Below, in pieces: positions 1 through 64,000 of a DNA stretch of 64,000 bases. Source of the DNA: Gemmatimonadaceae bacterium (lineage in GTDB: Bacteria; Gemmatimonadota; Gemmatimonadetes; Gemmatimonadales; Gemmatimonadaceae); contig JADZAN010000001.1 of the NCBI GenBank assembly GCA_020852815.1, positions 124,001 to 188,000 of the forward strand. Reading direction: 5' to 3'. Each line of letters starts with the position of its first letter. Position 1 is the first letter of the stretch. The notes below the pieces were generated by a model. It had not been told where the DNA came from and ran no database searches. It saw nothing but the letters and a program-made list of their open reading frames with translations. The translations under genes and the position numbers were made by a program.

Positions 1-1419
1 CGGGCGCTCGTACGAGACGCGCGCCGACGGCGTGAGGTACGACAGCGAGTCGATACGCCTGAAGCGCCCAGTGACCGAGAGCGACAGCGCCCCCCGATCC
101 CACCCGGCGGCGGCGATGTACTGCTGCGCGCTCGGCGTGAACTCGGTGGGCGAGGGCCTGAGCGGGAAGGCGACGGTATCGGTGTGATTGATGTTCGACT
201 GCTGGTGCGACAGGCGGGCCGCCGTCAGGTGCATCCAGATGCCGCGCGCGGTGTCGGTGAAGGCAGCGCGCGCATAGGCCTGCGTGAACGACCCGTCGAA
301 CCGCGGGAGCGCCGGTCGCGTGGGGATCAACTCCTCGTCGCGCGGCTGCTCCGTCCGGTCGCGCGCGGTGCGCAGGAACGACGCGTCGACGCTGAAACGC
401 CCGCGTGCCCACCCGGTCCGGCCAAAGAGCGACAGCCCATCGGCATCGCCACCGCCGCGACTGTCGCGCGTCCCGATCTGGTAGGCCCCGAGCTGCAATG
501 CCGCGCCGTTCCGGTAGCGCTGCCCGAAGTAGCCGGCGTAGCCGTTGGTCTCGAGGTCACCGGTCCCGATGTCGATACGCGTCGATGGCGTGACGTTCCG
601 GACGCGCCACGAACGCAGGTGCACGCGCACCTCCGCCGCGGCGCGCTCGAGTCGCACTTCCTCGAGCGGCCAGAGCTGCACGAAGGAGAGGTCGAGGATG
701 CCGCCGTTGCGTGGATCCAGGTTGTCGAGCTCGATCCCGTCGTAGAAGACGCGAACCCGTCCCACGTCGCCGATCATCGCACCCACCTGCGGCGACCCTA
801 CCCATCCGGTGCGGAAGACCGAGAGCCCCGGCACGCGATCGAGAAGATCGCCCAGCGTGAGCGCCCCGGTGGCGGCGAGTTCGTCGCGCCCCCAGCGGTA
901 CTGTTCGCCAAGGTCGGTGAGCTTGGGCATCTCGGCGGCGGCGGTCGGCGCCTTGACGGTGTCGATGCGGCGCGCCTGCTCGCGCAGGATCGCCTCCGCC
1001 TCCTTGCGCAGCGAGTCGGTCCGGAGCGAATCGGCGCGCAACGAATCGCGCCGCGCCTTGAGCGTGTCCTGGGCGATGGGTTCGCGCTGGGCGAGCGAGT
1101 CGCCCCTGGCGGCCGAGTCTCCCTTGGGACGCAGGGTGTCAACCGGAGTGACCGGGACCACGGGAGCCACGGCCGGCGTTGGCGTGGCCGCGCGCGCCTT
1201 GGCCAGCGAGTCGGCGCGAAGCTTCGCCTTGGCGATGGAGTCGGCGCGGGCCCTGGCCTTACGGATCGAGTCGGCGCGGGCGCGCGCGGCCTTGCTCGTA
1301 TCCTGGCGTGCCGCCGTTGGGGGCGGCTGGCGCTGCTGCGCTGCCGCCGTCCCGTGCAAAACGGCCCCGACCGCGAGGCCGAGGCCGGCGAGCCGCAGTA
1401 GTCGGACCAACCGAGTCAG
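1..1419 (-). CDS. TonB-dependent receptor-like outer membrane protein (C-terminus beyond window)
   Basis: This reading frame runs off the left edge without a stop. It opens with a signal peptide (basic start, hydrophobic stretch, AAAQQ cleavage region). A low-complexity segment of about 90 residues follows, with repeated A-D-S-L/I units rich in Arg and Lys. A plug-like domain comes next (a TLGDLLDRVPGLSVFR stretch typical of TonB plugs) and then alternating beta-barrel-like sequence. It probably forms an outer membrane transport channel; the substrate is unknown. The start is uncertain: CTG at 1419 would make a CTGA overlap with the pepA stop and lies 6 bases after GGGAG, while TTG at 1410 is the alternative. 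I see no canonical start codon. Confidence 0.75.
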   Translation of the reverse strand, partial: MTRLVRLLRLAGLGLAVGAVLHGTAAAQQRQPPPTAARQDTSKAARARADSIRKARARADSIAKAKLRADSLAKARAATPTPAVAPVVPVTPVDTLRPKGDSAARGDSLAQREPIAQDTLKARRDSLRADSLRTDSLRKEAEAILREQARRIDTVKAPTAAAEMPKLTDLGEQYRWGRDELAATGALTLGDLLDRVPGLSVFRTGWVGSPQVGAMIGDVGRVRVFYDGIELDNLDPRNGGILDLSFVQLWPLEEVRLERAAAEVRVHLRSWRVRNVTPSTRIDIGTGDLETNGYAGYFGQRYRNGAALQLGAYQIGTRDSRGGGDADGLSLFGRTGWARGRFSVDASFLRTARDRTEQPRDEELIPTRPALPRFDGSFTQAYARAAFTDTARGIWMHLTAARLSHQQSNINHTDTVAFPLRPSPTEFTPSAQQYIAAAGWDRGALSLSVTGRFRRIDSLSYLTPSARVSYERP

Positions 1420-2891
1420 TGCGCTCTCCCTCGAACGAATTCGATGAAGGTACCCGTCGGCGTCCCGGTCGGTCCCTTCGGGATGATTCCGAGGTCGACT
1501 TCGCTGTACGCGGTTCCGGCAACGTCGAGATGCACCCACGGGTACGAGACAAACTCGCGCAGGAACATGGCCGCGGTGATGGTCCCGCCGGCGCGTCCGC
1601 CCGTGTTCTTGATGTCGGCCACGTCCGACTTGATCTGTTCGCGATAGTCCTCGAACATCGGCAGCTGCCACGCCGGTTCGCTGGCGCGCGTGGCGGCGCC
1701 GATGACTTCCGCCACAAGGGCGTCATCGTTGCCGAGGGCACCGGTCGTCGTGTTGCCCAGCGCGATGACGCAGGCGCCCGTGAGCGTGGCGGCATCGACC
1801 ACCGCCGCGGGATCGAAGCGCGCGACCCAGGCCAGCACGTCGGCGAGGACGAGCCGCCCTTCGGCGTCGGTGTTGATGATCTCGATCGTCTTCCCCGTCG
1901 ACGCGGTCACGACGTCGCCCGGCTTCACCGCGGTGCCCGACGGCATGTTGGTGGTCGCACCAAAGACGCCGACGACGTTGACGGGAAGCGCCAGGCGAGC
2001 GATGGCTTCCATGGCACCGAGGACGCCTGCCGCGCCGCACATGTCGAACTTCATGAACTCCATGCGCTCGGCCGGCTTGATCGAGATGCCGCCGGTGTCG
2101 AAGCAGAGCCCCTTCCCCACCAGGACGATCGGCTTCTGTTCTTTAGGGCCGCGGCGATACTCGATCGCCACGAGCCGCGGGTCCTGCGGCGTTCCCTGCG
2201 CCACGCAGAGGAACGACCCCATCTTCTCGCGCTCCATTTCCTTTCGGCCGAGCGCGGTGACCTTGAGCCCGTGGCGCTTGGCAATGTCGCGCGCCGTCTC
2301 CTCCAGCACCTCCGGGGTGCACACATTGCCGGGCATCTGCGCCAGGCGGCGTGCGGTGGCATAGCCCGCCCCCACCGCCTGAGCCGCCGCGACGGCGGCG
2401 CCGAGCAGCTTGGCGTTGTCGGCAATGAGCGTGGCCGAGGCGAGCGGGGCGCGCCGTTCGTTCTCGGGAGGCGGGGTGCGCAGGTCGAGGTAGTCCCAGC
2501 ATCCGTGCTGCGCACCAACCAGGATCGCCTCGGCCTCGTTGGCGTCGACGCCGCCGGCCAGAATCGCCATGGTCCCGACGCCGAGCTTGTGCGCCTGACG
2601 GGCGCCCAGCGTCGCGGCACGGCGCAGAGCGAGGGCGCGGTCGGTGGTGGTGCCGTACCCCACGAGGAGTATGCGACGCGGGCCGCGAGGGCCGCCCACC
2701 AGGTGCAACAGTTCATCGCGACCTCCGCGGAAGTCGCCGCGGCGCAGCGTGCGCCCGATGGCTCCCCCGGTCGACTTGTCGAGCGCCTTCAAGTACGCCG
2801 GGAAGTCCGAACCGGCCGGCAGCAGGGTTACCAGCAGCGGCGTGTTGAAGGTCGCCGCGTTGGTCGCACGCGCAGCTATGGTCAGCGTCAT
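1416..2891 (-). CDS. pepA: Leucyl aminopeptidase (M17 family)
   Basis: A cytosolic two-metal aminopeptidase that removes N-terminal residues from peptides. The M17 signature NTDAEGRL lies near residue 340, and the metal/substrate motif VGKGLCFDTGG near 260, followed by a KFDMCGAAG segment. The length of about 491 residues fits the family. The frame extends upstream to 2924, but the ATG at 2891 (MTLTIAARA) gives the usual N-terminus. No clear Shine-Dalgarno sequence is visible. The stop codon overlaps the putative start of the TonB-like gene, so the two are probably co-transcribed. Confidence 0.95.
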   Translation of the reverse strand: MTLTIAARATNAATFNTPLLVTLLPAGSDFPAYLKALDKSTGGAIGRTLRRGDFRGGRDELLHLVGGPRGPRRILLVGYGTTTDRALALRRAATLGARQAHKLGVGTMAILAGGVDANEAEAILVGAQHGCWDYLDLRTPPPENERRAPLASATLIADNAKLLGAAVAAAQAVGAGYATARRLAQMPGNVCTPEVLEETARDIAKRHGLKVTALGRKEMEREKMGSFLCVAQGTPQDPRLVAIEYRRGPKEQKPIVLVGKGLCFDTGGISIKPAERMEFMKFDMCGAAGVLGAMEAIARLALPVNVVGVFGATTNMPSGTAVKPGDVVTASTGKTIEIINTDAEGRLVLADVLAWVARFDPAAVVDAATLTGACVIALGNTTTGALGNDDALVAEVIGAATRASEPAWQLPMFEDYREQIKSDVADIKNTGGRAGGTITAAMFLREFVSYPWVHLDVAGTAYSEVDLGIIPKGPTGTPTGTFIEFVRGRAH

Positions 2892-3027
2892 GAACGAGGG
2901 GGCTCGGGCTTCGCTCGCGCGCACGCATGCATCCCCAAACGGGGGCGCCGGTACGCACTCAAGGTTCGCAACTGCGGCGGAAAGCTAGGGAGGACGAATG
3001 AGCGCTGCAAGCGAACGCGCCACGTCG

Positions 3028-4020
3028 TCAGGCGACGCGGTTGGGAAGCGGTTGGCCGCGCACAAAGGCCCGAATGTTCTCCAGCGCGCACTCACCCATC
3101 GCCACGCGCGAGGCCTCGGTCGCGCTCCCCAGGTGCGGGAGCGCGAAGACATTGGGAAGCATGCGCAGCGGCTCGGGAACGTGCGGTTCACGTTCGTAGA
3201 CGTCGAGCGCTGCCCCGGCGATTGTCCCGTCGGCCAGTGCGGAGACCAGCGCCTCCTCGTGTACCACGTCGCCACGCGAGGTATTCACCAGGAAGGCCGT
3301 GCGCCGCATGCATCGCAGTTGGGGCTCGCCAATGAGGTGATGCGTCTCCGGTGTAGCCGGTGTATGCAGCGAGATCACGTCGCACTGGCCGAGCAGGTCC
3401 TCCAGCGAGGGGACGTACGACGCGCCGCACGCCGCCTCCACGCTGGCGGGTCGCGGATGCCGGGAGTGGTACAGGACGCGCATCCCGAAGCCGTGTGCCG
3501 CGCGGCGCGCCACCGCCTGCCCAATGCGCCCGAATCCCACGATGCCTAACGTGGCGCCGGTGACGCGTGTCCCCAGCAGGTGCGTGGGGCGCCACCCGGT
3601 CCACTCTCCGGCGCGTAGTTCGCCGTCTCCTTCTCGCACGCGGCGCGCGACCGCGAGGATCAGCAGCATCGTGAGATCGGCGGTGTCGTCGGTGAGCACG
3701 CCGGGGGTGTTGGTGACCGCGAGCCCGGCCTGGCGCGCCGCCGTGAGGTCGATGTGGTTCGTCCCCGCCCCGAAGTTGGCCAGGAGCCGCGCGCGCCGCC
3801 GGGCGTCGCCCACGACCTCGGCGGTGAGGCGATCGGTGAGCGTGCACAGCACGATGTCGTGCGCCACGAGCGCGTCGCGCAACTCGTGCCCCGTCAGCTG
3901 CCGATCGGTGGGATTGAGCGTGGCGCCGAATTCGTGAACGAGCGTTGCCTCCACCGGCTCGGGGAGGCGGCGCGTGACGAGGATCGAGGGGTGCGGCGGG
4001 AGGGTCGGGGGCAACGTCAT
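3028..4020 (-). CDS. D-isomer-specific 2-hydroxyacid dehydrogenase (glyoxylate/hydroxypyruvate reductase type)
   Basis: An NAD(P)-dependent reductase of 330 residues, the short form without a C-terminal ACT domain. The Rossmann motif GFGRIGQAVA is near residue 163. The catalytic triad is visible as Arg in NTSRGD (about 248), Glu in the YEREP stretch (about 275) and His in LPHLGSAT (about 295). These features fit glyoxylate or hydroxypyruvate reductases of the GyaR group; phosphoglycerate dehydrogenase activity cannot be excluded. It stands alone, 136 bases upstream of the pepA start and transcribed the same way. Confidence 0.85.
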   Translation of the reverse strand: MTLPPTLPPHPSILVTRRLPEPVEATLVHEFGATLNPTDRQLTGHELRDALVAHDIVLCTLTDRLTAEVVGDARRRARLLANFGAGTNHIDLTAARQAGLAVTNTPGVLTDDTADLTMLLILAVARRVREGDGELRAGEWTGWRPTHLLGTRVTGATLGIVGFGRIGQAVARRAAHGFGMRVLYHSRHPRPASVEAACGASYVPSLEDLLGQCDVISLHTPATPETHHLIGEPQLRCMRRTAFLVNTSRGDVVHEEALVSALADGTIAGAALDVYEREPHVPEPLRMLPNVFALPHLGSATEASRVAMGECALENIRAFVRGQPLPNRVA

Positions 4021-4117
4021 GCGCGCTCACGAGTGGAGCCGGCGCTGGGCCGGGGCTGAGTGGGCGACCGTGGTTGCATCACGTGGGTGCTCCCCGTGGT
4101 GCGGCACCTAACGCGAA

Positions 4118-4143
4118 GGGCGCGCCGCCGTTGCGACGCGCCC
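4118..4143 (-). terminator. Possible hairpin terminator downstream of tRNA-Leu
   Basis: GGGCGCG (4118-4124) pairs with CGCGCCC (4137-4143) around a 12-base loop, about 25 bases after the tRNA 3' end on the minus strand. No T-run follows, so it is a weak candidate for ending tRNA transcription. Confidence 0.35.
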
Positions 4144-4167
4144 CCCACCTGTTGTCGGTCATCACGA

Positions 4168-4251
4168 TGCCCAGGACGAGACTCGAACTCGTATACCCCT
4201 GAGGGCGGGGGATTTTGAGTCCCCTGCGTCTACCAATTCCGCCACCCGGGC
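4168..4251 (-). tRNA. tRNA-Leu (anticodon CAA)
   Basis: On the minus strand the acceptor arms GCCCGGG and CCTGGGC pair with one G-U. The D-arm contains GGCGGAATTGGTAGACGC, a class II tRNA-Leu pattern. The anticodon stem GGGGA/TCCCC encloses the loop CTCAAAA, giving anticodon CAA, which reads TTG. A long variable arm and the T-arm GAGTTCGAGTCTC follow. The discriminator base is A and CCA is not encoded. Confidence 0.96.
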
Positions 4252-4260
4252 CACCGCCGC

Positions 4261-4289
4261 AATGTAGTGGCCGGGCTTCCACCGCTCAA
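4261..4289 (-). promoter_or_regulatory. Sigma-70-type promoter for tRNA-Leu
   Basis: On the minus strand TTGAGC (4284-4289) and TACATT (4261-4266) are separated by exactly 17 bases. The predicted transcription start near 4254 is only a few bases before the mature tRNA 5' end at 4251, which suits a tRNA promoter. Confidence 0.65.
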
Positions 4290-4370
4290 CGAGAGTGACG
4301 GCTGCCGTCCGGGGCGTGCCACCGGTGAGCAACGCGCGGTCCGCGAACCGCCGCGCATCACCGAGAGGCG

Positions 4371-5003
4371 CTACACCCCAGGGCGCCGCGGGAGCGACCG
4401 CATGCGCCCCGGACCGGGAGGGACACTCCGGCCGGCGTCGTCGGTGGTGTCGCCATCGGCGCGTCGGCGCATTTCATCGGCGCGCCGACGCAGCTGCTCC
4501 TGCAACCCCAGGTACCTGGCACGCTGCACTGGCGTGAGGAAGGCCGCGAGTTCGCGCTGTTCGGTCTCCACGAGGTCGAGTCGCGCCCGCTGCACGCGCA
4601 GCGCGCGCTCCATGAGCTGCGCCACACGATCCTGCGTCGCCTGATCCTCGCCTCCCCCTCCCTTCAGCGCCACGCGCATCTCGCGCCGCACGTCGCGCTC
4701 CTCCGTGAACAGCTCCCGGCGCTTGCCGTCCAGTCGCGTGTTCACCTCGCGCATCTGTTGCAGCTGCTGGTCGGTGAGGGCCAGTCGCTCCTTGAGCAAC
4801 CCCTCGAAGCGCTCGCGAAAGCGCTGCTCGAGTTCGGCCCGGCCACGGCCGCCCCCCGGCGCCTGGCCCGGGCGCTGCGCCTCAACCCGCGACGCCGTCA
4901 GCGGCAACGCGAGGAGCGCGAACACGAGCGCGCGCTCGCGCGCGCGACGGGAACGGAAATGCACGGCGAGAGCTGCAATCGGGCGAGACATCGACACGTT
5001 CAC
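4371..5003 (-). CDS. Spy/CpxP-like exported LTXXQ protein
   Basis: About 210 residues with a signal peptide (hydrophobic stretch around residues 26-40, cleavage near VEA-Q). Long charged helices follow with two LTxxQ-type motifs, LTDQQLQQM (about 75) and LTPVQRARY (about 155). This is the pattern of Spy/CpxP periplasmic chaperones or metal-stress sensors. The GTG start at 5003 overlaps the anti-sigma stop by four bases (GTGA); ATG at 4991 is an alternative. As the last gene of a sigma / anti-sigma operon it is probably an envelope-stress output or sensor. The tail is Arg/Pro-rich. Confidence 0.7.
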   Translation of the reverse strand: MNVSMSRPIAALAVHFRSRRARERALVFALLALPLTASRVEAQRPGQAPGGGRGRAELEQRFRERFEGLLKERLALTDQQLQQMREVNTRLDGKRRELFTEERDVRREMRVALKGGGGEDQATQDRVAQLMERALRVQRARLDLVETEQRELAAFLTPVQRARYLGLQEQLRRRADEMRRRADGDTTDDAGRSVPPGPGRMRSLPRRPGV

Positions 5004-5710
5004 TCCTGGGAACTCGACGGCGTGCTGGCAATGAGCCGGCTGCCGGGCGTTCCCTCGGGCTCGGCGAGCGGCGCCGCTTCGAGCTGGTCCAGCTCAGTGA
5101 TCAGCGACTCGAGCGAGGCATCGTCCAACTCGGCCAGGGCAGAATGCACCGTCAGCCCCCGCGTCGTGATCCCCGACCCGGCGCCCGGAACGGCGGGCGT
5201 ATCGGCAACCGCAAGCCGAGGTGCGCTCTGCAGCGCCGACTCCTGGCTCATCGCACTGTCGGCCGTGGCAGCCGGCGACCCACTGAAGTACGACCGCGCG
5301 ATGGTCAGCGACATCCCGCCAAGTGAGATGAAGGTGACGGCGGCGGCAATGCGGTACAACACGGACGTCCGACGCCGCGCGACCGGAGCCTGCGCCGCCA
5401 CGATGCGCTCGGTGCGGTGGAGCCGCAGCCCGCCTGGCGTCGCAGCACTCGGCATCGCAGCACCCGGCGCCGCGTCACTCCGCGCGCCCTGGGTCCGCGG
5501 GAGCGCGGCGACGATGCGCGCCGTGTCGATGGCCGGAACGCGAAGGCGCGCCATGGCGTGTCGCGCGTCGCGAAGCAGCGCGAACTCGGCCGCGCACAGC
5601 TCACACGCCGCCACGTGCGCCTCCACCCGTTCGCGCTCCGAGGCCGGCAGGGCGTCGTGCAACAGCTCCGGGAGGAGCTCCCGCACCTCGACGTTCTGGC
5701 AATCAGTCAT
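5000..5710 (-). CDS. Anti-sigma factor with zinc-finger (ZAS) domain
   Basis: A membrane-anchored anti-sigma factor of about 236 residues. The N-terminal region has the zinc-binding HVAACELC pattern (HxxxCxxC) near residue 40. A transmembrane segment (AAAVTFISLGGMSLTIA) lies near residues 130-150, and the Ala/Ser-rich C-terminal part is probably outside the membrane. The ATG at 5710 (MTDCQNVEV) overlaps the end of the sigma gene by 8 bases; the open frame continues upstream but that part is coding sequence of the sigma factor. It would hold the ECF sigma factor inactive until an envelope signal arrives. Confidence 0.85.
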   Translation of the reverse strand: MTDCQNVEVRELLPELLHDALPASERERVEAHVAACELCAAEFALLRDARHAMARLRVPAIDTARIVAALPRTQGARSDAAPGAAMPSAATPGGLRLHRTERIVAAQAPVARRRTSVLYRIAAAVTFISLGGMSLTIARSYFSGSPAATADSAMSQESALQSAPRLAVADTPAVPGAGSGITTRGLTVHSALAELDDASLESLITELDQLEAAPLAEPEGTPGSRLIASTPSSSQE

Positions 5711-6257
5711 GCAGCGTCTCCTTGATCTGCCGCAGCGCGTTGTGATAGTGCACGCGTGCGGCTCCTTCAGTCGTTCCCACCACCTCGGCAATCTCCCGAT
5801 AGGACAGGCCATCGCTGACGCGAAGGGTGAATACCTCGCGCTGCGTTGCCGTCAACCGTCCAACGGCCCGGTGCATCTTCTGCTCAGCCTCCTCGGCGAT
5901 CATGCCGTCGAGGGCGTCGTACTCGGTGACCACGTCCCCGTCCTGCAGCTCGGACACGTCCCGTTCCCGGCGCCTCGAGCGCCGCCGGTCGAGGACCAGC
6001 CGCCGGGCGATCGTGAACAGCCAGGTCCGCAGCGAACTCTCCCCGCGGAAGGCATCCAGCGACCCGAACGCCCGCACGAACGCGTCCTGCACTACCTCGT
6101 CTGCCACGTCCCGCACCCCCAGGCTCGCCACGTAGCGCGCCAGCGACGGGGCGTGCCGCTCCACCAGGAGGGTGGCAGCTCGCTCGTCACCCGCGCGCCA
6201 GCGCGCGATCAACTCGCCGTCCGGCGCGTCAACACCCGATGCAGTATCCGCAGTCAT
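5703..6257 (-). CDS. ECF-type RNA polymerase sigma factor
   Basis: 184 residues, normal for ECF sigma factors. Region 2 contains DVADEVVQDAFVRAF and FRGESSLRTWLFTIARR. Region 4 ends in GLSYREIAEVVGTTEGAARV, a helix-turn-helix that reads the -35 element. The ATG at 6257 (MTADTASGV) is chosen because residues before it are not conserved-looking, and a promoter candidate lies just upstream. It is first in a three-gene operon with its anti-sigma factor and a Spy-like protein. Confidence 0.93.
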   Translation of the reverse strand: MTADTASGVDAPDGELIARWRAGDERAATLLVERHAPSLARYVASLGVRDVADEVVQDAFVRAFGSLDAFRGESSLRTWLFTIARRLVLDRRRSRRRERDVSELQDGDVVTEYDALDGMIAEEAEQKMHRAVGRLTATQREVFTLRVSDGLSYREIAEVVGTTEGAARVHYHNALRQIKETLHD

Positions 6258-6274
6258 GCCTGTCCAGCGCGTGA

Positions 6275-6299
6275 GACGAATGGCGTGACAAAGTGTTAA
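6275..6299 (-). promoter_or_regulatory. Candidate ECF-type (autoregulatory) promoter
   Basis: On the minus strand TTAAC (6295-6299) is followed after 16 bases by CGTC (6275-6278). This resembles the AAC-N16/17-CGTC layout of ECF promoters. It ends 17 bases before the sigma factor ATG, so the mRNA leader would be very short. ECF sigma genes are often self-activated. Confidence 0.5.
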
Positions 6300-6300
6300 G

Positions 6301-7041
6301 ATGGGGGCGCTTGGGGAATGGCACACCCTCCCATCTTCCACCGAACGTTTACACCACGTGCAAGTCATCGCCCATCGCGGGATGCCGCGAAAGTCGCGGG
6401 AAAACACGCTGGCCGGATTCGCGTTGGCGATCGAGGCGGGTGCCGACGGGATCGAGATCGATGTCCACGCCACGAGGGACGGCGTGGTGGTGGTACATCA
6501 CGACGCAGCATTGTCGTGCCCGCCGGGATCGCCCCCGGGGAGCCAGGGGATGGGGATCCGCGCACTTTCGTTCGCCGAGTTGCGACGCGAGACCTTCGGC
6601 GGCGGCGACATCCCGACGCTCGATGAGACGCTGGCCTTCGTGGATGGGCGAGCGGTGCTTTACGTCGAGATCAAGGCCCCCGACATCGAGAGTCGGGTCG
6701 TTTCGGAGCTCGCCCTGCATGGCGCCCGGGCCGCCGTCCACTCATTCGACCATCGCGTGTCGTGCACCGTGCACGCCATCGCGCCGGACATTCCCACGGG
6801 GATCCTCACCGACAGCTACCTGCTCGATCCGGGGCGCGCGCTCAGGGACGCGAACGCGCGCGACTACTGGCAGCGCTGGGAGATGATCGACGCCACGCTC
6901 GTGCGGCAGGTCCATGCGGCGGGTGGGCGCGTGATTGCCTGGACGGTGAACGACCTGGGGGCTATCGCCCATCTGCGGACGCTGGGTGTCGACGCCGTCT
7001 GCACCGACGTGGCCGACGAAGTGGTCCCGCGCGTGCGGTAG
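6301..7041 (+). CDS. Glycerophosphodiester phosphodiesterase (GDPD family)
   Basis: A TIM-barrel phosphodiesterase of 246 residues that would cleave deacylated phospholipids to glycerol-3-phosphate and an alcohol. The GDPD fingerprint is present: IAHRG near residue 23, ENT soon after, the metal-binding EIDVH near 52, the second histidine in VVHHD, and YVEIK mid-protein. The C-terminus has the usual AWTVND and GVDAVCTD strands. ATG 6301 and GTG 6358 are both possible starts; the later one still keeps IAHRG. There is no signal peptide. It is divergent from the sigma operon. Confidence 0.9.
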   Translation: MGALGEWHTLPSSTERLHHVQVIAHRGMPRKSRENTLAGFALAIEAGADGIEIDVHATRDGVVVVHHDAALSCPPGSPPGSQGMGIRALSFAELRRETFGGGDIPTLDETLAFVDGRAVLYVEIKAPDIESRVVSELALHGARAAVHSFDHRVSCTVHAIAPDIPTGILTDSYLLDPGRALRDANARDYWQRWEMIDATLVRQVHAAGGRVIAWTVNDLGAIAHLRTLGVDAVCTDVADEVVPRVR

Positions 7042-7138
7042 CGGCGTAGCGCGCAGGCATCTGGCTAGCCATCCGGCGCGCGGGTAGCTTCGCTCGCCCG
7101 AACGCCCTTCCTTCGTCACCAGGAGTCCAGCGTACCCC

Positions 7139-8578
7139 ATGCGAGCGATCATTCCGCTCCTGCTGGGGGTCGCGGCCGTCGGCTGCGCCGCACAGCAGCC
7201 GGCACCGCCCCCCGCCCCTCGCCCGGTCGTTCCCCCCGCCGACAGCACGAGCGCCGTCCTCCCGGGCGCTGGCGCCCTCAGCATCCCGAACGCCGATCCT
7301 TTCCCCAGCACCTACCGCCCGTTCCCGTCGCGCACGACGGTGATCCGCAACGCCACGATCATGACCGCCGCCGGCCCCACGCTGCGCGGCGCCTCGATCC
7401 TGCTGCGCGACGGGAAGGTTGCGGCTGTCGGGAGCACGATCGACGTGCCGTCGGATGCCGTGGTGATTGACGGCACCGGAAAGTTTGTCACGCCGGGGAT
7501 CATCGACACGCACTCGCACCTGGGCGTGTACGCGGCGCCCAGCGTCGAGGCGCTGAGCGATGGCAACGAGATGACCAACCCGTCGACGCCCAACGTCTGG
7601 GCGGAGCACTCGGTCTACGCGCAGGACGCGCAGTTCCCGCGCGCGCTGGCGGCCGGCGTCACCACGATCCAGGTCCTTCCGGGATCGGCGAACCTGATTG
7701 GCGGGCGCAGCGTGGTGCTCAAGGTCGTCCCGTCGCGCACGGTGCGCGGGATGAAGTTCCCGGGCGCGAAGTACGGCCTCAAGCACGCCTGCGGCGAGAA
7801 CCCGAAGCGCGTGTACCAGAGCCGCGGCCCCTCGACGCGCATGGGGAACGTGGCGGGATGGCGCCAGCAGTACCTGCAGGCCGAGCAGTACCGCCGCCGC
7901 TGGGACAAGTGGCTCGCCGACCGCAAGGGAGAACCGCCGGCGCGCGACTTGAACATGGAAACGCTGGCCGAGGTGCTGCGCGGCAACATCTTCGTGCAGT
8001 GGCACTGTTACACGGCCAACGACATGGAAGGCGCCATGGAAGTGGCCGATGAATTCGGCTTCAAGATCCGTTCGTTCCACCATGGCGTGGAGGCCTACAA
8101 GCTCGCAGATATCCTGGCGCAGAAAGGCATCTCGGCCTCGCTGTGGTCCGACTGGGGCGGCTTCAAGATCGAAGCGATGGATGGTGTGCGCGCCAACCTC
8201 GCGCTGGTGCACGCGGCCGGCGCCCGCGCAATCGTCCACTCCGACGACGCCAGCGGGATGCAGCGGCTCAACCAGGACGCCGCGAAGTCGATTGCCGAGG
8301 CGCGCACGTTAGGCATCGACATCCCGGAGGACGAGGCCATCAAGTGGATCACCGCCAACGCCGCGTGGGCGCTGGGCCTCGACGATCGCATCGGGACGCT
8401 GGAGCTGGGAAAGAACGCGGACGTGGTGCTGTGGAGCGGGACGCCGTTCAGCATCTACAGCCGGGCCGAGAAGGTATGGGTGGATGGTGCCATGCTGTTC
8501 GATCGCACGACGCCGTCGGCCTGGTGGCGCACCGATTTCGAACTCGGTTTCGTCCCCGAGATCCCGGGAGGGCGCTGA
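7139..8578 (+). CDS. Exported amidohydrolase (lipoprotein, imidazolonepropionase-like)
   Basis: 479 residues with a short signal peptide ending in a lipobox-like AVGC and a Pro-rich linker. It has the composite beta-sandwich and TIM-barrel of metal-dependent amidohydrolases. The first metal motif DTHSHLG is at about residue 124. Further candidate ligands are His in SFHHGVEAY and Asp in HSDDASG, and the C-terminus has the usual LELGKNADVVLWSG strand. The natural substrate (an amide, peptide or cyclic imide) cannot be read from sequence. It is followed one base later by a paralogue, an arrangement suggesting a heteromeric pair. Confidence 0.85.
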   Translation: MRAIIPLLLGVAAVGCAAQQPAPPPAPRPVVPPADSTSAVLPGAGALSIPNADPFPSTYRPFPSRTTVIRNATIMTAAGPTLRGASILLRDGKVAAVGSTIDVPSDAVVIDGTGKFVTPGIIDTHSHLGVYAAPSVEALSDGNEMTNPSTPNVWAEHSVYAQDAQFPRALAAGVTTIQVLPGSANLIGGRSVVLKVVPSRTVRGMKFPGAKYGLKHACGENPKRVYQSRGPSTRMGNVAGWRQQYLQAEQYRRRWDKWLADRKGEPPARDLNMETLAEVLRGNIFVQWHCYTANDMEGAMEVADEFGFKIRSFHHGVEAYKLADILAQKGISASLWSDWGGFKIEAMDGVRANLALVHAAGARAIVHSDDASGMQRLNQDAAKSIAEARTLGIDIPEDEAIKWITANAAWALGLDDRIGTLELGKNADVVLWSGTPFSIYSRAEKVWVDGAMLFDRTTPSAWWRTDFELGFVPEIPGGR

Positions 8579-8579
8579 C

Positions 8580-9866
8580 ATGAGGACCATACTTCGCGCC
8601 ACGGCATGGCTGGCGGGGAGCGCACTCGCGCTCACTCTCCCTCGCATCGTCGCCGCACAGACCATCGCCATCACCGGGGCCAGGGTCTTCCCGGTGAGCG
8701 GCCCTCCAATCGAGGGCGGCACGGTCCTCCTGCGCGATGGAAAGATCGTCGCCGTCGGGAGCAACGTCTCCGTTCCGACCGATGCGCAGCGCATCGACGC
8801 TGCCGGCAAGTGGGTCACGCCCGGCATCTTCAACGCCACCACCTCCCTGGGCCTCACGGAAATCGGCGCCGTGGACGAGACGGTCGACGTGAGCGCGCGC
8901 GGGCAGGGCGACGGATTCGTCCCGTCGCTGCGCGTCTGGGACGGCTTCAATGCCGCCTCGGCGCTGCTGCAGGTGACGCGCAACGACGGGATCACCACCG
9001 CGGGGCTCGTCCCGCGCGGGGGGCTCATCGCCGGACAGGGCGCCGTCGTGGTCCTTGGCGACGGCTCGTTAGGCGATGTCCTGCTCAAGGGGCCGGCCGC
9101 GATGTTCGCCGACATCGCGTCCAAGGGGAACGACCGCGGTGCCTCTCGCGCCGAGGTGTACCAGCGCCTGCGCGCCGTCCTGGCCGAGGCGCGCGACTGG
9201 CCAAAGCGGCGCAACCGGTACGATGCGAACGGGTCGCGTCCGCTCGCGGCGCGCCCGGTGGACCTCGAGGCGCTGCAACCCGTCGTGCGGGGCGAGATCC
9301 CGCTGGCGATCGAGGCCGACCGGGCGAGCGACCTCCTCGTCGCGCTCGACATCGCGCGCGAATTCAACCTGAAGCTCGCGCTGACGTCGGCGTCGGAGGG
9401 GTGGAAGGTGGCGGAGCAGATTGCCGCCGCGAAGGCCTACGTGCTGGTGGGGGCGCTGAACAATATCCCGCGCGACTTCGCCATCCTCGGGGCGCGACAG
9501 GAGAACGCCGCGCTACTGCAGAAGGCGGGGGCGCGCGTGGTGATCGCGGGCGGCGCCGACGCCTTCAACGCGCGCAACGTGAAGTACGAGGCGGGAGTGG
9601 CCGTTGCCTTCGGGATGCCGTGGGACGCGGCGCTCCGCGCGGTGACGCTCACACCGGCTGAGCTGTATGGGGTGGCGGACCGCGTGGGTTCGCTGCAGCC
9701 CGGGCGTGACGCAACGCTGGTGATCTGGAGCGGCGACCCGTTCGAGCTGTACACGCACGCCGAGAAGGTGTACGTGCGCGGCCGCGAGGTGCAACGCCCG
9801 TCGCGGCAGGATGATCTGATGCGTCGCTACAAGACCCTTCCGCCCGACTATCGCGCCCGGCCGTAG
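8580..9866 (+). CDS. Exported amidohydrolase paralogue lacking the HxH metal motif
   Basis: About 428 residues with a Sec signal peptide (AGSALALTL...VAAQ). The fold matches the preceding gene: LLRDGKIVAVGSN near the start and LQPGRDATLVIWSGDPFELY near the end align with it. At the position of the neighbour's DTHSHLG it reads NATTSLGL (about residue 84), so the two metal-binding histidines are gone. It may be a pseudo-enzyme or structural partner of the upstream gene, or use another metal arrangement. The start at 8580 is one base after the upstream stop. Confidence 0.8.
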   Translation: MRTILRATAWLAGSALALTLPRIVAAQTIAITGARVFPVSGPPIEGGTVLLRDGKIVAVGSNVSVPTDAQRIDAAGKWVTPGIFNATTSLGLTEIGAVDETVDVSARGQGDGFVPSLRVWDGFNAASALLQVTRNDGITTAGLVPRGGLIAGQGAVVVLGDGSLGDVLLKGPAAMFADIASKGNDRGASRAEVYQRLRAVLAEARDWPKRRNRYDANGSRPLAARPVDLEALQPVVRGEIPLAIEADRASDLLVALDIAREFNLKLALTSASEGWKVAEQIAAAKAYVLVGALNNIPRDFAILGARQENAALLQKAGARVVIAGGADAFNARNVKYEAGVAVAFGMPWDAALRAVTLTPAELYGVADRVGSLQPGRDATLVIWSGDPFELYTHAEKVYVRGREVQRPSRQDDLMRRYKTLPPDYRARP

Positions 9867-9915
9867 CCGCGAGGTCGCTCAAGGTTCACGAACGTCGCCG
9901 CCGCCCTGCCACGTT

Positions 9916-10332
9916 TCAGCTGGCGGGCGGCGGGGCGTCGGGTGCCGGGCGCGCCGCGGCATCCGGTGCGGCGGCGTGATCGTCTGTCGCCGCGGGTGGA
10001 ACGCCCTCCGCGTCAGCGGGCGGGGCATCGCCGACGGGGACGTCCTCGCGCGTGACGTTGCGCCCGGTGAGCGCGCGCATGCGATCCTCCAGCTCGGCGA
10101 GTTCCTCCTCGCGCGAGCGCACGGCATCCACCAGGCGGGCAATCATGTGGTCGTTGGGCGTCTCCTTCCCCGTGCGGGAACGATAGACGGCGTAGCCTAA
10201 CGACTGGGCGGCACGGTCGACGAACTGCCGGGCGCGGAAGACCTCGAGGCGCAGCTTTCCCTCATCCAGTGCGCCCTGCGCCGCCTTGCCGGCGCGATCG
10301 AGTTCGGTGCGCAACTTGTTCCAGATCGCCAT
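9916..10332 (-). CDS. Conserved-looking hypothetical protein, helical with acidic Ala/Pro tail
   Basis: 138 residues with no recognised family. The N-terminal half (MAIWNKLRTELDRAGKAAQ onward) is amphipathic helix. A central RSREEELAELEDRMRAL stretch could be coiled coil. The last 45 residues are Ala/Pro/Asp-rich and probably disordered. There is no signal peptide or membrane segment. The ATG at 10332 is chosen because coding character begins there; the open frame upstream is Arg-rich and unlikely. Confidence 0.65.
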   Translation of the reverse strand: MAIWNKLRTELDRAGKAAQGALDEGKLRLEVFRARQFVDRAAQSLGYAVYRSRTGKETPNDHMIARLVDAVRSREEELAELEDRMRALTGRNVTREDVPVGDAPPADAEGVPPAATDDHAAAPDAAARPAPDAPPPAS

Positions 10333-10470
10333 GGCCCCACCCTCGCCGGTGTCCGGTCGTCGACGCGCAGTCCTTCGCCCCGAGTGGGCACCACCGCGCA
10401 CAGTGACCCTACGCAACTACAACATGGGTGGTTCCACAGGGCCCGCAATGGGTGCTCGGCATCCGACAAT

Positions 10471-10498
10471 GAAAACGCCCCCGGATTCCGGGGGCGTT
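10471..10498 (-). terminator. Intrinsic terminator of rplU-rpmA
   Basis: AACGCCCCCGG and CCGGGGGCGTT form a perfect 11-bp stem with a 3-base loop. On the minus strand the stem runs into a TTTT tract. It lies 37 bases after the rpmA stop and is the best intrinsic terminator in the window. Confidence 0.88.
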
Positions 10499-10534
10499 GC
10501 AAGGCGGCACGTGCCAGCGGACCGCGCGTGTCGC

Positions 10535-10813
10535 TTACGCGGCGGGAACCGTCTCCGTCGGGAACGGGTCGACGCTCACCTGCTGGCGCTTCTTGTCCTT
10601 GTGGTGGAAGCGCACGACGCCGTCGACGAGGGCGTAGATGGTGTAGTCAGTCCCGAGGCCGACGTTGCGCCCGGGATGCCACTTGGTGCCGCACTGGCGC
10701 ACGATGATGTTGCCGGCGCGGACGGCTTCGCCGCCGTACTTCTTGATGCCGCGGTACTTCGGGTTGCTGTCGCGCCCGTTGCGGGACGAGCCGACGCCCT
10801 TCTTGTGTGCCAT
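10535..10813 (-). CDS. rpmA: 50S ribosomal protein L27
   Basis: 92 residues. The N-terminus [16 protein letters not shown] and the segment [18 protein letters not shown] are diagnostic of bacterial L27, whose N-terminal tail reaches the peptidyl transferase centre. There is no cleavable N-terminal extension of the Firmicutes type. It sits 12 bases after rplU in the standard order, and an intrinsic terminator follows. Confidence 0.97.
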
Positions 10814-10825
10814 GGGATCCTCTCG

Positions 10826-11143
10826 TCAGCCGAGCGTGATGTCCTTGATGCGCACTTCCGTGAACGCCTGCCGGTGCCCCTGCTTGCGGGCGTAGTTCTT
10901 CCGGCGCTTGAACTTGAAGACGACGATCTTGTCGCCGAGACCATGCTTCACGATCTCACCGGTCACCTTGGCGCCGGAGAGGTACGGAACGCCGGTACGG
11001 ACGGTCGAGCCGTCGGAGCCGAGCAGCACTTCGTTGAATTCGACCGCGGCGCCGGCGTCGCCGGGGAGCGTGGCGACGCGGAGCGTCGTCCCGGGCTGCA
11101 CCCGATACTGCTTGCCGCCGGTGCGGATGATGGCGTAAGTCAT
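10826..11143 (-). CDS. rplU: 50S ribosomal protein L21
   Basis: 105 residues. [18 protein letters not shown] at the N-terminus and [16 protein letters not shown] near the C-terminus are the L21 signature. The ATG at 11143 is chosen over a GTG two codons upstream because it gives the canonical start. A sigma-70-like promoter lies about 35 bases upstream. It is co-transcribed with rpmA. Confidence 0.97.
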
Positions 11144-11176
11144 GGTCACGAAACGGAAAATGAATGCGAGCCCGAA

Positions 11177-11205
11177 AAGCTAGTCGTGGCAAAGGGTTCG
11201 GTCAA
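11177..11205 (-). promoter_or_regulatory. Sigma-70-type promoter for rplU-rpmA
   Basis: On the minus strand TTGACC (11200-11205) and TAGCTT (11177-11182) are separated by 17 bases. The predicted start near 11170 leaves a leader of about 27 bases with no obvious Shine-Dalgarno sequence. Confidence 0.55.
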
Positions 11206-11210
11206 CCGCC

Positions 11211-11264
11211 CTAGCGGTGGTTTCAACACCGCTAGCCGCGCCGTTGCCGGCGCAGCACGCCGGC
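11211..11264 (-). other. Two hairpins between rng and rplU
   Basis: CTAGCGGTG pairs perfectly with CACCGCTAG (11211-11235, 7-base loop), directly next to the rplU -35 element. A second stem, GCCGGCG with CGCCGGC, lies at 11246-11264. They follow the rng stop by about 30 bases, so they may end the rng transcript. The first could also be a binding site affecting the rplU promoter. Neither is followed by a T-run. Confidence 0.45.
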
Positions 11265-11292
11265 GCTGCGGCTACCGGTCTCTCAACCACCC

Positions 11293-12855
11293 TCAGGCCA
11301 CCGAATACTGCTGCGTCACGTCGCGCCCAGCCCCCTTCACCACCAGCTTGAACTCGTCAGGGCGCAGCAGCGGGTCGTCGCGCATCTCGACGGTGAATCC
11401 GGCCGACTTCTCCAGCTTCCGCAGGTAGTCCTTCTCCTGGTCCAGCACGTAAAGCGCCACCTCGGGGTGCAGCTTCACCACCAGTTGCTCGCGCCGCCCC
11501 TCCACCGCCATGCGCTTCACCGACCGCTCCACCCGCCGCACGATGGTCTCCGGGGTGAAGACGCGTCCGGTTCCGTTGCACGTCGGGCACGCCTCGGTCA
11601 TCTGCTGGAGATGGCTCTGCCGCACTCGCTGCCGCGTCATCTCGACGAGCCCCAGGTCGGAGACCGGGAAAGCCTTGGTCCGCGCCCGGTCGCGCCCCAG
11701 GTGTGTCCGCAGCTCCTGGAGGACACGGTCCCGGTTGGACTTGGTCTCCATGTCGATGAAATCGCAGACGATGATCCCTCCCATGTCGCGTAGGCGGATC
11801 TGCCGGGCGACCTCGCGGGCCGCCTCGACGTTCGTCTTGAGGATGGTCTTCTCCGGGTCCTTCTTCCCCGTGAAGCGCCCCGAATTGACGTCGATCGAGA
11901 CCAGCGCCTCGGTTGGCTCGATGATCAGGTAACCGCCCGAGGGGAGTTCGCAGCGACGCTTGAACAGGTCGCGAATCTCCGTCTCGATGTCGGCCTTGTC
12001 GAAGAGCGGGACGTTCCCTTCGTACAGCTGCACGCGCTCGATCAGCTCAGGGGCGATCCCCTTGAGGTACTCGACGATCTCGTTGAAGACCTGCTTCGAG
12101 TCCACCTGGATCTTCTCGACCTTGGTGGAAAAGATGTCGCGGATGATCCCTCGCGTGAGCGACGTCTCGCGATGCAGTTGCACCGGGGCGCGAACGAAGG
12201 TGGTCTTCTTCTTCACCCGCTTCCACGTGGCCATGAGCGTGTTGAGCTCGCGCTGGAACGCCTCCGGGGTGGCGTCCTCGCCCACGGTACGCACGATGAC
12301 GCCGCCCGACTTTGGCGGGAGGATTGCCTCCACCTGCTCCCGCAGGCGCGAGCGCTCCGTCCGGTCGCCGATCTTCCGGCTCACCCCGACGCGCGAGGCG
12401 TGCGGCATGTAGACGAGAAATCGCCCCGCCAGCGACACCTCGGCGGTCACCCGGGGGCCCTTGGTCGAGATGGGCTCCTTGGAGACCTGCACGATGAGGG
12501 TATCGCCCTTCTTGAGGACATCCTGGATGGGGGGAGCCTTGGCGCGGCGCGAGCGGCGCGGCGCGTCCTCGGATTCCTCCCCTTCCTCGCCCTCGTCACC
12601 GTCCTCGTCGCCCTCCTCCTCGGCGCCGGGCACGACCGTGTCCGACGCGTGGAGGAACGCGCTTTTCTCGGTCCCGATGTCGACGAAGGCGGCCTGGATC
12701 CCCGGCTGCACCGCCTCGACCTTGCCCAGGAAGATGTCGCCGACCATCCGTCGTGTATCCGGACGGTCGACCAGGAGCTCAACGAGTTGGTCGTCCTCGA
12801 TGATGGCGACGCGGATTTCCCGCGACGTCGAACTGATGAGTATCTCGCGTTTCAT
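11293..12855 (-). CDS. rng: Ribonuclease G (RNase E/G family)
   Basis: A single-strand endoribonuclease of 520 residues acting in rRNA maturation and mRNA decay. An N-terminal S1 domain (about 35-145) is interrupted by a very acidic insert (GDEDGDEGEEGEE, about 82-95). The catalytic DNase I-like domain has SIDVNSGRFTG near 320 and the second acidic motif CDFIDME near 363. The Zn-link CPTCNGTG, which joins dimers into tetramers in RNase E, is near 421. The length lacks the long scaffold tail of RNase E. A leader hairpin and a good ribosome binding site (GAGAGGGGA) precede the ATG. Confidence 0.95.
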   Translation of the reverse strand: MKREILISSTSREIRVAIIEDDQLVELLVDRPDTRRMVGDIFLGKVEAVQPGIQAAFVDIGTEKSAFLHASDTVVPGAEEEGDEDGDEGEEGEESEDAPRRSRRAKAPPIQDVLKKGDTLIVQVSKEPISTKGPRVTAEVSLAGRFLVYMPHASRVGVSRKIGDRTERSRLREQVEAILPPKSGGVIVRTVGEDATPEAFQRELNTLMATWKRVKKKTTFVRAPVQLHRETSLTRGIIRDIFSTKVEKIQVDSKQVFNEIVEYLKGIAPELIERVQLYEGNVPLFDKADIETEIRDLFKRRCELPSGGYLIIEPTEALVSIDVNSGRFTGKKDPEKTILKTNVEAAREVARQIRLRDMGGIIVCDFIDMETKSNRDRVLQELRTHLGRDRARTKAFPVSDLGLVEMTRQRVRQSHLQQMTEACPTCNGTGRVFTPETIVRRVERSVKRMAVEGRREQLVVKLHPEVALYVLDQEKDYLRKLEKSAGFTVEMRDDPLLRPDEFKLVVKGAGRDVTQQYSVA

Positions 12856-12870
12856 CGGAAGTCCCCTCTC

Positions 12871-12901
12871 GCCAGTGCCCTCGCGACTCGAGGGCGCTGG
12901 C
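12871..12901 (-). promoter_or_regulatory. Leader hairpin immediately upstream of rng
   Basis: Thirteen-base arms (12871-12883 and 12889-12901) pair around a 5-base loop with one internal mismatch on the rng mRNA. The hairpin sits directly before the GAGAGGGGA ribosome binding site. RNase E mRNA in enterobacteria is autoregulated through leader hairpins, so this may be a self-control element. Confidence 0.5.
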
Positions 12902-13290
12902 GGAGCGGACGCATGAGAGGGTGGGTGCGCTCCCGGGGCGCAGCGCGGCCCCCCCGAAGAGACGCGTGCGACGATGATTTTGCCTGACGGCGCGCGCGAT
13001 CGTACACGTCGCGGTCGTCACCACTGGGCGCCAACGTGCCGCAGGCGGCAACGACGTGCACCCGTGGATGATGCAACCCGACGTGCGATGCCAGGGAGTC
13101 ACCCCCGAAACACGCACCACAGCAGCGGCCGGTCCGGTGCGAGGCGACACGCGCCCCGCCGGTCTCGGCGTGAAGAGCCGGACGTGCGCGAGTCGCGCGC
13201 GCGCCCGTGAAACAGCGGAAAGTCGTACCATGACGCGCGCGACCCCGGCGGAGACGCGACGAACCAGGGTGGCGAGTGCCGCCCCCTGCC
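12902..13290. other. Long intergenic region, no gene recognised
   Basis: About 390 bases between the isoprenylcysteine-methyltransferase-like gene and the rng leader. Only arginine-rich overlapping frames occur, which look like GC-rich chance ORFs. I could not recognise an RNase P, tmRNA or SRP RNA signature. A short palindrome (GCGCTCCCGGGGCGC, near 12926) is present. It probably contains the rng promoter, which I cannot place. Confidence 0.5.
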
Positions 13291-13845
13291 TCATCCGATC
13301 ACTCCGCGAAGTCGCAAGACCAACCATGTCATGCCTGCAAGATAGCCAAGGAGCGCCTTCCATTCGCCATGCCGCATGTAGAGCGCGGGGCTGAAGGCAG
13401 TTCCCTCCTCCCCTCCCGTCCCCTTCCACGCGGTGAGCCGGGGGAAGAACGCCGGGACGTTGCGCTCGAAGTCGGGATAGCCCTCCGGGAACATCTCGAG
13501 GATCTTGGCGCGCTCGCGGGCGATGGTTGGCCCGTAGATCAGCACCCAGAAGAGGCCAACGAACAACAGCAGCGCCCAGTGTGCGGCGATGGCGAAGCCG
13601 CAGGCGATGAGGAAGCTCCCGAAGTAGAGCGGATTCCGTGTGTGTGCGTACGGTCCCGTGGTGGCCAGCTTGTCGTTCTTGATGATGTGCCCGGCGGCCC
13701 ACGCCCTCACGAGGACGCCGACGAATGCCACGACCGCCCCGAGGAGCAGCGTGCGCTCGCTGGGACGCGCGAATGCGAGGTACAGCCCGCCCACCACGAA
13801 GCCAAGCGGGAGGCGGAGCCGCGTGGCAAGCCTGGACAGCGTCAC
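13291..13845 (-). CDS. Isoprenylcysteine/phospholipid methyltransferase family membrane protein
   Basis: 184 residues with four or so hydrophobic segments. It has the ICMT/PEMT C-terminal SAM-binding pattern: [16 protein letters not shown] (about residues 65-80) and [16 protein letters not shown] near 130. This family methylates small or prenylated substrates at the membrane; the substrate here is unknown. The GTG start at 13845 overlaps the acyl-CoA dehydrogenase stop (GTGA), so the two are translationally coupled. Confidence 0.78.
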
Positions 13846-15062
13846 GCCGTGACGTCCCGGAGCAGTTCGCGCGCGATGACGAGGCGCTGGATCTCGCTCG
13901 TTCCCTCGCCGATCTCGCAGATCTTGGCGTCGCGCATCATGCGCTCGACGGGATACTCCTTGGTGTAGCCATAGCCGCCGTGCACCTGGATCGCCTTGAT
14001 GGTGGCACGCATGGCCAGCTCGGAGCAGAAGAGCTTGGCCATCGCCGCGGTCTTGGTCACGTTGAGCCCCTTCTGGAGCATGGCGGCGGCGTGATACACG
14101 AGATGCTTCCCCGCCTCGATCTCCGTGGCCATGTCCGCCAGTTGGAACGAGATCCCCTGGAATGAGGCAATCGCCTGCCCGAACTGCTTGCGCACGGTGG
14201 AGTACTTGAGCGCTTCCTCGAAGGCGCCCTCGGCGATTCCTAACGAGAGCGCGGCGATGCCGATGCGCCCGGCGTCGAGCGTGCGCATGAAGTTGGCGAA
14301 GCCCTCGCCCTCGGTGCCGAGGAGGTTTTCCGCCGGGACTTCGACGTCCTCGAAGATCAACTCGCGCGTGTCGGAAGCGCGCCACCCGAGCTTGTCCTCC
14401 TTGCGCCCCGACTTGAAGCCGGGCATGGGGACGAGTTCGTCGGCGTGCCCGATGCCGTGCTCCCGGGCGCGCGCCAGGTCGTCGTTCTGCTTGGTGAGGA
14501 TGAACGACGAGATGCCGCCGCGCGTCCCGCGGGAGGCGTCGGTGACCGCCGTGACGACGAAGATCTCGCCAACGCCGCCGTGCGTGATGAATCGCTTGGA
14601 GCCGTTGAGGACGAAGCGATCGCCCTTCTTCACTGCGGTGGTGCGCGTCCCGCCGGCGTCGCTCCCGGCCGCCTCCTCGGTGAGGCCAAAGCCGCCCATG
14701 ACGCGCCCCGACGCGAGGAGCGGGATGTAGCGCCGCTTTTGGGCGTCGCTGCCGAAGTAGTAGATCGGCGACGTCCCCAGCGTCGTGTGCGCCGACACGG
14801 TGAGGCCGTGCGAGGCGTCGACCTTGGCCAGTTCGTGGATGACGATCATGTAGCTCGTCAGGTCGAGCCCGGCCCCGCCCAGCTCCTCGGGCCAGGGGAC
14901 GCCGAGGAGTCCCAGTTCGCCCATCTTGGCGATGTTCTCCCACGGAAACTCGGCGATGGCATCGTACCTGGCGGCGACCGGAGCGACTTCGTCGCGGGCG
15001 AAGGCCCGCACCATGTCGCGGACCTGATAGTGCTGCTCGGAGAAGTACTGGGAGTCGTCCAT
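13842..15062 (-). CDS. Acyl-CoA dehydrogenase
   Basis: An FAD enzyme of about 406 residues that introduces a double bond into acyl-CoA. The FAD/substrate motif [15 protein letters not shown] is near residue 135. The catalytic glutamate lies in [13 protein letters not shown] near 385, the position used by short-chain and butyryl-CoA dehydrogenases. There is an insertion of charged residues (about 200-225) before the FEDVEVP strand. The ATG at 15062 gives the normal [12 protein letters not shown]-terminus; the frame upstream is unlikely. Given the downstream mutase and carboxylase genes of the window it may act on branched or short acyl-CoA, which is only inference. Confidence 0.92.
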
Positions 15063-15232
15063 GCCGTTCTGCGGCGACGCGCGCCGCGGTATGTCGTGAG
15101 AAACGTGGACTGCGAGCGTCGTTCGCGGGGCGCGTCGGCCCTCAGCGCCGGCACTCGACGCCGACATCGCGAGACGCGCCGCCCACGTTGGCGCATCGAA
15201 TACGTAGGCACACGACTCACGCGGCGCGGCGG

Positions 15233-16978
15233 TCACGATGCAAACCCGCAGACGTCACACGCGCCGCAACGAGTCGTGGGCCCGGGATCGCCGAAATATC
15301 GAAGCAGGACCAGTCGGCGGCAACGCGTGGTCTCGACGAGTCGCGCCACCTGCGCGTGCCGCCACAGGTCGCGCGCCTGACGCGTGCCGTGCCGGGAGGC
15401 GAGGCCCTGCAACTCGTCTGGCGAGGGGCGGCGCAGCAGCCGCCATGGCGCGTGTGCCGGGAGCCAGAGGGCGAGCTGCCCTTCCTCCCACCGCGCGAGG
15501 AGTCGCGCCCCGTCACCATCGGGGGCGTAGGCGTCGAGGGCACGGCGCGACATCACCAGGGGCACTCCGTCGCCCACGGAGTCCGAGGCGGCCGGCGCGA
15601 GCGCCGCGCCCTTCGTGCTGCCTGACGAGTGAGGCGGGGCGAGCACGATCTGCTGGAGCGCTTCGGCGTCCGCGTCGCGCGCGGCGGCGAGTGCGGCGAT
15701 GCGCGCCGCTGTGGCGAGGAGGCGCAACTCGCCCGCGGCGAGGCCGGGCGCCAGCGCGCCTGACTCGGTCAGGAGTCGGAGCGCGGCGCCCACGTCGTGA
15801 AGGGAGGCCTGGACGGCGTGCGCGAGGCGTGCGAGCGGCTGGTCGCGCAGGGCGGCGAGCGCGGTCACGGCGCGGCCGTCGCCCAGGAGGTCGACCACGC
15901 GCTGCATGAGGAGCGCCGAGACGCGCGCGTTGGCGATGCGGGCGCGCGCTCGCGCCAGGTCGTTAGGCGCGACGAGGACGTGGCAGTCGGCCGTGGCGCC
16001 GTCGCGACCGCCGCGCCCTGCCTCCTGGTAGTACGCTTCGAGCGTGAGCGGCGGCTCGGCGTGTGCCACGAGTCGCACGTCGGGCTTGTCGACGCCCATC
16101 CCGAAGGCGTTGGTGGCGACGATGATGGCGAGGCGGTTGTCGAGGAAGCGATCCTGCAGGCGGGCGCGCTCGGCGGGGGGGAGCCCGGCATGGAACGGGG
16201 CGACGGCGACGCCCTGGCGGCGAATGGCGCTGGCCAGCTGCTCGGTGGCGCGCCGGGTCGCGGCGTACATCACGGCCGCCCCCGGTGCGCTGCGGGCCAT
16301 CTGGAGGAGTGTCGTTAGGCGTTCGTGCTCGCTCGCGACACGGCGCACGTGCAGCCGGAGGTTGGCGCGATCGAAGCCGCCCGTGATGTGCAACGGGTCG
16401 CGAAGTTGCAGGCGCTGCACGATGTCGCGGGCCGTGCGTGGGGTGGCGGTGGCGGTGAGGGCGATGGTGGGCGGACTGCCGATATCGGCCCGCAGTGCGC
16501 CCAAGGCGAGGTATGCCGGGCGGAACGACTCTCCCCACTCGGAGATGCAATGCGCCTCGTCCACCGCCAGGAGGCGTGGAGCCACACGCGCCAGCCGCGC
16601 GCGCGTGCGCGGGGAGGCGAGCGCCTCTGGCGCGAGGTAGAGGAGGTCGAGCGCCTGGCCGTCGAGGGCGTCCCATGCATCCTCGCGCTGGGCCAGGCTC
16701 ACGGCACCGCTGACCTGCGCCGCGCGGACACCCTTGTGACGCAAGGCGTCGACCTGGTCCTTCATGAGCGCGACGAGCGGCGAGACCACGACGGCAGGCG
16801 ACAGGCCGCAGGCGGCCGGCAGCTGGTAGCAGAGCGACTTTCCGCCGCCGGTGGGGAGGATGACGAGGACGTCGCGCCCGTTGCACACGGCATCGAAGGC
16901 GTTGCGTTGCGCCGGTCGGAGCGCGGAGATGCCGAAGCGCGGGAGCCAGGTCTCCGGCGAGACGAGGGTGTGCGTCAT
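15233..16978 (-). CDS. recQ: RecQ-family ATP-dependent DNA helicase
   Basis: An SF2 3'-5' helicase of about 581 residues. Walker [11 protein letters not shown] is near residue 46, [11 protein letters not shown] near 138, motif [10 protein letters not shown] near 170, and [11 protein letters not shown] with [12 protein letters not shown] in domain 2. The zinc-binding cluster is placed unusually at the very C-terminus ([12 protein letters not shown] to CGACDVCGF). There is a winged-helix-like region but no HRDC domain, so it is a short RecQ. The ATG at 16978 ([11 protein letters not shown]) is preferred to the upstream frame start. Confidence 0.92.
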
Positions 16979-17117
16979 GCCGCACACGCTTGCACCGTGC
17001 GCGCCCCTTACCATCACCAGAATCACATCATATCATGCCAATTCATTGCATCGCGACGCGGCGGAGGGCGAGGAGCCCGGGGCGCGCGATGCCGGCGCCA
17101 CCGCGGCGCTCCACAGC

Positions 17118-18785
17118 ATGATCGATGCCCTGATCGAGACGCTCGCCCTCGCCACGACGGTGACGTTAGGCGTGGTAATGGGGGGGCTGGTCGCCGCGTC
17201 ACGCGGCCGCCAGGAGTTCACGACCGCCGAGCGCTATCGCGTGCGCGCGCACAGCGTGGTGCTCGTCATTCTCGGAGTGGCGGAAGTCGCGCTGGCGTTC
17301 GTGCGCGGTGGCCGCGACGCGTCGCTCGACGGTGAGGGAGCGCTCCCCCAGCTTACGGTGGCCGCGGCGTTGCTGGTCGGGGTTGGCGCGATCGCGATGT
17401 CGGTGTGGCGCTGGCGGTCGAGCGCCTCACGCGCCGCAGTCGACCCCCGGCCGATGCTCGCCACGAATCCCCCGCCTGCGTCGTTGCATGCCGATGTCGC
17501 GTCGTCCACCGATCGCGACGCCGCCGCGGCATCGTTGCTCCCCATCGATCATCTCGCCACGCCGGGATCGCCAGCGACAGCAGGAACGCCGGAGGGCGCG
17601 CTGGGGGAGGGGCGCGATGGCACCGACTTCGACGTGCGCCTGATGCACGCCAACCGCATGCAGAGCATCGGACGCCTGGCGGGGGGCATCGCCCACGACT
17701 TCAACAATCTCCTGACGTCGATCCTCACCAGCGCGGAGATGGCGCGCGAGGCGCTTCCCGACGAGCACGGGATCCGTCCCGACCTCGAGGAGATTCGTCG
17801 CGCCGGGACGCGGGCCAGCGAACTCACGCGGCAGCTGCTGGCCTTTGCGCGACGCGACGTGAGCCGTCCCCGGGTGATCGACGTCAACATGCTCGTGGGG
17901 AGCCTGGCCACGATGCTGCACCGCTTGCTGGGCGAGACGATCACGCTGCGCATCTCGTTAGGCGAGGCGTTGCCGCTCGTGCTGGCCGACCCGGCGCAGC
18001 TGGAGCAGGTGATCGTGAACCTGGCGGTGAATGCGCGCGATGCGATGGTGCATGGCGGCGAGTTGCAGCTGCGGACGTCGCGCGGCGAGGCGCAACGGCA
18101 CAGCGCCGAGACGGCGCCGCTGGACGGCGTGGTGCTGGAGGTGCAGGACTCGGGGATCGGGATGAGCGAGGACGTGCGCGTGCGACTCTTCGAGCCGTTC
18201 TACACCACCAAGACGCCGGGGCGTGGCACCGGGCTCGGGCTGGCCACCTGCCAGGCCATTGTCAGCGCACACGGTGGGGAGATCGCGGTGGACAGCGCCC
18301 TCGGCGCCGGCTCGACCTTCCGCGTCTGGCTCCCGGCCACCGATGTCGTCGACGATTCGCGCGCCACGGCGGAGCATCCGGCTCCTCCCCCGCTCCCCCG
18401 CGACGCGCCGCGCACCATCCTGCTCGTGGAAGACGATGCCGACGTGCGCGGCTCCACCGCGCGCGCGCTGCGCCGCGCGGGGTATGCCGTGCTGGAGGCG
18501 ATGGACGGCGAGGACGCGTTGCAGCTGGTGGCCTCGCGCCCCGACACGGTCGACCTCATCCTCACCGACATCGTCATGCCGCGCATGGGCGGGGCCGAAC
18601 TCGTGCGACGCCTGTCGGCGCAGTGCCCCGAGGCGCACGTGATCTACATGTCCGGCTACCCCGCCGACTCGCCCGAGGTGGCGCAGGTGGAGGCGCTGGG
18701 ATTGCACGTGCTGGAAAAGCCGTACACGCCGGCGATCCTCCTGTTCGAGATCCGCCTCAAGTTCGACGCGCTGCGTCGCGCCTGA
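17118..18785 (+). CDS. Membrane hybrid histidine kinase with C-terminal receiver domain
   Basis: 555 residues. Three N-terminal hydrophobic stretches fall near residues 5-25, 42-60 and 77-97. An unstructured linker follows, then a HisKA domain with GGIAHDFNNLL (phospho-His near 195). The ATPase domain has VNLAVNARDAM (N box), DSGIGM and GRGTGLGLA. A receiver domain near 430-550 carries the phospho-acceptor Asp in LILTDIVMPRMGG. The kinase type resembles those that phosphorylate an internal receiver and have no DNA-binding output. No periplasmic sensor domain is present, so the signal is unclear. It is divergent from recQ. Confidence 0.92.
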   Translation: MIDALIETLALATTVTLGVVMGGLVAASRGRQEFTTAERYRVRAHSVVLVILGVAEVALAFVRGGRDASLDGEGALPQLTVAAALLVGVGAIAMSVWRWRSSASRAAVDPRPMLATNPPPASLHADVASSTDRDAAAASLLPIDHLATPGSPATAGTPEGALGEGRDGTDFDVRLMHANRMQSIGRLAGGIAHDFNNLLTSILTSAEMAREALPDEHGIRPDLEEIRRAGTRASELTRQLLAFARRDVSRPRVIDVNMLVGSLATMLHRLLGETITLRISLGEALPLVLADPAQLEQVIVNLAVNARDAMVHGGELQLRTSRGEAQRHSAETAPLDGVVLEVQDSGIGMSEDVRVRLFEPFYTTKTPGRGTGLGLATCQAIVSAHGGEIAVDSALGAGSTFRVWLPATDVVDDSRATAEHPAPPPLPRDAPRTILLVEDDADVRGSTARALRRAGYAVLEAMDGEDALQLVASRPDTVDLILTDIVMPRMGGAELVRRLSAQCPEAHVIYMSGYPADSPEVAQVEALGLHVLEKPYTPAILLFEIRLKFDALRRA

Positions 18786-18805
18786 ACAGTTCGCCGCGCG
18801 GGCGA

Positions 18806-18829
18806 TGGCCGCGAAGGGCGCAGCGGCCA
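18806..18829. terminator. Possible bidirectional hairpin between convergent genes
   Basis: TGGCCGC pairs with GCGGCCA across a 10-base loop, between the histidine kinase stop and the end of the U32 gene. There is no T-run. Confidence 0.35.
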
Positions 18830-18864
18830 CGGCGGGCGCAAGATGGAAGTGCGGCTGCCGGCCG

Positions 18865-21351
18865 TTAGACGGCGCGCACGAAATGGCCGCGCGTGAAGCG
18901 ATGCCCGAGCGACTCGCGAATGGAGAGCGCGGGAGCGCGATCGCCCGCGGCGAGGGCGCGCAGCAGTCGCGCATACTCGCCCACCACCTCGCCCACCGGG
19001 TCACCGCCAACGTTGAACAGCGCCCGGAAGTGGCGAATCCCCCCCTCCCACAACCGCGGGATGAACTCGGAGCCCTCGATGGGGCGCGAGTGGAGGAGGC
19101 GGTTGCGGCACGCCGAATCGGTGGCGAGCGGGAAGGTGTAGCCGGCGGGGTCGGTGAGCTCGACGGCGGGATGCTGCTGCACGCAGAGGTCGCGACAGGT
19201 GGTGGCGACGCGATCGAAGGCGGCGGAGAGGACGCAATGCTCGATCGTCATCCCCTCGGGGCGACCGTAGGCCACGACCTCGAAGCCGACTCCATTCCAC
19301 GGCGCCACCAGTTGCACGATCTCGTCGGCGGTGAGCTCGACCGATGCCGTCACGCGCGAGACGCCGCGCGAGAAGAACTCCTGCGCGGTGAAGGCGTTGA
19401 AGACGTTGACGGCGTAGTCGGCGGCCACGTCGCGCCCCTCGCGCGCGAGTGCGACGGCGAGTCCCGCGTGCCCCGTGAGGATCGGCAGCTGCAACGCCAG
19501 CCACTTGTCGAGCGACCGCCGCTCCTCCGGGCGCACGACGGAGGGCGTCCGCAGCCGCAGCGCGACGCCGGCCGCGTGCAGCTCGTCGCGCAAGGCGGCC
19601 AGGCGAGCGGCCGGCGCGACGGGGTGACGCAGGAAGGGGTCGAAGACGATCTCGTTCGCCCCGGCCTTCGCCGCGGCGCGCGCATCGTCCAGCGTCCAGA
19701 CCTCCGCCGAAAGCGTAGCAGCTGGCGGCACCGGAGGGGGTGTGACGCGAAGCGCCGCGATGGCCGAGTCGATGCGCGCGGAGCGCTCCGCCTCCTCTGC
19801 CGCGCGCGCCCAGTCGCGTCGCGTCATCAGGACGTCGACGGCGCGCTGGCGCAGGCGGTTCACCTCGCTCACCGGAAGAAAAAGCCCCGCGGGGAGCCCT
19901 GTCACGTCCAGCGTGCCTAACGTGAACGGCGTCTCGCCCAGGCGCGCCAGCTGCTCGCGAAGGCGGGAGTAGTCGAGGGCGCGCTGGGTGGCCGGCGCGA
20001 GCACCGTCTCGGTGCGCTCCTCCACCACCTCGTCGCCCACAGAGAAGACCGCCTTGAGCGGGGCACCAGCGCCGCCGAACAGGCGCACGTCGAGGCGCTG
20101 CCGCCCCCCGCGCGCGGGACGCGGGAGCGCGGCGTACGAGGCGCGGGCGCGCTCGAGCAACGCCGCCTCCGAGCTGCGCACCACACGCCACCCCGCCGCC
20201 ACGCGCTCGCGCGTCGTGATGGCCTGGCGCACCATTCCCTGGCGCGAGCCCAGCGTACGCACGCGCGTCACCGCAAAGCCGGTCGCGCGCCCGGGAGTTC
20301 CTTCCGGCGGCTCGAAGCCCAGCCCATCGCCCGGCTGCACGGCGTGCGTGACTTCGATGATGAGGTCGTTCCCCTCCCGGCCGAGCACCACGCCGAGTTC
20401 GTGCCCCCGATTGTCGGGCTGCGTGCGCGTGATGTAGTCGCGCCCCTGGCGCCCGGTGAACATTCCGCTGGTGAAGCCGCGCGAGAAGATCTGGACGAGC
20501 GGGCGAATCTCCTCTGGAGTGGCCGAGACGTTCTCGCCAGCCGCAACGCGATCGAGGAGATCGCGATAGGTGCGCGTCACCGTCGCCACGTATTCCGGCT
20601 TCTTCTTGCGCCCCTCCACCTTGAGGCAGCCGACCCCCAGCTCCGCCAACTCGGCAATCTGGTCGTGCGCCGCCAGGTCCTTCGCCGAGATGAGGTAGCC
20701 GCGATCCAGTTCATCGCCCGTCGTCGCATCGGTCAGGATGTAATCCTTGCGACACGACTGCGCGCACGAGCCGCGGTTGGCGCTTCGTTCGGAAATCATC
20801 CCCGACATGAAGCACTGTCCGGAGTAAGAGATGCAGAGCGCACCGTGCACGAACGTCTCGAGCCCCATGTCGGGCACCGCCGCACGGATGGCGCGCACGT
20901 CGTCCAGCGTGTTCTCGCGCGCCAGCACCACGCGCTCGAGCCCGAGGTCGCGCATGAGGCGCGCCCCGTCGGCGTCGTGCACCGTCATCTGCGTGGAGCC
21001 ATGCACCTCGAAGCCGGGATACACGCGCTGAATGAGGCGCACCAATCCAAGGTCCTGCACGATGGCCGCGTCTATTCCCCGGTCGATGGCCTCGCCGAGG
21101 AGCGCGAGTGCATCGGCCAGCTCCGCGGGCTTGGTGAGGATGTTGAGCGTGAGGTAGACGCGCGTTCCGCCGGCGTGCGCGATGAGGCACGCCTGTTCCA
21201 GCTCATCGAGCGTGAGCTGCGCCCCCTCGTCGCGGGCGTTGAAGCGCTCGGCGCCCAGGTAGACGGCGTTGGCCCCGTTGGCGACAGCAGCGCGCACGGC
21301 GTCGATGGAGCCGGCGGGGGCGAGGAGTTCCGGGATGCGGCGCTTGGACAT
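18865..21351 (-). CDS. U32 family protein, likely RNA hydroxylation (RlhA/TrhP-like)
   Basis: 828 residues: an N-terminal U32 TIM-barrel, then a DUF3656-like and second barrel-like region. Four cysteines in the CISYSGQC...SCAQSC region near 172-200 are placed as a probable Fe-S cluster. HGALCISYSGQC is the family signature, and a second Cys group lies near residue 705. Members RlhA and TrhP hydroxylate 23S rRNA or tRNA using prephenate in E. coli; older annotations call them collagenases or peptidases, without support here. It is long relative to E. coli RlhA. ATG 21351 begins at the conserved MSKRRIPELLAPAGS. Confidence 0.85.
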   Translation of the reverse strand: MSKRRIPELLAPAGSIDAVRAAVANGANAVYLGAERFNARDEGAQLTLDELEQACLIAHAGGTRVYLTLNILTKPAELADALALLGEAIDRGIDAAIVQDLGLVRLIQRVYPGFEVHGSTQMTVHDADGARLMRDLGLERVVLARENTLDDVRAIRAAVPDMGLETFVHGALCISYSGQCFMSGMISERSANRGSCAQSCRKDYILTDATTGDELDRGYLISAKDLAAHDQIAELAELGVGCLKVEGRKKKPEYVATVTRTYRDLLDRVAAGENVSATPEEIRPLVQIFSRGFTSGMFTGRQGRDYITRTQPDNRGHELGVVLGREGNDLIIEVTHAVQPGDGLGFEPPEGTPGRATGFAVTRVRTLGSRQGMVRQAITTRERVAAGWRVVRSSEAALLERARASYAALPRPARGGRQRLDVRLFGGAGAPLKAVFSVGDEVVEERTETVLAPATQRALDYSRLREQLARLGETPFTLGTLDVTGLPAGLFLPVSEVNRLRQRAVDVLMTRRDWARAAEEAERSARIDSAIAALRVTPPPVPPAATLSAEVWTLDDARAAAKAGANEIVFDPFLRHPVAPAARLAALRDELHAAGVALRLRTPSVVRPEERRSLDKWLALQLPILTGHAGLAVALAREGRDVAADYAVNVFNAFTAQEFFSRGVSRVTASVELTADEIVQLVAPWNGVGFEVVAYGRPEGMTIEHCVLSAAFDRVATTCRDLCVQQHPAVELTDPAGYTFPLATDSACRNRLLHSRPIEGSEFIPRLWEGGIRHFRALFNVGGDPVGEVVGEYARLLRALAAGDRAPALSIRESLGHRFTRGHFVRAV

Positions 21352-21388
21352 GGCGATCGGAATCTAACCAGCCACCCACCAATGGCCG

Positions 21389-22060
21389 TCAGCCCACAAC
21401 GGTCCGCCAGCCGAGCATCACACCAACCAGCGAAGAGGCGAGCGCGGAGCCAATCCGGATATGCCGGGCGACTCGTGCACTGCGCGCCGCCGCCAGGGCT
21501 GAGACGGCGCCGGTAAGGAGTGAGACCATCGACATCCCTGCCACGGTCCCCAGTCCAAAAGCCGCGAGGTAGCCGAACTGCGCCTCGACAGACGACGCAG
21601 CTGCCACGAGGAGGGCGATGACCGCCCCGCTCCCCGCCATTCCGTGCGCGACGCCAAACCAGAGGGAGCGCGAGACGGTACGGATGGACGGATCGTGCGA
21701 ATGCGCCCGCTGCGCGGCGTGGGCGTACGCGTGCGGCATTCCCAGCCCCAGCCGGTGACGGCGCGCCTCGGCAAGGAGCGTGGACACGCCGAGCGCGACG
21801 AGGAGAACGGCGACGCCTAACTCCGCCAAGCGATGGAAGTGCGGCGGGACGTGCACGCCGAGGAGGATGAGGGCGATCGCCACCACGGCGACGCTCGCCG
21901 TGTGCCCCACGCCCCACGCCACGCCGAGGCGCGCGGCGTGCCCCAGCCCGCGTTCGCGCGTGGCGAGCGTGGTGACCGCCGCAAGGTGGTCCGGCTCGAA
22001 GGCGTGCCGGAATCCGACCAGGAAGCCCACGCTGACGAAGGTCAGGATCCCCAGGTTCAT
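21389..22060 (-). CDS. NicO/UreH-type nickel (or cobalt) transporter
   Basis: 223 residues with about six membrane segments. The first helix carries GFRHAFEPDHLAAV (residues 16-29), a variant of the HxxxxD metal motif of nickel/cobalt permeases. A His-containing loop (HAYAHAAQRAHSHD, about 108-121) follows and then GVAHGMAGSGAV. It is divergent from hypA-hypB, which handle nickel insertion, so nickel is the likely cargo. The divergent region contains phased 10-bp repeats. Confidence 0.82.
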   Translation of the reverse strand: MNLGILTFVSVGFLVGFRHAFEPDHLAAVTTLATRERGLGHAARLGVAWGVGHTASVAVVAIALILLGVHVPPHFHRLAELGVAVLLVALGVSTLLAEARRHRLGLGMPHAYAHAAQRAHSHDPSIRTVSRSLWFGVAHGMAGSGAVIALLVAAASSVEAQFGYLAAFGLGTVAGMSMVSLLTGAVSALAAARSARVARHIRIGSALASSLVGVMLGWRTVVG

Positions 22061-22394
22061 GCCGTATCCTCGCCGGCGGCGTGTGATGGCCTGTCTCAGC
22101 GCCTGGCCGCGTCGTTCGCGGGCGCCGCGCGTGCAATATCGCGTGTCGCGCAGTGGCGCGCAGTGGCGCGCAGTGTCGCGCTTTGGCGCGCTTTGGCGTG
22201 CGGCTGCGGCCGCTCCGGGTGAGACTGACCGGGATCATGCTGCGGCCCGTCCCTCGCACGGGTAAGGCGCGCGAGAACTTGGAGTCTCCGGGCACACCGG
22301 CGAGATTTCGCGTCCAGACGTGAGAAGCACTGCGCACGCACTACGCGCGCCGTGCGCGCGTTTCACGCCCGAGCCGCCGCCCACCCCGAGGTTG
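22061..22394. other. Divergent intergenic region of the nickel genes
   Basis: 334 bases between the transporter and hypA starts. The notable content is the 10-bp tandem repeat at 22141-22200, listed separately. I find no convincing RBS for hypA and no gene in it. Confidence 0.6.
22141..22200. repeat. Six tandem 10-bp repeats (consensus CAGTGGCGCG)
   Basis: Units read GCGTGTCGCG, CAGTGGCGCG (twice), CAGTGTCGCG, CTTTGGCGCG and CTTTGGCGTG. The 10-base period is close to one helical turn, so bound protein would lie on one DNA face. It may be a regulatory array for the transporter, hypA or both. Confidence 0.85.
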
Positions 22395-22742
22395 ATGCAC
22401 GAGCTGTCACTGGCACAGGGAATCGTCGAACAGGCAACCGCCGCGGCTCGAGAGGCAAACGCCGAACGGGTGGTGGCGGTGCAGCTCAAGGTGGGGCGAC
22501 TGGCCGGGGTGGAACCGGGCGCCCTGCGCTTCTGTTACGACGCCGCCACGCAGGGGACGTTCCTCGAAGGGTCGCGCCTGGAGATCGTGGACGTGCCGCT
22601 GGTCGTCTGGTGCGCGCACTGCCTCACCACCGTCGAGCTCCCCGGCGTGCAGAGCTTTCGTTGCCCCACGTGCGCGACACCGTGCGGCGAGATTCGCCAG
22701 GGACGCGAGTTGGAGATTGCCTCGTTGGAGATCGCGCCATGA
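22395..22742 (+). CDS. hypA: Hydrogenase/urease nickel incorporation protein HypA
   Basis: A nickel metallochaperone of 115 residues. The nickel-binding N-terminus MHELSLAQGIVEQ is canonical (His2 and Glu3). The zinc site is formed by CAHC (about 75) and CPTCATPC (about 93). The ATG at 22395 is the only start giving MHE. It delivers nickel to [NiFe] hydrogenase or, in some bacteria, urease. It overlaps hypB by four bases. Confidence 0.95.
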   Translation: MHELSLAQGIVEQATAAAREANAERVVAVQLKVGRLAGVEPGALRFCYDAATQGTFLEGSRLEIVDVPLVVWCAHCLTTVELPGVQSFRCPTCATPCGEIRQGRELEIASLEIAP

Positions 22743-23431
22743 GCCAGACGCGCATCGTTGAAGTCCGCGCGGGGATCCTCAAGAAGAACGACGAGCTGGC
22801 GCGCGCGCTGCGTGCGCGGTTCGAGGAGGCGGGTGTGTACGTCGTGAACCTCGTCTCCAGCCCGGGGACGGGAAAGACACAGTTCCTCGAGCGCACGCTC
22901 ACGGAGCTCGTGGCGCGCGGGGTGCGCACGGCGGCGTTGGTGGGCGACCTCGAAACCGACCACGATGCCAGGCGCCTCGCGCGCAGCGGCGCTCCGGCGC
23001 GCCAGATCAACACCCATGGGCGCTGTCATCTCGAGGCGGAGATGATCGGCGATTTCCTCGGGGAGTGGGAGCTCTCGGCGCTCGACTTCCTCTTCATCGA
23101 GAACGTGGGGAACCTGGTGTGCCCCGCCAGCTACGACCTGGGCGAGGCGCTGCGCGTCGCGCTGCTTTCCGTCACTGAGGGCGAGGACAAGCCGCTCAAG
23201 TACCCAACGATGTTCAACTCGGCCGACGTGGCAGTGATCACCAAGATGGATCTCGCCGAGGCCTGCGACTTCGATCGCGCGGCGGCACACGCGGCGATCC
23301 ACGACGTGCGCCCGGGGATGACGATCCTCGAAGTTTCGTCAAAGCGCGGCAGCGGGATGGACGATTGGATGACGCTCCTGCACGACCGGCGCGCGGCGTG
23401 GCACCGGCGCGCGAGGGACGGCAGCGCCTGA
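22739..23431 (+). CDS. hypB: Hydrogenase nickel incorporation GTPase HypB
   Basis: 230 residues, a SIMIBI-class GTPase. The P-loop SSPGTGKTQ is near residue 41. GDLETDHDARR, NTHGRCHLEAEM (metal and switch region), IENVGNLVCPA and the guanine motif TKMDLAE follow. It lacks the N-terminal His-rich nickel-storage stretch. The ATG overlaps the hypA stop (ATGA). No hypC/D/E/F or hydrogenase or urease structural genes occur in the window. Confidence 0.95.
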   Translation: MSQTRIVEVRAGILKKNDELARALRARFEEAGVYVVNLVSSPGTGKTQFLERTLTELVARGVRTAALVGDLETDHDARRLARSGAPARQINTHGRCHLEAEMIGDFLGEWELSALDFLFIENVGNLVCPASYDLGEALRVALLSVTEGEDKPLKYPTMFNSADVAVITKMDLAEACDFDRAAAHAAIHDVRPGMTILEVSSKRGSGMDDWMTLLHDRRAAWHRRARDGSA

Positions 23432-23434
23432 CGA

Positions 23435-23461
23435 GGCCGCGCCCGCAGGGGGCGCCTGGCC
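23435..23461. terminator. Possible bidirectional hairpin after hypB
   Basis: GGCCGCGCCC pairs with GGGCGC-ct-GGCC (2-base bulge) between the convergent hypB and the small membrane protein gene. No T-run is present. Confidence 0.4.
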
Positions 23462-23479
23462 ACGGGCGGCGGGCGTACG

Positions 23480-23680
23480 CTAGGAGGGAGTGCCGGCGTC
23501 GCCGTCGCCGGGAGGCGCCGAGGTGGCGCGCGCTCGATTGAAGAAGCGCATCACCCAGGCCACCGCCACGAAGCCGATGCCGATCGCGCGGATCGTGGCG
23601 TCGTCGGTACGCGCCCCGTACGCGAACAGGATCAACCCGATGAGGGTGAGGGCGAGCTTCACCTTCGTGAAGGTGCTCAT
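23480..23680 (-). CDS. Small two-helix membrane protein, unknown function
   Basis: 66 residues. Hydrophobic segments at about 8-22 (LALTLIGLILFAYGA) and 30-46 (AIGIGFVAVAWVMRF), with a Pro/Gly-rich acidic tail. It is 16 bases after the AtuA-type small gene, as the last gene of the long minus-strand run. I do not recognise a family. Confidence 0.65.
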   Translation of the reverse strand: MSTFTKVKLALTLIGLILFAYGARTDDATIRAIGIGFVAVAWVMRFFNRARATSAPPGDGDAGTPS

Positions 23681-23696
23681 CCGGGGCGCCCCGTGC

Positions 23697-24050
23697 TCAC
23701 GGCGCCGGCGGGAGGCCTAACGAGCTGGCCTCGGCGTCGGGGATGTCGAGCACCATGCGGAGCATGGCTGTGGAGAAGACCTTTCCCTGGGCGTCGGTCT
23801 TGAGCGACAGCGTCCCGCCGCCGTCCAGGGCGCCGTGCAGGAGGAAGTTGAGCGCCTTGAGGTTGGGGAGCTCGTAGCGTTGCACGCCGCCGGTGATGAC
23901 GCCGCGGAAGTGCGCGGCGACGCGCTCCAGCGTGAGCTCGCGCGCGAGCAACGGGTACCACTCCGGCCGGAGCGCGATGACGCCGACGTTGGCGGTGTCG
24001 CCCTTGTCGCCAGAGCGGGCGTGGGCGAGGTCGAGCAGGCGGACCTTCAT
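23697..24050 (-). CDS. AtuA-associated C-terminal-type protein (ferredoxin-fold-like)
   Basis: 117 residues beginning [18 protein letters not shown]. This SGDKGD(T)ANVG stretch is typical of the small domain that accompanies AtuA proteins, either fused or as a separate gene. The ATG overlaps the stop of the AtuA gene by four bases, supporting a complex. Its biochemical role is unknown. The open frame upstream of 24050 is out-of-frame AtuA sequence. Confidence 0.75.
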
Positions 24051-25408
24051 CGCACCACCTCCACCTGGGTCCGGACGACGGTCTTGTCGATCAACGCGGG
24101 CCAGTAGGCCACGATTTCCTCGACCTTGGGGCGGCCAGCTGCAAAGCCGGTCACGCTCGGCGGGCCGTTGAGGACCATCGGAATCAGCTCGCGCGTGAAG
24201 CGCTCGACCATCGCCTTGTCCTGCCCGCGAACACCAACGCGGAGCTGCACCTCGGGAAGGTCGTCCACGTCGCCGGCCAGCGGACCGTGCGTCGCGTTGG
24301 CCCCCACGTACTCGGTGACGACGGTGTCGAACGACAGCCCCAGGTATTCGAGGCGGCGCCGAAGCACCGCATCGGCCGCCTTCGCCTTGGCGAGCGCGTC
24401 GGGCCAAGCGTAGACGAGCGTTCCCACCGCCTTGTAGCCGGAACGATAGGCAATGGAGACCTTGAGCTTGTCGGTGGGCGGCCCCCCGGTGATGCCGTAC
24501 ACGCGCACCCGGTCCTCGCCCGCCTGTTGCAGCTGGATCGAGGTGAAGTCGGCCACGACATCGGGCGTGATATACGCGTGGGGATCGCCCATCTCGTAGA
24601 CCAACTGTTCGGTGACGGTGGAGACGTCGATGCGGCCGCCGGTGCCGGGATGCTTGCAGATCTCGAACGTCCCGTCGGGACGCGCGTCGACGATGGGATA
24701 GCCGATGTTCCAGACGTCGGGAATGGTCTGCCAGTCCTTGAGGCAGTTGCCCCCCGAGCACTGGGCGCCACACTCGATGATGTGACCGGCGATGATCCCC
24801 GCGGCCATCTTGTCCCAGTCGCCCGCCCCCCAGCCGAACTCGTAGCGCAACGGCGCCATGGTGAGCGCGGTGTCGGTCGAGCGTCCGGTGACGACGACGT
24901 TGGCCCCCCTGCCTAACGCCTCGACGATGGGGTCGGAGCCGATGTACGCGTTGGCCGAGAGGACGCGGTCGCGCACGAGCGACAACGGCTCGCCCGTGTC
25001 CATGTTGGCAAGGGCGTGCCCCTGCGCCATGAGTTCATCGAGCCGCGGCAGGAGATCGTCGCCGGTGACGACGCCGAGGACGAGTTGTCCCCGCACCCCC
25101 TTCTGGTCGGCGAGGGCGAGGAGCGCGTCGGCGCAGGCGCGCGGGTTCACCCCGCCCGCATTCGCAATCACCTTCACGCCGCGCTCGACAATACCCGGAA
25201 GCACCGACTCGATGGCCCCGATGAAATCGCGCGCATACCCCATGCGGGGATCGCGCTCCTTCTGCTTCTGGAGGATCGACATCGTGACCTCGGCCAGGTA
25301 GTCGAGCATCAGGTAGTCGACCTGGCCACCCTCCACCTGGCGGCGCGGCGCCTCCAGCCAATCGCCCCAGAAACCCTGGCCCGAGGCGACACGAACGAGT
25401 GATTTCAC
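24047..25408 (-). CDS. AtuA-family protein (DUF1446, acyclic terpene utilization type)
   Basis: 453 residues. Features include the N-terminal [41 protein letters not shown] and [14 protein letters not shown] stretches seen in AtuA proteins. Pseudomonas AtuA is encoded in the acyclic terpene (citronellol/geranyl-CoA) cluster, but its reaction is not established. Here it follows an acyl-CoA carboxyltransferase with a four-base GTGA overlap, so it probably acts on the carboxylated acyl-CoA or its precursor (inference). The start is GTG 25408. Confidence 0.85.
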
Positions 25409-27081
25409 CGAGCAATCTCCGGTTGAGGCGGGAGCACGAAGGCCCCGATGTGCGGTCCGCTGTTGTGGCGCGAGGCACGGAGGGCGATCGCGAGGGTGTG
25501 GCGCGTGTCCTCGGGATGGACGATGGCATCGACGTAGCCGCGCGCCGCTGCATAACGAGCGTCGAGCTGGTGTTCGTAGTCGGCGCGCATCTCGTCGATG
25601 GAGCCCTGCACCTCGGGGGCGAGCGCCTTTCCCGCCTTCCTGGCGGCGTCGATCGCAACGCCGTGCACGGCCTGGATGGCCGACTCGCCCTCCATCACCC
25701 CCATGCGCCCGGTGGGCCAGGAGAAGATGAAGTCGGGGTCGAACCCCTGCGCCGCCATCGCGTAGTAGCCGGCGCCCGACGCATGGTTTACCGTCAGCAC
25801 CAACTTGGGGACGCGCGCGCAGGCCATGGCCTCGACGAAGCGCGCACCGGCGCGAATGATTCCCTCGTGCTCCGCTTCGGCGCCCACCATGAAGCCCGAG
25901 ACGTCCTGCACGAAGAGGATCGGAATCCCCTGACGGTCGCAGCGATCGATGAAGTAGGCGACCTTGTCCGCGCTCTCGGCGTAGACGATCCCGCCAAAGC
26001 GCGGCTTCTCGCCCGGACGCCCCTTGATGAGTCCGCGCTGGTTGGCGATCACCGCGACCTGGATGCCCTCGATGGCCCCGTCGCCGCAGATCATCTCACG
26101 GGCCAACTGGGGCTGGAACTCGTCGAGCGCTCCGTTGTCGAGGATGGCGCGGAGGACGGTGTGCATGTCGTACGACATGCGATGGTCCGCGGGGAGGAGG
26201 TCGTAGAGCGCGTCGGAGTCGGCGGCGGTGGTTGCGGTGGTTTTGGTACTGAGCGGGTTGGAATGGTGAGGGCGGTTGGGGTCGGCGGAGGTATTTTCAA
26301 AGCGGGGGGGGGCCCCCGCCCCCTCCCGCGGCAACCGAGCCACCAACTCGCGAATCTTCGCCACGCACGCCGGATCATCATCCACCGCGTAGTGCGCCAC
26401 CCCGCTCACCTCGGTGTGCGTCGTCGCACCGCCCAGCGTCTCGCCGTCGATCGTCTGCCCCGTCGCCCCCTTCACCAGGTTGGGACCGCCCAGCCCCATG
26501 AACGACGTCCCCTTCACCATCAGGATCACGTCGCTCAACGCCGGCAGGTACGCGCCGCCGGCAATGCACGGCCCCATCACCGCCGCAATCTGCGGAATGC
26601 GCAGGTAACGGCGCATGATCGAGTTGTAGTAGAAGAGCCGCGCCGCACCGTATTGACCGGGAAAGACGCCGCCCTGGTACGGGAGGTTCACCCCCGCCGA
26701 GTCGACGAGGTAGATGATCGGGATGCGACAGCGCATCGCAATCTCCTGCGCGCGCAGCATCTTCTTGATCGTCTCCGGCCACCACGACCCGGCCTTCACC
26801 GTGGCATCGTTGGCCACGATGACCACTTCGCGCCCGTGCACGTGGCCAATTCCCGTGACGACACCGGCGCCCGGCGCCTGGGAGTCATACTGGTCGTACG
26901 CCACGAGCAACCCGATCTCGACGAAGGTCGTCCCCGCATCGCAGAGGGCGTCGATGCGTTCGCGAGCGGTCAGCTTTCCCTGTGTATGCTGCCGCGCGAT
27001 CTTGTCCGCCCCGCCCCCTTGCCGCAGCGCCGCTTCGAGCGAGCGGACCTCCGCGCTCAGTTCACGAAGTCGCGACGTCAT
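25405..27081 (-). CDS. Acyl-CoA carboxylase carboxyltransferase (beta) subunit, methylcrotonyl/geranyl-CoA type
   Basis: 558 residues with two crotonase-like carboxyltransferase halves. [17 protein letters not shown] and [10 protein letters not shown] lie in the N half, [14 protein letters not shown] and [20 protein letters not shown] in the C half. By motif it looks nearer to methylcrotonyl- or geranyl-CoA carboxylase than to propionyl-CoA carboxylase; this is a judgement by eye. Between the halves is an unusual Ser/Thr/Asn-rich insert of about 35 residues with lower GC and a C9 tract on the coding strand. The biotin carboxylase and BCCP subunit must lie elsewhere. The start overlaps the B12-subunit stop (ATGA). 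Confidence 0.87.
26304..26312. repeat. Nine-base homopolymer G tract inside the carboxyltransferase gene
   Basis: Nine G on the plus strand (nine C on the coding strand) fall in the linker between the two carboxyltransferase domains. The tract is directly followed by CCCCC. Slippage here would shift the frame. Confidence 0.9.
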
Positions 27082-27488
27082 GCGGCCGGCTGATGCTGCT
27101 GAAACCAGTCCCGGATGTACTCCACCAGCGCGGCCGTCGGCGTCCCGGGACCAAACAGCTCGCCGATTCCCAGCGCGCGCAGCGCCTCCATGTCTTCCCT
27201 GGGGATGATTCCTCCCCCCGTGATGAGGATGTCCTCGCGACCGGCGTCGACGAGGAGCTGTCGCACGCGCGGGAAGAGCGTCATGTGCGCCCCACTGAGG
27301 ATGGAGAGCCCGACCACGTCGACGTCTTCCTGGACCGCCGCCGTGGCGATCATCTCGGGGGTCTGGTGCAGGCCGGTGTAGATCACTTCCATGCCGGCGT
27401 CGCGCAACGAGGCAGCGACGACCTTGGCCCCGCGGTCGTGACCGTCGAGGCCCGGCTTGGCAATCAGCACGCGAATGGGTCGGGACAT
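27078..27488 (-). CDS. Cobalamin-binding small subunit of acyl-CoA mutase (IcmB-like)
   Basis: 136 residues, the exact size class of separate B12 subunits such as IcmB. The base-off cobalamin motif [10 protein letters not shown] (DxHxxG) is near residue 14, with LSILSGAHM near 70 and ITGGGIIP near 97. It partners the large subunit encoded at 28369-30063. The two genes are separated by an unrelated methyltransferase gene. The ATG at 27488 is chosen; the upstream frame lacks coding character. Confidence 0.92.
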
Positions 27489-27592
27489 GTCGGGAACGCC
27501 GTTGAGGGGACCGGCGACAAGAGGGTGCAGGACGTTGAATTGCATACAAAAAGTAGCCGCCCGCGCCTCCTGACGGCAGGGTAGCAGTCCCC

Positions 27593-28372
27593 CTAGTCGC
27601 GCCGCGCCACCAGCATCATTTCGCTCGACCGGCGCCGCAGCGGCTTCTCGGTGAACGCTTCGAACGCCTGCTCCACGACCAGCCCGGCGGCGGCGCACAA
27701 TTCGGAGATTCGCGTGGCCGTGTACAACCGGATTCGGTGCTCACGCTCGCCTTGCACCTTGGGCCCGCGAAAGGTCGAGCGAATCGTCAGCACGCCGGAG
27801 AGCGGGTCGAACGAGCGCTCATGCGCCACCATGGTCCCGTTGTCGGAGAGCCACCAGTCCTTGGAGAGGAAGCGCGCCATGACGCCGTCGCGGCTCCCGC
27901 CGTGCCAGACGAGGACGCCGCCAGGCTTGAGCACACGGGCAAACTCGGCGATCACGCGTGCGTCGTCGTCGGGCTCCACGAAGAAGCCAAACGACGTGAA
28001 CAGGTTGACGACCGCATCGAATCGTCCGGTCCAGCGCGCGGGGAGCGTTCGCATGTCGCCGCGCGTGTAGCGCAACGTCTTCCCGGTCCCGCGCGCCTTG
28101 GCCTTGGCGAGGAGGTGCGCCGAATAGTCGAGCCCATCGACATCGTAGCCCGCCTCCGCCAGCAGGTGCGCATGCCGTCCCTGCCCGCACGGCACGTCGA
28201 GCACCCGCGCCCCAACCGGCAGCTGCAACACCTCGAGGAGCCGCGCCACCTCCTCCCGATCCTTCTGCAACGTAAAGATCGGTTCGTACTCCAGGAGGTA
28301 CTGCGCATCGAAGTACGACGCCCACCACTCCTCCCCTCGTCTTCTCGTCTTCCCGTCCTCTCGTCTTCTCAA
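27593..28372 (-). CDS. SAM-dependent methyltransferase
   Basis: 259 residues, class I fold. Motif [20 protein letters not shown] is near residue 55, [10 protein letters not shown] follows, and [13 protein letters not shown] is near 145. The substrate is unknown. The only in-frame start I see is TTG 28372, overlapping the mutase stop as TTGA. The first 14 codons are made of an 8-bp tandem repeat (28336-28370) encoding a basic [11 protein letters not shown] tail, so initiation or frame could vary with repeat number. It lies between the two mutase subunit genes. Confidence 0.78.
28336..28370. repeat. Octanucleotide tandem repeat (CTCGTCTT) at a gene start
   Basis: Four units plus three bases: CTCGTCTT, CTCGTCTT, CCCGTCCT, CTCGTCTT, CTC. 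All lie inside the first codons of the methyltransferase gene, on a purine-rich coding strand. Eight is not a multiple of three, so a change of one unit would shift the frame. Confidence 0.88.
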
Positions 28373-30063
28373 AAGAACACCGGCTCCCGGTACGCCCCGA
28401 ACACGTCCTCCATCGCGGCGCGGATCTCATAGAGCGTGCAATACGCCCGGGCGCAGTCGAGGATGAACGGGATCATGTTGGCGTCGGTGCGCGCCGCTGC
28501 GCGCAGCGCATCGAGTCGCTGCTGCACGAGCGCCGCGTCGCGCGACGCGCGCAACTCGGCGAGCCGCTGGCGCTGCGTGTCGTCGGCCTCCTTGCCCACC
28601 TTGAGCACCGGGATCGACAGCTCCGGCTCCTGCGTCACGAACTCGTTCACGCCGACCACCAGCCGCCGCCGCTGCTCGATCTCCCACTGCTGGCGCATCG
28701 CGCTCTCGGCGATCTTCCGCTGGAACCACCCCTGTTCGATCCCCTTCACCACGCCCCCCTGCTCCTCGATCTCGGCAAAGATCTGTTCCGCCGCCGCCTC
28801 GAGCTGGTCGGTGAGCGCCTCGACGTAGTAGGAACCGCCTAACGGGTCGGAGACATTGGGGACGCCCGTCTCGTAGGCCAGCACCTGCTGCGTGCGCAAC
28901 GCCACCTGCACCGCCGCTTCCGTGGGGAGCGCCAGCGTCTCGTCCATCGAGTTGGTGTGCAGCGACTGCGTCCCGCCCAGCACCGCGGCCATCGCCTGGT
29001 AGGCCACGCGCACCACGTTGTTCATCGGCTGTTGCGCCGTGAGCGTCACCCCCGCCGTCTGCGAGTGGAAGCGCAACATCCAGGAGCGCGGATCCTTCGC
29101 CCCGTAGCGCGCCTTGAGGCGCCGGGCCCAGATGCGCCGCGCGGCACGCAGCTTGGCGATCTCCTCGAAGAAGTCGTTGTGGATGTCGAAGAAGAACGAC
29201 AGCCGGGGCGCGAACGCGTCGACGTCGAGCCCGCGCGCCATCCCGCGCTCCACATAGGTGAAGCCGTTGGCGAGCGTGAAGGCCAGTTCCTGCGCCGCGG
29301 TCGCGCCCGCCTCGCGAATGTGGTAGCCGCTGATGGAGACGGTGTTCCACTTGGGGGTGTGCGTCGCCCCCCACTCGAAGAGATCGACGATCAGGCGCAA
29401 CGCCGGCTCGATGGGATAGACCCACGCGTGCTGCGCCATGTACTCCTTGAGGATGTCGTTCTGCACCGTCCCCATGATCTGCGCGGGACGCACGCCCTGC
29501 CGTTCGGCAGCCGCAACGTAGAAGCAGAAGAGGATGACGGCCGGACCGTTGATCGTCATCGAGGTCGAGACCTGGTCGAGCGGAATCCCCTCGAAGAGCG
29601 TCTCCATGTCGGCCAGCGACGAAATCGCCACCCCCGTCTTCCCGACCTCGCCCTCGGACCGCGGATGGTCCGAGTCGTACCCCATGAGCGTGGGGAAGTC
29701 GAACGCGGTCGAGAGCCCGGTCTGCCCGTGCTCGAGGAGGAACTTGAAGCGCTGGTTGGTTTCCCGCGCCGTGCCGAAGCCGGCAAACTGGCGCATCGTC
29801 CACAACCGCCCGCGATATCCGGTGGGGTGGATGCCGCGCGTGTACGGGAAGTCGCCCGGCAGGGGGAGCGCCAGCGGATCGCCCGGGAGGACGTCGAGCA
29901 CCGTATAGACGGGGTCGACCTCCTTGTCCGAGTTCACGAAGGCGATCTCGCGCTTCTCGCCCTGCTCGAAGCGCGCGCGCCACCGGTCCACCTCTCCCCG
30001 AAGCCGCTCGATCTCCTCCTGCTGCTCGCGAACGGTATCCGCCAGGTCGCGCGTCGACGTCAT
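28369..30063 (-). CDS. B12-dependent acyl-CoA mutase large subunit, isobutyryl-CoA mutase-like
   Basis: 564 residues, with no B12 domain of its own. It aligns without gaps, at an offset of four, to known methylmalonyl-CoA mutase active-site numbering: Gln201, Tyr247 and His248 match the conserved Q197, Y243 and H244. The two substrate-selecting residues differ: Phe93 stands at Y89 (in RQFAGF) and Gln211 at R207 (in EYMAQ). Phe/Gln is the pair of isobutyryl-CoA mutase, whose subunits also have these sizes. It is therefore probably IcmA-like, interconverting isobutyryl- and n-butyryl-CoA, or a related branched acyl-CoA mutase. The ATG overlaps the GTPase stop (ATGA). Confidence 0.88.
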
Positions 30064-31151
30064 GGGTCGGTCCTCGTTAGGATGCCGGCACCGCGCCGCA
30101 ACAGTTCGTCGGCGATGCCAAACGGCGTGCTGGTTCCTGCCTCGACGCCCGGGAGTGCGTCGTCGATGAACGCCCGGATCGCCGCATCGTCCCACACCCG
30201 GCGGCGCAGGCGCTGCTCGGCCACCTCGATGATCTGCTCGCGCCAGCGCGCGCGGCGCCGTCGCGTCAGTTCCCCGCTCGCCTCAAGATAGCGGAAGTGG
30301 CGATCGAACGCGTCGACGAGGTCGGCGATCCCTTCGCCCTTTGCCGCCACGGTGCGCAAGACCGGCGGAATCCATTGCTCCTCCTGGTCGCCGCGCGCCG
30401 CCGCGCGCGCCACGCGTCCGGGGTTGTTGATCGTCGCCAGGTCCACCCCGTGATGCGCCGGCACCTGCCGCAGGGCGATCCCGGCGCGCATTCCCAGCAT
30501 CAGCTCGATGTCGTTGCGCACGCGGTCCGCCCCTGGGCGATCGGCCTTGTTCACGGCGAACAGGTCGGCGATCTCCATCAAGCCGGCCTTGAGCGTCTGG
30601 ATCGAGTCGCCCGACTCTGGCACGAGGACCACCAGCGTGCTCTCCGCCGCGCGCGCGATATCGAGTTCGCTCTGCCCGACGCCGACTGTCTCCATCAGGA
30701 TGCGGTCGAAGCCATAGGCGTCGAGCACATCCGCCACCACGCGCGTGGCCGACGACAGGCCGCCTAACGACCCGCGCGTTGCCAGCGACCGGATGTACAC
30801 CCCCGGGTCGAGCGCCACCTCCTCCATGCGGATCCGGTCGCCCAGCAGCGCGCCACCCGTGAAGGGCGACGTGGGGTCCACCGCGACGATCCCCACCGTC
30901 AGCCCCACCTCGCGATAGGCGCGCGTGAGCTGCGTCGTCAGCGTGCTCTTTCCGGCACCGGGGGGCCCAGTGATGCCGATGCGGCGCGCCCGCCCAAGCC
31001 GCGCGTGCAGCACCGCCAGCAGCGCGTCGAAGCCGTCACGCTGGTTCTCCACCATGCTCACCACGCGCGCGAGCGCGGCCGGCTTGCGCGCGTCGAAGTC
31101 GGCGAGCAGTCGCGTCAGCGCGGGCGCGAGGACAGGCGAGTCGGGGATCAC
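30060..31151 (-). CDS. meaB: MeaB/ArgK-type G-protein chaperone of B12 mutase
   Basis: A GTPase of 363 residues that loads and protects cobalamin in acyl-CoA mutases. The P-loop GPPGAGKST is near residue 60, [15 protein letters not shown] near 92, [10 protein letters not shown] near 145, and the guanine motif NKADRPGAD near 190. The GTG start at 31151 is the likely first codon. It directly precedes and overlaps the mutase large subunit, which fits a dedicated chaperone (MeaI in isobutyryl-CoA mutase systems). The old 'arginine/ornithine transport' label is not supported. Confidence 0.92.
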
Positions 31152-31162
31152 GGGAGGAAAAA

Positions 31163-32269
31163 CTAGTGGGCGCGCGGTCGCGGCGGCGCCGACGCGTCGG
31201 GAGGCGCCGCGCTCGTCGCACCGACAGCGCCGGGCACGGAGGGCGCTGTGGGCGCGCTGGGCGCTGTGGGCGCACTGGGTGCAGCGGGTGCAGCGGAGAC
31301 CGACGGGGACGGCGCTGCGCCGGGCTCGTCGTGCTCGTCGCGGATTTCGCCGACCAACTCCTCGAGCAGGTCCTCCAGCGTCACGACCCCCGCGGTCCGC
31401 CCCTCTGCGTCACGCACCACCGCCAGGTGCGATCGCCCCCTGATCATCCGGAACAGGAACTCGTTGCACGGCATGTCGGCGGTGGCGAAGGTCACCGGGC
31501 GGAGCGGCGGCCGCTCATCTCCTTCGATATGCAACAGGTCGAAGGCGTGCAGCATCCCCCGCACGTCGTCCAGCGAATCGCCATACATCGGGACGCGGCT
31601 GTAGCGGGACTGCGCCACCTGGCGCGCCACCTCAGCGTTCGGCGTGGCGACGGCGAGTGCGAAGACATCCTTCCGTGGAGTCATGACCTCGCCCAGCGTC
31701 TTCTCCGCGAACTGCACCACCCCTTCGATGATGGCGATCTCGGTATGTTCGCCGACCCCTTCCAGCTCGCCCTCGCGCAGCAGCTCCTCCAGCGCCTCGG
31801 CGTCGGTGGCCTGCTCCGTCGCCGCCTCGCGCCGGGCCTCGCCCGTCAGGCGGCGCGCCAGCAGGAGGATGGGCATGAAGAGAAACTCCACCAGGCGCAA
31901 CAGGGGGAGGAGGAGCGGAATGAGGATGCTCGACCAGCGGCGCGCCACCGCGCGCGGGACCAGCTGCCCCGCCAGAAGGAGGGCAAGGGCATACAGCACG
32001 ATGGCCCGCGCGTGCGCGAGCACCCCGCCCTGCACCGCCGTGGCGATGAAGGTGCCGGCCATGAAGACGACCATCGCCACCCCGGTCGACGCCGCCAGGA
32101 GCAATCGTTGCGGGCGTTCCAGGTACAGCGCCGCCGTCTCCGCCCCGCGCAGCCGCCGCTCGACCCAGTGACGCAACCAGATGCGGCTGACGGAACGCAC
32201 GGCGGTCGCCGCCGCGGTGAGCCCGGCCACGATCCCGATGGTGATGAGGAGGAGGGTCGCGTCGCTCAT
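31163..32269 (-). CDS. CBS-pair membrane protein, CorC/HlyC (CNNM-like) family
   Basis: 368 residues. The N-terminal part is membrane-embedded (hydrophobic stretches about 5-25, 65-85 and 95-115). A linker precedes the CBS pair, entered by EVMTPRKDVFAL and ending VVTLEDLLEELVGEIRDE. The C-terminal tail is an Ala/Pro/Ser/Thr repeat. Family members are linked to magnesium or cobalt efflux; the haemolysin name is historical. It overlaps its paralogue upstream by four bases (ATGA), implying that the pair is made together, perhaps as a heteromer. Confidence 0.87.
   Translation of the reverse strand: MSDATLLLITIGIVAGLTAAATAVRSVSRIWLRHWVERRLRGAETAALYLERPQRLLLAASTGVAMVVFMAGTFIATAVQGGVLAHARAIVLYALALLLAGQLVPRAVARRWSSILIPLLLPLLRLVEFLFMPILLLARRLTGEARREAATEQATDAEALEELLREGELEGVGEHTEIAIIEGVVQFAEKTLGEVMTPRKDVFALAVATPNAEVARQVAQSRYSRVPMYGDSLDDVRGMLHAFDLLHIEGDERPPLRPVTFATADMPCNEFLFRMIRGRSHLAVVRDAEGRTAGVVTLEDLLEELVGEIRDEHDEPGAAPSPSVSAAPAAPSAPTAPSAPTAPSVPGAVGATSAAPPDASAPPRPRAH
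31241..31294. repeat. Six 9-bp tandem repeats encoding an SAP/TAP tail
   Basis: Units of the type GGGCGCTGT repeat in frame and encode Ala-Pro tripeptides (AAP, SAP, TAP) in the C-terminal tail of the CorC-like protein. Nine is a multiple of three, so length change keeps the frame. Confidence 0.85.
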
Positions 32270-33525
32270 GGTTCCCCGTCCGCGCGCCACTCCTCCGGCT
32301 CGGGCTCCGGCCGCTCGCGCTCGAGGTACACGCGTTGCACCCGGCGGCGCACGACGCGCTCCACCACCACGCGAAAGCCGGGAAGGGTCAGCTCCTCGCC
32401 CGAACGCGGGACGCGCCCCAGCACCTCGTACACCAGCCCGCCTAACGTCGACACCTGCTCGTGCCGCAGGTCGACGCCCAGCACCTCGGACACCTCGTCC
32501 AGCGTGAGCCGCGCCGAGATCCAGAAGCGGTCGTCGCCATCGCGCTCGATGGGCGCCTCCTCGATGTCGTACTCGTCGCGGATGTCGCCCACGATCTCTT
32601 CCAGCACGTCCTCGATCGTGATGAGTCCCGCCGTACCGCCAAACTCGTCGGCCACGATGGCGATGTGCATCCCGCTCGCCTGGAAGTCGCGCAGCTGCGC
32701 ATCGGCCTTCTTGGCCCCGGGAATGAAGACGGGCGGGCGCACGATGGTCGTCCAGTCGTCGGGAACCTCGTCAGCCACAATCGCCGGGAGGAGGTCCTTC
32801 GCGAACAGGATCCCGATCACGTCGTCGATCGATTCGCGGAAGACCGGGATGCGCGCGTGTTCCGAACTGCGCACGCGGTCCACCACCTCCGACCATGGCG
32901 TGTCGCGATCGAGGGCGACGATGTCGACACGCGGCACCATCAGCTCGTGCACCTCGGCCTCGCCGAGCCGAAAGACGGAGTTGAGGAGTCCGCGCTCCTC
33001 CTTTCCAACCTCCGCCTCGGCGGCGACGACCTGCATGAACTGCTCGGCCGTCGCCTCGCGCTCCTCGGTGCGGTCGGTGGGGGGCGGGAGGAGGCGGTGC
33101 AGCGTGGCGTCGATCCACCCGCCTAACGCCGAGATGGGCGCGAGTCCCTGCTCCACCACGCGGATGAAGCCGTACAGGCGCGTGGCTGTCCGCGTCCCTG
33201 CGACGCTCCCCGCGCTGCGGGCGAGCGACTCGGTGAGCCCTACCAGCACCAGCGCCGCCAGCACCCCGGCGAGGATCGCCTCGCCCCGGCTTCGCGCCGC
33301 GAGGTCGAGCGCCGATGCCACGCTCACCCCGCCGGTGAGCTGCGCCATGACGCGGGCGAAGGCCAGCGCGCGATGCGTGCGTTCGCGCCGCGCGTGCAGC
33401 GCGCCGAGCGCCGGGGGGAGTGGCTCATCGGGATCGAGGGCGAGCATGGCCCCGTCCGAGGCGGCGCACAACGCCGCCACGAGAGCGGCGAGCACGGCGA
33501 TGGCCCACGCGACCAGGGTCAGCAT
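32266..33525 (-). CDS. CBS-pair membrane protein with CorC_HlyC domain
   Basis: 419 residues. An N-terminal DUF21-like membrane region is followed by the CBS pair (HELMVPRVDIVAL to TIEDVLEEIVGDIRDE), then a C-terminal transporter-associated CorC_HlyC domain (RFWISARLTLDEVSEVLG). The downstream paralogue lacks this last domain. It sits after ybeY, an arrangement common in bacteria (ybeY-corC). A role in divalent cation export is the family inference. Confidence 0.88.
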   Translation of the reverse strand: MLTLVAWAIAVLAALVAALCAASDGAMLALDPDEPLPPALGALHARRERTHRALAFARVMAQLTGGVSVASALDLAARSRGEAILAGVLAALVLVGLTESLARSAGSVAGTRTATRLYGFIRVVEQGLAPISALGGWIDATLHRLLPPPTDRTEEREATAEQFMQVVAAEAEVGKEERGLLNSVFRLGEAEVHELMVPRVDIVALDRDTPWSEVVDRVRSSEHARIPVFRESIDDVIGILFAKDLLPAIVADEVPDDWTTIVRPPVFIPGAKKADAQLRDFQASGMHIAIVADEFGGTAGLITIEDVLEEIVGDIRDEYDIEEAPIERDGDDRFWISARLTLDEVSEVLGVDLRHEQVSTLGGLVYEVLGRVPRSGEELTLPGFRVVVERVVRRRVQRVYLERERPEPEPEEWRADGEP

Positions 33526-33550
33526 GCGACTCCGCCCGGGACCAATGCGG

Positions 33551-34057
33551 TCACCATGCCCCCGCCTGCCGCAGGCGAGCCACCCAGCGCTCCTGCCGGC
33601 GCCACATCGGGGCGCGCAGCCGTTCCTCCCCCTCGGGATGGTCCCACCCCAGCGCGTGCAGGACGCCGTGCACCGTCAGCCGCGCCAGCTCTTCCCGCCA
33701 GGAGCAACCGGCCGCCGCCGCGTTGCGCCTGGCGAGCTGCGCGGCGATGTAGACGTCGCCGACCACCGGCGCGGCAGGTGCAACCTGCGCGTGCTGGAAG
33801 GTGATGATGTCGGTGGGGCCGCGGTGCCCGAGGTGGCGCCAGTTGAGCCGTGCCATCTCGCGATCACCCACAAACGTTACGGTGAGGAGCGCCGCGCGTG
33901 TCCGCTCCCCCGCGAGGACGCGCGCGCCGATGGCGGCCACGCGCTCGCGCGAGAGCGGGAGTCGTCCCACCGTGCTCGAGACGCGCACATCAAGCTGCTG
34001 CGGTCGCGCGCGCCGTGAACGAGCGCGCGATCTTCCGGGAGAAGGGTCGTCGTCCAT
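33551..34057 (-). CDS. ybeY: Endoribonuclease YbeY
   Basis: A zinc-dependent RNase of 168 residues for 16S rRNA 3' maturation and ribosome quality control. The diagnostic H-G-V-L-H-A-L-G-W-D-H motif with three zinc-binding histidines is near residue 128, and LNWRHLGHRGPTDIITF precedes it. The first 20 residues are a basic extension. It lies 5 bases after the PhoH-like gene, its usual partner. Confidence 0.94.
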   Translation of the reverse strand: MDDDPSPGRSRARSRRARPQQLDVRVSSTVGRLPLSRERVAAIGARVLAGERTRAALLTVTFVGDREMARLNWRHLGHRGPTDIITFQHAQVAPAAPVVGDVYIAAQLARRNAAAAGCSWREELARLTVHGVLHALGWDHPEGEERLRAPMWRRQERWVARLRQAGAW

Positions 34058-34062
34058 GCCGG

Positions 34063-35010
34063 TCAGGCGCCCAGGTCCTCGGCGTACGCCCGGATGATCT
34101 CGCGCACCAGGCGATGCCGCACCACGTCCACGTCCGACAGGTAGTGGATCGCGATCCCCTCGATGTGCGACAGGATGCGCTCGATCTGCAACAGCCCCGA
34201 CTCCTCGCGCTTGGGGAGGTCGATCTGCGTCTTGTCGCCGGTGATCACGGTCTTCGAGTTGGCCCCCAGTCGCGTGAGGAACATCTTCATCTGCGCGTTG
34301 GTGGCGTTCTGCGACTCGTCAAGGATGACGAAGGCATCGTTGAGCGTGCGCCCGCGCATGTAGGCGAGCGGGGCGATCTCGATGACGCGCGTTTCCAGCG
34401 CCTTCTGCATGCGCTCCAGCGGCATCATGTCCTCGAGCGCGTCGTACAGCGGGCGAAGGTACGGATCGACCTTGGCCTGCAGGTCGCCGGGAAGGAAGCC
34501 GAGGCTCTCGCCCGCCTCGACCGCCGGGCGCGCGAGGATGATGCGCCGTACGCGCTTGCGTGAGAGCGCGTCGACCGCGGCGGCAACCGCGAGGTAGGTC
34601 TTCCCCGTCCCCGCCGGCCCGATGCCGATGACGATGTCGTGCTCGGCGATCGCCTTGAGGTACGCCGCCTGTCCCGGGGTCTTGGGCTGGATGATGCGGC
34701 GCACCCCGGGGAGGGCGATGCGAAGGTCATCCTCGGCGCCGTCGCGCGAGGCGTCCAGCGACATGCGCAGGACGTCGTCGGCCTCCAGCGCCCCGCGCTG
34801 GCGTGCCGTGTCGATCATCCGCTGGGCCACGGCGATGGCGCGTTCCACCGTGTCGGGGAGCCCGGAGAGCGTGAGCGTGTCGCCCCGCATCGCCACGCGC
34901 GCGCCGGTCACGCGTTGCAGCTCCACGAGGTTGATGTCGTTGACGCCGGCCAGGGTGAGCGGGTCGGCCCCCTCGGTATCGAGGCGATGCGTGATGGACT
35001 CGTCAGGCAC
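34063..35010 (-). CDS. PhoH-like ATPase (YbeZ)
   Basis: 315 residues. The N-terminal KH-like region is followed by the PhoH ATPase: Walker A GIGPAGTGKTYLA near residue 143, ARPAVEAGESLGFLPGDLQ, and Walker B FVILDESQNAT near 220. It is encoded next to ybeY, with which YbeZ interacts in E. coli rRNA processing. The start is GTG 35010. The 'phosphate starvation' label of the family is not implied here. Confidence 0.92.
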   Translation of the reverse strand: MPDESITHRLDTEGADPLTLAGVNDINLVELQRVTGARVAMRGDTLTLSGLPDTVERAIAVAQRMIDTARQRGALEADDVLRMSLDASRDGAEDDLRIALPGVRRIIQPKTPGQAAYLKAIAEHDIVIGIGPAGTGKTYLAVAAAVDALSRKRVRRIILARPAVEAGESLGFLPGDLQAKVDPYLRPLYDALEDMMPLERMQKALETRVIEIAPLAYMRGRTLNDAFVILDESQNATNAQMKMFLTRLGANSKTVITGDKTQIDLPKREESGLLQIERILSHIEGIAIHYLSDVDVVRHRLVREIIRAYAEDLGA

Positions 35011-35031
35011 GGAACGGGTGTGCGGGGGGGA

Positions 35032-36813
35032 CTACTCGGTGATGGCGAGGTGCAGCGCGACCAGGTCCTCGGGCTTGACCGGGGTCGGCGCCCCCTCGAA
35101 CAGCGCGCGCGCCGCCGTCGTCTTGGGAAAGGCGATCACGTCGCGCAGCGACGGGGCCCCCGCCAGCAGCATCGCGATGCGGTCGAAGCCTAACGCGAAG
35201 CCGCCATGCGGCGGCGCCCCCGAGGCCAGCCCGTCGAGGAGGAAGCCGAAGCGCCGCTGCTGTTCCTCCGCGCCAATCCCCAGCAGGCGGAAGATGAGCG
35301 CCTGCAGCTGCGGATCGGTGATGCGAATGGAGCCGCTCCCCAATTCGTTCCCGTTGTACACGGCGTCGTAGTGCTGCGCGCGGCAGCGCCCCGGGTCGCT
35401 CTCGAGGAAGGGAAAGTCGTCGGGGTGCGGCGAGGTGAACGGGTGGTGCGCCGGGACGTACGCCCCCGTCTCCGGGTCGTGCTCGAAGAGCGGGAAGTCG
35501 ACCACCCAGCAGAACGCATGCTCGCGCAGCATCGGCACCCCCGGCCGCTTCACCACCAGCGAGCGCACCGCGTGCAGCGCGGGCGAGGTGACATCGTCCT
35601 TTCCGACCACCGCCAGCAGCAACTCGCCGACGTCGCCACCGAGTGCGTCCAGCGCACTGGCCCCGATCGCCTTGACCCCCTGCCCCTCCCAGCCATGTTC
35701 GGTGCGCTTGGCCCAGATGAGCCCCCCCGCCCTGGCATCCCTGGCCGCGGCGGTCAAGCCATCGATCTCCTTGCGCGACGCATCGGCGCCGTGCGGCACA
35801 CGCAGTCCGCGCATGCGAGCGCCGGTGCCTAACGCATCGGTCACGAACGGCGCCGCGTCACTTCCCACGTGCCTCGTGAGGTCCTCGATCTCGATCCCGT
35901 AGCGCAAGTCGGGCTTGTCCACGCCGAAGCGCTCCATCGCCTCCTTCCACGTGAGGCACGGGAAGGGCTGCGGAATGGCATGCCCCGCCTCGCCCCACAG
36001 CGCCACCAGGCAGGCCTCGACCACGTCCTGGACGTCGCGCGCGCTCACGAACGACGCCTCGAGATCGATCTGCGTGAATTCCAGCTGACGGTCGGCTCTC
36101 AGGTCTTCGTCGCGGAAGCAGCGCGCGATCTGGAAGTAGCGGTCGTAGCCGGCCACCATCAGCAGCTGCTTGTAGATCTGCGGCGACTGCGGGAGGGCGT
36201 AGAACTCCCCCTGGTGCACGCGGCTGGGGACCAGGAAGTCGCGTGCCCCCTCCGGCGTGGGCTTGGTGAGGATCGGCGTCTCGATCTCCAGGAAGCCGCG
36301 GTCGCTCATCACCTGCCGCGTCACCTGCATCAGGCGGTGGCGCATGACCAGGTTCTGTTGCAGCTCGGGGCGTCGCAGGTCGAGGATGCGGTACTTCAGG
36401 CGCAATTCCTCGGCCGCCAGCTTCTCCCCCTTGCCGCGCGCCACCGGGATGGCCGGCGTCAGCGCCGGTCCCACCACGCGGGCGTTCACGGCGCGCAGCT
36501 CGATCGAGCCGGTCTCCAGTTCCGGATTGTGTCCCTCGGCGGGACGCGAGACGACCTCACCCTCGATGAGGACGACCGTTTCCGGCGTCAGGCGCTCCGC
36601 CACCTGCAACGCCTCCGGCGTGGCGCTTCCCGGGGCAAAGGAGACTTGCAGCAACCCGGCGCGATCGCGCAGGTCCACGAAGACGAGCCCCCCGAGGTTG
36701 CGCGTGCGGTGCACCCACCCGCCCACGCGAACGGTCTGCCCGACGTGCGCCTCACGCAGCGCCCCACACAGGTGGGTCCGAAGGGCGGTAGCCAACGGGT
36801 TCGAACTCGTCAC
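35032..36813 (-). CDS. aspS: Aspartate--tRNA ligase
   Basis: A class II synthetase of 593 residues, normal for the bacterial type. It has an N-terminal OB fold (HVGQTVRVGGWVHRTRNLG), the catalytic core with QSPQIYKQLLMVAGYDRYFQ and the arginine motif CFRDEDLRADRQ, a GAD insert domain, and motif 3 GFALGFDRIAMLLAG. The open frame extends far upstream, but GTG 36813 overlaps the stop of the VanZ-like gene (GTGA) and gives the normal length. I cannot tell whether it is discriminating or also charges tRNA-Asn. Confidence 0.96.
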   Translation of the reverse strand: MTSSNPLATALRTHLCGALREAHVGQTVRVGGWVHRTRNLGGLVFVDLRDRAGLLQVSFAPGSATPEALQVAERLTPETVVLIEGEVVSRPAEGHNPELETGSIELRAVNARVVGPALTPAIPVARGKGEKLAAEELRLKYRILDLRRPELQQNLVMRHRLMQVTRQVMSDRGFLEIETPILTKPTPEGARDFLVPSRVHQGEFYALPQSPQIYKQLLMVAGYDRYFQIARCFRDEDLRADRQLEFTQIDLEASFVSARDVQDVVEACLVALWGEAGHAIPQPFPCLTWKEAMERFGVDKPDLRYGIEIEDLTRHVGSDAAPFVTDALGTGARMRGLRVPHGADASRKEIDGLTAAARDARAGGLIWAKRTEHGWEGQGVKAIGASALDALGGDVGELLLAVVGKDDVTSPALHAVRSLVVKRPGVPMLREHAFCWVVDFPLFEHDPETGAYVPAHHPFTSPHPDDFPFLESDPGRCRAQHYDAVYNGNELGSGSIRITDPQLQALIFRLLGIGAEEQQRRFGFLLDGLASGAPPHGGFALGFDRIAMLLAGAPSLRDVIAFPKTTAARALFEGAPTPVKPEDLVALHLAITE

Positions 36814-37184
36814 GACCTGCTCTCCCGGCGCGCCTGCGCCGAACGCGAAAGTGTCATGCCGAGCGTGGCCCCCGCCACGTCGGCTACCCAGTCGAGCGTC
36901 TCCGCGCTCCGAGCCGGGATCCACTGCTGATGCCATTCGTCTCCCGCCGCCAATGCCGCGATCAGCACCCCCGCCACCACCCAGCGCGCGAATCCATCGC
37001 GCCCCAATGCCTTGCCCGCGAGGAATCCGAGCACGCCGTACATCGATCCGTGCACCACCTTGTCCGCCCCAGGGATCTGCGGCCCGTGGGGGATCGCCGT
37101 GCCGGGCACCGACGTGATCACGAGGATCACCACGGTCCACGCCACGCACGGCCACCAGCGTCCCGAAATGGTGGAGGGTGTCAT
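36810..37184 (-). CDS. VanZ-like small membrane protein
   Basis: About 124 residues with three or four hydrophobic segments. The VanZ-family pattern is present: PGADKVVHGSMYGVLGFLA (about 40-58) and DEWHQQWIPARSAETLDW (about 82-99). The role is unknown; the family name comes from teicoplanin resistance but most members have no such function. ATG 37184 is chosen; GTG 37190 is possible. Confidence 0.82.
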   Translation of the reverse strand: MTPSTISGRWWPCVAWTVVILVITSVPGTAIPHGPQIPGADKVVHGSMYGVLGFLAGKALGRDGFARWVVAGVLIAALAAGDEWHQQWIPARSAETLDWVADVAGATLGMTLSRSAQARRESRS

Positions 37185-37345
37185 GCGCACGCTGGCGGCG
37201 GCAGGATTGGATGGGGTGCGCGCCGCACGGCGAGCGAAATCCGCACGGAGTATCCTCGGAAGTGACGGTGGAATCTACGTTTCCACTCGCCCTCGTGGTA
37301 GGCGACGCATTGACCCCACCACGGCGATCCGATAACCTCAAACCC

Positions 37346-38452
37346 ATGGCACGCCACGCGTTGGACCGCTCGGACGGTCGAACCAACCTCCTCGACCTCA
37401 CGCCGGCCAAGGCGACGGATGCAATCGCCGCGTTCCTCGCCGCGAGCGGCGAGCCGCCCTACCGTGTCAAGCAGATCGTCCCCGCGCTCTGGCAGCAGCC
37501 GGCGCGCTCGTTCCAGGAGGTGACGACGCTTCCCCAGGCACTCCGCGACGCGCTCGACGCCGCGTTCGCCCTCCCCGCCCTCACCCTCGCCACGCGCCAG
37601 GCCTCCGCCGACGGGACGCAGAAGTTCCTCTTCACCCTGCACGACGGACAATCGATAGAGACGGTCGCCATCCCCGACGGCGACCGGATGACCTTCTGCA
37701 TCTCGTCCCAGGCCGGGTGCGCGCTCCAGTGCGCCTTTTGCGCAACCGGGGTGATGGGTTTCTCGCGCAACCTCGCGCCGCACGAGATTGCCGGGCAGGT
37801 GCGCGAACTGGCGCTCCTCGATCCCCCCATGCGTCCCACGAACATCGTCTTCATGGGAATGGGCGAGCCGCTCATGAACTGGGACGCGGTGGAGCGTACG
37901 CTCACGATCCTCAACGACGCCAACGGCCTCGGCATCGGGGCCCGGCACATCACGGTCTCGACGGTCGGGGTGTTGCCGGGAATCCTCGCCCTGGGCGCGC
38001 GTCCGGAGCAGTTCCGGCTGGCGATCTCGATCCATGCGCCGAGCGATGCGCTGCGCCGCACGCTCATGCCGATCAACGTGAAGTACCCGCTCGCCGACGT
38101 GGTGAAGGCCGCGGCGGAGTTCGACCGGCGGGTGACGTTCGAGTATGTGATGCTGGGCGGGGTGAACGATCGTGACGAACACGCGGACCAGTTGGCGGGG
38201 CTGGCGCGGGCGTGCGGCGCGTTCGTGAACCTCATCCCGTTGCATCCCGGCGGGGCGGGCGATTTCACGCCGACCACGGCGGCCGGCATTCGCGCGTTTG
38301 CCGCCCAGCTTCGCCGCCACGGCATCGAGGTGGCCATTCGCAAGAGCCGTGGCAAGGACATCGCCGCGGCGTGCGGGCAGCTACGGGTAGAACGCCTCCG
38401 CCGGCGTGCGGACCACGCGGCCGATCAGCACGGTGACGTCCACGTAGCGTGA
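37346..38452 (+). CDS. rlmN: Dual-specificity 23S rRNA/tRNA adenine-C2 methyltransferase RlmN
   Basis: A radical-SAM enzyme of 368 residues. The Fe-S ligands lie in AGCALQCAFCATG (CxxxCxxC, near residue 128). The MGMGEPLMNWDAV segment and SVHAPSD-like SIHAPSD follow. The second catalytic cysteine is in KDIAAACGQL near the C-terminus. ATG 37346 gives the expected N-terminus. The last 24 codons overlap the convergent LytR_C gene by 72 bases, beyond the conserved end of the enzyme. Confidence 0.95.
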   Translation: MARHALDRSDGRTNLLDLTPAKATDAIAAFLAASGEPPYRVKQIVPALWQQPARSFQEVTTLPQALRDALDAAFALPALTLATRQASADGTQKFLFTLHDGQSIETVAIPDGDRMTFCISSQAGCALQCAFCATGVMGFSRNLAPHEIAGQVRELALLDPPMRPTNIVFMGMGEPLMNWDAVERTLTILNDANGLGIGARHITVSTVGVLPGILALGARPEQFRLAISIHAPSDALRRTLMPINVKYPLADVVKAAAEFDRRVTFEYVMLGGVNDRDEHADQLAGLARACGAFVNLIPLHPGGAGDFTPTTAAGIRAFAAQLRRHGIEVAIRKSRGKDIAAACGQLRVERLRRRADHAADQHGDVHVA

Positions 38453-38821
38453 GGTGTCGGGGCGCGCCTCCACCGCCGCCCCGCCTAACGCCTTGCTCAC
38501 CAGCGCCGCCCACTCGGGGTGTCCGCTCCGGTCGAGCACCAGCGTGGAGTCCCGGGGCGGCCCCTCCCCCGCGAAGCGCACCACGTCGAACCCCGCATCG
38601 CGTAGGTAGAGCGAGAGCCGTCGCGCCTCACCGCGCGTGGTCGTGGTGTTGAGCACTTCCACGCGGATCCGCGTCCCGTCCGGGACGAGGCGCTGGACGG
38701 CGACCTGCTGCGCCGGGCGCTCCTCGTCGGCTGCAACCGCCGCCGTGCGGCGGAACCACCAGGCGCCGCCACCGGCCGCCAGCAGCAAGGCGACCACGCC
38801 GACGACCGCGCGCCCCCTCAT
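38381..38821 (-). CDS. LytR_C-domain protein with single membrane anchor
   Basis: 146 residues. An N-terminal transmembrane anchor (GRAVVGVVALLLAAGGGAWW) is followed by an exported LytR C-terminal domain (IRVEVLNTTTTRGEARRLS, YLRDAGFDVV). Such domains often sit with yqeK-type HD genes, as here. The ATG overlaps the HD gene stop by four bases. Its 3' end overlaps rlmN on the opposite strand. Confidence 0.82.
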   Translation of the reverse strand: MRGRAVVGVVALLLAAGGGAWWFRRTAAVAADEERPAQQVAVQRLVPDGTRIRVEVLNTTTTRGEARRLSLYLRDAGFDVVRFAGEGPPRDSTLVLDRSGHPEWAALVSKALGGAAVEARPDTSRYVDVTVLIGRVVRTPAEAFYP

Positions 38822-39402
38822 CGGACGCGATTCCACAGGGCCGCCGTCTCGGGGAAGATCGTCTTCCCCTCGCGCAGCGTCCACTCGATGCGGGTGCGCA
38901 CCACCTGCCGGAAGACGCCGTCGAAGTCGAGCGGCACGTGCGAGGCGAGAAAGGCCCGATCGCCCTGCGAGAAGGGGCGTCCCGGCTCGAGGTAGTCGGC
39001 CATGAAGAGCGCGCGCCCCGCTCTCCCCCACTCCGGGTTCCCCAGCGTGTGCCAGCGGATGGCCTCCAGCAGCTCGCGGCGCTCCTCGCCCTCGTCGGCC
39101 AGCCGCCGCGCCGCCGCCGGCCCGTGCAGGACGCTGTCCGGGAGCTGCGGATCGGGCACCGCCAGCCGCAACTCCTCCAGCGGGGCATCGCGCAACGCGT
39201 CATGGTACCGCCCCGCATCGTGCCACAACTGCCGTTCCGCCGGCGTCAGGTGCAACGCCTCGCTCCAGCGATCCAGCAGCGCCGTCACGCGCGCAATGTG
39301 CAAGCGCCGCTTCTCCCCCACCTGTGCCCACGCGGGGAGCGCGGGGAACGCGGGAGACGGGTGCAATGAACGATCGGTACCAGGCATGATCGAATGAGAC
39401 AC
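38818..39402 (-). CDS. HD-domain hydrolase (YqeK-like)
   Basis: 194 residues. HD-type metal ligands are visible in KRRLHIARV (about 33-41), LWHDAGRYHD (about 59-68), LHGPAAARRL (about 92) and IRWHTLGNP (about 115). The spacing resembles YqeK, a diadenosine tetraphosphatase of other bacteria, and the following LytR_C gene supports that. The GTG 39402 and ATG 39387 starts are both possible. Confidence 0.8.
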   Translation of the reverse strand: MSHSIMPGTDRSLHPSPAFPALPAWAQVGEKRRLHIARVTALLDRWSEALHLTPAERQLWHDAGRYHDALRDAPLEELRLAVPDPQLPDSVLHGPAAARRLADEGEERRELLEAIRWHTLGNPEWGRAGRALFMADYLEPGRPFSQGDRAFLASHVPLDFDGVFRQVVRTRIEWTLREGKTIFPETAALWNRVR

Positions 39403-39494
39403 GGCGGCGCAACCTAGGTTCGGTCGGGCAGCCGGTCAATCACGCCACCCGGCGCTCCCCCGAACGCACGCGTCATCCCTCGCATGCCCCGAGA

Positions 39495-41582
39495 TCAGTC
39501 GCGCCCGAGCTTGCTCAGGCGACGGGCGAGTTCGGCGAGATACGTCGCCAGCTCGCGCAGTTCTCGCGTCGCCCCCTCCACCTCCTGCAGCGCGCGCGCC
39601 TGCGAGTCCGCCGTCTCCGCCACCTGCGCCGCCCCCTCGCGGTTGCGTCCCGAGATCTCGGCGATGCGCGCGATGCGATCGCGCACCCCGCCCACCGCAT
39701 CCTCCTGCGAACGCGACACCTCGGCAATGCGCTTGGCCCACGTGGCCGCCGAACGCGACGAGTCGACGACCTGCGCCATCGCGTCGCGCGCCGAGCCGGA
39801 GAGCGTCTCCACGTCGGCAACCATCGCCCGCCCGCGATCCATCTGCCGCGTGGCGCGCTCCATCTGCCCGGCGAGCGTTGCCACCAGCACCGACGCCTCC
39901 TCCGACGCCTTCCCGCTCTGCTCGGCGAGCTTGCGGATCTCCTCCGCCACCACGGCAAAGCCGCGCCCTTCCTCCCCCGCGCGCGCCGCCTCGATCGCCG
40001 CGTTGAGCGCCAGAAGATTCGTCTGCTCGGCCAGGTCCTTGATGACGCCGATGAACGACGTGACGCGTCGCGTCTCGTCGCCAAGGTCACCCATGATTGC
40101 GCCGCTCTCCCCCACGAAGCCCTTGGCGCTGACGAGTCGCTCGATCGCCGTGCCGATCGTCGAGCGATGCTCCGTGGCAATCTGCACCGCGCGATCGCTC
40201 GCGGCGGCTGCCTCGCGGGCGTCGCGCGCGATGGACGACGTCGCGGTGTGCACATCGGCCGCCGCATCGTGGCCGCGCGCCGCCTGGTCGCTCGCCTCGG
40301 CGACGGAGCGCGAAATCTCGCTCGCGAGGCGCGCGACGGTCTCGGCCCCGCTGCGCAACTGGTGCGCCGAGTCGTTCATGGTTGCCACCTGCCGCTCGAG
40401 GCGCTCGACCGACTCGGCCAGTGGACGACGAAGGTCCTGGATGTGGATCGTCGTCGCGAGTTGCGAGGCGAAGCGCTGCACCACGTCGAGTTGCCTGGGC
40501 CCGTAGGTGCCGCGCTTGTGATGCTCCAGCTCGAGCAGCCCCACCGTGCGTTCGCCAAAGCGCAGCGGCATCACGACCGCGCTGCGCGCCGACTCGCGCG
40601 GTTGCTTGACGCGCACATCGTGGAGGCTGTCGGTGACGATCACCGCGCGCCCCGTGGCCAGCGCCTCGTCGCGCAGCTCACGCCCGTCCGGCATGGGCGG
40701 CACCGGCGGATCGAGCAGTCCGTCGCGCCCCGTGAAGAGGAGCCGCACGCCGCCGTCTTGCAGCCGGTGAATCCGGAAGTCGCGCCAGTCCACGAGCCGG
40801 TTCCCCAACTCGGCAATGCGCGCGAAGGCGTCGCCCAGCGAGGCGTCGCTCGACACCACCAGCTCCATCTGGTGGATCTTGTTCAGCTCCTCGGCGGCGA
40901 TTGCTTCCTCGATGATGCGTTGGAAGAGGAGCGACCCGAAGGCGATGGCGATGGCGACCACTATCCATCCGGCGCGCCCCACGCTGGTGACCGTGAGGAC
41001 GACGAGGAGCACCGCGGCCGACGATGCGCCGAAGGCGATGACTTCGTAGCGCAGGATGATCGAGCGCTCCTCGGGGAGGAGCTTGTCGCGCACCAGGAGC
41101 GAGAAGTACTGCAGCGCCCGCGACGCGATGAAGTAGGCAAAGACGAAGACCGAGACGGCCGGGACGAGTTCGGCCGACAGCGCTCCCGTCGGCTGCACGT
41201 CGAGCGCGGCCGCGGTGGCGGCGAATGCGCCGTAGGCCGAGACCAGCGCCAGCACCTCGCGCCCCGCGTTGACCCACGCCCATGCCAGCGCCTTGCGCTG
41301 GAACAGCCAGTCGGCGAGCAGAACGCCGGCAAAGAGTGCGAGTGCTGTTGCGCTGACGCCCAGCACCAGCGCGCCCGCCATTGCCGTCACCGGCGAACCG
41401 GTGAGCGTCGAGTACTTGGTGAGTGCGATGGGGCGCGCGCGCAGCAGCACGGTCGCGACAAAGACGATCGTGATCCCCAGCGGATGGGCGGCCCAGCGAG
41501 GGTCGACCACGGCCAGGAGGCCGACCGCCGCCGTCCCGGCGACGGCGATCCCCCGCGTGATGAGGTCGACGCGCAGTTGCAC
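39495..41582 (-). CDS. Methyl-accepting chemotaxis-like protein with multi-helix membrane and GAF domains
   Basis: 695 residues. A poly-transmembrane N-terminus (about 1-220, seven or so helices, MASE-like) replaces the usual periplasmic sensor. A GAF-type domain spans about 240-400. The MA signalling domain has the highly conserved hairpin tip [19 protein letters not shown] near 530. It ends directly after the coiled coil with no CheR/CheB docking pentapeptide. No che genes are in the window. The GTG start is one base after the trpA stop, so it seems part of the trp transcript. Confidence 0.88.
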
Positions 41583-41583
41583 G

Positions 41584-42375
41584 TCAGGTGGCGTCGAGCG
41601 CCCGACGCAACTCCACGGTGAGAGCGTGTGCGGCGTCGACCCCCGACTCGGCGGCCTTCACGATCGCGCTCCCGACCACCACGCCATCGGCCAGGCGAGC
41701 GATGGCGTGCGCCTGTTCGCCGTTGGACACCCCAAACCCGGCGCAGATGGGGAGATCGGTCGCGCCGCGGAGCCGCGCGATGGTCTCGGGAAGGTCGCTG
41801 GCCACGTCGCGTTGCATCCCGGTCACGCCGAGTCGCGAGATGAGGTACACGAAGCCGCGACCGTGCTGCGCGATGTCGCGCATGCGGGCCAGCGGCGTGG
41901 TGGGCGCCACCAGGCGCACGAAGGCCAGCGGTCCGGCGCCCACCCAGGCTTCGCGCGCCGGGTCTGCCCCCACGGGGAGGTCCGTCAGGAGCAACCCGTG
42001 CACCCCCGATTCCGCCGCGCGCACGAGGATGTCGTCGCCCGCGGCCATGATCGGGTTGAGGTAGCTGAAGAGCACCACGGGGATGGACAGCTGCGCGTCG
42101 CGCACCAGCGCCAGGACATCGCGGATGCCCACGCCGTGCTCCAGCGCCACCTGCGACGAGCGCTGGATGACGGGGCCATCGGCCATCGGGTCGGAGAACG
42201 GGACGCCGACCTCGATCACGTCGGCCCCCCCTGCCTCGAGCGCGCGCATGAGGGCGAGCGATTGCGCAGGATCGGGGTGCCCTGCGGTCATGTAGGTCAC
42301 GAGCGCCTTGCGCCCGTCTCGCTTGAGCAATGCGAAGCGCTGCGCCAGCGCGTCAGACGAAATAGTCACCGACAT
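41584..42375 (-). CDS. trpA: Tryptophan synthase alpha chain
   Basis: 263 residues, a TIM barrel that splits indole-3-glycerol phosphate into indole and glyceraldehyde-3-phosphate. The catalytic Glu is in [16 protein letters not shown] (about 48) and the substrate loop in [12 protein letters not shown] (about 210). The ATG at 42375 lies inside the end of the HD-GYP gene (23-base overlap). It is separated from trpB by two signalling-type genes, which is unusual. Confidence 0.96.
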
Positions 42376-43876
42376 TGATGCCGTAACGGTCCGGATTCTC
42401 GGTCTTGATGATCGTGCGCACATATGCCGACCCGTCCGCCTTCTGCTCGGTGAGGTCGACGAGGTGCCCGGGGTAGAGGACGTTGCCGCGGTCGTCGCTC
42501 ACGATGCGGACCACGGGGCGCGAGATGGCGGCGGGGTTGGGATTCACCGCATGCACCACCGCCAGCTCGAACGTGTCCAGGACGACCAGCGTCCCGACCG
42601 GGAAGACGCCTAACAAGTTGATGAACCCCTTCACCACCACCGGGTCCATCCCGCGTCGCGGGTTGTCGCGCATCCCGGCGAGCACCGCCGCTGGCGACAT
42701 GGGGACCGTCTGGTAGGCGCGACGCGTGGTGGCGGCGTCGAAGCCGTCGGCCACCGCCACGATGCGGCTGAAGATGCTCTGCTGCCGCGGGCGAATGGTC
42801 TTGGGATACCCCGTGAGGTCCTGCTTCATGTGATGCTCGTACGCCACCACCATGGCGCGGTACGGCAGATCCTGCTGCCCGCGCATGTGGAACAGCGCCA
42901 GCACGCCAAGCCAGGGATGCGCCGCCAGCCAGCGCCAGTCGTCGTCGCTCAGGTTGTCGGTCTTGTTGAGCACCGTGAGCGGGACGCGCGACTTGCCGAT
43001 GTCGTGGAAGAGCGCCGCCAGCCCCAGGTCGTACAGCTGCAACTTGCTCAACCCCAGGCGCCGCCCCAGCGCCACGGAAAAGATGCAGACGTTGACCGAG
43101 TGCGTGAACGTGTACTCGTCGTAGTCGCGAATGGTGGTGAGCCCCACCAGCGACGTCTCCTCGTTGAGGATCTGGTCGACGATGGTTTGCACCACGCGCT
43201 TGATCTTCTTGATATTCGGCGACGCCCCCATGCGCACCGAGTTCATCACTTCCTTGGTCACCGCCACCGACTGCGAGTAGGTGCGCTTGGCCGCTTCCTT
43301 GGCGCGCTGCTTGAAGTCGGGGTCCTCCTCGGTCACCAGCGGCGCGCCCAGCTCGAACACCGTCACCGCGGCGGCGGCGAGCTTCTCGGTGAGGTCGAAG
43401 GCCGTGACGTCGTCGCCCTGCTTGCTCTGGCTCAGAAGGAGCGAGAGGAAGACGAGCCAGTCGCGCGGTTCCGCCTCGCGCGCCAGGCGCACCGAGCCCA
43501 CCCCAACGGCGCGCAGCACCGAGAGGATCTGCGAGAAGGCCGCATAGTTGTCGAGATCGAGCCGCAGCCGCGTCGAGTTCACGAAGATGAACTCGTTGGA
43601 CGCGCGCAGCTCCACTTCGTGCTCGTGCTCGTAGAGCTCCTGGGCCACGCGCGCAAGGTCGGCCAGCGCGTTGCGCACCGCTTCGTTCTCCGGCGGATAG
43701 AGGCGAATCACCCGCATGGCGCCGTAGATGCTCACGATCAGTTGTCGCCCGGCGCGGCGCACGAACGAATCGCCGGACAGGTCGCTCATCGCGACCTGCG
43801 CGCGCGACCCGGCGGCGGGAGTCCGCCCGCTGGTGCGCGCCATCCCCGCCACGGGCGTCTGTCGCGGCGTCGTCAC
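42353..43876 (-). CDS. HD-GYP domain protein (c-di-GMP phosphodiesterase type)
   Basis: 507 residues. The N-terminal module (about 40-150, LYPPENEAV...) resembles that of the adjacent HEAT protein. An HD-GYP domain occupies about 240-430: HSVNVCIFSVALG, ALFHDIGKSRVP (near 288) and HHMKQDLTGYPK, keeping the GYP signature. A C-terminal beta region follows (VGTLVVLDT...). It probably hydrolyses cyclic di-GMP or a related dinucleotide, or binds it. The GTG start overlaps the HEAT gene stop (GTGA), and its end overlaps trpA. Confidence 0.87.
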   Translation of the reverse strand: MTTPRQTPVAGMARTSGRTPAAGSRAQVAMSDLSGDSFVRRAGRQLIVSIYGAMRVIRLYPPENEAVRNALADLARVAQELYEHEHEVELRASNEFIFVNSTRLRLDLDNYAAFSQILSVLRAVGVGSVRLAREAEPRDWLVFLSLLLSQSKQGDDVTAFDLTEKLAAAAVTVFELGAPLVTEEDPDFKQRAKEAAKRTYSQSVAVTKEVMNSVRMGASPNIKKIKRVVQTIVDQILNEETSLVGLTTIRDYDEYTFTHSVNVCIFSVALGRRLGLSKLQLYDLGLAALFHDIGKSRVPLTVLNKTDNLSDDDWRWLAAHPWLGVLALFHMRGQQDLPYRAMVVAYEHHMKQDLTGYPKTIRPRQQSIFSRIVAVADGFDAATTRRAYQTVPMSPAAVLAGMRDNPRRGMDPVVVKGFINLLGVFPVGTLVVLDTFELAVVHAVNPNPAAISRPVVRIVSDDRGNVLYPGHLVDLTEQKADGSAYVRTIIKTENPDRYGINVGDYFV

Positions 43877-45582
43877 GCCGTCCCTCCCCGCAGGGCGCGG
43901 TTCACCGCGTTGCGCACCAGGATCTCCTTGTCGGTCGCCGCGCGACGCAACACCGCGATTGCATCCGTCGTCCCGACCCGCCCCAGCGCCATTGCCGCGC
44001 AGGCGCGCAGCTCCGGGTCCTCGCGCCGGCCAAAGAAGCTCTTGCTGTTGAGGAGCCCATCGAGCAGCGCCACCCCGCCGTCGCCGCACATCGCGCCAAA
44101 GGCCTCGAACAGCGCCATCTTCTCCGTGAGGTCGGCGTCGGACAGCCGCTTCCCCTTGATCGCCGCCTCGACCTTCGGGAGCGCGGGACGATGCACGCGC
44201 TGCGCGAACGCCTTGGCCGTCGCCACCCGCACCTCGCGCGAACTGTCGTCGATGCAGCGCTCCAGCTGCTGCAACGCCCCGGGAGTCCCGATCTCCGCCA
44301 GCGCCTGCACCGCCGCCAGCCGCACGTCGTTGTCGGGTTGCGTCATCAGGCGCGAGAGCGCCGGCACCGCCGCCGCCGCCTTCATCGCCCCCGAGCGGCG
44401 AATCGCCTCCAACGCCACGTCGCGCTCCGGCGCGCCAATCAACCGCACCAGCTCACCGGTGTGCGCCGCCGCCAGCCGCTGCGCCGCCGACTCGAGCTGC
44501 GTCCGCACCCTCGGCGTCTGCAATCGTCCCAGCCACGAGAAGATCGTCCCCAGCGCCGAGACGCGGAGTTGGTCGAACAGCTCGTTCAATTCCGACTGGT
44601 CGGCCAGGTCGGTGCGCTCGTCCAGCGACTGCAGGAGTTGCGACAACGCCTCCGGTTCGCTCATCCGGTTGGGGAGCGAGAGCAGTGTCTCGCGCTGCGG
44701 CGGCGTGAGGTCGCGTGCGCGGTTGGCGGCGATGTTCACCTCGCGCAGCAGGTGCGCCACCGTACGCAGCTGTCCCGCCGTGAGCAGGTGCACGAGCAGG
44801 TTGTCGAGGACGCCGACGATCTCGTCGCGAATCGCCGGATCCACCTGCACCTCGAACACGTCGAGGAGGATGTTGACGACGTTGCCGCGCAGCTCCGACG
44901 CGTACTCGGTCGACACCGCGTCCTTCAGGTACTCGATCTCGCGCTCGTCGAGGAAATACAGCGTGCTGTCGAAGTCATCGAGGTTCACCACGCCCGACGG
45001 GAGGATCGTCTCCTGCGGCGGCTCCTGGATCTGCTTCGGATCGACGAGGCGGTCCTGCTTCGCGAGGTCGGACGCATCGAGCGGCGCCACGCCCTCCAGC
45101 GCCACGTCCACGTAGCGGTACCGCACGAACGAGAACTCCTGCTCCCACAGCAGCGTCAGGAGGTCGTCCTCGTCAGGCGACGCCTTGCGCACCCGGACGA
45201 TGATGTCGATCAGCTGCACCAGCTCCTGCTGCTCCACCTCGCGCAGCAGGCGCAACTCGCGAATGCCGTCCTTGTACAGGATCCACGGCAGCGCGTCGGT
45301 GGTCTTGTCCGGCTCGTTGATGACCGTCTGCCCTTCCCAGCGCAGTTGTGTGTCGGTCACCTCGATGACCAGCTCCTCGCAATGCGCCCAGATGGGGGCG
45401 AACGAGGCACGCGCATTGTCGAGCGCGCGCAGGAAGGTCGGGTTGTTGGGGAGGTACAGCTGCTGCGCGCGCACCGCACGACCGAACATGCGGAGCATCT
45501 CCTCCACGAGCGCCAACGGAAACGGCGGCTCGGGGCGATCCTCCGCATGCTGGTTCGGGGTGCTCGCCGACGGCAGGGTCAC
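43873..45582 (-). CDS. HEAT-repeat protein
   Basis: 569 residues. The N-terminal module (about 25-135, [13 protein letters not shown]...) looks homologous to the one in the HD-GYP protein. A linker follows, and the C-terminal half is HEAT/PBS-lyase-like helical repeats ([27 protein letters not shown] is one repeat; [19 protein letters not shown] another). No catalytic motif is seen, so it is probably a scaffold or partner of the HD-GYP protein. The GTG start overlaps the trpB stop (GTGA). Confidence 0.78.
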
Positions 45583-46862
45583 AGCGGCAAAATACCCATT
45601 TCTCGGACCTGCGCCACGTCCTTGTCCCCGCGACCGCTCACGCACAGCAGCACAGGCTCGTCGGCGGTCCAGCGCCCGCGTTGCGCGGCGATCCACGCCA
45701 CAGCGTGCGCCGTCTCGAGCGCCGGAATGATCCCCTCCAACCGACTCAGCATCGCGAACCCCTCCAGGGCCTGCGTGTCGTCCACCGCGACATAGGTCGC
45801 CCGGCCACTGTCCTTTAGGTACGAGTGCTCCGGCCCCACCCCCGGGTAGTCCAGGCCGGCCGAAATCGAATGCGCCGGATGCACCTGCCCGCGCTCGTCC
45901 TGCAGCAGGTAGCTCAACGACCCGTGCAGCACCCCCGGCGTGCCGCGGGTCAACGACGCCGAGTGCCGGGCGGAATCGAGCCCTTCACCGGCCGCCTCAA
46001 CTCCGACGAGTTCCACCCCCTCATCGTCAACGAAACCGGCAAAGATTCCCATCGCATTCGACCCCCCGCCCACGCACGCCACCACGCTCCTCGGAAGACG
46101 CCCCGCGCGCTCCAGCATCTGCGCGCGCGCCTCGCGCCCGATGACCGACTGGAAGGCGCGCACCATGCGCGGATACGGAGCCGGCCCCACCACCGAGCCA
46201 ATGATGTAGTGCGAGTCCCGGACGTTCGTGACCCAATCCCGAATCGCCTCGGTCGTGGCGTCCTTGAGCGTCCGCGTCCCGCTGGTGACGGGAATCACTT
46301 CCGCCCCCATCAGCCGCATGCGGTAGACGTTGAGCGCCTGCCGGCGCATGTCCTCCTCGCCCATGTACACCACGCAACCGAGGCCGAAGCGCGCGCAGAT
46401 GGTCGCCGTCGCCACGCCATGCTGCCCCGCCCCGGTCTCGGCGATGATGCGCGTCTTCCCCATGCGGCGCGCCAGCAGCGCCTGCCCCACGGTGTTGTTG
46501 ATCTTGTGCGCCCCCGTGTGGTTCAGGTCCTCGCGCTTGAGCCACACCGGCGCCCCGACCAGCGCCGACAGGCGTGGCGCATCGCTCAGCGCCGACGCTC
46601 GCCCCACATAGTGCGTGAGGAGCTCCTGCCAGGCACCGACAAAGGTCGGGTCGAGCATCGCGGCGTCGAACGCCGCCTCGAGTTCGTCCAGCGCCGGGAT
46701 CAGCGTCTCCGGCACGTAACGTCCCCCGAATACGCCAAAGCGGTCGCGCGATGCGGGGACTTCACTCGAGGCGAGCGACGCCTTCGCGCCGGCCGAACCA
46801 GCCGCGCTGGTTGGAATCGTCGAACTCGTCGAATTGGTCGAGGGCGTGGCAGATGCGGACAT
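45579..46862 (-). CDS. trpB: Tryptophan synthase beta chain
   Basis: A PLP enzyme of 427 residues that condenses indole and serine. The Schiff-base lysine is in HTGAHKINN (near 119), the glycine-rich phosphate loop in [11 protein letters not shown] (near 263), and [12 protein letters not shown] lies at the N-terminus. About 35 residues before the conserved start are Ser/Thr/Ala-rich and unlike normal TrpB. A shorter start cannot be excluded, but no better in-frame ATG is near. Confidence 0.95.
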
Positions 46863-46997
46863 GCCGATCAGACTCCAGTTGCTGCGTGTGAAGCGGGTTT
46901 GCGGTGCGCGCCGACGCCGGCGCAGTCTACAGGCGATCTCACGGATGGTCGACGGCACGTGGCCGGCCGAGAGGGCCAGCGAACCAGCGCGCGGCGA

Positions 46998-47702
46998 TCA
47001 TTCGTGCGACGGTTTCCGGTCGCGCGCCTCGCGAACGGCGTCCGCGAAGGCGCGCATGCGCAGCGGGTCCTTCACCCCCGGCGCCGATTCCACGCCGGAC
47101 GAGACGTCGACCACATCCGGGGCCAGGAGCGCGATGGCCCGGGCGACATTGTCCGCGCGAAGACCTCCGGCAAGGATAATCGATCGCCCGTCGCGCAGGG
47201 GTTCCACCACCTCACGCGTCGCCGCCCAGTCGAAGCTGCGTCCTGTCCCGCCGAGCATCCCGTCCACCTTGGCGTCGAGGAGGACGCCATCGCCCTCCGC
47301 CGCCGCGGCGAGCTGCCGCCCGTCGATACCCGACTCGCCCACGTGAAGCACCATCCAGATGCGCGCGCGTGTGCGGCGCCTGAGCGCGGGCACGAGTTCT
47401 CCGTCGTCGCCCCCGTGCAGCTGGATCACGTCGAGCCCCAGGCGATCGACGGTATCGGCGATGGCGTCGGCGCTCATCCCGGCAAAGACCCCGACGCGCG
47501 CCGGCCGCGGAAGACGCTGCGAACCCGGCGTGTCCTCGACGGCGCGCAGCAGCGACGCCGCGCCCTCGACCGTCAGCTGCCGTGCACTCGGCGCAAAGAT
47601 GAAGCCGAGGAATCCGGCGCCTAACGCGGCGGCGAGCACGGCGTCCTCGGCACGCGTGAGCCCGCAGAACTTGAGCGCGACGGCGGAATGGTGCGATGCC
47701 AC
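46998..47702 (-). CDS. trpF: Phosphoribosylanthranilate isomerase
   Basis: 234 residues. The catalytic cysteine is in LKFCGLTRAEDAV near the N-terminus; GFIFAPSAR, VIQLHGGDD and the DVSSGVESAPGVKD phosphate-binding end are diagnostic. GTG 47702 (reading VASHHSAVALKFCG) is taken as the start, since the frame further upstream is antisense-like. It lies between trpC (14 bases away) and trpB. Confidence 0.93.
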   Translation of the reverse strand: MASHHSAVALKFCGLTRAEDAVLAAALGAGFLGFIFAPSARQLTVEGAASLLRAVEDTPGSQRLPRPARVGVFAGMSADAIADTVDRLGLDVIQLHGGDDGELVPALRRRTRARIWMVLHVGESGIDGRQLAAAAEGDGVLLDAKVDGMLGGTGRSFDWAATREVVEPLRDGRSIILAGGLRADNVARAIALLAPDVVDVSSGVESAPGVKDPLRMRAFADAVREARDRKPSHE

Positions 47703-47716
47703 GGCGTGCCCTCGCG

Positions 47717-48538
47717 CTACGCGCCGGCGACGCGCGCCACGCCGGCCAGCGCGCGCATTGCGGCTGCCGGGTCGCTCGACGCCGACAGCGCGGAGCCGAT
47801 GAGCACGGCGTCGGCGCCCAGTGCCGCGGCGCGCACCACGTCCGGCACCGCCGTCATCCCACTCTCCGCCACCCGCACCCGGTCGCGCGGTATCGACGGC
47901 AGCAGGCGTTCCGTCACCGATTGCTCGATCACCAGCGTCTCGAGGTCGCGCGCGTTCACGCCGATCGCGGGGGCTCGTGTCGCCACCGCACGCGCCAGCT
48001 CCGCCTCGCTCCGCACCTCCACCAGCGGCTCGATCCCGAGGTCCAGTGCGAGGTCGACCAGCCCCTCCAGTCGCCCAGGTCCCAGCGCCCGCGCAATGAA
48101 GAGGATCGCCGACGCGCCGAGGGCGCGCGCCTCCCACACCTGCGCCTCGTCTACGTGGAAGTCCTTCTTGAGGAGCGGAATGCTCACGCGGTCGCGTACC
48201 TCGACAAGGTCACGCTCGCTGCCGCCAAACTCCGACGGTTCGGTGAGCACGGAGAGGGCGCGCGCCCCCGCCTTCTCGTACAACGCCCCCCGGTCACCGG
48301 CGCGAATCTCGGCATTGATCTCCCCTTTCGACGGCGAACGTCGCTTGATCTCGGCGATCACGGCAATCGTTTCGCCCGCTCGTAGCGCCTTGGCGAAGGA
48401 GGTGACCGGTGGGGCGTCGCGCACCTGCGCCTTCAGGTCGTCGAGGCGGAGCCGAAGCGCGGACGAGCGCTCGGCCGCGGCTGCGGAAAGTCGCCCCAGC
48501 GGGCCAGACGGGGGCGTCCAGGAGAGATTCTCTTGCAC
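47717..48538 (-). CDS. trpC: Indole-3-glycerol phosphate synthase
   Basis: 273 residues. AEIKRRSPSKGEI (catalytic Lys) near 70, LLKKDFHVDEAQVWEARALGA near 130, IGVNARDLET near 195 and VAESGM near 225 are the family motifs. GTG 48538 is the likely start (VQENLSW). It is the first gene of the trp cluster and is divergent from lexA; the lexA -35 element and one candidate LexA site touch its start codon. Confidence 0.94.
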   Translation of the reverse strand: MQENLSWTPPSGPLGRLSAAAAERSSALRLRLDDLKAQVRDAPPVTSFAKALRAGETIAVIAEIKRRSPSKGEINAEIRAGDRGALYEKAGARALSVLTEPSEFGGSERDLVEVRDRVSIPLLKKDFHVDEAQVWEARALGASAILFIARALGPGRLEGLVDLALDLGIEPLVEVRSEAELARAVATRAPAIGVNARDLETLVIEQSVTERLLPSIPRDRVRVAESGMTAVPDVVRAAALGADAVLIGSALSASSDPAAAMRALAGVARVAGA

Positions 48539-48561
48539 TTCGGGGCTTGTTCGGCTAGAGT
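48533..48561 (+). promoter_or_regulatory. Sigma-70-type promoter for lexA
   Basis: TTGCAC (48533-48538) and TAGAGT (48556-48561) are separated by 17 bases. The predicted transcription start near 48568 leaves a leader of about 94 bases. Confidence 0.5.
48538..48552 (+). promoter_or_regulatory. Candidate LexA operator 1 (CTTC-N7-GTTC)
   Basis: CTTC (48538-48541), seven bases, GTTC (48549-48552), each followed by GG. It lies in the lexA promoter spacer and at the trpC start codon. Alphaproteobacterial LexA binds GTTC-N7-GTTC; this copy has one mismatch. Confidence 0.55.
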
Positions 48562-48563
48562 TT

Positions 48564-48578
48564 CTTCGGCAGTTGTTC
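48564..48578 (+). promoter_or_regulatory. Candidate LexA operator 2 (CTTC-N7-GTTC)
   Basis: CTTC (48564-48567), seven bases, GTTC (48575-48578). It is a near copy of operator 1 placed 26 bases downstream, overlapping the predicted lexA transcription start. Confidence 0.55.
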
Positions 48579-48661
48579 GGGGATCTCCATCGACCGCCCG
48601 TCCGGCCCTTGCCCGGGGGCTGGTTCTCGATCCTCGACGCACCCTCGCGCGGAGTCCGCAC

Positions 48662-49270
48662 ATGCCGCTCACCAAACGGCAACGAGAGATCCTGACCTAC
48701 CTGCAGGAGTACGCCGACGACCGGGGCTACGCCCCTTCGTTCGAGGAGATCGCCGAGCACTTCAACTATAACTCGCTGGCCACGGTGCACGAGCACCTCA
48801 CCAACCTCGAACGCAAGGGGTACATCCGGCGGAGTTACAACGAGAGCCGGGCCATCGAGATCCTCCCGTCGGAACTCTTTGCGCGCGCGGTCGACCTCCC
48901 GCTCCTGGGCACCGTCGCCGCCGGCGCCCCCATCGAGGCGTACGCGCACAACGAGTCGCTTGCCGTTCCACAGGACCTGGTCACCCGAAACGGGAACCAC
49001 TACGTCCTCAAGGTGCGCGGGAACTCGATGATCGACGAGCAAATCCGTGACGGCGACTTTGTCATCGTCAACGAGCGCCGCAGCGCGGACAACGGCGAGA
49101 TGGTCATCGCCCTCCTCAACAACACCGGCGCCACCTGCAAGAAGTTCTACCGCGAACGCGACGGGCGCATTCGGCTGCAGCCAGCCAACGAGACGCTCAC
49201 GCCGATGTACGTGCACGAGAACGACATCGCCATCCAGGGGGTCGTCGTCGGCGTCATTCGGCGCTACTAG
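48662..49270 (+). CDS. lexA: LexA repressor (SOS response)
   Basis: 202 residues. An N-terminal winged helix-turn-helix (LTKRQREILTYLQEYADDRG, SFEEIAEHFNYNSLATVHEHL) precedes the S24 autoprotease. The self-cleavage Ala-Gly is in VAAGAP near residue 86, the catalytic Ser in RGNSMIDEQI near 121 and the Lys in TCKKFYRE near 159. ATG 48662 is chosen because the frame upstream covers promoter and operator candidates. It would repress DNA-repair genes and itself. Confidence 0.96.
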   Translation: MPLTKRQREILTYLQEYADDRGYAPSFEEIAEHFNYNSLATVHEHLTNLERKGYIRRSYNESRAIEILPSELFARAVDLPLLGTVAAGAPIEAYAHNESLAVPQDLVTRNGNHYVLKVRGNSMIDEQIRDGDFVIVNERRSADNGEMVIALLNNTGATCKKFYRERDGRIRLQPANETLTPMYVHENDIAIQGVVVGVIRRY

Positions 49271-49295
49271 GCCGGCGCGCCAGTTCCAGAGAGTG

Positions 49296-49335
49296 CAGCG
49301 CGCGCGCGAGCCGAAGGAGCTTGGCTCGCGCGCGC
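49296..49335. terminator. Strong bidirectional hairpin between lexA and trpD
   Basis: A perfect 15-bp stem (arms 49296-49310 and 49321-49335, CAGCGCGCGCGAGCC type) with a 10-base loop, exactly between two convergent genes. There is no T-run on either side, but the stem is the longest perfect one seen in the window. Confidence 0.7.
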
Positions 49336-49344
49336 TGCCGGCGG

Positions 49345-50379
49345 TCAGGGTTCGGGCGCGTACGCGCGGCGCAGCCGCTCCAGCGCGTCCAGTCCCACGG
49401 CGTCGCGCACCCCCTGTTTTGCGCGCGCCACTCCCTCCGCGTAGTCGCTCACCTGCCCCGAGACGTAGAGCGCGGCCGCCGCGTTGAGGACCACCGCGGC
49501 GGTGGCGGCTGGAGTCCCCTGGCCTCCCAACACGTCGCGCACGATGCGCGCGTTGTCGGCGGGGCCGCCGCCGGCGAGTGCGGCGGGGTCAAACGCCGGG
49601 TAGCCAAAGTCCGACGGCTTCACTTCCCACTCGCGAGTCGTTCCGGCGCGCACCTCGACCACGCGCGTCGGGCCCAGCGGTGAGAACTCGTCCATCCCCG
49701 GCTCGCCGTGCACCACGAGGGCGTGCGTGGTCCCCAGCGCGGCGAGCGCCCCCGCCAGGAGAGGGATGCGCCGAACCTCCGCCACCCCCAGCACCTGGCG
49801 CCCCGCCATTGCCGGGTTGGCCAGCGGCCCCACGATGTTCATGACTGTCGGCACCGCCAGCTCGCGGCGCACCGGTCCCACGTGGCGCATTGCCGGATGC
49901 ATGCTCGGGGCGAACATGAAGACGATCCCCGCGTCGTGCAGCGAGCGCTCCATGACCGCCGGCGCGGCGTCCAGCGGGACCCCCATTGCCTCCAGGACGT
50001 CGGCACTTCCGCACTGCGAGGTGAACGAGCGGTTTCCGTGCTTCGCCACGCGAACCCCGAGCCCGGCGGCGAGCAGGGCGGCGGCGGTGGAGATGTTGAA
50101 CGTGGTGACCGTTCCACCCCCGGTGCCGCAGGTGTCCACCAGTGCGGCGGGATCGCTGGCGCTCAGGCGGACCATCGCCTGGCGCATCGCGCGGGCGGCC
50201 CCCGCCACCTCCTGGGCCGTTTCCCCCTTCACGCGAAGCCCCATGAGGAGTGCGGCCACCTGCGCCGGCGTGGCCTCGCCCCGCATGATGGTCCCGAACG
50301 CCTCCGCCGAATCGTCCTCGGCGAGCGACTCGCCGAAGGCCAGCCGGCGAATCGCCTGCTGCAGCGTGCTACTCGTCAC
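49345..50379 (-). CDS. trpD: Anthranilate phosphoribosyltransferase
   Basis: 344 residues. DTCGTGGGTVTTFNIST (PRPP-binding) near 82, KHGNRSFTSQCGSADVLEAMG near 112 and VMNIVGPLANPA near 180 are diagnostic. The start is GTG 50379, overlapping the end of the GAF-domain gene by 11 bases. It is physically separated from the other trp genes by lexA; trpE and trpG are not in the window. Confidence 0.95.
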   Translation of the reverse strand: MTSSTLQQAIRRLAFGESLAEDDSAEAFGTIMRGEATPAQVAALLMGLRVKGETAQEVAGAARAMRQAMVRLSASDPAALVDTCGTGGGTVTTFNISTAAALLAAGLGVRVAKHGNRSFTSQCGSADVLEAMGVPLDAAPAVMERSLHDAGIVFMFAPSMHPAMRHVGPVRRELAVPTVMNIVGPLANPAMAGRQVLGVAEVRRIPLLAGALAALGTTHALVVHGEPGMDEFSPLGPTRVVEVRAGTTREWEVKPSDFGYPAFDPAALAGGGPADNARIVRDVLGGQGTPAATAAVVLNAAAALYVSGQVSDYAEGVARAKQGVRDAVGLDALERLRRAYAPEP

Positions 50380-51682
50380 CGATCTCTCCCAGCAGCCGCT
50401 CCGGGAGCTCGGCATTGGCGGCGATGAGCGCGATGACCAGCGCCAGCAGCGACACGCGTTCGACGTCTTCCTCCACGAAGACGCCGCGCTTGGCGCGATT
50501 GGTCAGGTTCACGACGCCGATCAGTTCATCCCGGTAGATGAGCGGGAACGAGATGAACGACCCGGTGGTGAGGTACTGGTCGCGAAGGAGCGGGTGGCGG
50601 TCGGCTTCCGCGGCATCCTGCACCAGCAGCGGTTCGCGCGACATGGCGACGATGCCCGCGACACCCTTGCCGTTGGGAATGCGCTGGCCGAGGACGATGT
50701 TGGGCGCCAGCCCGCGCGCTGCGGCGAGGTAGAGCGTATCCGGCTCGGGGGCGCGCAGCATGAGCGAGCAGCGTTGCGCCTGCATGTCATCGCCCACCAG
50801 GGCGAGGAGTCCGTCCACCAGGGCGCGCGGCGCATCCTTGCTCGTGTTGTCGATGCGCAGCGACCGTTCGATGAGGTACAGCGTGCGCGTCTTCTGTCGC
50901 AGCGATTCGTTGCGGCGGTGCAGCTCGATGTGCGCCTGCTCCAGCTGTGCGACGGCCGCCGTGAGCTGGTGCTCCAGCGACGACGACTTGCGCGTTGCGC
51001 GCCGCCCCTCTTCCTGCGCCGCGGCGATGTCGCGCTCCAGGTGCAAGAGGCGTTCGGCGTCGGCGGCGTTGACCTGCGAGGCGGCGCCGCGCGCCTTCCC
51101 CAGCTCGCCCTCGAGCACGCCGAGCTTGCGGATGTACTCGCCGTGCACGCGCTGCGTCACGTCCTCGAGCGTGCGCACCGCTTCGTCACGCGCCTCGCGC
51201 TCGCCAAAGCGCGCGTACGCCAGCTCGAACAGGGCGACGCACGGGGCGAAGCGTTCGCTGGTTCGCGTGCCGAACATGCGCCGCTGTTCGTACAGTCCCA
51301 GCATCCCTGACAGTTCGCCGTCTGTCGTTAGGCCGCGCAGCGAGAGGATGCCGCCGTCGGCAAACGGGGTGAGGCCGAGGAGCCGGGCGTACTCGACCGA
51401 CCGGTCGCCGAGGTCGACGAACTGCCCGCCGTTTGCCACCATGGCGCGCGCGGCCGGGGGGAGGTGGTCGATGGTGGTATCGACGGTGGCGCGGACCACG
51501 CGCTCCTGCACGGGGGTCAGCCGCTCACGCAGCATTTCCCGGCGCCCTTCGTAGCGGAACACGGAGACGAGCGCCGACCGATCGGCCTCGGCGAGCGCCT
51601 CACCCAGCGCCACGAGCGCCGCGTCCAGGTCGGGGGCGACACTCAGCGCGTGCGCCAGCGAGGGAAGGCTCTTGATCGACAT
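50369..51682 (-). CDS. GAF-domain signalling protein with central coiled coil
   Basis: About 437 residues. An N-terminal GAF-like region (about 1-170) is followed by a long coiled coil (about 170-270, EAVRTLEDVTQRV to LRQKTRTLYLIERSL). The C-terminal GAF domain (about 275-430) has GKGVAGIVAMSREPLLVQD and ELIGVVNLTN. No kinase, cyclase or phosphodiesterase output is attached, so it would signal through a partner. It overlaps trpD. ATG 51682 is chosen; ATG 51700 is possible. Confidence 0.78.
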   Translation of the reverse strand: MSIKSLPSLAHALSVAPDLDAALVALGEALAEADRSALVSVFRYEGRREMLRERLTPVQERVVRATVDTTIDHLPPAARAMVANGGQFVDLGDRSVEYARLLGLTPFADGGILSLRGLTTDGELSGMLGLYEQRRMFGTRTSERFAPCVALFELAYARFGEREARDEAVRTLEDVTQRVHGEYIRKLGVLEGELGKARGAASQVNAADAERLLHLERDIAAAQEEGRRATRKSSSLEHQLTAAVAQLEQAHIELHRRNESLRQKTRTLYLIERSLRIDNTSKDAPRALVDGLLALVGDDMQAQRCSLMLRAPEPDTLYLAAARGLAPNIVLGQRIPNGKGVAGIVAMSREPLLVQDAAEADRHPLLRDQYLTTGSFISFPLIYRDELIGVVNLTNRAKRGVFVEEDVERVSLLALVIALIAANAELPERLLGEIGDE

Positions 51683-51806
51683 GTGGAAAGGTGTCGGCAT
51701 CCGCCGACCGGAGGTCGAGCGGCGGTGCAAAGTGTGCCCGTACAACCAGCGAAGTCAATCGGTTGGCTGCCGTGGCGCGATGCCTCGGATAGCCTCGTGT
51801 GTTTGC

Positions 51807-51834
51807 TTGACTTGAAGGGTCACCGGGCTAAGTT
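51807..51834 (+). promoter_or_regulatory. Promoter candidate for the truA-pur run
   Basis: TTGACT (51807-51812) and TAAGTT (51829-51834) are 16 bases apart. The truA ATG at 51843 is only nine bases after the -10 element, so the transcript would be leaderless or nearly so. Confidence 0.5.
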
Positions 51835-51842
51835 TCGCGGCG

Positions 51843-52619
51843 ATGTCGGTGCGCACCCTGCAGCTCGTGCTGCACTATGACGGAACGGCGTTTTCCGGCT
51901 GGCAAGTCCAGCCCGAACAGCGCACCGTGCAGGGTGAAGTGGAACGGGTGCTCGCCAGGTTGTGCGGAGAACGAATCGTGGCCCAGGGGGCCGGTCGTAC
52001 CGACGCGGGCGTCCACGCGCGCGGGCAGGCGGTCGGCGTGCGAGTGCCGGACAAGTGGAGCGCGCCCGAGTTGCGCCGCGCCATGAACGCACTCCTCTCC
52101 GACGACGTGTGGGTAGCGGCGGTGCACGAGATGCGCCCCGAGTTCCATGCACGTTACAGCGCCACGGCCCGTCGGTATGCGTACTTTGTCGGCACGGACG
52201 AGGAAGCGCGGTCGCCGTTCCGGCGCCGGACCGAGTGGGCGCTGCGACCACCACTCGACCGAGGCGCGCTCGACGCAGCGGCCCGGGACATCGTGGGCGA
52301 TCACTGCTTCGTTGCCTTCGCCGTCCGAGGAACCGCCCCTGACCACGATCACCATCGCTGCATCGTGACCGACGCTTGCTGGAGCGACCGACAGGGCGGG
52401 CTCACCTTTCATGTCGAAGCCAACCGGTTCCTGCATCACATGGTCCGCTTCCTCGTGGCCACGATGATCGACATCGCCACCGGCAAGCGACCGGCGAGCG
52501 ACCTGCGCATGCTCCTCGCCGACACCAGCAACGATCGCACGTCGCCCCCCGCACCGTCCCACGCCTTGTTCCTCGAGCGGGTCGCGTACCCGCCCGGGCT
52601 GTATCTCTCCCCGACATGA
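51843..52619 (+). CDS. truA: tRNA pseudouridine(38-40) synthase TruA
   Basis: 258 residues. The catalytic Asp is in GAGRTDAGVHARGQ near residue 52. YDGTAFSGWQVQP at the start and FLHHMVRFLVATM near 200 complete the family pattern. It modifies the tRNA anticodon stem-loop. Its stop overlaps the protease start (ATGA), and it heads the plus-strand run. Confidence 0.96.
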   Translation: MSVRTLQLVLHYDGTAFSGWQVQPEQRTVQGEVERVLARLCGERIVAQGAGRTDAGVHARGQAVGVRVPDKWSAPELRRAMNALLSDDVWVAAVHEMRPEFHARYSATARRYAYFVGTDEEARSPFRRRTEWALRPPLDRGALDAAARDIVGDHCFVAFAVRGTAPDHDHHRCIVTDACWSDRQGGLTFHVEANRFLHHMVRFLVATMIDIATGKRPASDLRMLLADTSNDRTSPPAPSHALFLERVAYPPGLYLSPT

Positions 52620-54025
52620 GTCTCCGCGACACCCTCGCCGCCCTGGCCATCGCACTCGGCTCGGCCTGCGAAGGAGGCGATAGCGCGTCCACGCGCGCGG
52701 CCCTCGCCGCCCCAGCGCAAGTCACCCGCGTCAACGACCAGATCACCGCGTCGCGGCGCACCGCGATCGTCGACGCGGTGGCACGCGTGGCGCCGGCGGT
52801 CGTGACGGTCCAGACGGAGACGGTCGAGCGCGTCCCGGTCGACGTCTTCGAGCAGTTCTTCGGCGGGCGGTCCGGGCAGCAGGTGCAACCGGGCCTCGGC
52901 TCGGGCTTCATCATTCGCCCCGACGGCATCATCGTCACCAACGCCCACGTCGTCGCCGGCGCCAGCCGCATCTCGGTGATGCTGCGCGACGGCGCCACCT
53001 ACGCCGGAACGCTCATCGGCGCCGACGAGACCAACGACCTCGCGGTGCTTCGCATCAACGCGCGGAACCTACCCGTTGTCTCGTTAGGCTCCTCGGACCA
53101 GCTCCTCATCGGCGAGTGGGCCATCGCCATCGGCAATCCCTTCGGCTTCGTGATCGGCAACAGCGAACCGAGCGTGACCGCGGGCGTCGTGAGCGCCACC
53201 GGGCGCAACCTGCTGGGGCGCAGCGACGGCAGCGGCGCATACGTCGGGATGATCCAGACCGACGCCTCGATCAACCCGGGCAACTCCGGCGGCCCGCTGG
53301 TCAACGCGGTGGGCGAGGTGATTGGCGTGAACACCTCGATCTACACACCGAGCGGCGGCTCCATCGGCCTCGGCTTCGCCATCCCGATCAACCGCGCGCG
53401 CCGCATCGTCGACGACCTCCTCGATCACGGGAGCGTACGCCGCCCCTGGATCGGCGAGAAGCTGCGCACGGGAACCGGTGACAACCCGCGCGACATCGTC
53501 ACCGCCGGCGTCATCGTGCAGTCGGTGATTCCGGGCTCGCCCGCCGCCAAAGCCGGCTTGCAGCCGGGCGACCAGATCCTGCGCGCGCGTGGCCGGCCGC
53601 TGCGCAACGTCTTCGACTGGGAAGCCGAGCGACTCGACATGCGCGTCGGCGAGTCGGTCCCGCTGGTGGTGCGTCGCGGCGGGCGCGAGACCACGATCAC
53701 CGTGACGGTCGCCGACCTCCCCGACGTCTCGGCGCCGCGCGTGACCGTGTTACGCGAACTCGAACTCGTCTCGCTCACCCCGGCCATCCGCGCCGAGCGC
53801 GGACTGCGGAGCGCCAAGGGCGCCCTGGTGGTGCGCTCGAGCGATCGCATCAAGACCGAGATCGGGCTGCAGGAGGGCGACCTCATCGTCCAGATCAACC
53901 GCACGTCGATCGAGCAGGCCGCTGATGTCTCGCGCGCCTTCGACAACTACGGCGGGCGCAGCGGACTCCGCCTCGTCTTCGAGCGGCGCGGCTATTTCTA
54001 CACCACCGACTTCGTGATCCAGTGA
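52616..54025 (+). CDS. HtrA/DegP-type serine protease with two PDZ domains
   Basis: 469 residues. The short N-terminal signal ends in a lipobox-like GSAC (Cys near 18), so it is probably a lipoprotein in the periplasm. The catalytic triad is His in VTNAHVVAG (about 110), Asp in TNDLAVLR (about 141) and Ser in NPGNSGGPL (about 222). Two PDZ domains follow (GSPAAKAGLQPGDQIL and a second ending GLQEGDLIVQINR). It degrades or refolds misfolded envelope proteins. It overlaps truA and purB by four bases each. Confidence 0.93.
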   Translation: MSLRDTLAALAIALGSACEGGDSASTRAALAAPAQVTRVNDQITASRRTAIVDAVARVAPAVVTVQTETVERVPVDVFEQFFGGRSGQQVQPGLGSGFIIRPDGIIVTNAHVVAGASRISVMLRDGATYAGTLIGADETNDLAVLRINARNLPVVSLGSSDQLLIGEWAIAIGNPFGFVIGNSEPSVTAGVVSATGRNLLGRSDGSGAYVGMIQTDASINPGNSGGPLVNAVGEVIGVNTSIYTPSGGSIGLGFAIPINRARRIVDDLLDHGSVRRPWIGEKLRTGTGDNPRDIVTAGVIVQSVIPGSPAAKAGLQPGDQILRARGRPLRNVFDWEAERLDMRVGESVPLVVRRGGRETTITVTVADLPDVSAPRVTVLRELELVSLTPAIRAERGLRSAKGALVVRSSDRIKTEIGLQEGDLIVQINRTSIEQAADVSRAFDNYGGRSGLRLVFERRGYFYTTDFVIQ

Positions 54026-55455
54026 CCGCGCACGCGCAGTACTCCACACCGCTGGCGGAGCGCTACGCGTCCCGCGACATGCTCGCGCTCTGGTCGCCGC
54101 AGCGCCGGTACGGGCTCTGGCGCCGGCTCTGGCTGGCACTCGCCGAGGCCGAGCAGTCGTTAGGCGTGCCGATTCCCGACGAGGCCATCGCGCAGATGCG
54201 TGACCACCTCGACGACATCGACTTCGCCGCCGTGGCCGCGTACGAGAAGCGCTTCCGTCACGACGTGATGGCGCATGTGCACGCCTTTGGCGACGCGGCG
54301 CCGGCCGCGCGCGGCTTCATCCACTACGGCGCGACGTCGTGCTACGTCACCGATAACGCCGAGTTGATCCTCATGCGCGAGGCACTCGGCCTCCTGCGCG
54401 CCAAGGTCGTGGACGCGCTGCGCGAACTGGCCACCTTTGCCCGCGGGTGGCGCGCCGAGCCCACGCTGGGCTATACGCACCTGCAGCCGGCGCAGCTCAC
54501 CACCGTGGGCAAGCGCGCCACGCTCTGGATGCAGGACCTGGTCCTCGACCTGGCCGACCTCGATCACCGCGTCGCCACCCTCCCCTTCCGCGGCGTGAAG
54601 GGGACCACGGGGACGCAGGCGTCGTTCCTCGACATCCTGGGCGGCGACCACGCCAAGGTCCGCGAACTCGACCGCCGCGTCTGCGCCGCGATGGACTTCT
54701 CGGCGTCGATCCCCGTGAGCGGGCAGACCTACACGAGGAAGATCGACGCGCAGGTGCTGGGCGTCGTCGGCGGCATCGCCGCCAGCGCGGCCAAGTTCGC
54801 CTCCGATCTGCGCATGCTGCAGGCCTTTGGGGAAATCGAGGAGCCGTTCGAGAAGGAGCAGATCGGCTCGTCGGCCATGGCGTACAAGCGCAACCCGATG
54901 CGCTGCGAACGCATCAACTCGCTCGCCCGGTTCGTCGCCTCGCTGGAGCCCAACGCCAACCAGACGCACAGCGTCCAGTACTTCGAGCGCACGCTCGACG
55001 ACTCCGCCAACCGCCGGCTCGTCATCCCCGAGAGCTTCCTCGCCACCGACGCGATCCTCGTGCTGCTGGCCAACGTCGCCGGGGGACTCGAGGTGCATCC
55101 GGCGCGCATCGCGGCGCGCGTGCGTGACGAACTCCCGTTCATGGCGACGGAAGCGCTCATCGTGCGCGCGGTGCGCGCCGGGCGCTCGCGCCAGGACGCG
55201 CACGAGGTCATTCGCCGTCACTCCATCGCCGCCGCCCGCGCCATGAAGGACGACGGCGTGGCGAACGACATGCTCGACCGCCTGGCAGGCGATGCGGAGT
55301 TTGGCGTCGCCCTCGATGACATCCGTGCGGCCCTCGATGCCTCGCGCTTCGTGGGCCGCTCCCCGCAACAGGTCGACGACTTCCTCGCCGAAGTCGTCGA
55401 TCCCATCCTCGCCGGCGCCGACGCCCCCGTCGCGCGAGAGGAGGTCCGCGTATGA
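54022..55455 (+). CDS. purB: Adenylosuccinate lyase
   Basis: 477 residues, a fumarase/aspartase superfamily tetramer that acts twice in purine synthesis. The signature loop [15 protein letters not shown] lies near residue 287, with [11 protein letters not shown] near 150 and [13 protein letters not shown] near 97. The GTG start overlaps the protease stop (GTGA). It is followed immediately by purC. Confidence 0.96.
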
Positions 55456-56381
55456 TCGGCGCCGTGATCGCCACCACTTCGCTCCCGCTCCCCGCGCATC
55501 GCCGCGGCAAGGTGCGTGACGTGTACGAACTGGGCGACGACCGATTGCTGCTCGTCGCCACCGACCGCGTCTCGGCGTTCGACGTCGTCATGCGCGAGAC
55601 CGTCCCCTTCAAGGGGATCGTCCTCACGCAGCTCACCGCGTGGTGGCTCAAGCAGCTGGAACCGATCGTCCCGCACCACATGCTCGGCACCGCGATCGAC
55701 CCCCTCGTGGATGAGTACCCCGCGTTAGGCCCGCATCGCGAGGTGTTGCGCGGGCGCGTGATGCTCTCCCGGCGCACCGACGTCTTCCCGGTCGAGTGCG
55801 TGATGCGCGGCTTCGTTGCCGGCTCGGCGTGGAAGGAATACCAGCAATCGGGGACGCTGGCTGGCGAGCGCCTCCCGGAGGGGCTCCGCGAGAGTTCGCG
55901 CCTCGACCCGCCGATCTTCTCGCCCGCCACAAAGGCCGAGAGCGGGCACGACGAGAACATCACGATACCGCGGATGGCCGAGATCGTCGGCGCCGCGGAA
56001 GCGAAGGAACTCGAGCGCCTGTCGCGCGCCATCTACGACTTCGCCTGCCGCACCGCGGAGCCGCGCGGGATCATGATCGCCGACACCAAGTTCGAGTTCG
56101 GGCGCGTGGGCGGAGAGACCATCCTCATCGACGAGGTGCTGACGCCCGACAGTTCGCGCTTCTGGCCGGCCGACCAGTATGCGCCGGGTCGCTCGCAGCC
56201 TAGTTACGACAAGCAGCCGTTGCGCGACTACCTCGACGCCGAGCGACGCGCCGGCCGCTGGAACGGGAACTCGCCCCCGCCGGACCTCCCCGAGGAGGTC
56301 GTGGCCGCGACGAGCGCGCGCTATCTCGACGCCTTCCGCCGCATCACCGGCGCCTCCCTCGACGTGTCCAGCCTCCCGTGA
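55452..56381 (+). CDS. purC: Phosphoribosylaminoimidazole-succinocarboxamide synthase
   Basis: 309 residues, the long form of SAICAR synthetase. [26 protein letters not shown] at the N-terminus begins the ATP-grasp-like fold; [17 protein letters not shown] and ADTKFEFGR, ending in [14 protein letters not shown], are diagnostic. The ATG overlaps the purB stop (ATGA). Confidence 0.96.
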
Positions 56382-57031
56382 ACTTCGCCCGCGAAGGGTA
56401 TCCCTTCATGCTCATCGCGGCGGCGCTCGCCGTCGCCGGCTATGCCGCCGCGCTGGGGCGTCGCTCCTGGCCGCTCTGGCTCCTCGCCTTCTGTTTCACG
56501 ATCCTCGCGCTATGGGTGGCGTACTTCTTCCGCGACCCCGAGCGGAGCGGCGATCGCGGCGAGGACCTGGTCATCTCGCCGGCCGACGGACGTGTCGTGA
56601 TGATCACCGAGGTGGACGAACCCGCCTTCATTCACGGGCGCGCCCTCCGCATCTCGATCTTCATGAATGTCTTCAACGTGCACGTCAACCGCTACCCGGT
56701 GGCCGGCACGGTGAAGTTTGTCCACTACAACCCCGGCAAGTTCCTCAACGCGGCCACCGAGAAGTCGTCGCTCGAGAATGAGCAGATGTCGGTGGGGCTC
56801 GAGCACCGGGGGATGCGCATCCTCGTGCGCCAGATCGCCGGCCTCATCGCGCGCCGCATCGTCACCTACAGCCGCGTGGGCGAGGACGTGGACCAGGGCG
56901 AGCGCATGGGGATCATCCGGTTCGGCTCGCGCGTCGACGTCTTCCTCCCCACGACGGCGGTGCCGGCGGTGCAGGTGGGAGAGACGACCTTTGCCGGGAC
57001 GACGCTCCTCGCCCGGCTGGGAGGGGGCTGA
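56378..57031 (+). CDS. psd: Phosphatidylserine decarboxylase
   Basis: 217 residues, the short membrane-associated type. Two N-terminal hydrophobic segments (about 10-25 and 31-48) precede the YFFRDPERS stretch. The self-cleavage site that makes the pyruvoyl group is the Gly-Ser of RFGSRVDVF near residue 183. It makes phosphatidylethanolamine from the product of the next gene. The GTG start overlaps the purC stop (GTGA). Confidence 0.94.
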
Positions 57032-57033
57032 GC

Positions 57034-58011
57034 GTGGCACGCCCGCAACCGCGCCGCGCGGTCGTCCTGCTGCCGAACGGGTTCACGCTCGCGAACCTCT
57101 TCTTCGGCGTCTTCGCGATCGTCGCCGCCTCGCGCGGCGATTTCTCGCGCGCGGTCTCCTACATCGTCTTCGGCGGCGTGGCCGATGCGCTCGACGGGCG
57201 CGTGGCGCGCGCCACCAACACCGGGAGCCGCTTCGGCGAGGAACTCGACTCGCTCGTCGACGCCATCTCGTTCGGCCTCGCGCCCACGATGATCATCTAC
57301 TTCGCCGTCTTCAACCAGGCGGGGTGGGACTGGATCTTCTGCTTCATGTTCACGATGTGCGCGGTGATCCGCCTCGCGCGCTTCAACGTCGAGCAGGCCG
57401 GGCGCAAGAAGACACACTTCCACGGCCTCCCCTCCCCCGCCGCCGGCGGGACGCTCGCCACGTACTACTGGTTCAGCCAGACCGACCTGTACACGCAGAC
57501 GATGATCGCCGACCTCCCATGGCATCAGATGCTGCGCTTCATCATGCTCGGGCTGTCATTCCTGATGATCAGCAACGTGCAGTACGCCGCGATGCCGACC
57601 ATCGGCTACCGGAGCGTCCGCCAGGTGCTCGGCTCGCTCCTCGTGATCGGGACGATCGTCGGCGTCATCTTCCTCCCCAAGTCGTTCTTCTTCCCCGCCG
57701 CCATGGCGTACGTCCTGTACGGCCTGGTGGCGACCGTCTTCATCGGCCTTCTCGACCGCCTCCCGGGCAACGGCGACGACTACGAGGAGTATGCGGCTGA
57801 CGGTGATATGAACGATCGCGCGCTCGTCGTCGCCGACGATGAGGCGCGCGACGAGGCGCGCGACGACGGACGCGGCGATGGTCGCCGCCGACGCCGGCGC
57901 AGGCGGCCGCGCGGTCCGCGCCCCTCCGGGCCGCCTAACGCCTCCGGAGGCGGCACTGCTCCGGGGACAACCCAGCATGCTCCACCCACCCCTCCCACCT
58001 CCGAGGACTGA
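57034..58011 (+). CDS. pssA: CDP-diacylglycerol--serine O-phosphatidyltransferase
   Basis: 325 residues with about eight membrane segments. The CDP-alcohol phosphotransferase motif DALDGRVARATNTGS...GEELDSLVD (DG-x2-AR-x8-G-x3-D-x3-D) lies near 50-76. The C-terminal tail after about residue 250 is disordered: an Asp/Glu/Arg-rich part, then eight Arg in a row, then a Pro/Gly/Thr tail. It supplies phosphatidylserine to psd. The GTG start is 2 bases after psd. Confidence 0.93.
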   Translation: MARPQPRRAVVLLPNGFTLANLFFGVFAIVAASRGDFSRAVSYIVFGGVADALDGRVARATNTGSRFGEELDSLVDAISFGLAPTMIIYFAVFNQAGWDWIFCFMFTMCAVIRLARFNVEQAGRKKTHFHGLPSPAAGGTLATYYWFSQTDLYTQTMIADLPWHQMLRFIMLGLSFLMISNVQYAAMPTIGYRSVRQVLGSLLVIGTIVGVIFLPKSFFFPAAMAYVLYGLVATVFIGLLDRLPGNGDDYEEYAADGDMNDRALVVADDEARDEARDDGRGDGRRRRRRRRPRGPRPSGPPNASGGGTAPGTTQHAPPTPPTSED

Positions 58012-58016
58012 CGGGG

Positions 58017-58270
58017 ATGCCCCGCTATCGTGTAGCTGTTCACATCGTTCCCCGCCGCGGGATCCTCGATCCCCAGGGCAAGGCCGTCGCCGACGCGCTT
58101 CACGCCCTCGGCTTCTCCGCCGTCGGCGACGTCCACGTCGGGCGGCACCTCGTCCTCGACGTCGACGCCGACTCGAGCGACCAGGCCGGCGCCGCCGTGC
58201 GCAGCATGTGCGACAAGCTCCTGGCCAACCCGGTCACGGAGGACTACGAACTCGCAGGAGTGACCCCCGC

Positions 58271-58274
<4 letters not shown>
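58017..58274 (+). CDS. purS: Phosphoribosylformylglycinamidine synthase subunit PurS
   Basis: 85 residues. VHIVPRRGILDPQGKAV and the VGRHLVLDVD strand match PurS, which bridges PurL and PurQ in the three-subunit FGAM synthase. It overlaps purQ by four bases. Confidence 0.94.
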
Positions 58275-58963
<689 letters not shown>

Positions 58964-59007
58964 CGACTCCGCCCTTCGCCCATCCCCCCGACCGCTTCGA
59001 TACGACC

Positions 59008-59322
59008 ATGGATCATCGCAAGACGCCCTCACCGACGCGCGCCGAAGACGAGTACTTCGTCAAGCAGGACGCCGAGTTGATCAAGGCCGAGCGCGCGCGC
59101 CTCGACCAGGAGCGCGCCAGCCGCGAACGCCAGTCGCACTACATGAAGTGCCCCAAGTGCGGCGCTGACCTCCAGGAGACGGACTTCCACCACATCAAGA
59201 TCGACCGCTGCCCCGAGTGCAAGGGAATCTGGTTCGATCACGGCGAGGTCGAGATGCTCGAGCATGTCGATCAGTCGCAGGTGCGCTCCTTCGTGCGCTC
59301 CATGTTCGGGCTCAAGTGGTAA
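59008..59322 (+). CDS. TFIIB-type zinc-ribbon protein
   Basis: 104 residues. A charged helical N-terminus ([16 protein letters not shown]) precedes a zinc ribbon with CPKCG (about 48) and [13 protein letters not shown] (about 70), the pattern of the bacterial zf-TFIIB family. The function is unknown. It sits inside the pur cluster: its TAA shares a base with the purL ATG, so it is expressed with purL. Confidence 0.85.
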
Positions 59323-61613
59323 TGAGCGCAACACCACGCGCCGGCGACCCGGCCATCACGCCTGCGCTCGTCGCCGAGCACGGGCTCACGCCTGACGAAT
59401 ACGAGCGGCTCGTGCGCCTGTTGGGGCGCACACCGACGTTCACCGAGCTTGGCGTCGTCAGCGCCCTCTGGAACGAGCACTGCTCGTACAAGCATTCCAA
59501 GCCGGTGCTGCGCACGCTCCCCACGCAGGCGCCATGGGTGCTGCAGGGGCCGGGGGAGAACGCCGGCGTCATCGCCGTGGGTGACGGTCTCGCCGTCGCG
59601 TTCAAGATCGAGTCGCACAACCACCCGTCGGCAGTGGAACCCTACCAGGGGGCAGCGACCGGCGTCGGCGGCATCCTGCGCGACGTCTTCACGATGGGAG
59701 CCCGTCCCATCGCGATGCTCAACTCGCTCCGCTTTGGCTCGTTGGACTCGGCGCGCGTGCGGTGGCTCTTTGCCGGCGTCGTCAAGGGCGTGGGCGACTA
59801 CGGCAACTGCGTGGGCGTGCCAACCGTGGCGGGCGAGGTCGTCTTCGACCCGGCCTATGAGGGGAATCCCCTCGTCAACGCGATGTGCGTCGGCCTCCTG
59901 CGCGAAGACGAGTTGATTCGCGCCAAGGCCGAGGGAGTCGGCAACCCGATCATCGCCGTCGGTGCGCGCACCGGGCGCGATGGAATCCATGGCGCCTCGT
60001 TCGCGTCGGAAGACCTCACCGAGGCCAGCGAGGCCAAGCGCCCGCGCGTGCAGGTGGGCGATCCCTTCACCGAGAAGCTCCTCCTCGAGGCCTCGCTCGA
60101 ACTGATCAAGAGCGGGCACATCGTCGCGATCCAGGACATGGGGGCGGCCGGGCTCACCAGCTCCTCCGCCGAGATGGCGGCGCGCGGCGACGTCGGCGTC
60201 ACCATCGACACCAGCAGGGTCCCGGTGCGCGAAACGCACATGACGCCGTACGAGATCCTCCTCTCCGAATCGCAGGAGCGCATGCTCGTCGTGGCGAAGA
60301 AGGGGCACGAGCAGCACGTCAAGGCGATCCTCGAGAAGTGGGACCTGACCGCGGAAGTCATCGGTGAGGTGATCAGCGAGCCGGTGTATCGCGTGACCGA
60401 GGGCGAGCATGTCGTCGCCGAGTTTCCCGGGTCGAAGCTGGTGACCGAGTGCCCGGTGTACTACCCGGATTCGCGCGAGAGCGACGCCATCGTGGCGCTA
60501 CGTTCACGCGATCCCAACGCCGTCACCCCACGCCCGGAGGAAGCGGACGCGGCGTGGACGCTGGTGCAGCTCCTCACGAGCCCAACGATCGCCAGCAAGA
60601 CGTGGGTCTATCGCCAGTACGACTCCACGGTACGCGCCAGCACGGTGGTCGGCCCCGGTGCGTCCGACGCGGCGGTGGTCCGGCTCCCCGGCACCAACAA
60701 GGCGATTGCCGTCAAGACCGACTGCAACGGGCGTTATGTCTACCTCGAGCCGCGCACCGGCGGGCGCGCCGCGGTGGCGGAGGCGGCGCGCAACGTGGCG
60801 TGCACCGGCGCCCGCCCGATGGCCATCACCAACTGCCTCAACTTCGGGAATCCCCGCAAGCCCGAGGTGTTCTTCCAGTTCAAGGAAGCCGTCGGCGGCA
60901 TGGGCGACGCCTGCACCGCGTTAGGCACGCCGGTCACCGGCGGCAACGTCTCGTTCTACAACGAGAGCCCCATCTCGGCCGTCTTCCCGACGCCCACCGT
61001 CGGCATGGTGGGACTCATCGAGAACCTCGACTGGGTCACGCGCAGCGCCTTCGTCGGTGAGGGTGACACCATCGTCCTGCTGGGCAACTGCACGGATGAG
61101 TTGGGCGCCAGCGAATACCTCTCGCGCATCCACGGGCTCACGATCGGCACTCCGCCGCAGCTTGACCTGGCCGGCGAGAAGCGACTCATCGACGCGCTCC
61201 TCGAGGCCATCCGCAGCGGCGCCGTCGCATCGGCGCACGACTGCTCCGACGGAGGGCTCGCGGTCGCCCTCGCCGAGTGCGCGATGATGGAGCGCGACGC
61301 AGCCATCGGCGTCGATGTCGACCTCACCGTGTGGGGACAGCTCCGCTCGCGGGCCCTCCTGTTCGGCGAGGCACACGGACGCGTGATCGTCTCCACCTCA
61401 TCCCCGGAAGCCGTGCTGGCCATCGCACAGCGACATGACGTCCCGTCGCGCGTGATTGGGCGCGTGGGAACGAGGAACGGTGCATTCCGGATACGTTACT
61501 CGGATGGCGCGATCGACGTCCCCGTCGCGGCGCTCGCCGACGCGTATCACGACGCGATCCCGCGCATCATGACGCGGGTCGCCTCGGCCACCGCCGACTC
61601 GCAGGAGGGCTGA
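59322..61613 (+). CDS. purL: Phosphoribosylformylglycinamidine synthase subunit PurL
   Basis: 763 residues, the small-PurL type that works with PurS and Pur[14 protein letters not shown] near 45, [20 protein letters not shown] near 95, and in the second half [17 protein letters not shown] are diagnostic of the duplicated AIRS fold. ATG 59322 begins MSATPRAGD; the frame upstream overlaps the zinc-ribbon gene and is not coding. Confidence 0.96.
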
Positions 61614-61616
61614 GCG

Positions 61617-63011
61617 ATGTGCGGAATCTTTGGAGTATATGGCGCCGAGCACGCGGCCGAGGTCACGCACCTTGGCCTCTACTCGTTGCAACATCGCGGG
61701 CAGGAATCGGCGGGGATCGTTGCCGTCGACGGCGACTCGGTTGCGCGCGGGACGCGCAAGATGGGGCTCGTGGGCGAGGGACTCTCGGCGCGCGAGATGG
61801 AATCGCTCGTTGGGCGCATTGCCATCGGTCACACGCGCTACAGCACCGCCGGCTCGTCCACCATCGAGAACGCACAGCCGGTGCTCGCGCGCTTCAAGGG
61901 CGGACACATCGCCCTGGCGCATAACGGCAACCTCACCAACGCCGTGGAGGTACGGGCCAAGCTCGAGGACTCGGGCTCGATCTTCGCCTCCACGATGGAT
62001 TCCGAGGTCATCGTGCATCGCCTGGCGCGCGCGGCGCAGGCGCTCCCCGAGCACATGCTGGCCGAGGCGCTGCGCGGTATCGAGGGGGCCTACTGCCTCG
62101 TGGTGATCATCGGGCAGACACTCCTGGCCGCGCGCGATCCGCGCGGTTGGCGTCCGCTCGTGGTCGGGACGCTCAACGGTGGCTACGTCTTCGCGTCGGA
62201 GACGTGCGCGCTCGATATCGTCGGGGCGCAGCTCGTGCGCGAGGTGAGGCCGGGCGAGATCATCGCCGTGGATGGTGACGGGCTGCGCTCGTTCCAGGCC
62301 GAGCCGCCGCGTCAGCTGCAACGCTGCGTCTTCGAGCACGTCTACTTTGCCCGCCCCGATTCGTACGTCTTTGGCGGGTCCGTCGACCGGGCGCGGCGCG
62401 CCCTCGGGCAACGGCTCGCCGAGGAGCAGCCGGCGCCCACCGCCGACCTGGTCTTCGCCGTCCCCGATTCCTCCAACGCCGCGGCGCTCGGCTTCGCCGA
62501 ACGCTCCGGCCTCCCGCTCGAGCTCGCGCTCATCCGCAACCATTACATCGGGCGCACCTTCATCCAGCCCACGCAGTCCGGGCGCGACCACAAGGTGAAG
62601 GTCAAGTTCAACCCGGTGCGCGAGGTCCTGGCCGGGAAGAGTGTGGTGATGGTCGACGACTCCATCGTGCGCGGCACCACCACGCGCGGCCTCGTTGCCC
62701 TCGTGCGTGGCGCCGGCGCCCGCGAAGTCCACATGCGCGTCTCTTCCCCGCCGATCATCGGCCCCTGCTACTACGGCATCGATACGCCTAACAAGGAAGA
62801 GCTGATCGCCGCGAACCACTCGGTGGACGAGATCGCACGCATGATCGGCGTCGACTCGCTCGGCTACCTCTCGCTCGACGGGATGCTCGCCGCGGTCCCC
62901 TGCGGGCCCGAGGGATTCTGCCACGCCTGCTTCTCCGGCGAGTATCCCACGTCCGCCCCGACCAATCCGGTGAAGCTTCGCTACGGCCGTCGCGAACCCG
63001 CCGGCGTGTGA
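61617..63011 (+). CDS. purF: Amidophosphoribosyltransferase
   Basis: 464 residues. The N-terminal Cys nucleophile follows Met (MCGIFGVYG), so there is no long propeptide. SLQHRGQESAGI, the PRPP loop VMVDDSIVRGTTT near 350 and the cysteines of an Fe-S cluster (CVFEHVYF, GPCYYGID, CHACFSG) are present. This is the committed step of purine synthesis, made here by the last pur gene of the run. Confidence 0.96.
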   Translation: MCGIFGVYGAEHAAEVTHLGLYSLQHRGQESAGIVAVDGDSVARGTRKMGLVGEGLSAREMESLVGRIAIGHTRYSTAGSSTIENAQPVLARFKGGHIALAHNGNLTNAVEVRAKLEDSGSIFASTMDSEVIVHRLARAAQALPEHMLAEALRGIEGAYCLVVIIGQTLLAARDPRGWRPLVVGTLNGGYVFASETCALDIVGAQLVREVRPGEIIAVDGDGLRSFQAEPPRQLQRCVFEHVYFARPDSYVFGGSVDRARRALGQRLAEEQPAPTADLVFAVPDSSNAAALGFAERSGLPLELALIRNHYIGRTFIQPTQSGRDHKVKVKFNPVREVLAGKSVVMVDDSIVRGTTTRGLVALVRGAGAREVHMRVSSPPIIGPCYYGIDTPNKEELIAANHSVDEIARMIGVDSLGYLSLDGMLAAVPCGPEGFCHACFSGEYPTSAPTNPVKLRYGRREPAGV

Positions 63012-63092
63012 CACGATGGCCAGAGGGGTAACGAAGTAGCCCCCGCGGGACGCTCTTGGCCGCTCGCCAGGACCGCGTCCCGCACCTCGCAT

Positions 63093-63120
63093 TCTCCCGT
63101 CCCCCGTCTCCCGTCCCCCG
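63093..63120. repeat. Two perfect 14-bp repeats upstream of ppdK
   Basis: TCTCCCGTCCCCCG occurs twice in tandem in a pyrimidine-rich stretch ending just before the ppdK ATG at 63131. On the plus strand it leaves no Shine-Dalgarno sequence for ppdK. Confidence 0.85.
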
Positions 63121-63130
63121 TCCGCCCTCC

Positions 63131-64000
63131 ATGCCCCACGTCTACTTCTTCGGCAACGGCAAGGCCGACGGCACGCGCGACATGAAGGCCGTGTTAGGCG
63201 GCAAGGGGGCCAACCTCGCCGAGATGACCAATCTCGGTGTCCCCGTCCCGCCGGGCTTCACCATCGACTGCGCGACGTGCATGGAGTTCCTTGCAGCCGC
63301 GACACGCGCGGCGGGACTCGAGGAGGAAGTGGCGGCCAACCTCACGAAGCTCGAGGCAGCCACCGGCCGCGGGTTCGGCGACGCCCGCAATCCGCTGTTG
63401 GTCTCGGTGCGCTCCGGCGCCGCGGTGTCGATGCCGGGAATGATGGAGACGATCCTGAACCTCGGCCTCAACGACCGCACGGTGCAAGGGCTGGCACAGC
63501 AGTCGGGGAATCCGCGATTCGCCTTCGACTCGTATCGCCGCTTCCTGCAGATGTACGGCGACGTGGTGCTGGGCGTCCCCGCGCACGACTTCGAGCACCT
63601 GCTCAAGGCCAAGCGCCTCATGAGTGGCGCGGCGTCGGATGCGGAGCTGGACGAAGGCGCGTTGCGCAACCTCGTCGAGGAGTACAAGTCGCTCATTCGC
63701 AACACCACCGGGCGCGACTTCCCGATGGACGTGCAGGCGCAACTGTGGGGGGCCATCGAGGCTGTCTGGAAGTCATGGACGCTCAAGAAGGCGGTTGACT
63801 ACCGCAAGGTGAACGGCATCGCGGAGGACGCCGGCACCGCCGTGAACGTCGTCGCCATGGTCTACGGCAACATGGGCGACGACTCGGGTACCGGCGTGGC
63901 ATTCACGCGCGACCCGTCGACGGGCGAGCGCACGTTCTACGGCGAGTGCCTCATCAATGCGCAAGGCGAGGACGTCGTGGCCGGCATCCGCACGCCGCTC
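63131..64000 (+). CDS. ppdK: Pyruvate, phosphate dikinase (N-terminal part; continues beyond window)
   Basis: The first 290 residues of the nucleotide-binding domain. VYFFGNGKADGTRDMKAVLG, GGKGANLAEMTNLGVPVPPGF and VSVRSGAAVSMPGMMETILN are diagnostic of PPDK (interconversion of pyruvate and PEP with PPi). The catalytic His and TIM-barrel domains lie past the right edge. It starts at ATG 63131 after a 14-bp repeat. Confidence 0.95.
   Translation, partial: MPHVYFFGNGKADGTRDMKAVLGGKGANLAEMTNLGVPVPPGFTIDCATCMEFLAAATRAAGLEEEVAANLTKLEAATGRGFGDARNPLLVSVRSGAAVSMPGMMETILNLGLNDRTVQGLAQQSGNPRFAFDSYRRFLQMYGDVVLGVPAHDFEHLLKAKRLMSGAASDAELDEGALRNLVEEYKSLIRNTTGRDFPMDVQAQLWGAIEAVWKSWTLKKAVDYRKVNGIAEDAGTAVNVVAMVYGNMGDDSGTGVAFTRDPSTGERTFYGECLINAQGEDVVAGIRTPL

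What the first reader, a model, noticed from the sequence alone, without database searches (positions are those of the whole stretch)
3544..63200. A scattered non-palindromic heptamer, GTTAGGC/GCCTAAC, far commoner than codon use predicts
Seen directly: about 30 copies by eye, for example near 3.55, 8.31, 9.07, 10.20, 15.96, 16.32, 17.17, 17.96, 19.91, 21.82, 23.71, 24.91, 28.84, 30.76, 32.44, 33.12, 35.19, 35.83, 38.48, 42.61, 47.62, 51.33, 53.09, 54.16, 55.73, 57.94, 58.34, 60.92, 62.79 and 63.19 kb. Most are a Leu-Gly pair using TTA, otherwise very rare in this GC-rich DNA. Others are Pro-Asn (CCT AAC; 15.96, 57.94, 62.79) or Leu-Thr (CTA ACG; 16.32, 51.33), so the motif persists across reading frames and strands. 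Inference: selection or mutation acts on the DNA word, as with HIP1 in cyanobacteria or uptake signals, perhaps through repair, methylation, DNA uptake or chromosome organisation.
Basis: partly seen in the sequence, partly recalled or inferred. Interest (0 to 1): 0.72.

Follow-up and report, generated by a model that had tools for sequence, protein, structure and literature searches.

The report
A genome-wide DNA word, CGTTAGGC
Some genera of Gemmatimonadota, a phylum known mostly from uncultured bacteria, carry the same 8-letter DNA word hundreds to thousands of times, apparently kept by selection, but the machinery that reads it is unknown.

Summary
Confirmed. GTTAGGC occurs 30 times in the window (1.9 expected) and 2,191 times in the genome. 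In 462 kb of own genome, coding sequence holds 152 copies against 8.9 in codon-shuffled genes, the top 7-mer; density between genes is similar. The fuller word is CGTTAGGC. By PurF similarity the host is a Gemmatimonadaceae. The trait is all-or-none by genus: 26 of 179 family genomes have 223 or more copies, 153 have 70 or fewer. A few genomes of sister families share it. A saturated genome, Gemmatirosa kalamazoonensis, has no such methylated motif and no cytosine-methylase hit. RecBCD/AddAB-Chi fits poorly: RecC is in 3 of 26 carriers (the window's genus) and 45 of 153 non-carriers. No strong replichore bias. In Gemmatirosa, megaplasmids and a 15-kb satellite are richer than the chromosome, and nine viral-contig pieces of unproven host carry the bare word densely. 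Best reading: a plain-sequence recognition mark for an unidentified DNA-processing machine, Chi-like, with uptake close behind. It equals the integron attC core of relatives, unexplained.

The parts
3544..3550 (-). word copy, Leu-Gly frame, in ORF 3028-4020 -
8308..8314 (+). word copy, Leu-Gly, ORF 7139-8578 +
9068..9074 (+). word copy, Leu-Gly, ORF 8580-9866 +
10195..10201 (-). word copy, Leu-Gly, ORF 9916-10332 -
15962..15968 (+). word copy, antisense Pro-Asn, ORF 15233-16978 -
16314..16320 (+). word copy, antisense Leu-Thr, ORF 15233-16978 -
17165..17171 (+). word copy, Leu-Gly, ORF 17046-18785 +
17957..17963 (+). word copy, Leu-Gly, ORF 17046-18785 +
19915..19921 (-). word copy, Leu-Gly, ORF 18865-21351 -
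21815..21821 (-). word copy (A before it), Leu-Gly, ORF 21389-22060 -
23715..23721 (-). word copy, Leu-Gly, ORF 23697-24050 -
24911..24917 (-). word copy, Leu-Gly, ORF 24047-25408 -
28837..28843 (-). word copy, Leu-Gly, ORF 28369-30063 -
30762..30768 (-). word copy, Leu-Gly, ORF 30060-31151 -
32440..32446 (-). word copy, Leu-Gly, ORF 32266-33525 -
33121..33127 (-). word copy, Leu-Gly, ORF 32266-33525 -
35188..35194 (-). word copy, Leu-Gly, ORF 35032-36813 -
35827..35833 (-). word copy, Leu-Gly, ORF 35032-36813 -
38483..38489 (-). word copy, intergenic
42608..42614 (-). word copy (T before it), Leu-Gly, ORF 42353-43876 -
47619..47625 (-). word copy, Leu-Gly, ORF 46998-47702 -
51327..51333 (+). 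word copy, antisense Leu-Thr, ORF 50369-51682 -
53083..53089 (+). word copy, Leu-Gly, ORF 52616-54025 +
54159..54165 (+). word copy, Leu-Gly, ORF 54022-55455 +
55724..55730 (+). word copy, Leu-Gly, ORF 55452-56381 +
57933..57939 (-). word copy, antisense Pro-Asn, ORF 57034-58011 +
58342..58348 (+). word copy, Leu-Gly, ORF 58271-58963 +
60920..60926 (+). word copy, Leu-Gly, ORF 59322-61613 +
62786..62792 (-). word copy (T before it), antisense Pro-Asn, ORF 61617-63011 + (called PurF by recall; its relatives are)
63193..63199 (+). word copy (T before it), Leu-Gly, ORF 63131-64000 +

Best explanation
CGTTAGGC is a selected recognition word, read as plain sequence. SHOWN: it is far above codon and composition nulls, in genes and between genes, on both strands; all-or-none by genus; and, in the one carrier examined (G018), present on chromosome, two megaplasmids and a satellite element. 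INFERRED: a sequence-specific DNA-processing machine reads the word as a licence or self signal, in the manner of Chi: DNA that carries it every 0.7-6 kb is spared or channelled to repair, and DNA without it is handled as foreign or broken. The machine is unidentified; it is not RecBCD/AddAB in most carriers, although the window's own genus has RecBCD. Phages and plasmids then gain by carrying the word, which would explain why those seen are at least as rich as the chromosome. Lineages that lose the machine would lose the word by drift back to ordinary codons.
For: The word is kept: (share of synonymous opportunities used as the word, Leu-Gly / Pro-Asn: G000 110/1060 and 30/161; G018 127/1054 and 56/156; G023 83/234 and 14/36; low G024+G138 0/117 and 0/19). 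Conservation of orthologous sites 88/187 against 234/881 for six matched control words, clear in two of six genome pairs. Fewer close neighbours than random: gaps under 150 bp 4 against 10 in G000, 12 against 25 in G018. Mobile DNA in G018: megaplasmids 9.3 and 9.5 per 10 kb and a 15-kb element with integrase, primase and excisionase matches 9.3, against 6.55 on the chromosome (p = 0.002; composition and coding not adjusted). Twelve viral loci of 4 kb or more exceed p<1e-4, nine of them with unrelated flanks; the reversed-word control gives four, all with related flanks. No methylated word in a carrier.
Against: No reading enzyme is known. RecC is found in 3 of 26 high family genomes and 45 of 153 low ones, not what a Chi partner would show. 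Orientation on the G018 chromosome follows gene strand: 141 + to 121 -, whereas Chi is usually skewed (recalled). Conservation is not clearly raised in four of the six pairs and is lower than controls in one (G022-G070, 2/9 against 22/58). Hosts of the viral contigs are unproven: tetranucleotide profiles put L524, L328, L445 and L600 nearest to carrier Gemmatimonadota (L445 only marginally), but L401, L326 and L327 nearest to Acidobacteria or Terriglobia loci. Genes of low GC3 have about half the word occupancy in G000 (0.052 against 0.125 in the lowest and highest fifth), as if newer DNA lacked it, but not in G018 (0.149 against 0.135).
Confidence: 0.36

Rival explanations
1. DNA uptake signal (DUS/USS-like): a competence receptor prefers DNA with CGTTAGGC, and transformation plus recombination spreads the word through the genome by molecular drive.
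For: Non-palindromic, strand-neutral, about one per 0.7-6 kb, genic and intergenic; genus-level on/off pattern, as DUS is present in some Neisseriaceae and absent from others (PMC3630211, passages); ComEC in 48 of 52 genomes, 21 of the 23 carriers tested; [quoted passage not shown] p = 0.014), a bias reported for Pasteurellaceae uptake sequences (PMC2346458, part 1 of 3); one inverted pair flanks a terminator-like hairpin.
Against: ComEC is as common in low genomes, 27 of 29. The G000 gene-end trend is not significant and antisense copies are flat. The satellite and megaplasmids of G018 are richer than the chromosome, whereas in Neisseria mobile elements stand out by atypical DUS distribution (PMC7371117, abstract). 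No dialect word was found in the three low genomes tested with a codon null. Word-dense phages are not expected. No receptor was sought.
Confidence: 0.32
2. Integron-linked: the word is the integron core site (G^TTAGGC), enriched because of the integron integrase or because DNA-capture machinery is tuned to cassette attC sites.
For: attC arrays in two low relatives end in CGTTAGGC, the same octamer. Integron integrase above cut-off in 36 of 60 relatives: 11 of 12 high against 16 of 24 low within the family (p = 0.22). The same word recurs in two families, which asks for something shared.
Against: Other core variants are not raised in G000 (GTTAGAC 0 against 3.9, GTTGGGC 55 against 60), while the non-core GTTAGGG is (25 against 7.4). 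G054 of family f2 (181 copies) has only generic-level recombinase matches (best E 1.5e-24). Low genomes with attC arrays hold only tens of copies. No two window copies lie within attC distance.
Confidence: 0.08
3. HIP1-like: the word marks the target of an orphan methyltransferase, created or kept by methylation-linked repair.
For: Cyanobacterial HIPs track methyltransferases (PMC4390886, abstract and section 3.4, part 1 of 2); the trait is patchy and dispersed in a similar way.
Against: The Gemmatirosa methylome lists only RGATCY, ATGCAC and CCAGN7TCA, and that genome (G018, matched by replicon sizes) holds the word 5,148 times. No C5-methylase (PF00145) hit in 17 of 23 high genomes tested, G018 included; six high genomes do have one, G000 among them. 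The word is not palindromic. m5C itself was not assayed.
Confidence: 0.05
4. Mutation or codon artefact: biased mutation, codon-pair preference or translation effects produce the word.
For: 24 of 30 window copies are Leu-Gly in the sense frame. In genus g22 the one-step neighbour GTTGGGC is a frequent counterpart.
Against: Intergenic and antisense copies are enriched too; TTA-GGC occurs 110 of 753 times after G and 0 of 501 after other bases; the counterpart at non-conserved sites differs by 2 or more bases in 75 of 99 cases.
Confidence: 0.03

Closest known systems
DNA uptake sequences of Neisseriaceae and Pasteurellaceae (DUS/USS)
   Same: Short non-palindromic word, hundreds to thousands of copies, genic and intergenic, both strands, patchy by genus; a 3'-end trend of sense copies in G018.
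   Different: Different phylum; about 8-9 bp; in G018 satellite and megaplasmids richer than the chromosome; no dialects found in the low genomes tested; uptake and receptor untested.
Chi sites (RecBCD/AddAB)
   Same: Crisp non-palindromic octamer; some viral contigs packed with it, as reported for Chi in lambdoid phages (seen only as a reference title inside PMC12904381, passages).
   Different: Most carriers lack RecBCD and AddAB hits; many low relatives have RecBCD; no clear strand skew.
HIP1 of cyanobacteria
   Same: Dispersed octamer, patchy across a clade.
   Different: Not palindromic; no matching methylated motif in a saturated genome.
Integron attC core site GTTRRRY (consensus recalled)
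   Same: Identical octamer to the attC 3' core in arrays of two relatives.
   Different: No second core within attC distance at window copies; other cores not enriched in G000; the integrase does not separate high from low.
KOPS / architecture-imparting octamers (recalled)
   Same: Short dispersed genomic word.
   Different: No strong leading-strand skew.

Membership tests
DNA uptake sequence (DUS/USS) | Strong genome-wide over-representation of one short non-palindromic word on both strands | tested here: met
DNA uptake sequence (DUS/USS) | Natural competence machinery present in carriers | tested here: inconclusive
   ComEC (PF03772) in 21 of 23 high and 27 of 29 low genomes; no other competence gene sought
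DNA uptake sequence (DUS/USS) | Mobile elements poorer in the word than the chromosome | tested here: not met
   One genome only: G018 megaplasmids and satellite 9.3-9.5 per 10 kb against 6.55. Low-GC3 genes are poorer in G000, not in G018
DNA uptake sequence (DUS/USS) | Word raises DNA uptake through a dedicated receptor | not testable with these tools
   needs transformation assays
Chi site | Cognate RecBCD or AddAB in carriers | tested here: not met
   RecC in 3 of 26 high (all genus g1) and 45 of 153 low family genomes; no strong AddAB-type PF12705 hit in the 18 high family genomes tested, but one in high f2 genome G285
Chi site | Orientation bias along replication | tested here: inconclusive
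   141 + / 121 - in G018, following gene strand; origin not mapped
Chi site | Word blocks or redirects a helicase-nuclease | not testable with these tools
   needs biochemistry
HIP1 | Palindromic word | tested here: not met
   CGTTAGGC is not its own reverse complement (sequence)
HIP1 | Methyltransferase specific for the word or its core | tested here: not met
   Published methylome of a saturated genome lacks it; PF00145 absent in G018; m5C was not directly assayed
Integron attC/attI site | Paired R' and R'' cores 50-150 bp apart | tested here: not met
   No two window copies are within 170 bp; met in arrays of relatives
Integron attC/attI site | Tolerance of other GTTRRRY cores | tested here: not met
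   GTTAGAC 0 against 3.9 and GTTGGGC 55 against 60 in G000 CDS; GTTGGGC is raised in G023
KOPS / FtsK-orienting motif | Strong leading-strand skew towards the terminus | tested here: not met
   Both orientations in every one of 20 stretches of the G018 chromosome

The most novel reading that the evidence does not exclude
A modification-free self mark: a cell-wide machine in these bacteria tells self from foreign or broken DNA by the plain octamer CGTTAGGC, and phages, satellites and plasmids mimic the host by saturating themselves with it. The identity with the integron attC core would mean that captured cassettes arrive already marked as self.
Probability: 0.18. Interest if true: 0.92.

Novelty: new variant of a known kind. 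Interest (0 to 1): 0.72.

Why it matters
Dispersed genome words under strong selection are rare (DUS/USS, Chi, HIP1, KOPS). This one lies in a different phylum, is not among the methylated motifs of the carrier that was measured, lacks the RecBCD/AddAB partner in most carriers, and is switched on and off between sister genera, so its reader can be mapped by comparison. Gemmatirosa kalamazoonensis, a cultured and sequenced carrier, makes the question directly testable, and the word could serve as a marker of host range for phages and plasmids of this phylum.

Tried and rejected
Codon bias or chance (rejected). One-base variants as a halo in G000: raised at position 7 (GTTAGGG 25/7.4, GTTAGGT 7/1.8) and mildly elsewhere (GTTTGGC 43/24.2, GATAGGC 27/17.2); several others are low (CTTAGGC 0/6.4, GTTAGCC 0/9.9, GTTAAGC 1/8.1, GTAAGGC 4/15.3). 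In G023 GTTGGGC is raised. Alternative words in low genomes: none comparable with a codon null in G017, G138 and G024; in 20-kb scans with a simple Markov null the best 7-mer in a Gemmatimonadota locus without the enrichment reached z 13.5 on 6 copies (L029), against 21.5 on 18 copies for the word in L003. Methylation. Chi via RecBCD/AddAB: first encouraged by a recBCD operon in G000, then rejected by distribution. A weak inverse link remains: RecC or strong AddB in 2 of 16 high against 12 of 28 low genomes at 90% completeness or more (p = 0.049; tallied by hand; G138, low with AddB, and G285, high with AddB, fall below 90% and are left out; phylogeny not corrected). Weak PF12705 hits in high genomes looked like Cas4-Cas1-like or phage-type proteins by eye, not helicase-nucleases, except RecB in genus g1 (those not scanned). 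Strand bias inside phages: runs in L445 and L401 look striking but are not convincing once coding opportunities are counted. My attC finder missed arrays visible, so it is not used as evidence of absence. Phage host by protein similarity: only distant relatives.

Caveats: genes come from a home-made finder. Conservation counts take shared sites from both genomes and three of six pairs overlap (g22), so the pooled p = 1e-7 is too good; with all counts halved it is 2e-4, and single pairs are significant only for G000-G002 and G023-G141. Gap evenness over all distances is below the null range in G000 (CV 0.83) but not in G018 (0.95). Viral loci under 4 kb were dropped: 291 of 321 used; one search used 217, leaving out word loci stored but not printed, while its control kept such loci; 12 passed both times. 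Three of the 12 (L596, L555, L529) were set aside for related flanks or another dominant word. RecC counts assume that the 288 order genomes include all 179.

Full report
1. The window has 30 copies of GTTAGGC, at the stated places, 1.9 expected; 26 have C before them, and of 2,191 copies in the genome 1,965 are CGTTAGGC. The following base is mostly G or A; C and T are scarce in G000, T in G018. In 462,521 bp of the own genome there are 184 copies: 152 in CDS (8.9 by within-gene codon shuffling, maximum 16 of 60), 21 in 50,370 bp between genes, 11 across gene ends or overlaps. All tolerated frames are used: Leu-Gly 110, Pro-Asn 30, Leu-Thr 6, Val-Arg 6. TTA-GGC follows G in 110 of 753 Leu-Gly pairs and never follows A, C or T (0 of 501). 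So the DNA word, not the codon pair, is what is kept.

2. Where it occurs. A PurF search places the window near Gemmatimonadaceae genomes. Of 179 genomes of the family, 26 (in 11 of 35 genera) have 223 to 4,469 copies of CGTTAGGC and 153 have 70 or fewer. Genera are uniform except g22, in which G138 has 3 copies and five others 1,586 to 3,754. In the phylum sample (297 genomes, the family's included), outside the family genus g47 of f2 (five genomes, 181 to 779) and G285 (361), G262 (172) and G041 (168) stand out; the other genomes outside the family have fewer than 100. On an rpoC tree the carriers fall in several places (g1+g6+g12+g29; G018 and G032 around low G017/G184; g21 beside low G016; g22 beside low G138; G035; G128; f2 G055), some branches weakly supported, so there were repeated gains or losses of the same word. 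No comparable word was found with a codon null in low G017, G138 and G024.

3. Signs of selection. Orthologous sites keep the word in 88 of 187 cases, matched control words in 234 of 881. The excess is clear in G000-G002 (18/39 against 50/293) and G023-G141 (38/49 against 56/117), slight in three pairs and reversed in G022-G070. Lost sites often show another Leu-Gly spelling, and 75 of 99 differ by two or more bases; in g22 the one-step GTTGGGC is common. In G018, 127 of 133 TTA codons lie in the word, and 56 of 129 Pro-Asn pairs after G use it. Copies closer than 150 bp are less than half as frequent as random placement gives. There is no strong replichore skew (141 + / 121 - in 20 evenly spaced stretches of the 5.31-Mb chromosome). 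[quoted passage not shown] in G000 and for antisense copies there is no significant trend.

4. Tests of known kinds. Methylation: G018 matches Gemmatirosa kalamazoonensis KBS708 by replicon sizes (against PMC3974934, whole text), whose methylome has three N6-methyladenine motifs, none like the word. C5-methylases (PF00145) have no hit in G018 or in 16 others of the 23 high genomes tested; six have one. Chi: the own genome has recC-recB-recD (recB just under its curated cut-off), but RecC occurs in 3 of 26 high and 45 of 153 low family genomes (p = 0.06), and the strong AddAB-type hits lie in low genomes G138, G033, G031, G011 and G090, and in high G285 of family f2. Uptake: ComEC is nearly universal (48 of 52), which neither supports nor refutes.

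5. Mobile DNA. In G018 the 1.1-Mb and 1.04-Mb elements (60 and 40 kb sampled) and a 15-kb element with integrase, primase and excisionase matches have 9.33, 9.5 and 9.33 copies per 10 kb; the chromosome has 6.55 (p = 0.002). Scanning IMG/VR for close pairs of the word gave 291 loci of 4 kb or more, of which 12 are enriched at p<1e-4 after discounting the bait copies. Nine have unrelated flanks (mean identity 0.27-0.34; up to 27 copies in 11.8 kb). The reversed-word control (207 loci) gave four, all with related flanks (0.42-0.82). Three of the nine pieces were scanned for phage genes: all three carry terminase matches, two of them also portal and head-protein matches. Their hosts are not proven.

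6. Integron coincidence. In two low relatives of family f2 the same octamer is the 3' core of attC sites in cassette arrays. The integrase is widespread (above cut-off in 36 of 60) but does not track the trait, and sibling core sequences are not enriched in G000. I record this as an unexplained identity.

7. Judgement. A plain recognition word read by a DNA-processing machine that acts on every replicon fits best (0.36, Chi-like or self mark), with an uptake signal close behind (0.32); about 0.16 is left for causes I have not named. None of my literature searches turned up a description of the word. One search found 1,522 papers holding the string; only 30 were listed, on unrelated subjects by title, and the others were not looked at.

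Noticed in passing
L085 (G018:C1): The 20,952-bp record of the Gemmatirosa high-copy element looks like a 14,997-bp circle: in the 20,000 bases fetched, the first 5,003 bases recur exactly at offset 14,997. It resembles a satellite phage (integrase, primase, excisionase matches).
   Followed up: yes
L085:3990-4055: An inverted pair of the word flanks a strong GC hairpin between genes, like uptake sequences reported in terminators.
   Followed up: partly
L274, L275 (G271:C5, G256:C2): Integron cassette arrays with nearly uniform attC ends (GCTTAAGCGCGATCCGTTAGGC) in low relatives.
   Followed up: partly
L136:1493-10247 (G000:C4): recC-recB-recD operon in the window's genome. RecBCD and AddAB are patchy across the family, and most word-rich genera show neither.
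   Followed up: partly
G023 (L082, L084, L264, L265): In the densest genus GTTGGGC is also over-represented (50 against 13.0 in coding sequence), a possible second spelling of the word.
   Followed up: no
L651:4844-12004 (G000:C28): A cluster that looks by eye like CRISPR-associated genes with a fused Cas4-Cas1-like protein in the window's genome (not scanned against a library).
   Followed up: no
L445, L401: Orientation of the word comes in long runs against the gene direction in two phage pieces; not convincing once coding opportunities are counted, but odd.
   Followed up: partly

Follow-up and report, generated by a model that had tools for sequence, protein, structure and literature searches.

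The window analysed here, a stretch of 64,000 nucleotides from a Gemmatimonadaceae genome, contains between positions 45579 and 50415 a lexA gene that is embedded between trpD and trpC-trpF-trpB and located on the strand opposite to them. The features surrounding the lexA promoter are the following:

46998..47702, minus strand: trpF-like gene, downstream of trpC (open reading frame and sequence as read)
47717..48538, minus strand: trpC, divergent from lexA, its start codon GTG in contact with operator 1 (E 2e-69 to TrpC equivalog models, whose strict cut-offs it does not reach)
48533..48538, plus strand: lexA -35 element TTGCAC, whose CAC is the trpC GTG start on the other strand; its TTG is invariant in 81 promoters
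48539..48554, plus strand: candidate LexA operator 1, TTCGG-GGCTTG-TTCGG, filling the -35/-10 spacer
48555..48560, plus strand: lexA -10 element TAGAGT (consensus in the family TANCGT, with the T, the A and the last T conserved to 99% or more)
48565..48580, plus strand: candidate LexA operator 2, TTCGG-CAGTTG-TTCGG, downstream of the -10 element
48662..49270, plus strand: lexA, 202 aa (TIGR00498, 201.8 bits against a cut-off of 110.95)
49345..50415, minus strand: trpD, convergent with lexA (open reading frame)

The -10 and -35 elements of lexA were assigned solely from conservation, and a strict consensus promoter scan of the window found no -10/-35 site. The first-pass annotation had described two CTTC-N7-GTTC repeats around the lexA -10 element TAGAGT, 26 bp apart and with the first touching the trpC start, and re-reading the letters of the window gave exactly these coordinates: CTTCGGGGCTTGTTCGG occupies 48538-48554 and CTTCGGCAGTTGTTCGG 48564-48580 (offset 26 bp), the two enclose TAGAGT (48555-48560), and the C that opens CTTCGGGGCTTGTTCGG is the complement of base 1 of the trpC start codon, GTG (minus strand, 48538-48536). 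As a search motif, STTC-N7-GTTC was dropped in favour of TTCGG-N6-TTCGG, since in the window it occurs at chance level (3 copies against 2.73 expected, with 49 of 100 shuffles reaching 3). TTCGG-N6-TTCGG is found twice in the window against 0.09 expected, and 14 times as an exact match in the whole genome against 3 for the reversed pattern. The intermediate form STTC-N7-GTTCGG showed little selectivity across the genome (37 against 10 reversed), and a genome search allowing three mismatches was useless (550 against 573 in the control). The repeat signal is thus real, and its informative unit is TTCGG-N6-TTCGG, which far exceeds expectation where STTC-N7-GTTC does not, and not CTTC/GTTC; its best form is TTCGG-N4-T-N-TTCGG, which in five genomes yielded 48 sites against 2 reversed.

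Conservation of the two sites was scrutinized in 81 lexA promoters, comprising that of the window and those of LexA relatives in 80 genomes, almost every one of which carries the label Gemmatimonadaceae or Gemmatimonadetes. Both TTCGG-N6-TTCGG sites are present in 80 of the 81, the remaining promoter having a single exact site, and in these 80 the period is always 11 bp and the GG following TTC is retained at both sites, while the flanks drift. The fifth spacer base is T in 98% of first and 86% of second sites, and the upstream TTG and downstream TA...T are likewise fixed. The base preceding TTC varies (operator 1: C 91%, T 9% in the first half-site and G 46%, C 34%, A 20% in the second; operator 2: mixed), so that GTTC is not the unit. 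A direct spacing of 11 is the sole strong spacing (161 pairs), inverted pairs stay near background, and the inverted half-sites of a palindromic box of the Gram-positive or E. coli type were accordingly not found. The two operators are separated by 23-28 or 35-37 bp, two clusters about one helix turn apart, a distribution that would fit two operators needing to stay in phase. Outside the Gemmatimonadaceae the sites recur at lexA in other families of the class (f2 to f8 and f10), mostly at distances of 24-27, with one full site only in f6 and a few other genomes.

The suggestion that these are SOS boxes of the alphaproteobacterial type holds for the architecture, an 11-bp direct repeat, and fails for the half-site, which is TTCGG and not GTTC. 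LexA of Caulobacter crescentus (PMC9578287) and of Alphaproteobacteria (PMC8565304) recognizes GTTC-N7-GTTC; the repeat described here has in common with that box its direct orientation, 11-bp period, TTC-containing half-site and location at SOS promoters. It differs in that the half-site is TTCGG, the base before TTC is free (GTTC is not found in both halves, G preceding the second TTC of operator 1 in only 46%), and two operators are present at lexA. The Gram-positive box, CGAAC-N4-GTTCG (PMC9578287), has a similar GTTCG-like half-site but is a palindrome, whereas the half-sites here are in tandem.

Genes at a distance from lexA were named from profile searches or clear sequence similarity, and many of the relatives' genomes are draft, metagenome-assembled ones. 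The 14 exact sites in the window's genome include two at lexA and others at imuA, uvrA, ruvB, gyrB and a radical-SAM gene related to Rv2578c/PA0069. Seven of the 14 are located away from recognised SOS genes; the conserved T is missing from six of these seven, and most are probably due to chance. At recA of the window's genome, TTCGTATTTTGTTCGGG precedes the matched protein start by 116 bp, and the repeat is present at a nearly fixed place in 30 of 30 genomes, with no occurrence in reversed promoters or on the other strand. Its left half-site is TTCGT and not TTCGG, probably because the -10 element overlaps the repeat (a TATTTT-like hexamer is found inside it, about 17 bp from a TTGA-like hexamer), which leaves the affinity of LexA for recA uncertain. 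The repeat is located directly upstream of imuA in 14 of 20 cases, with three more solely at the neighbouring radical-SAM gene; dnaE2 is named with imuA-imuB on the assumption of the usual imuA-imuB-dnaE2 cassette. In 24 of 30 genomes (L310-L339) the repeat lies immediately before the single-copy gyrB (reversed control 0), while dnaN promoters carry it in none of 29.

The expectation of the first-pass annotation that the same repeat would precede other SOS genes was therefore borne out at recA, imuA and lexA in the numbers given above, as well as at gyrB, ruvB and the radical-SAM repair gene, with negative controls at zero, and this shared repeat supports its proposal that LexA may use a direct-repeat operator. 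For uvrA, which it had also named, the site was found in only 3 of 28 genomes, belonging to the window's genus and perhaps one more, and uvrA was rejected as a family-wide target. Upstream of uvrA in the window's genome (C21:23302-23329), three tandem half-sites (TCCGG, TTCGG, TTCGG) follow each other at 11-bp intervals.

Genes recurring behind the strict motif in the five genomes are lexA, imuA, gyrB, ruvB, the radical-SAM gene, a radical-SAM gene linked to UDG (TIGR03916) and a protein of about 200 residues; they are mostly repair genes, with Ku found once. The 200-residue protein (L386:561-1151, L366:1552-2166) lies behind a near-perfect site with an adjoining TATAAT/TATAAG, has no matches other than phage families of unknown function (phrog_11717), and is a candidate new SOS gene.

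In the promoters of lexA and the UDG-linked gene, and in several of those of imuA and the radical-SAM gene, the operator occupies the gap between a TTG-type -35 and a TA-type -10 element; operators lie in the spacer or over the -10 element, overlapping the core promoter (with promoter elements assigned from conservation). Such placements fit a repressor and not a promoter element. That TTCGG is itself a core promoter element, read by a dedicated sigma factor, could account for the fixed position of operator 1 between -35 and -10 at lexA and for the similar arrangement at several imuA and radical-SAM promoters, yet it deserves hardly any weight: the second copy at lexA lies downstream of the -10 element at a variable distance from the first (23-28 or 35-37 bp), the -10-like hexamer of recA is found inside the repeat, and the elements around TTCGG are sigma-70-like hexamers.

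The trp context was examined across the relatives. The convergent orientation of trpD places lexA within the trp cluster, on the strand opposite to it, and trpC lies upstream of lexA in 74 of 77 loci and trpD downstream in 72 of 75, with both flanks seen in 69 loci. An opposite-strand gene inside a gene cluster, as in trpD-[lexA]-trpC, has the form of a noncontiguous operon as defined in PMC7154746, and the locus may possibly be one. The GTG with which trpC begins is, in most loci, complementary to the CAC in the lexA -35 element. Because the trpC start lies within this element, trpC transcripts must start in or traverse the operators, so that trp may be affected by the binding of LexA or by transcription of its gene; LexA control of trp, which had also been proposed for this locus, is plausible from this arrangement. 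The contact of operator 1 with the trpC start codon, together with the divergent trpC in 74 of 77 loci, might even suggest that the repeats are conserved for trpC, as a leader or for its regulation, and not for lexA. This is negligibly probable, as the same repeats are located at recA, imuA, gyrB and ruvB, and also at lexA in families with a different upstream sequence, in which no trpC-like stretch is apparent by eye.

The translated LexA has the recognition helix NSLATVHEHL and the features needed for cleavage and catalysis, identified by eye (an Ala-Gly site in VAAGAP, the Ser in GNSM and the Lys in CKKF). We take its helix, S-L-A-T-V-H-E-H, to be close to the Gram-positive STVHGH and unlike that of Alphaproteobacteria. 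A second LexA-like protein, whose recognition helix differs (KSTKTVAEVL), is present in many genomes. The one in the window's genome (C10:4730-5329) has its protease Ser replaced by Ala, and no Ala-Gly site was seen in it; those of other lineages keep both. The promoters of the second gene carry no TTCGG repeat, and its autoregulation via this repeat was rejected.

In the sister class (L340, L343-L346), TTCGC-N6-TTCG(C/T) is found twice upstream of lexA in five of five genomes, the right half of the second site being TTCGC or TTCGT, and the promoters have the form TTGACT-repeat-TATAAT; no such site was seen at recA in this class. The 106 LexA sequences checked from the class all have the helix SLATVHEH(L/I), which in the sister class is S(P/T)ATVHKHL; the changed positions align with residues 40 and 45 of the E. 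coli protein. TTCGC repeats and the TVHKH helix thus change together, which ties the motif to LexA, this covariation being seen in two clades only and hence representing one evolutionary event. It also bears on whether another DNA-damage regulator, for instance a PafBC-like activator or the second LexA-like protein, reads the tandem TTCGG, with this LexA merely one of its targets. Promoter motifs by themselves do not name their binder and the second protein is encoded in many genomes, but we consider this very unlikely, given that the motif and the recognition helix of this LexA itself change together. Moreover, the second lexA promoters are devoid of the site and the protease Ser of their product is Ala in the window's genome, some motif-bearing genomes show one LexA only (e.g. 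G022, with the site at lexA), and the sites lie over core promoters in the manner of repressor sites.

Our preferred explanation, to which we assign a probability of roughly 0.94, is that the two repeats are LexA operators, i.e. the direct-repeat SOS operators of Gemmatimonadota LexA. It draws on the sequence itself, its conservation, its placement in promoters, the set of targets and the joint change of motif and helix in the sister class, and from these we infer binding, repression, RecA-dependent cleavage and induction. A LexA dimer would bind the direct repeat of TTCGG, whose 11-bp period of about one helix turn would put both half-sites on the same face of the DNA. With operator 1 in the -35/-10 space and operator 2 just past the -10 element, bound LexA would block RNA polymerase and repress its own gene. 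The predicted operator also covers the promoters of recA, imuA-imuB(-dnaE2), gyrB, ruvB and the radical-SAM repair gene, and in some genera those of uvrA, Ku and the UDG-linked radical-SAM gene. Upon DNA damage, activated RecA would induce self-cleavage of LexA at the Ala-Gly site, and the target genes would be derepressed. A more far-reaching combination is rather unlikely as a whole: that Gemmatimonadota LexA reads a TTCG(G/C) direct repeat whose last base is set by one or two helix residues (Leu39/Glu44 against Pro or Thr/Lys), that its regulon holds the only DNA gyrase B gene, and that SOS induction and tryptophan synthesis exclude each other because lexA lies antisense in the trp operon and its promoter covers the start of trpC.

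Direct-repeat LexA boxes are already known in Alphaproteobacteria and Balneolaeota; the TTCGG motif is new, and no published Gemmatimonadota LexA box was found in the open-access literature, which leaves most subscription journals outside. In Balneolaeota, the direct-repeat LexA motif TTACACATATTTTWTACATA was found by comparing lexA promoters and its binding confirmed by gel shift, with targets including lexA, recA, translesion polymerases and a radical-SAM protein (PMC7739468). Both cases thus concern a direct-repeat motif derived from lexA promoters of a neglected phylum and similar targets; they differ in half-site and spacing, and in the gel-shift confirmation of the Balneolaeota motif. 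In the Bacteroidetes SOS regulon, parC/parE are under SOS control (PMC8565304), and a type II topoisomerase is likewise under predicted SOS control here, except that the gene is gyrB and the motif a direct repeat.

The results provide one further case of direct-repeat use by LexA, and a clear predicted SOS operator and regulon for a phylum for which no LexA box was found in the literature. The greatest surprises are the appearance of gyrB as a target across the family and a natural switch in specificity, from TTCGG to TTCGC with Glu to Lys, which makes the recognition code of LexA testable. LexA control of gyrB would tie supercoiling and gyrase dosage to DNA damage in these bacteria.
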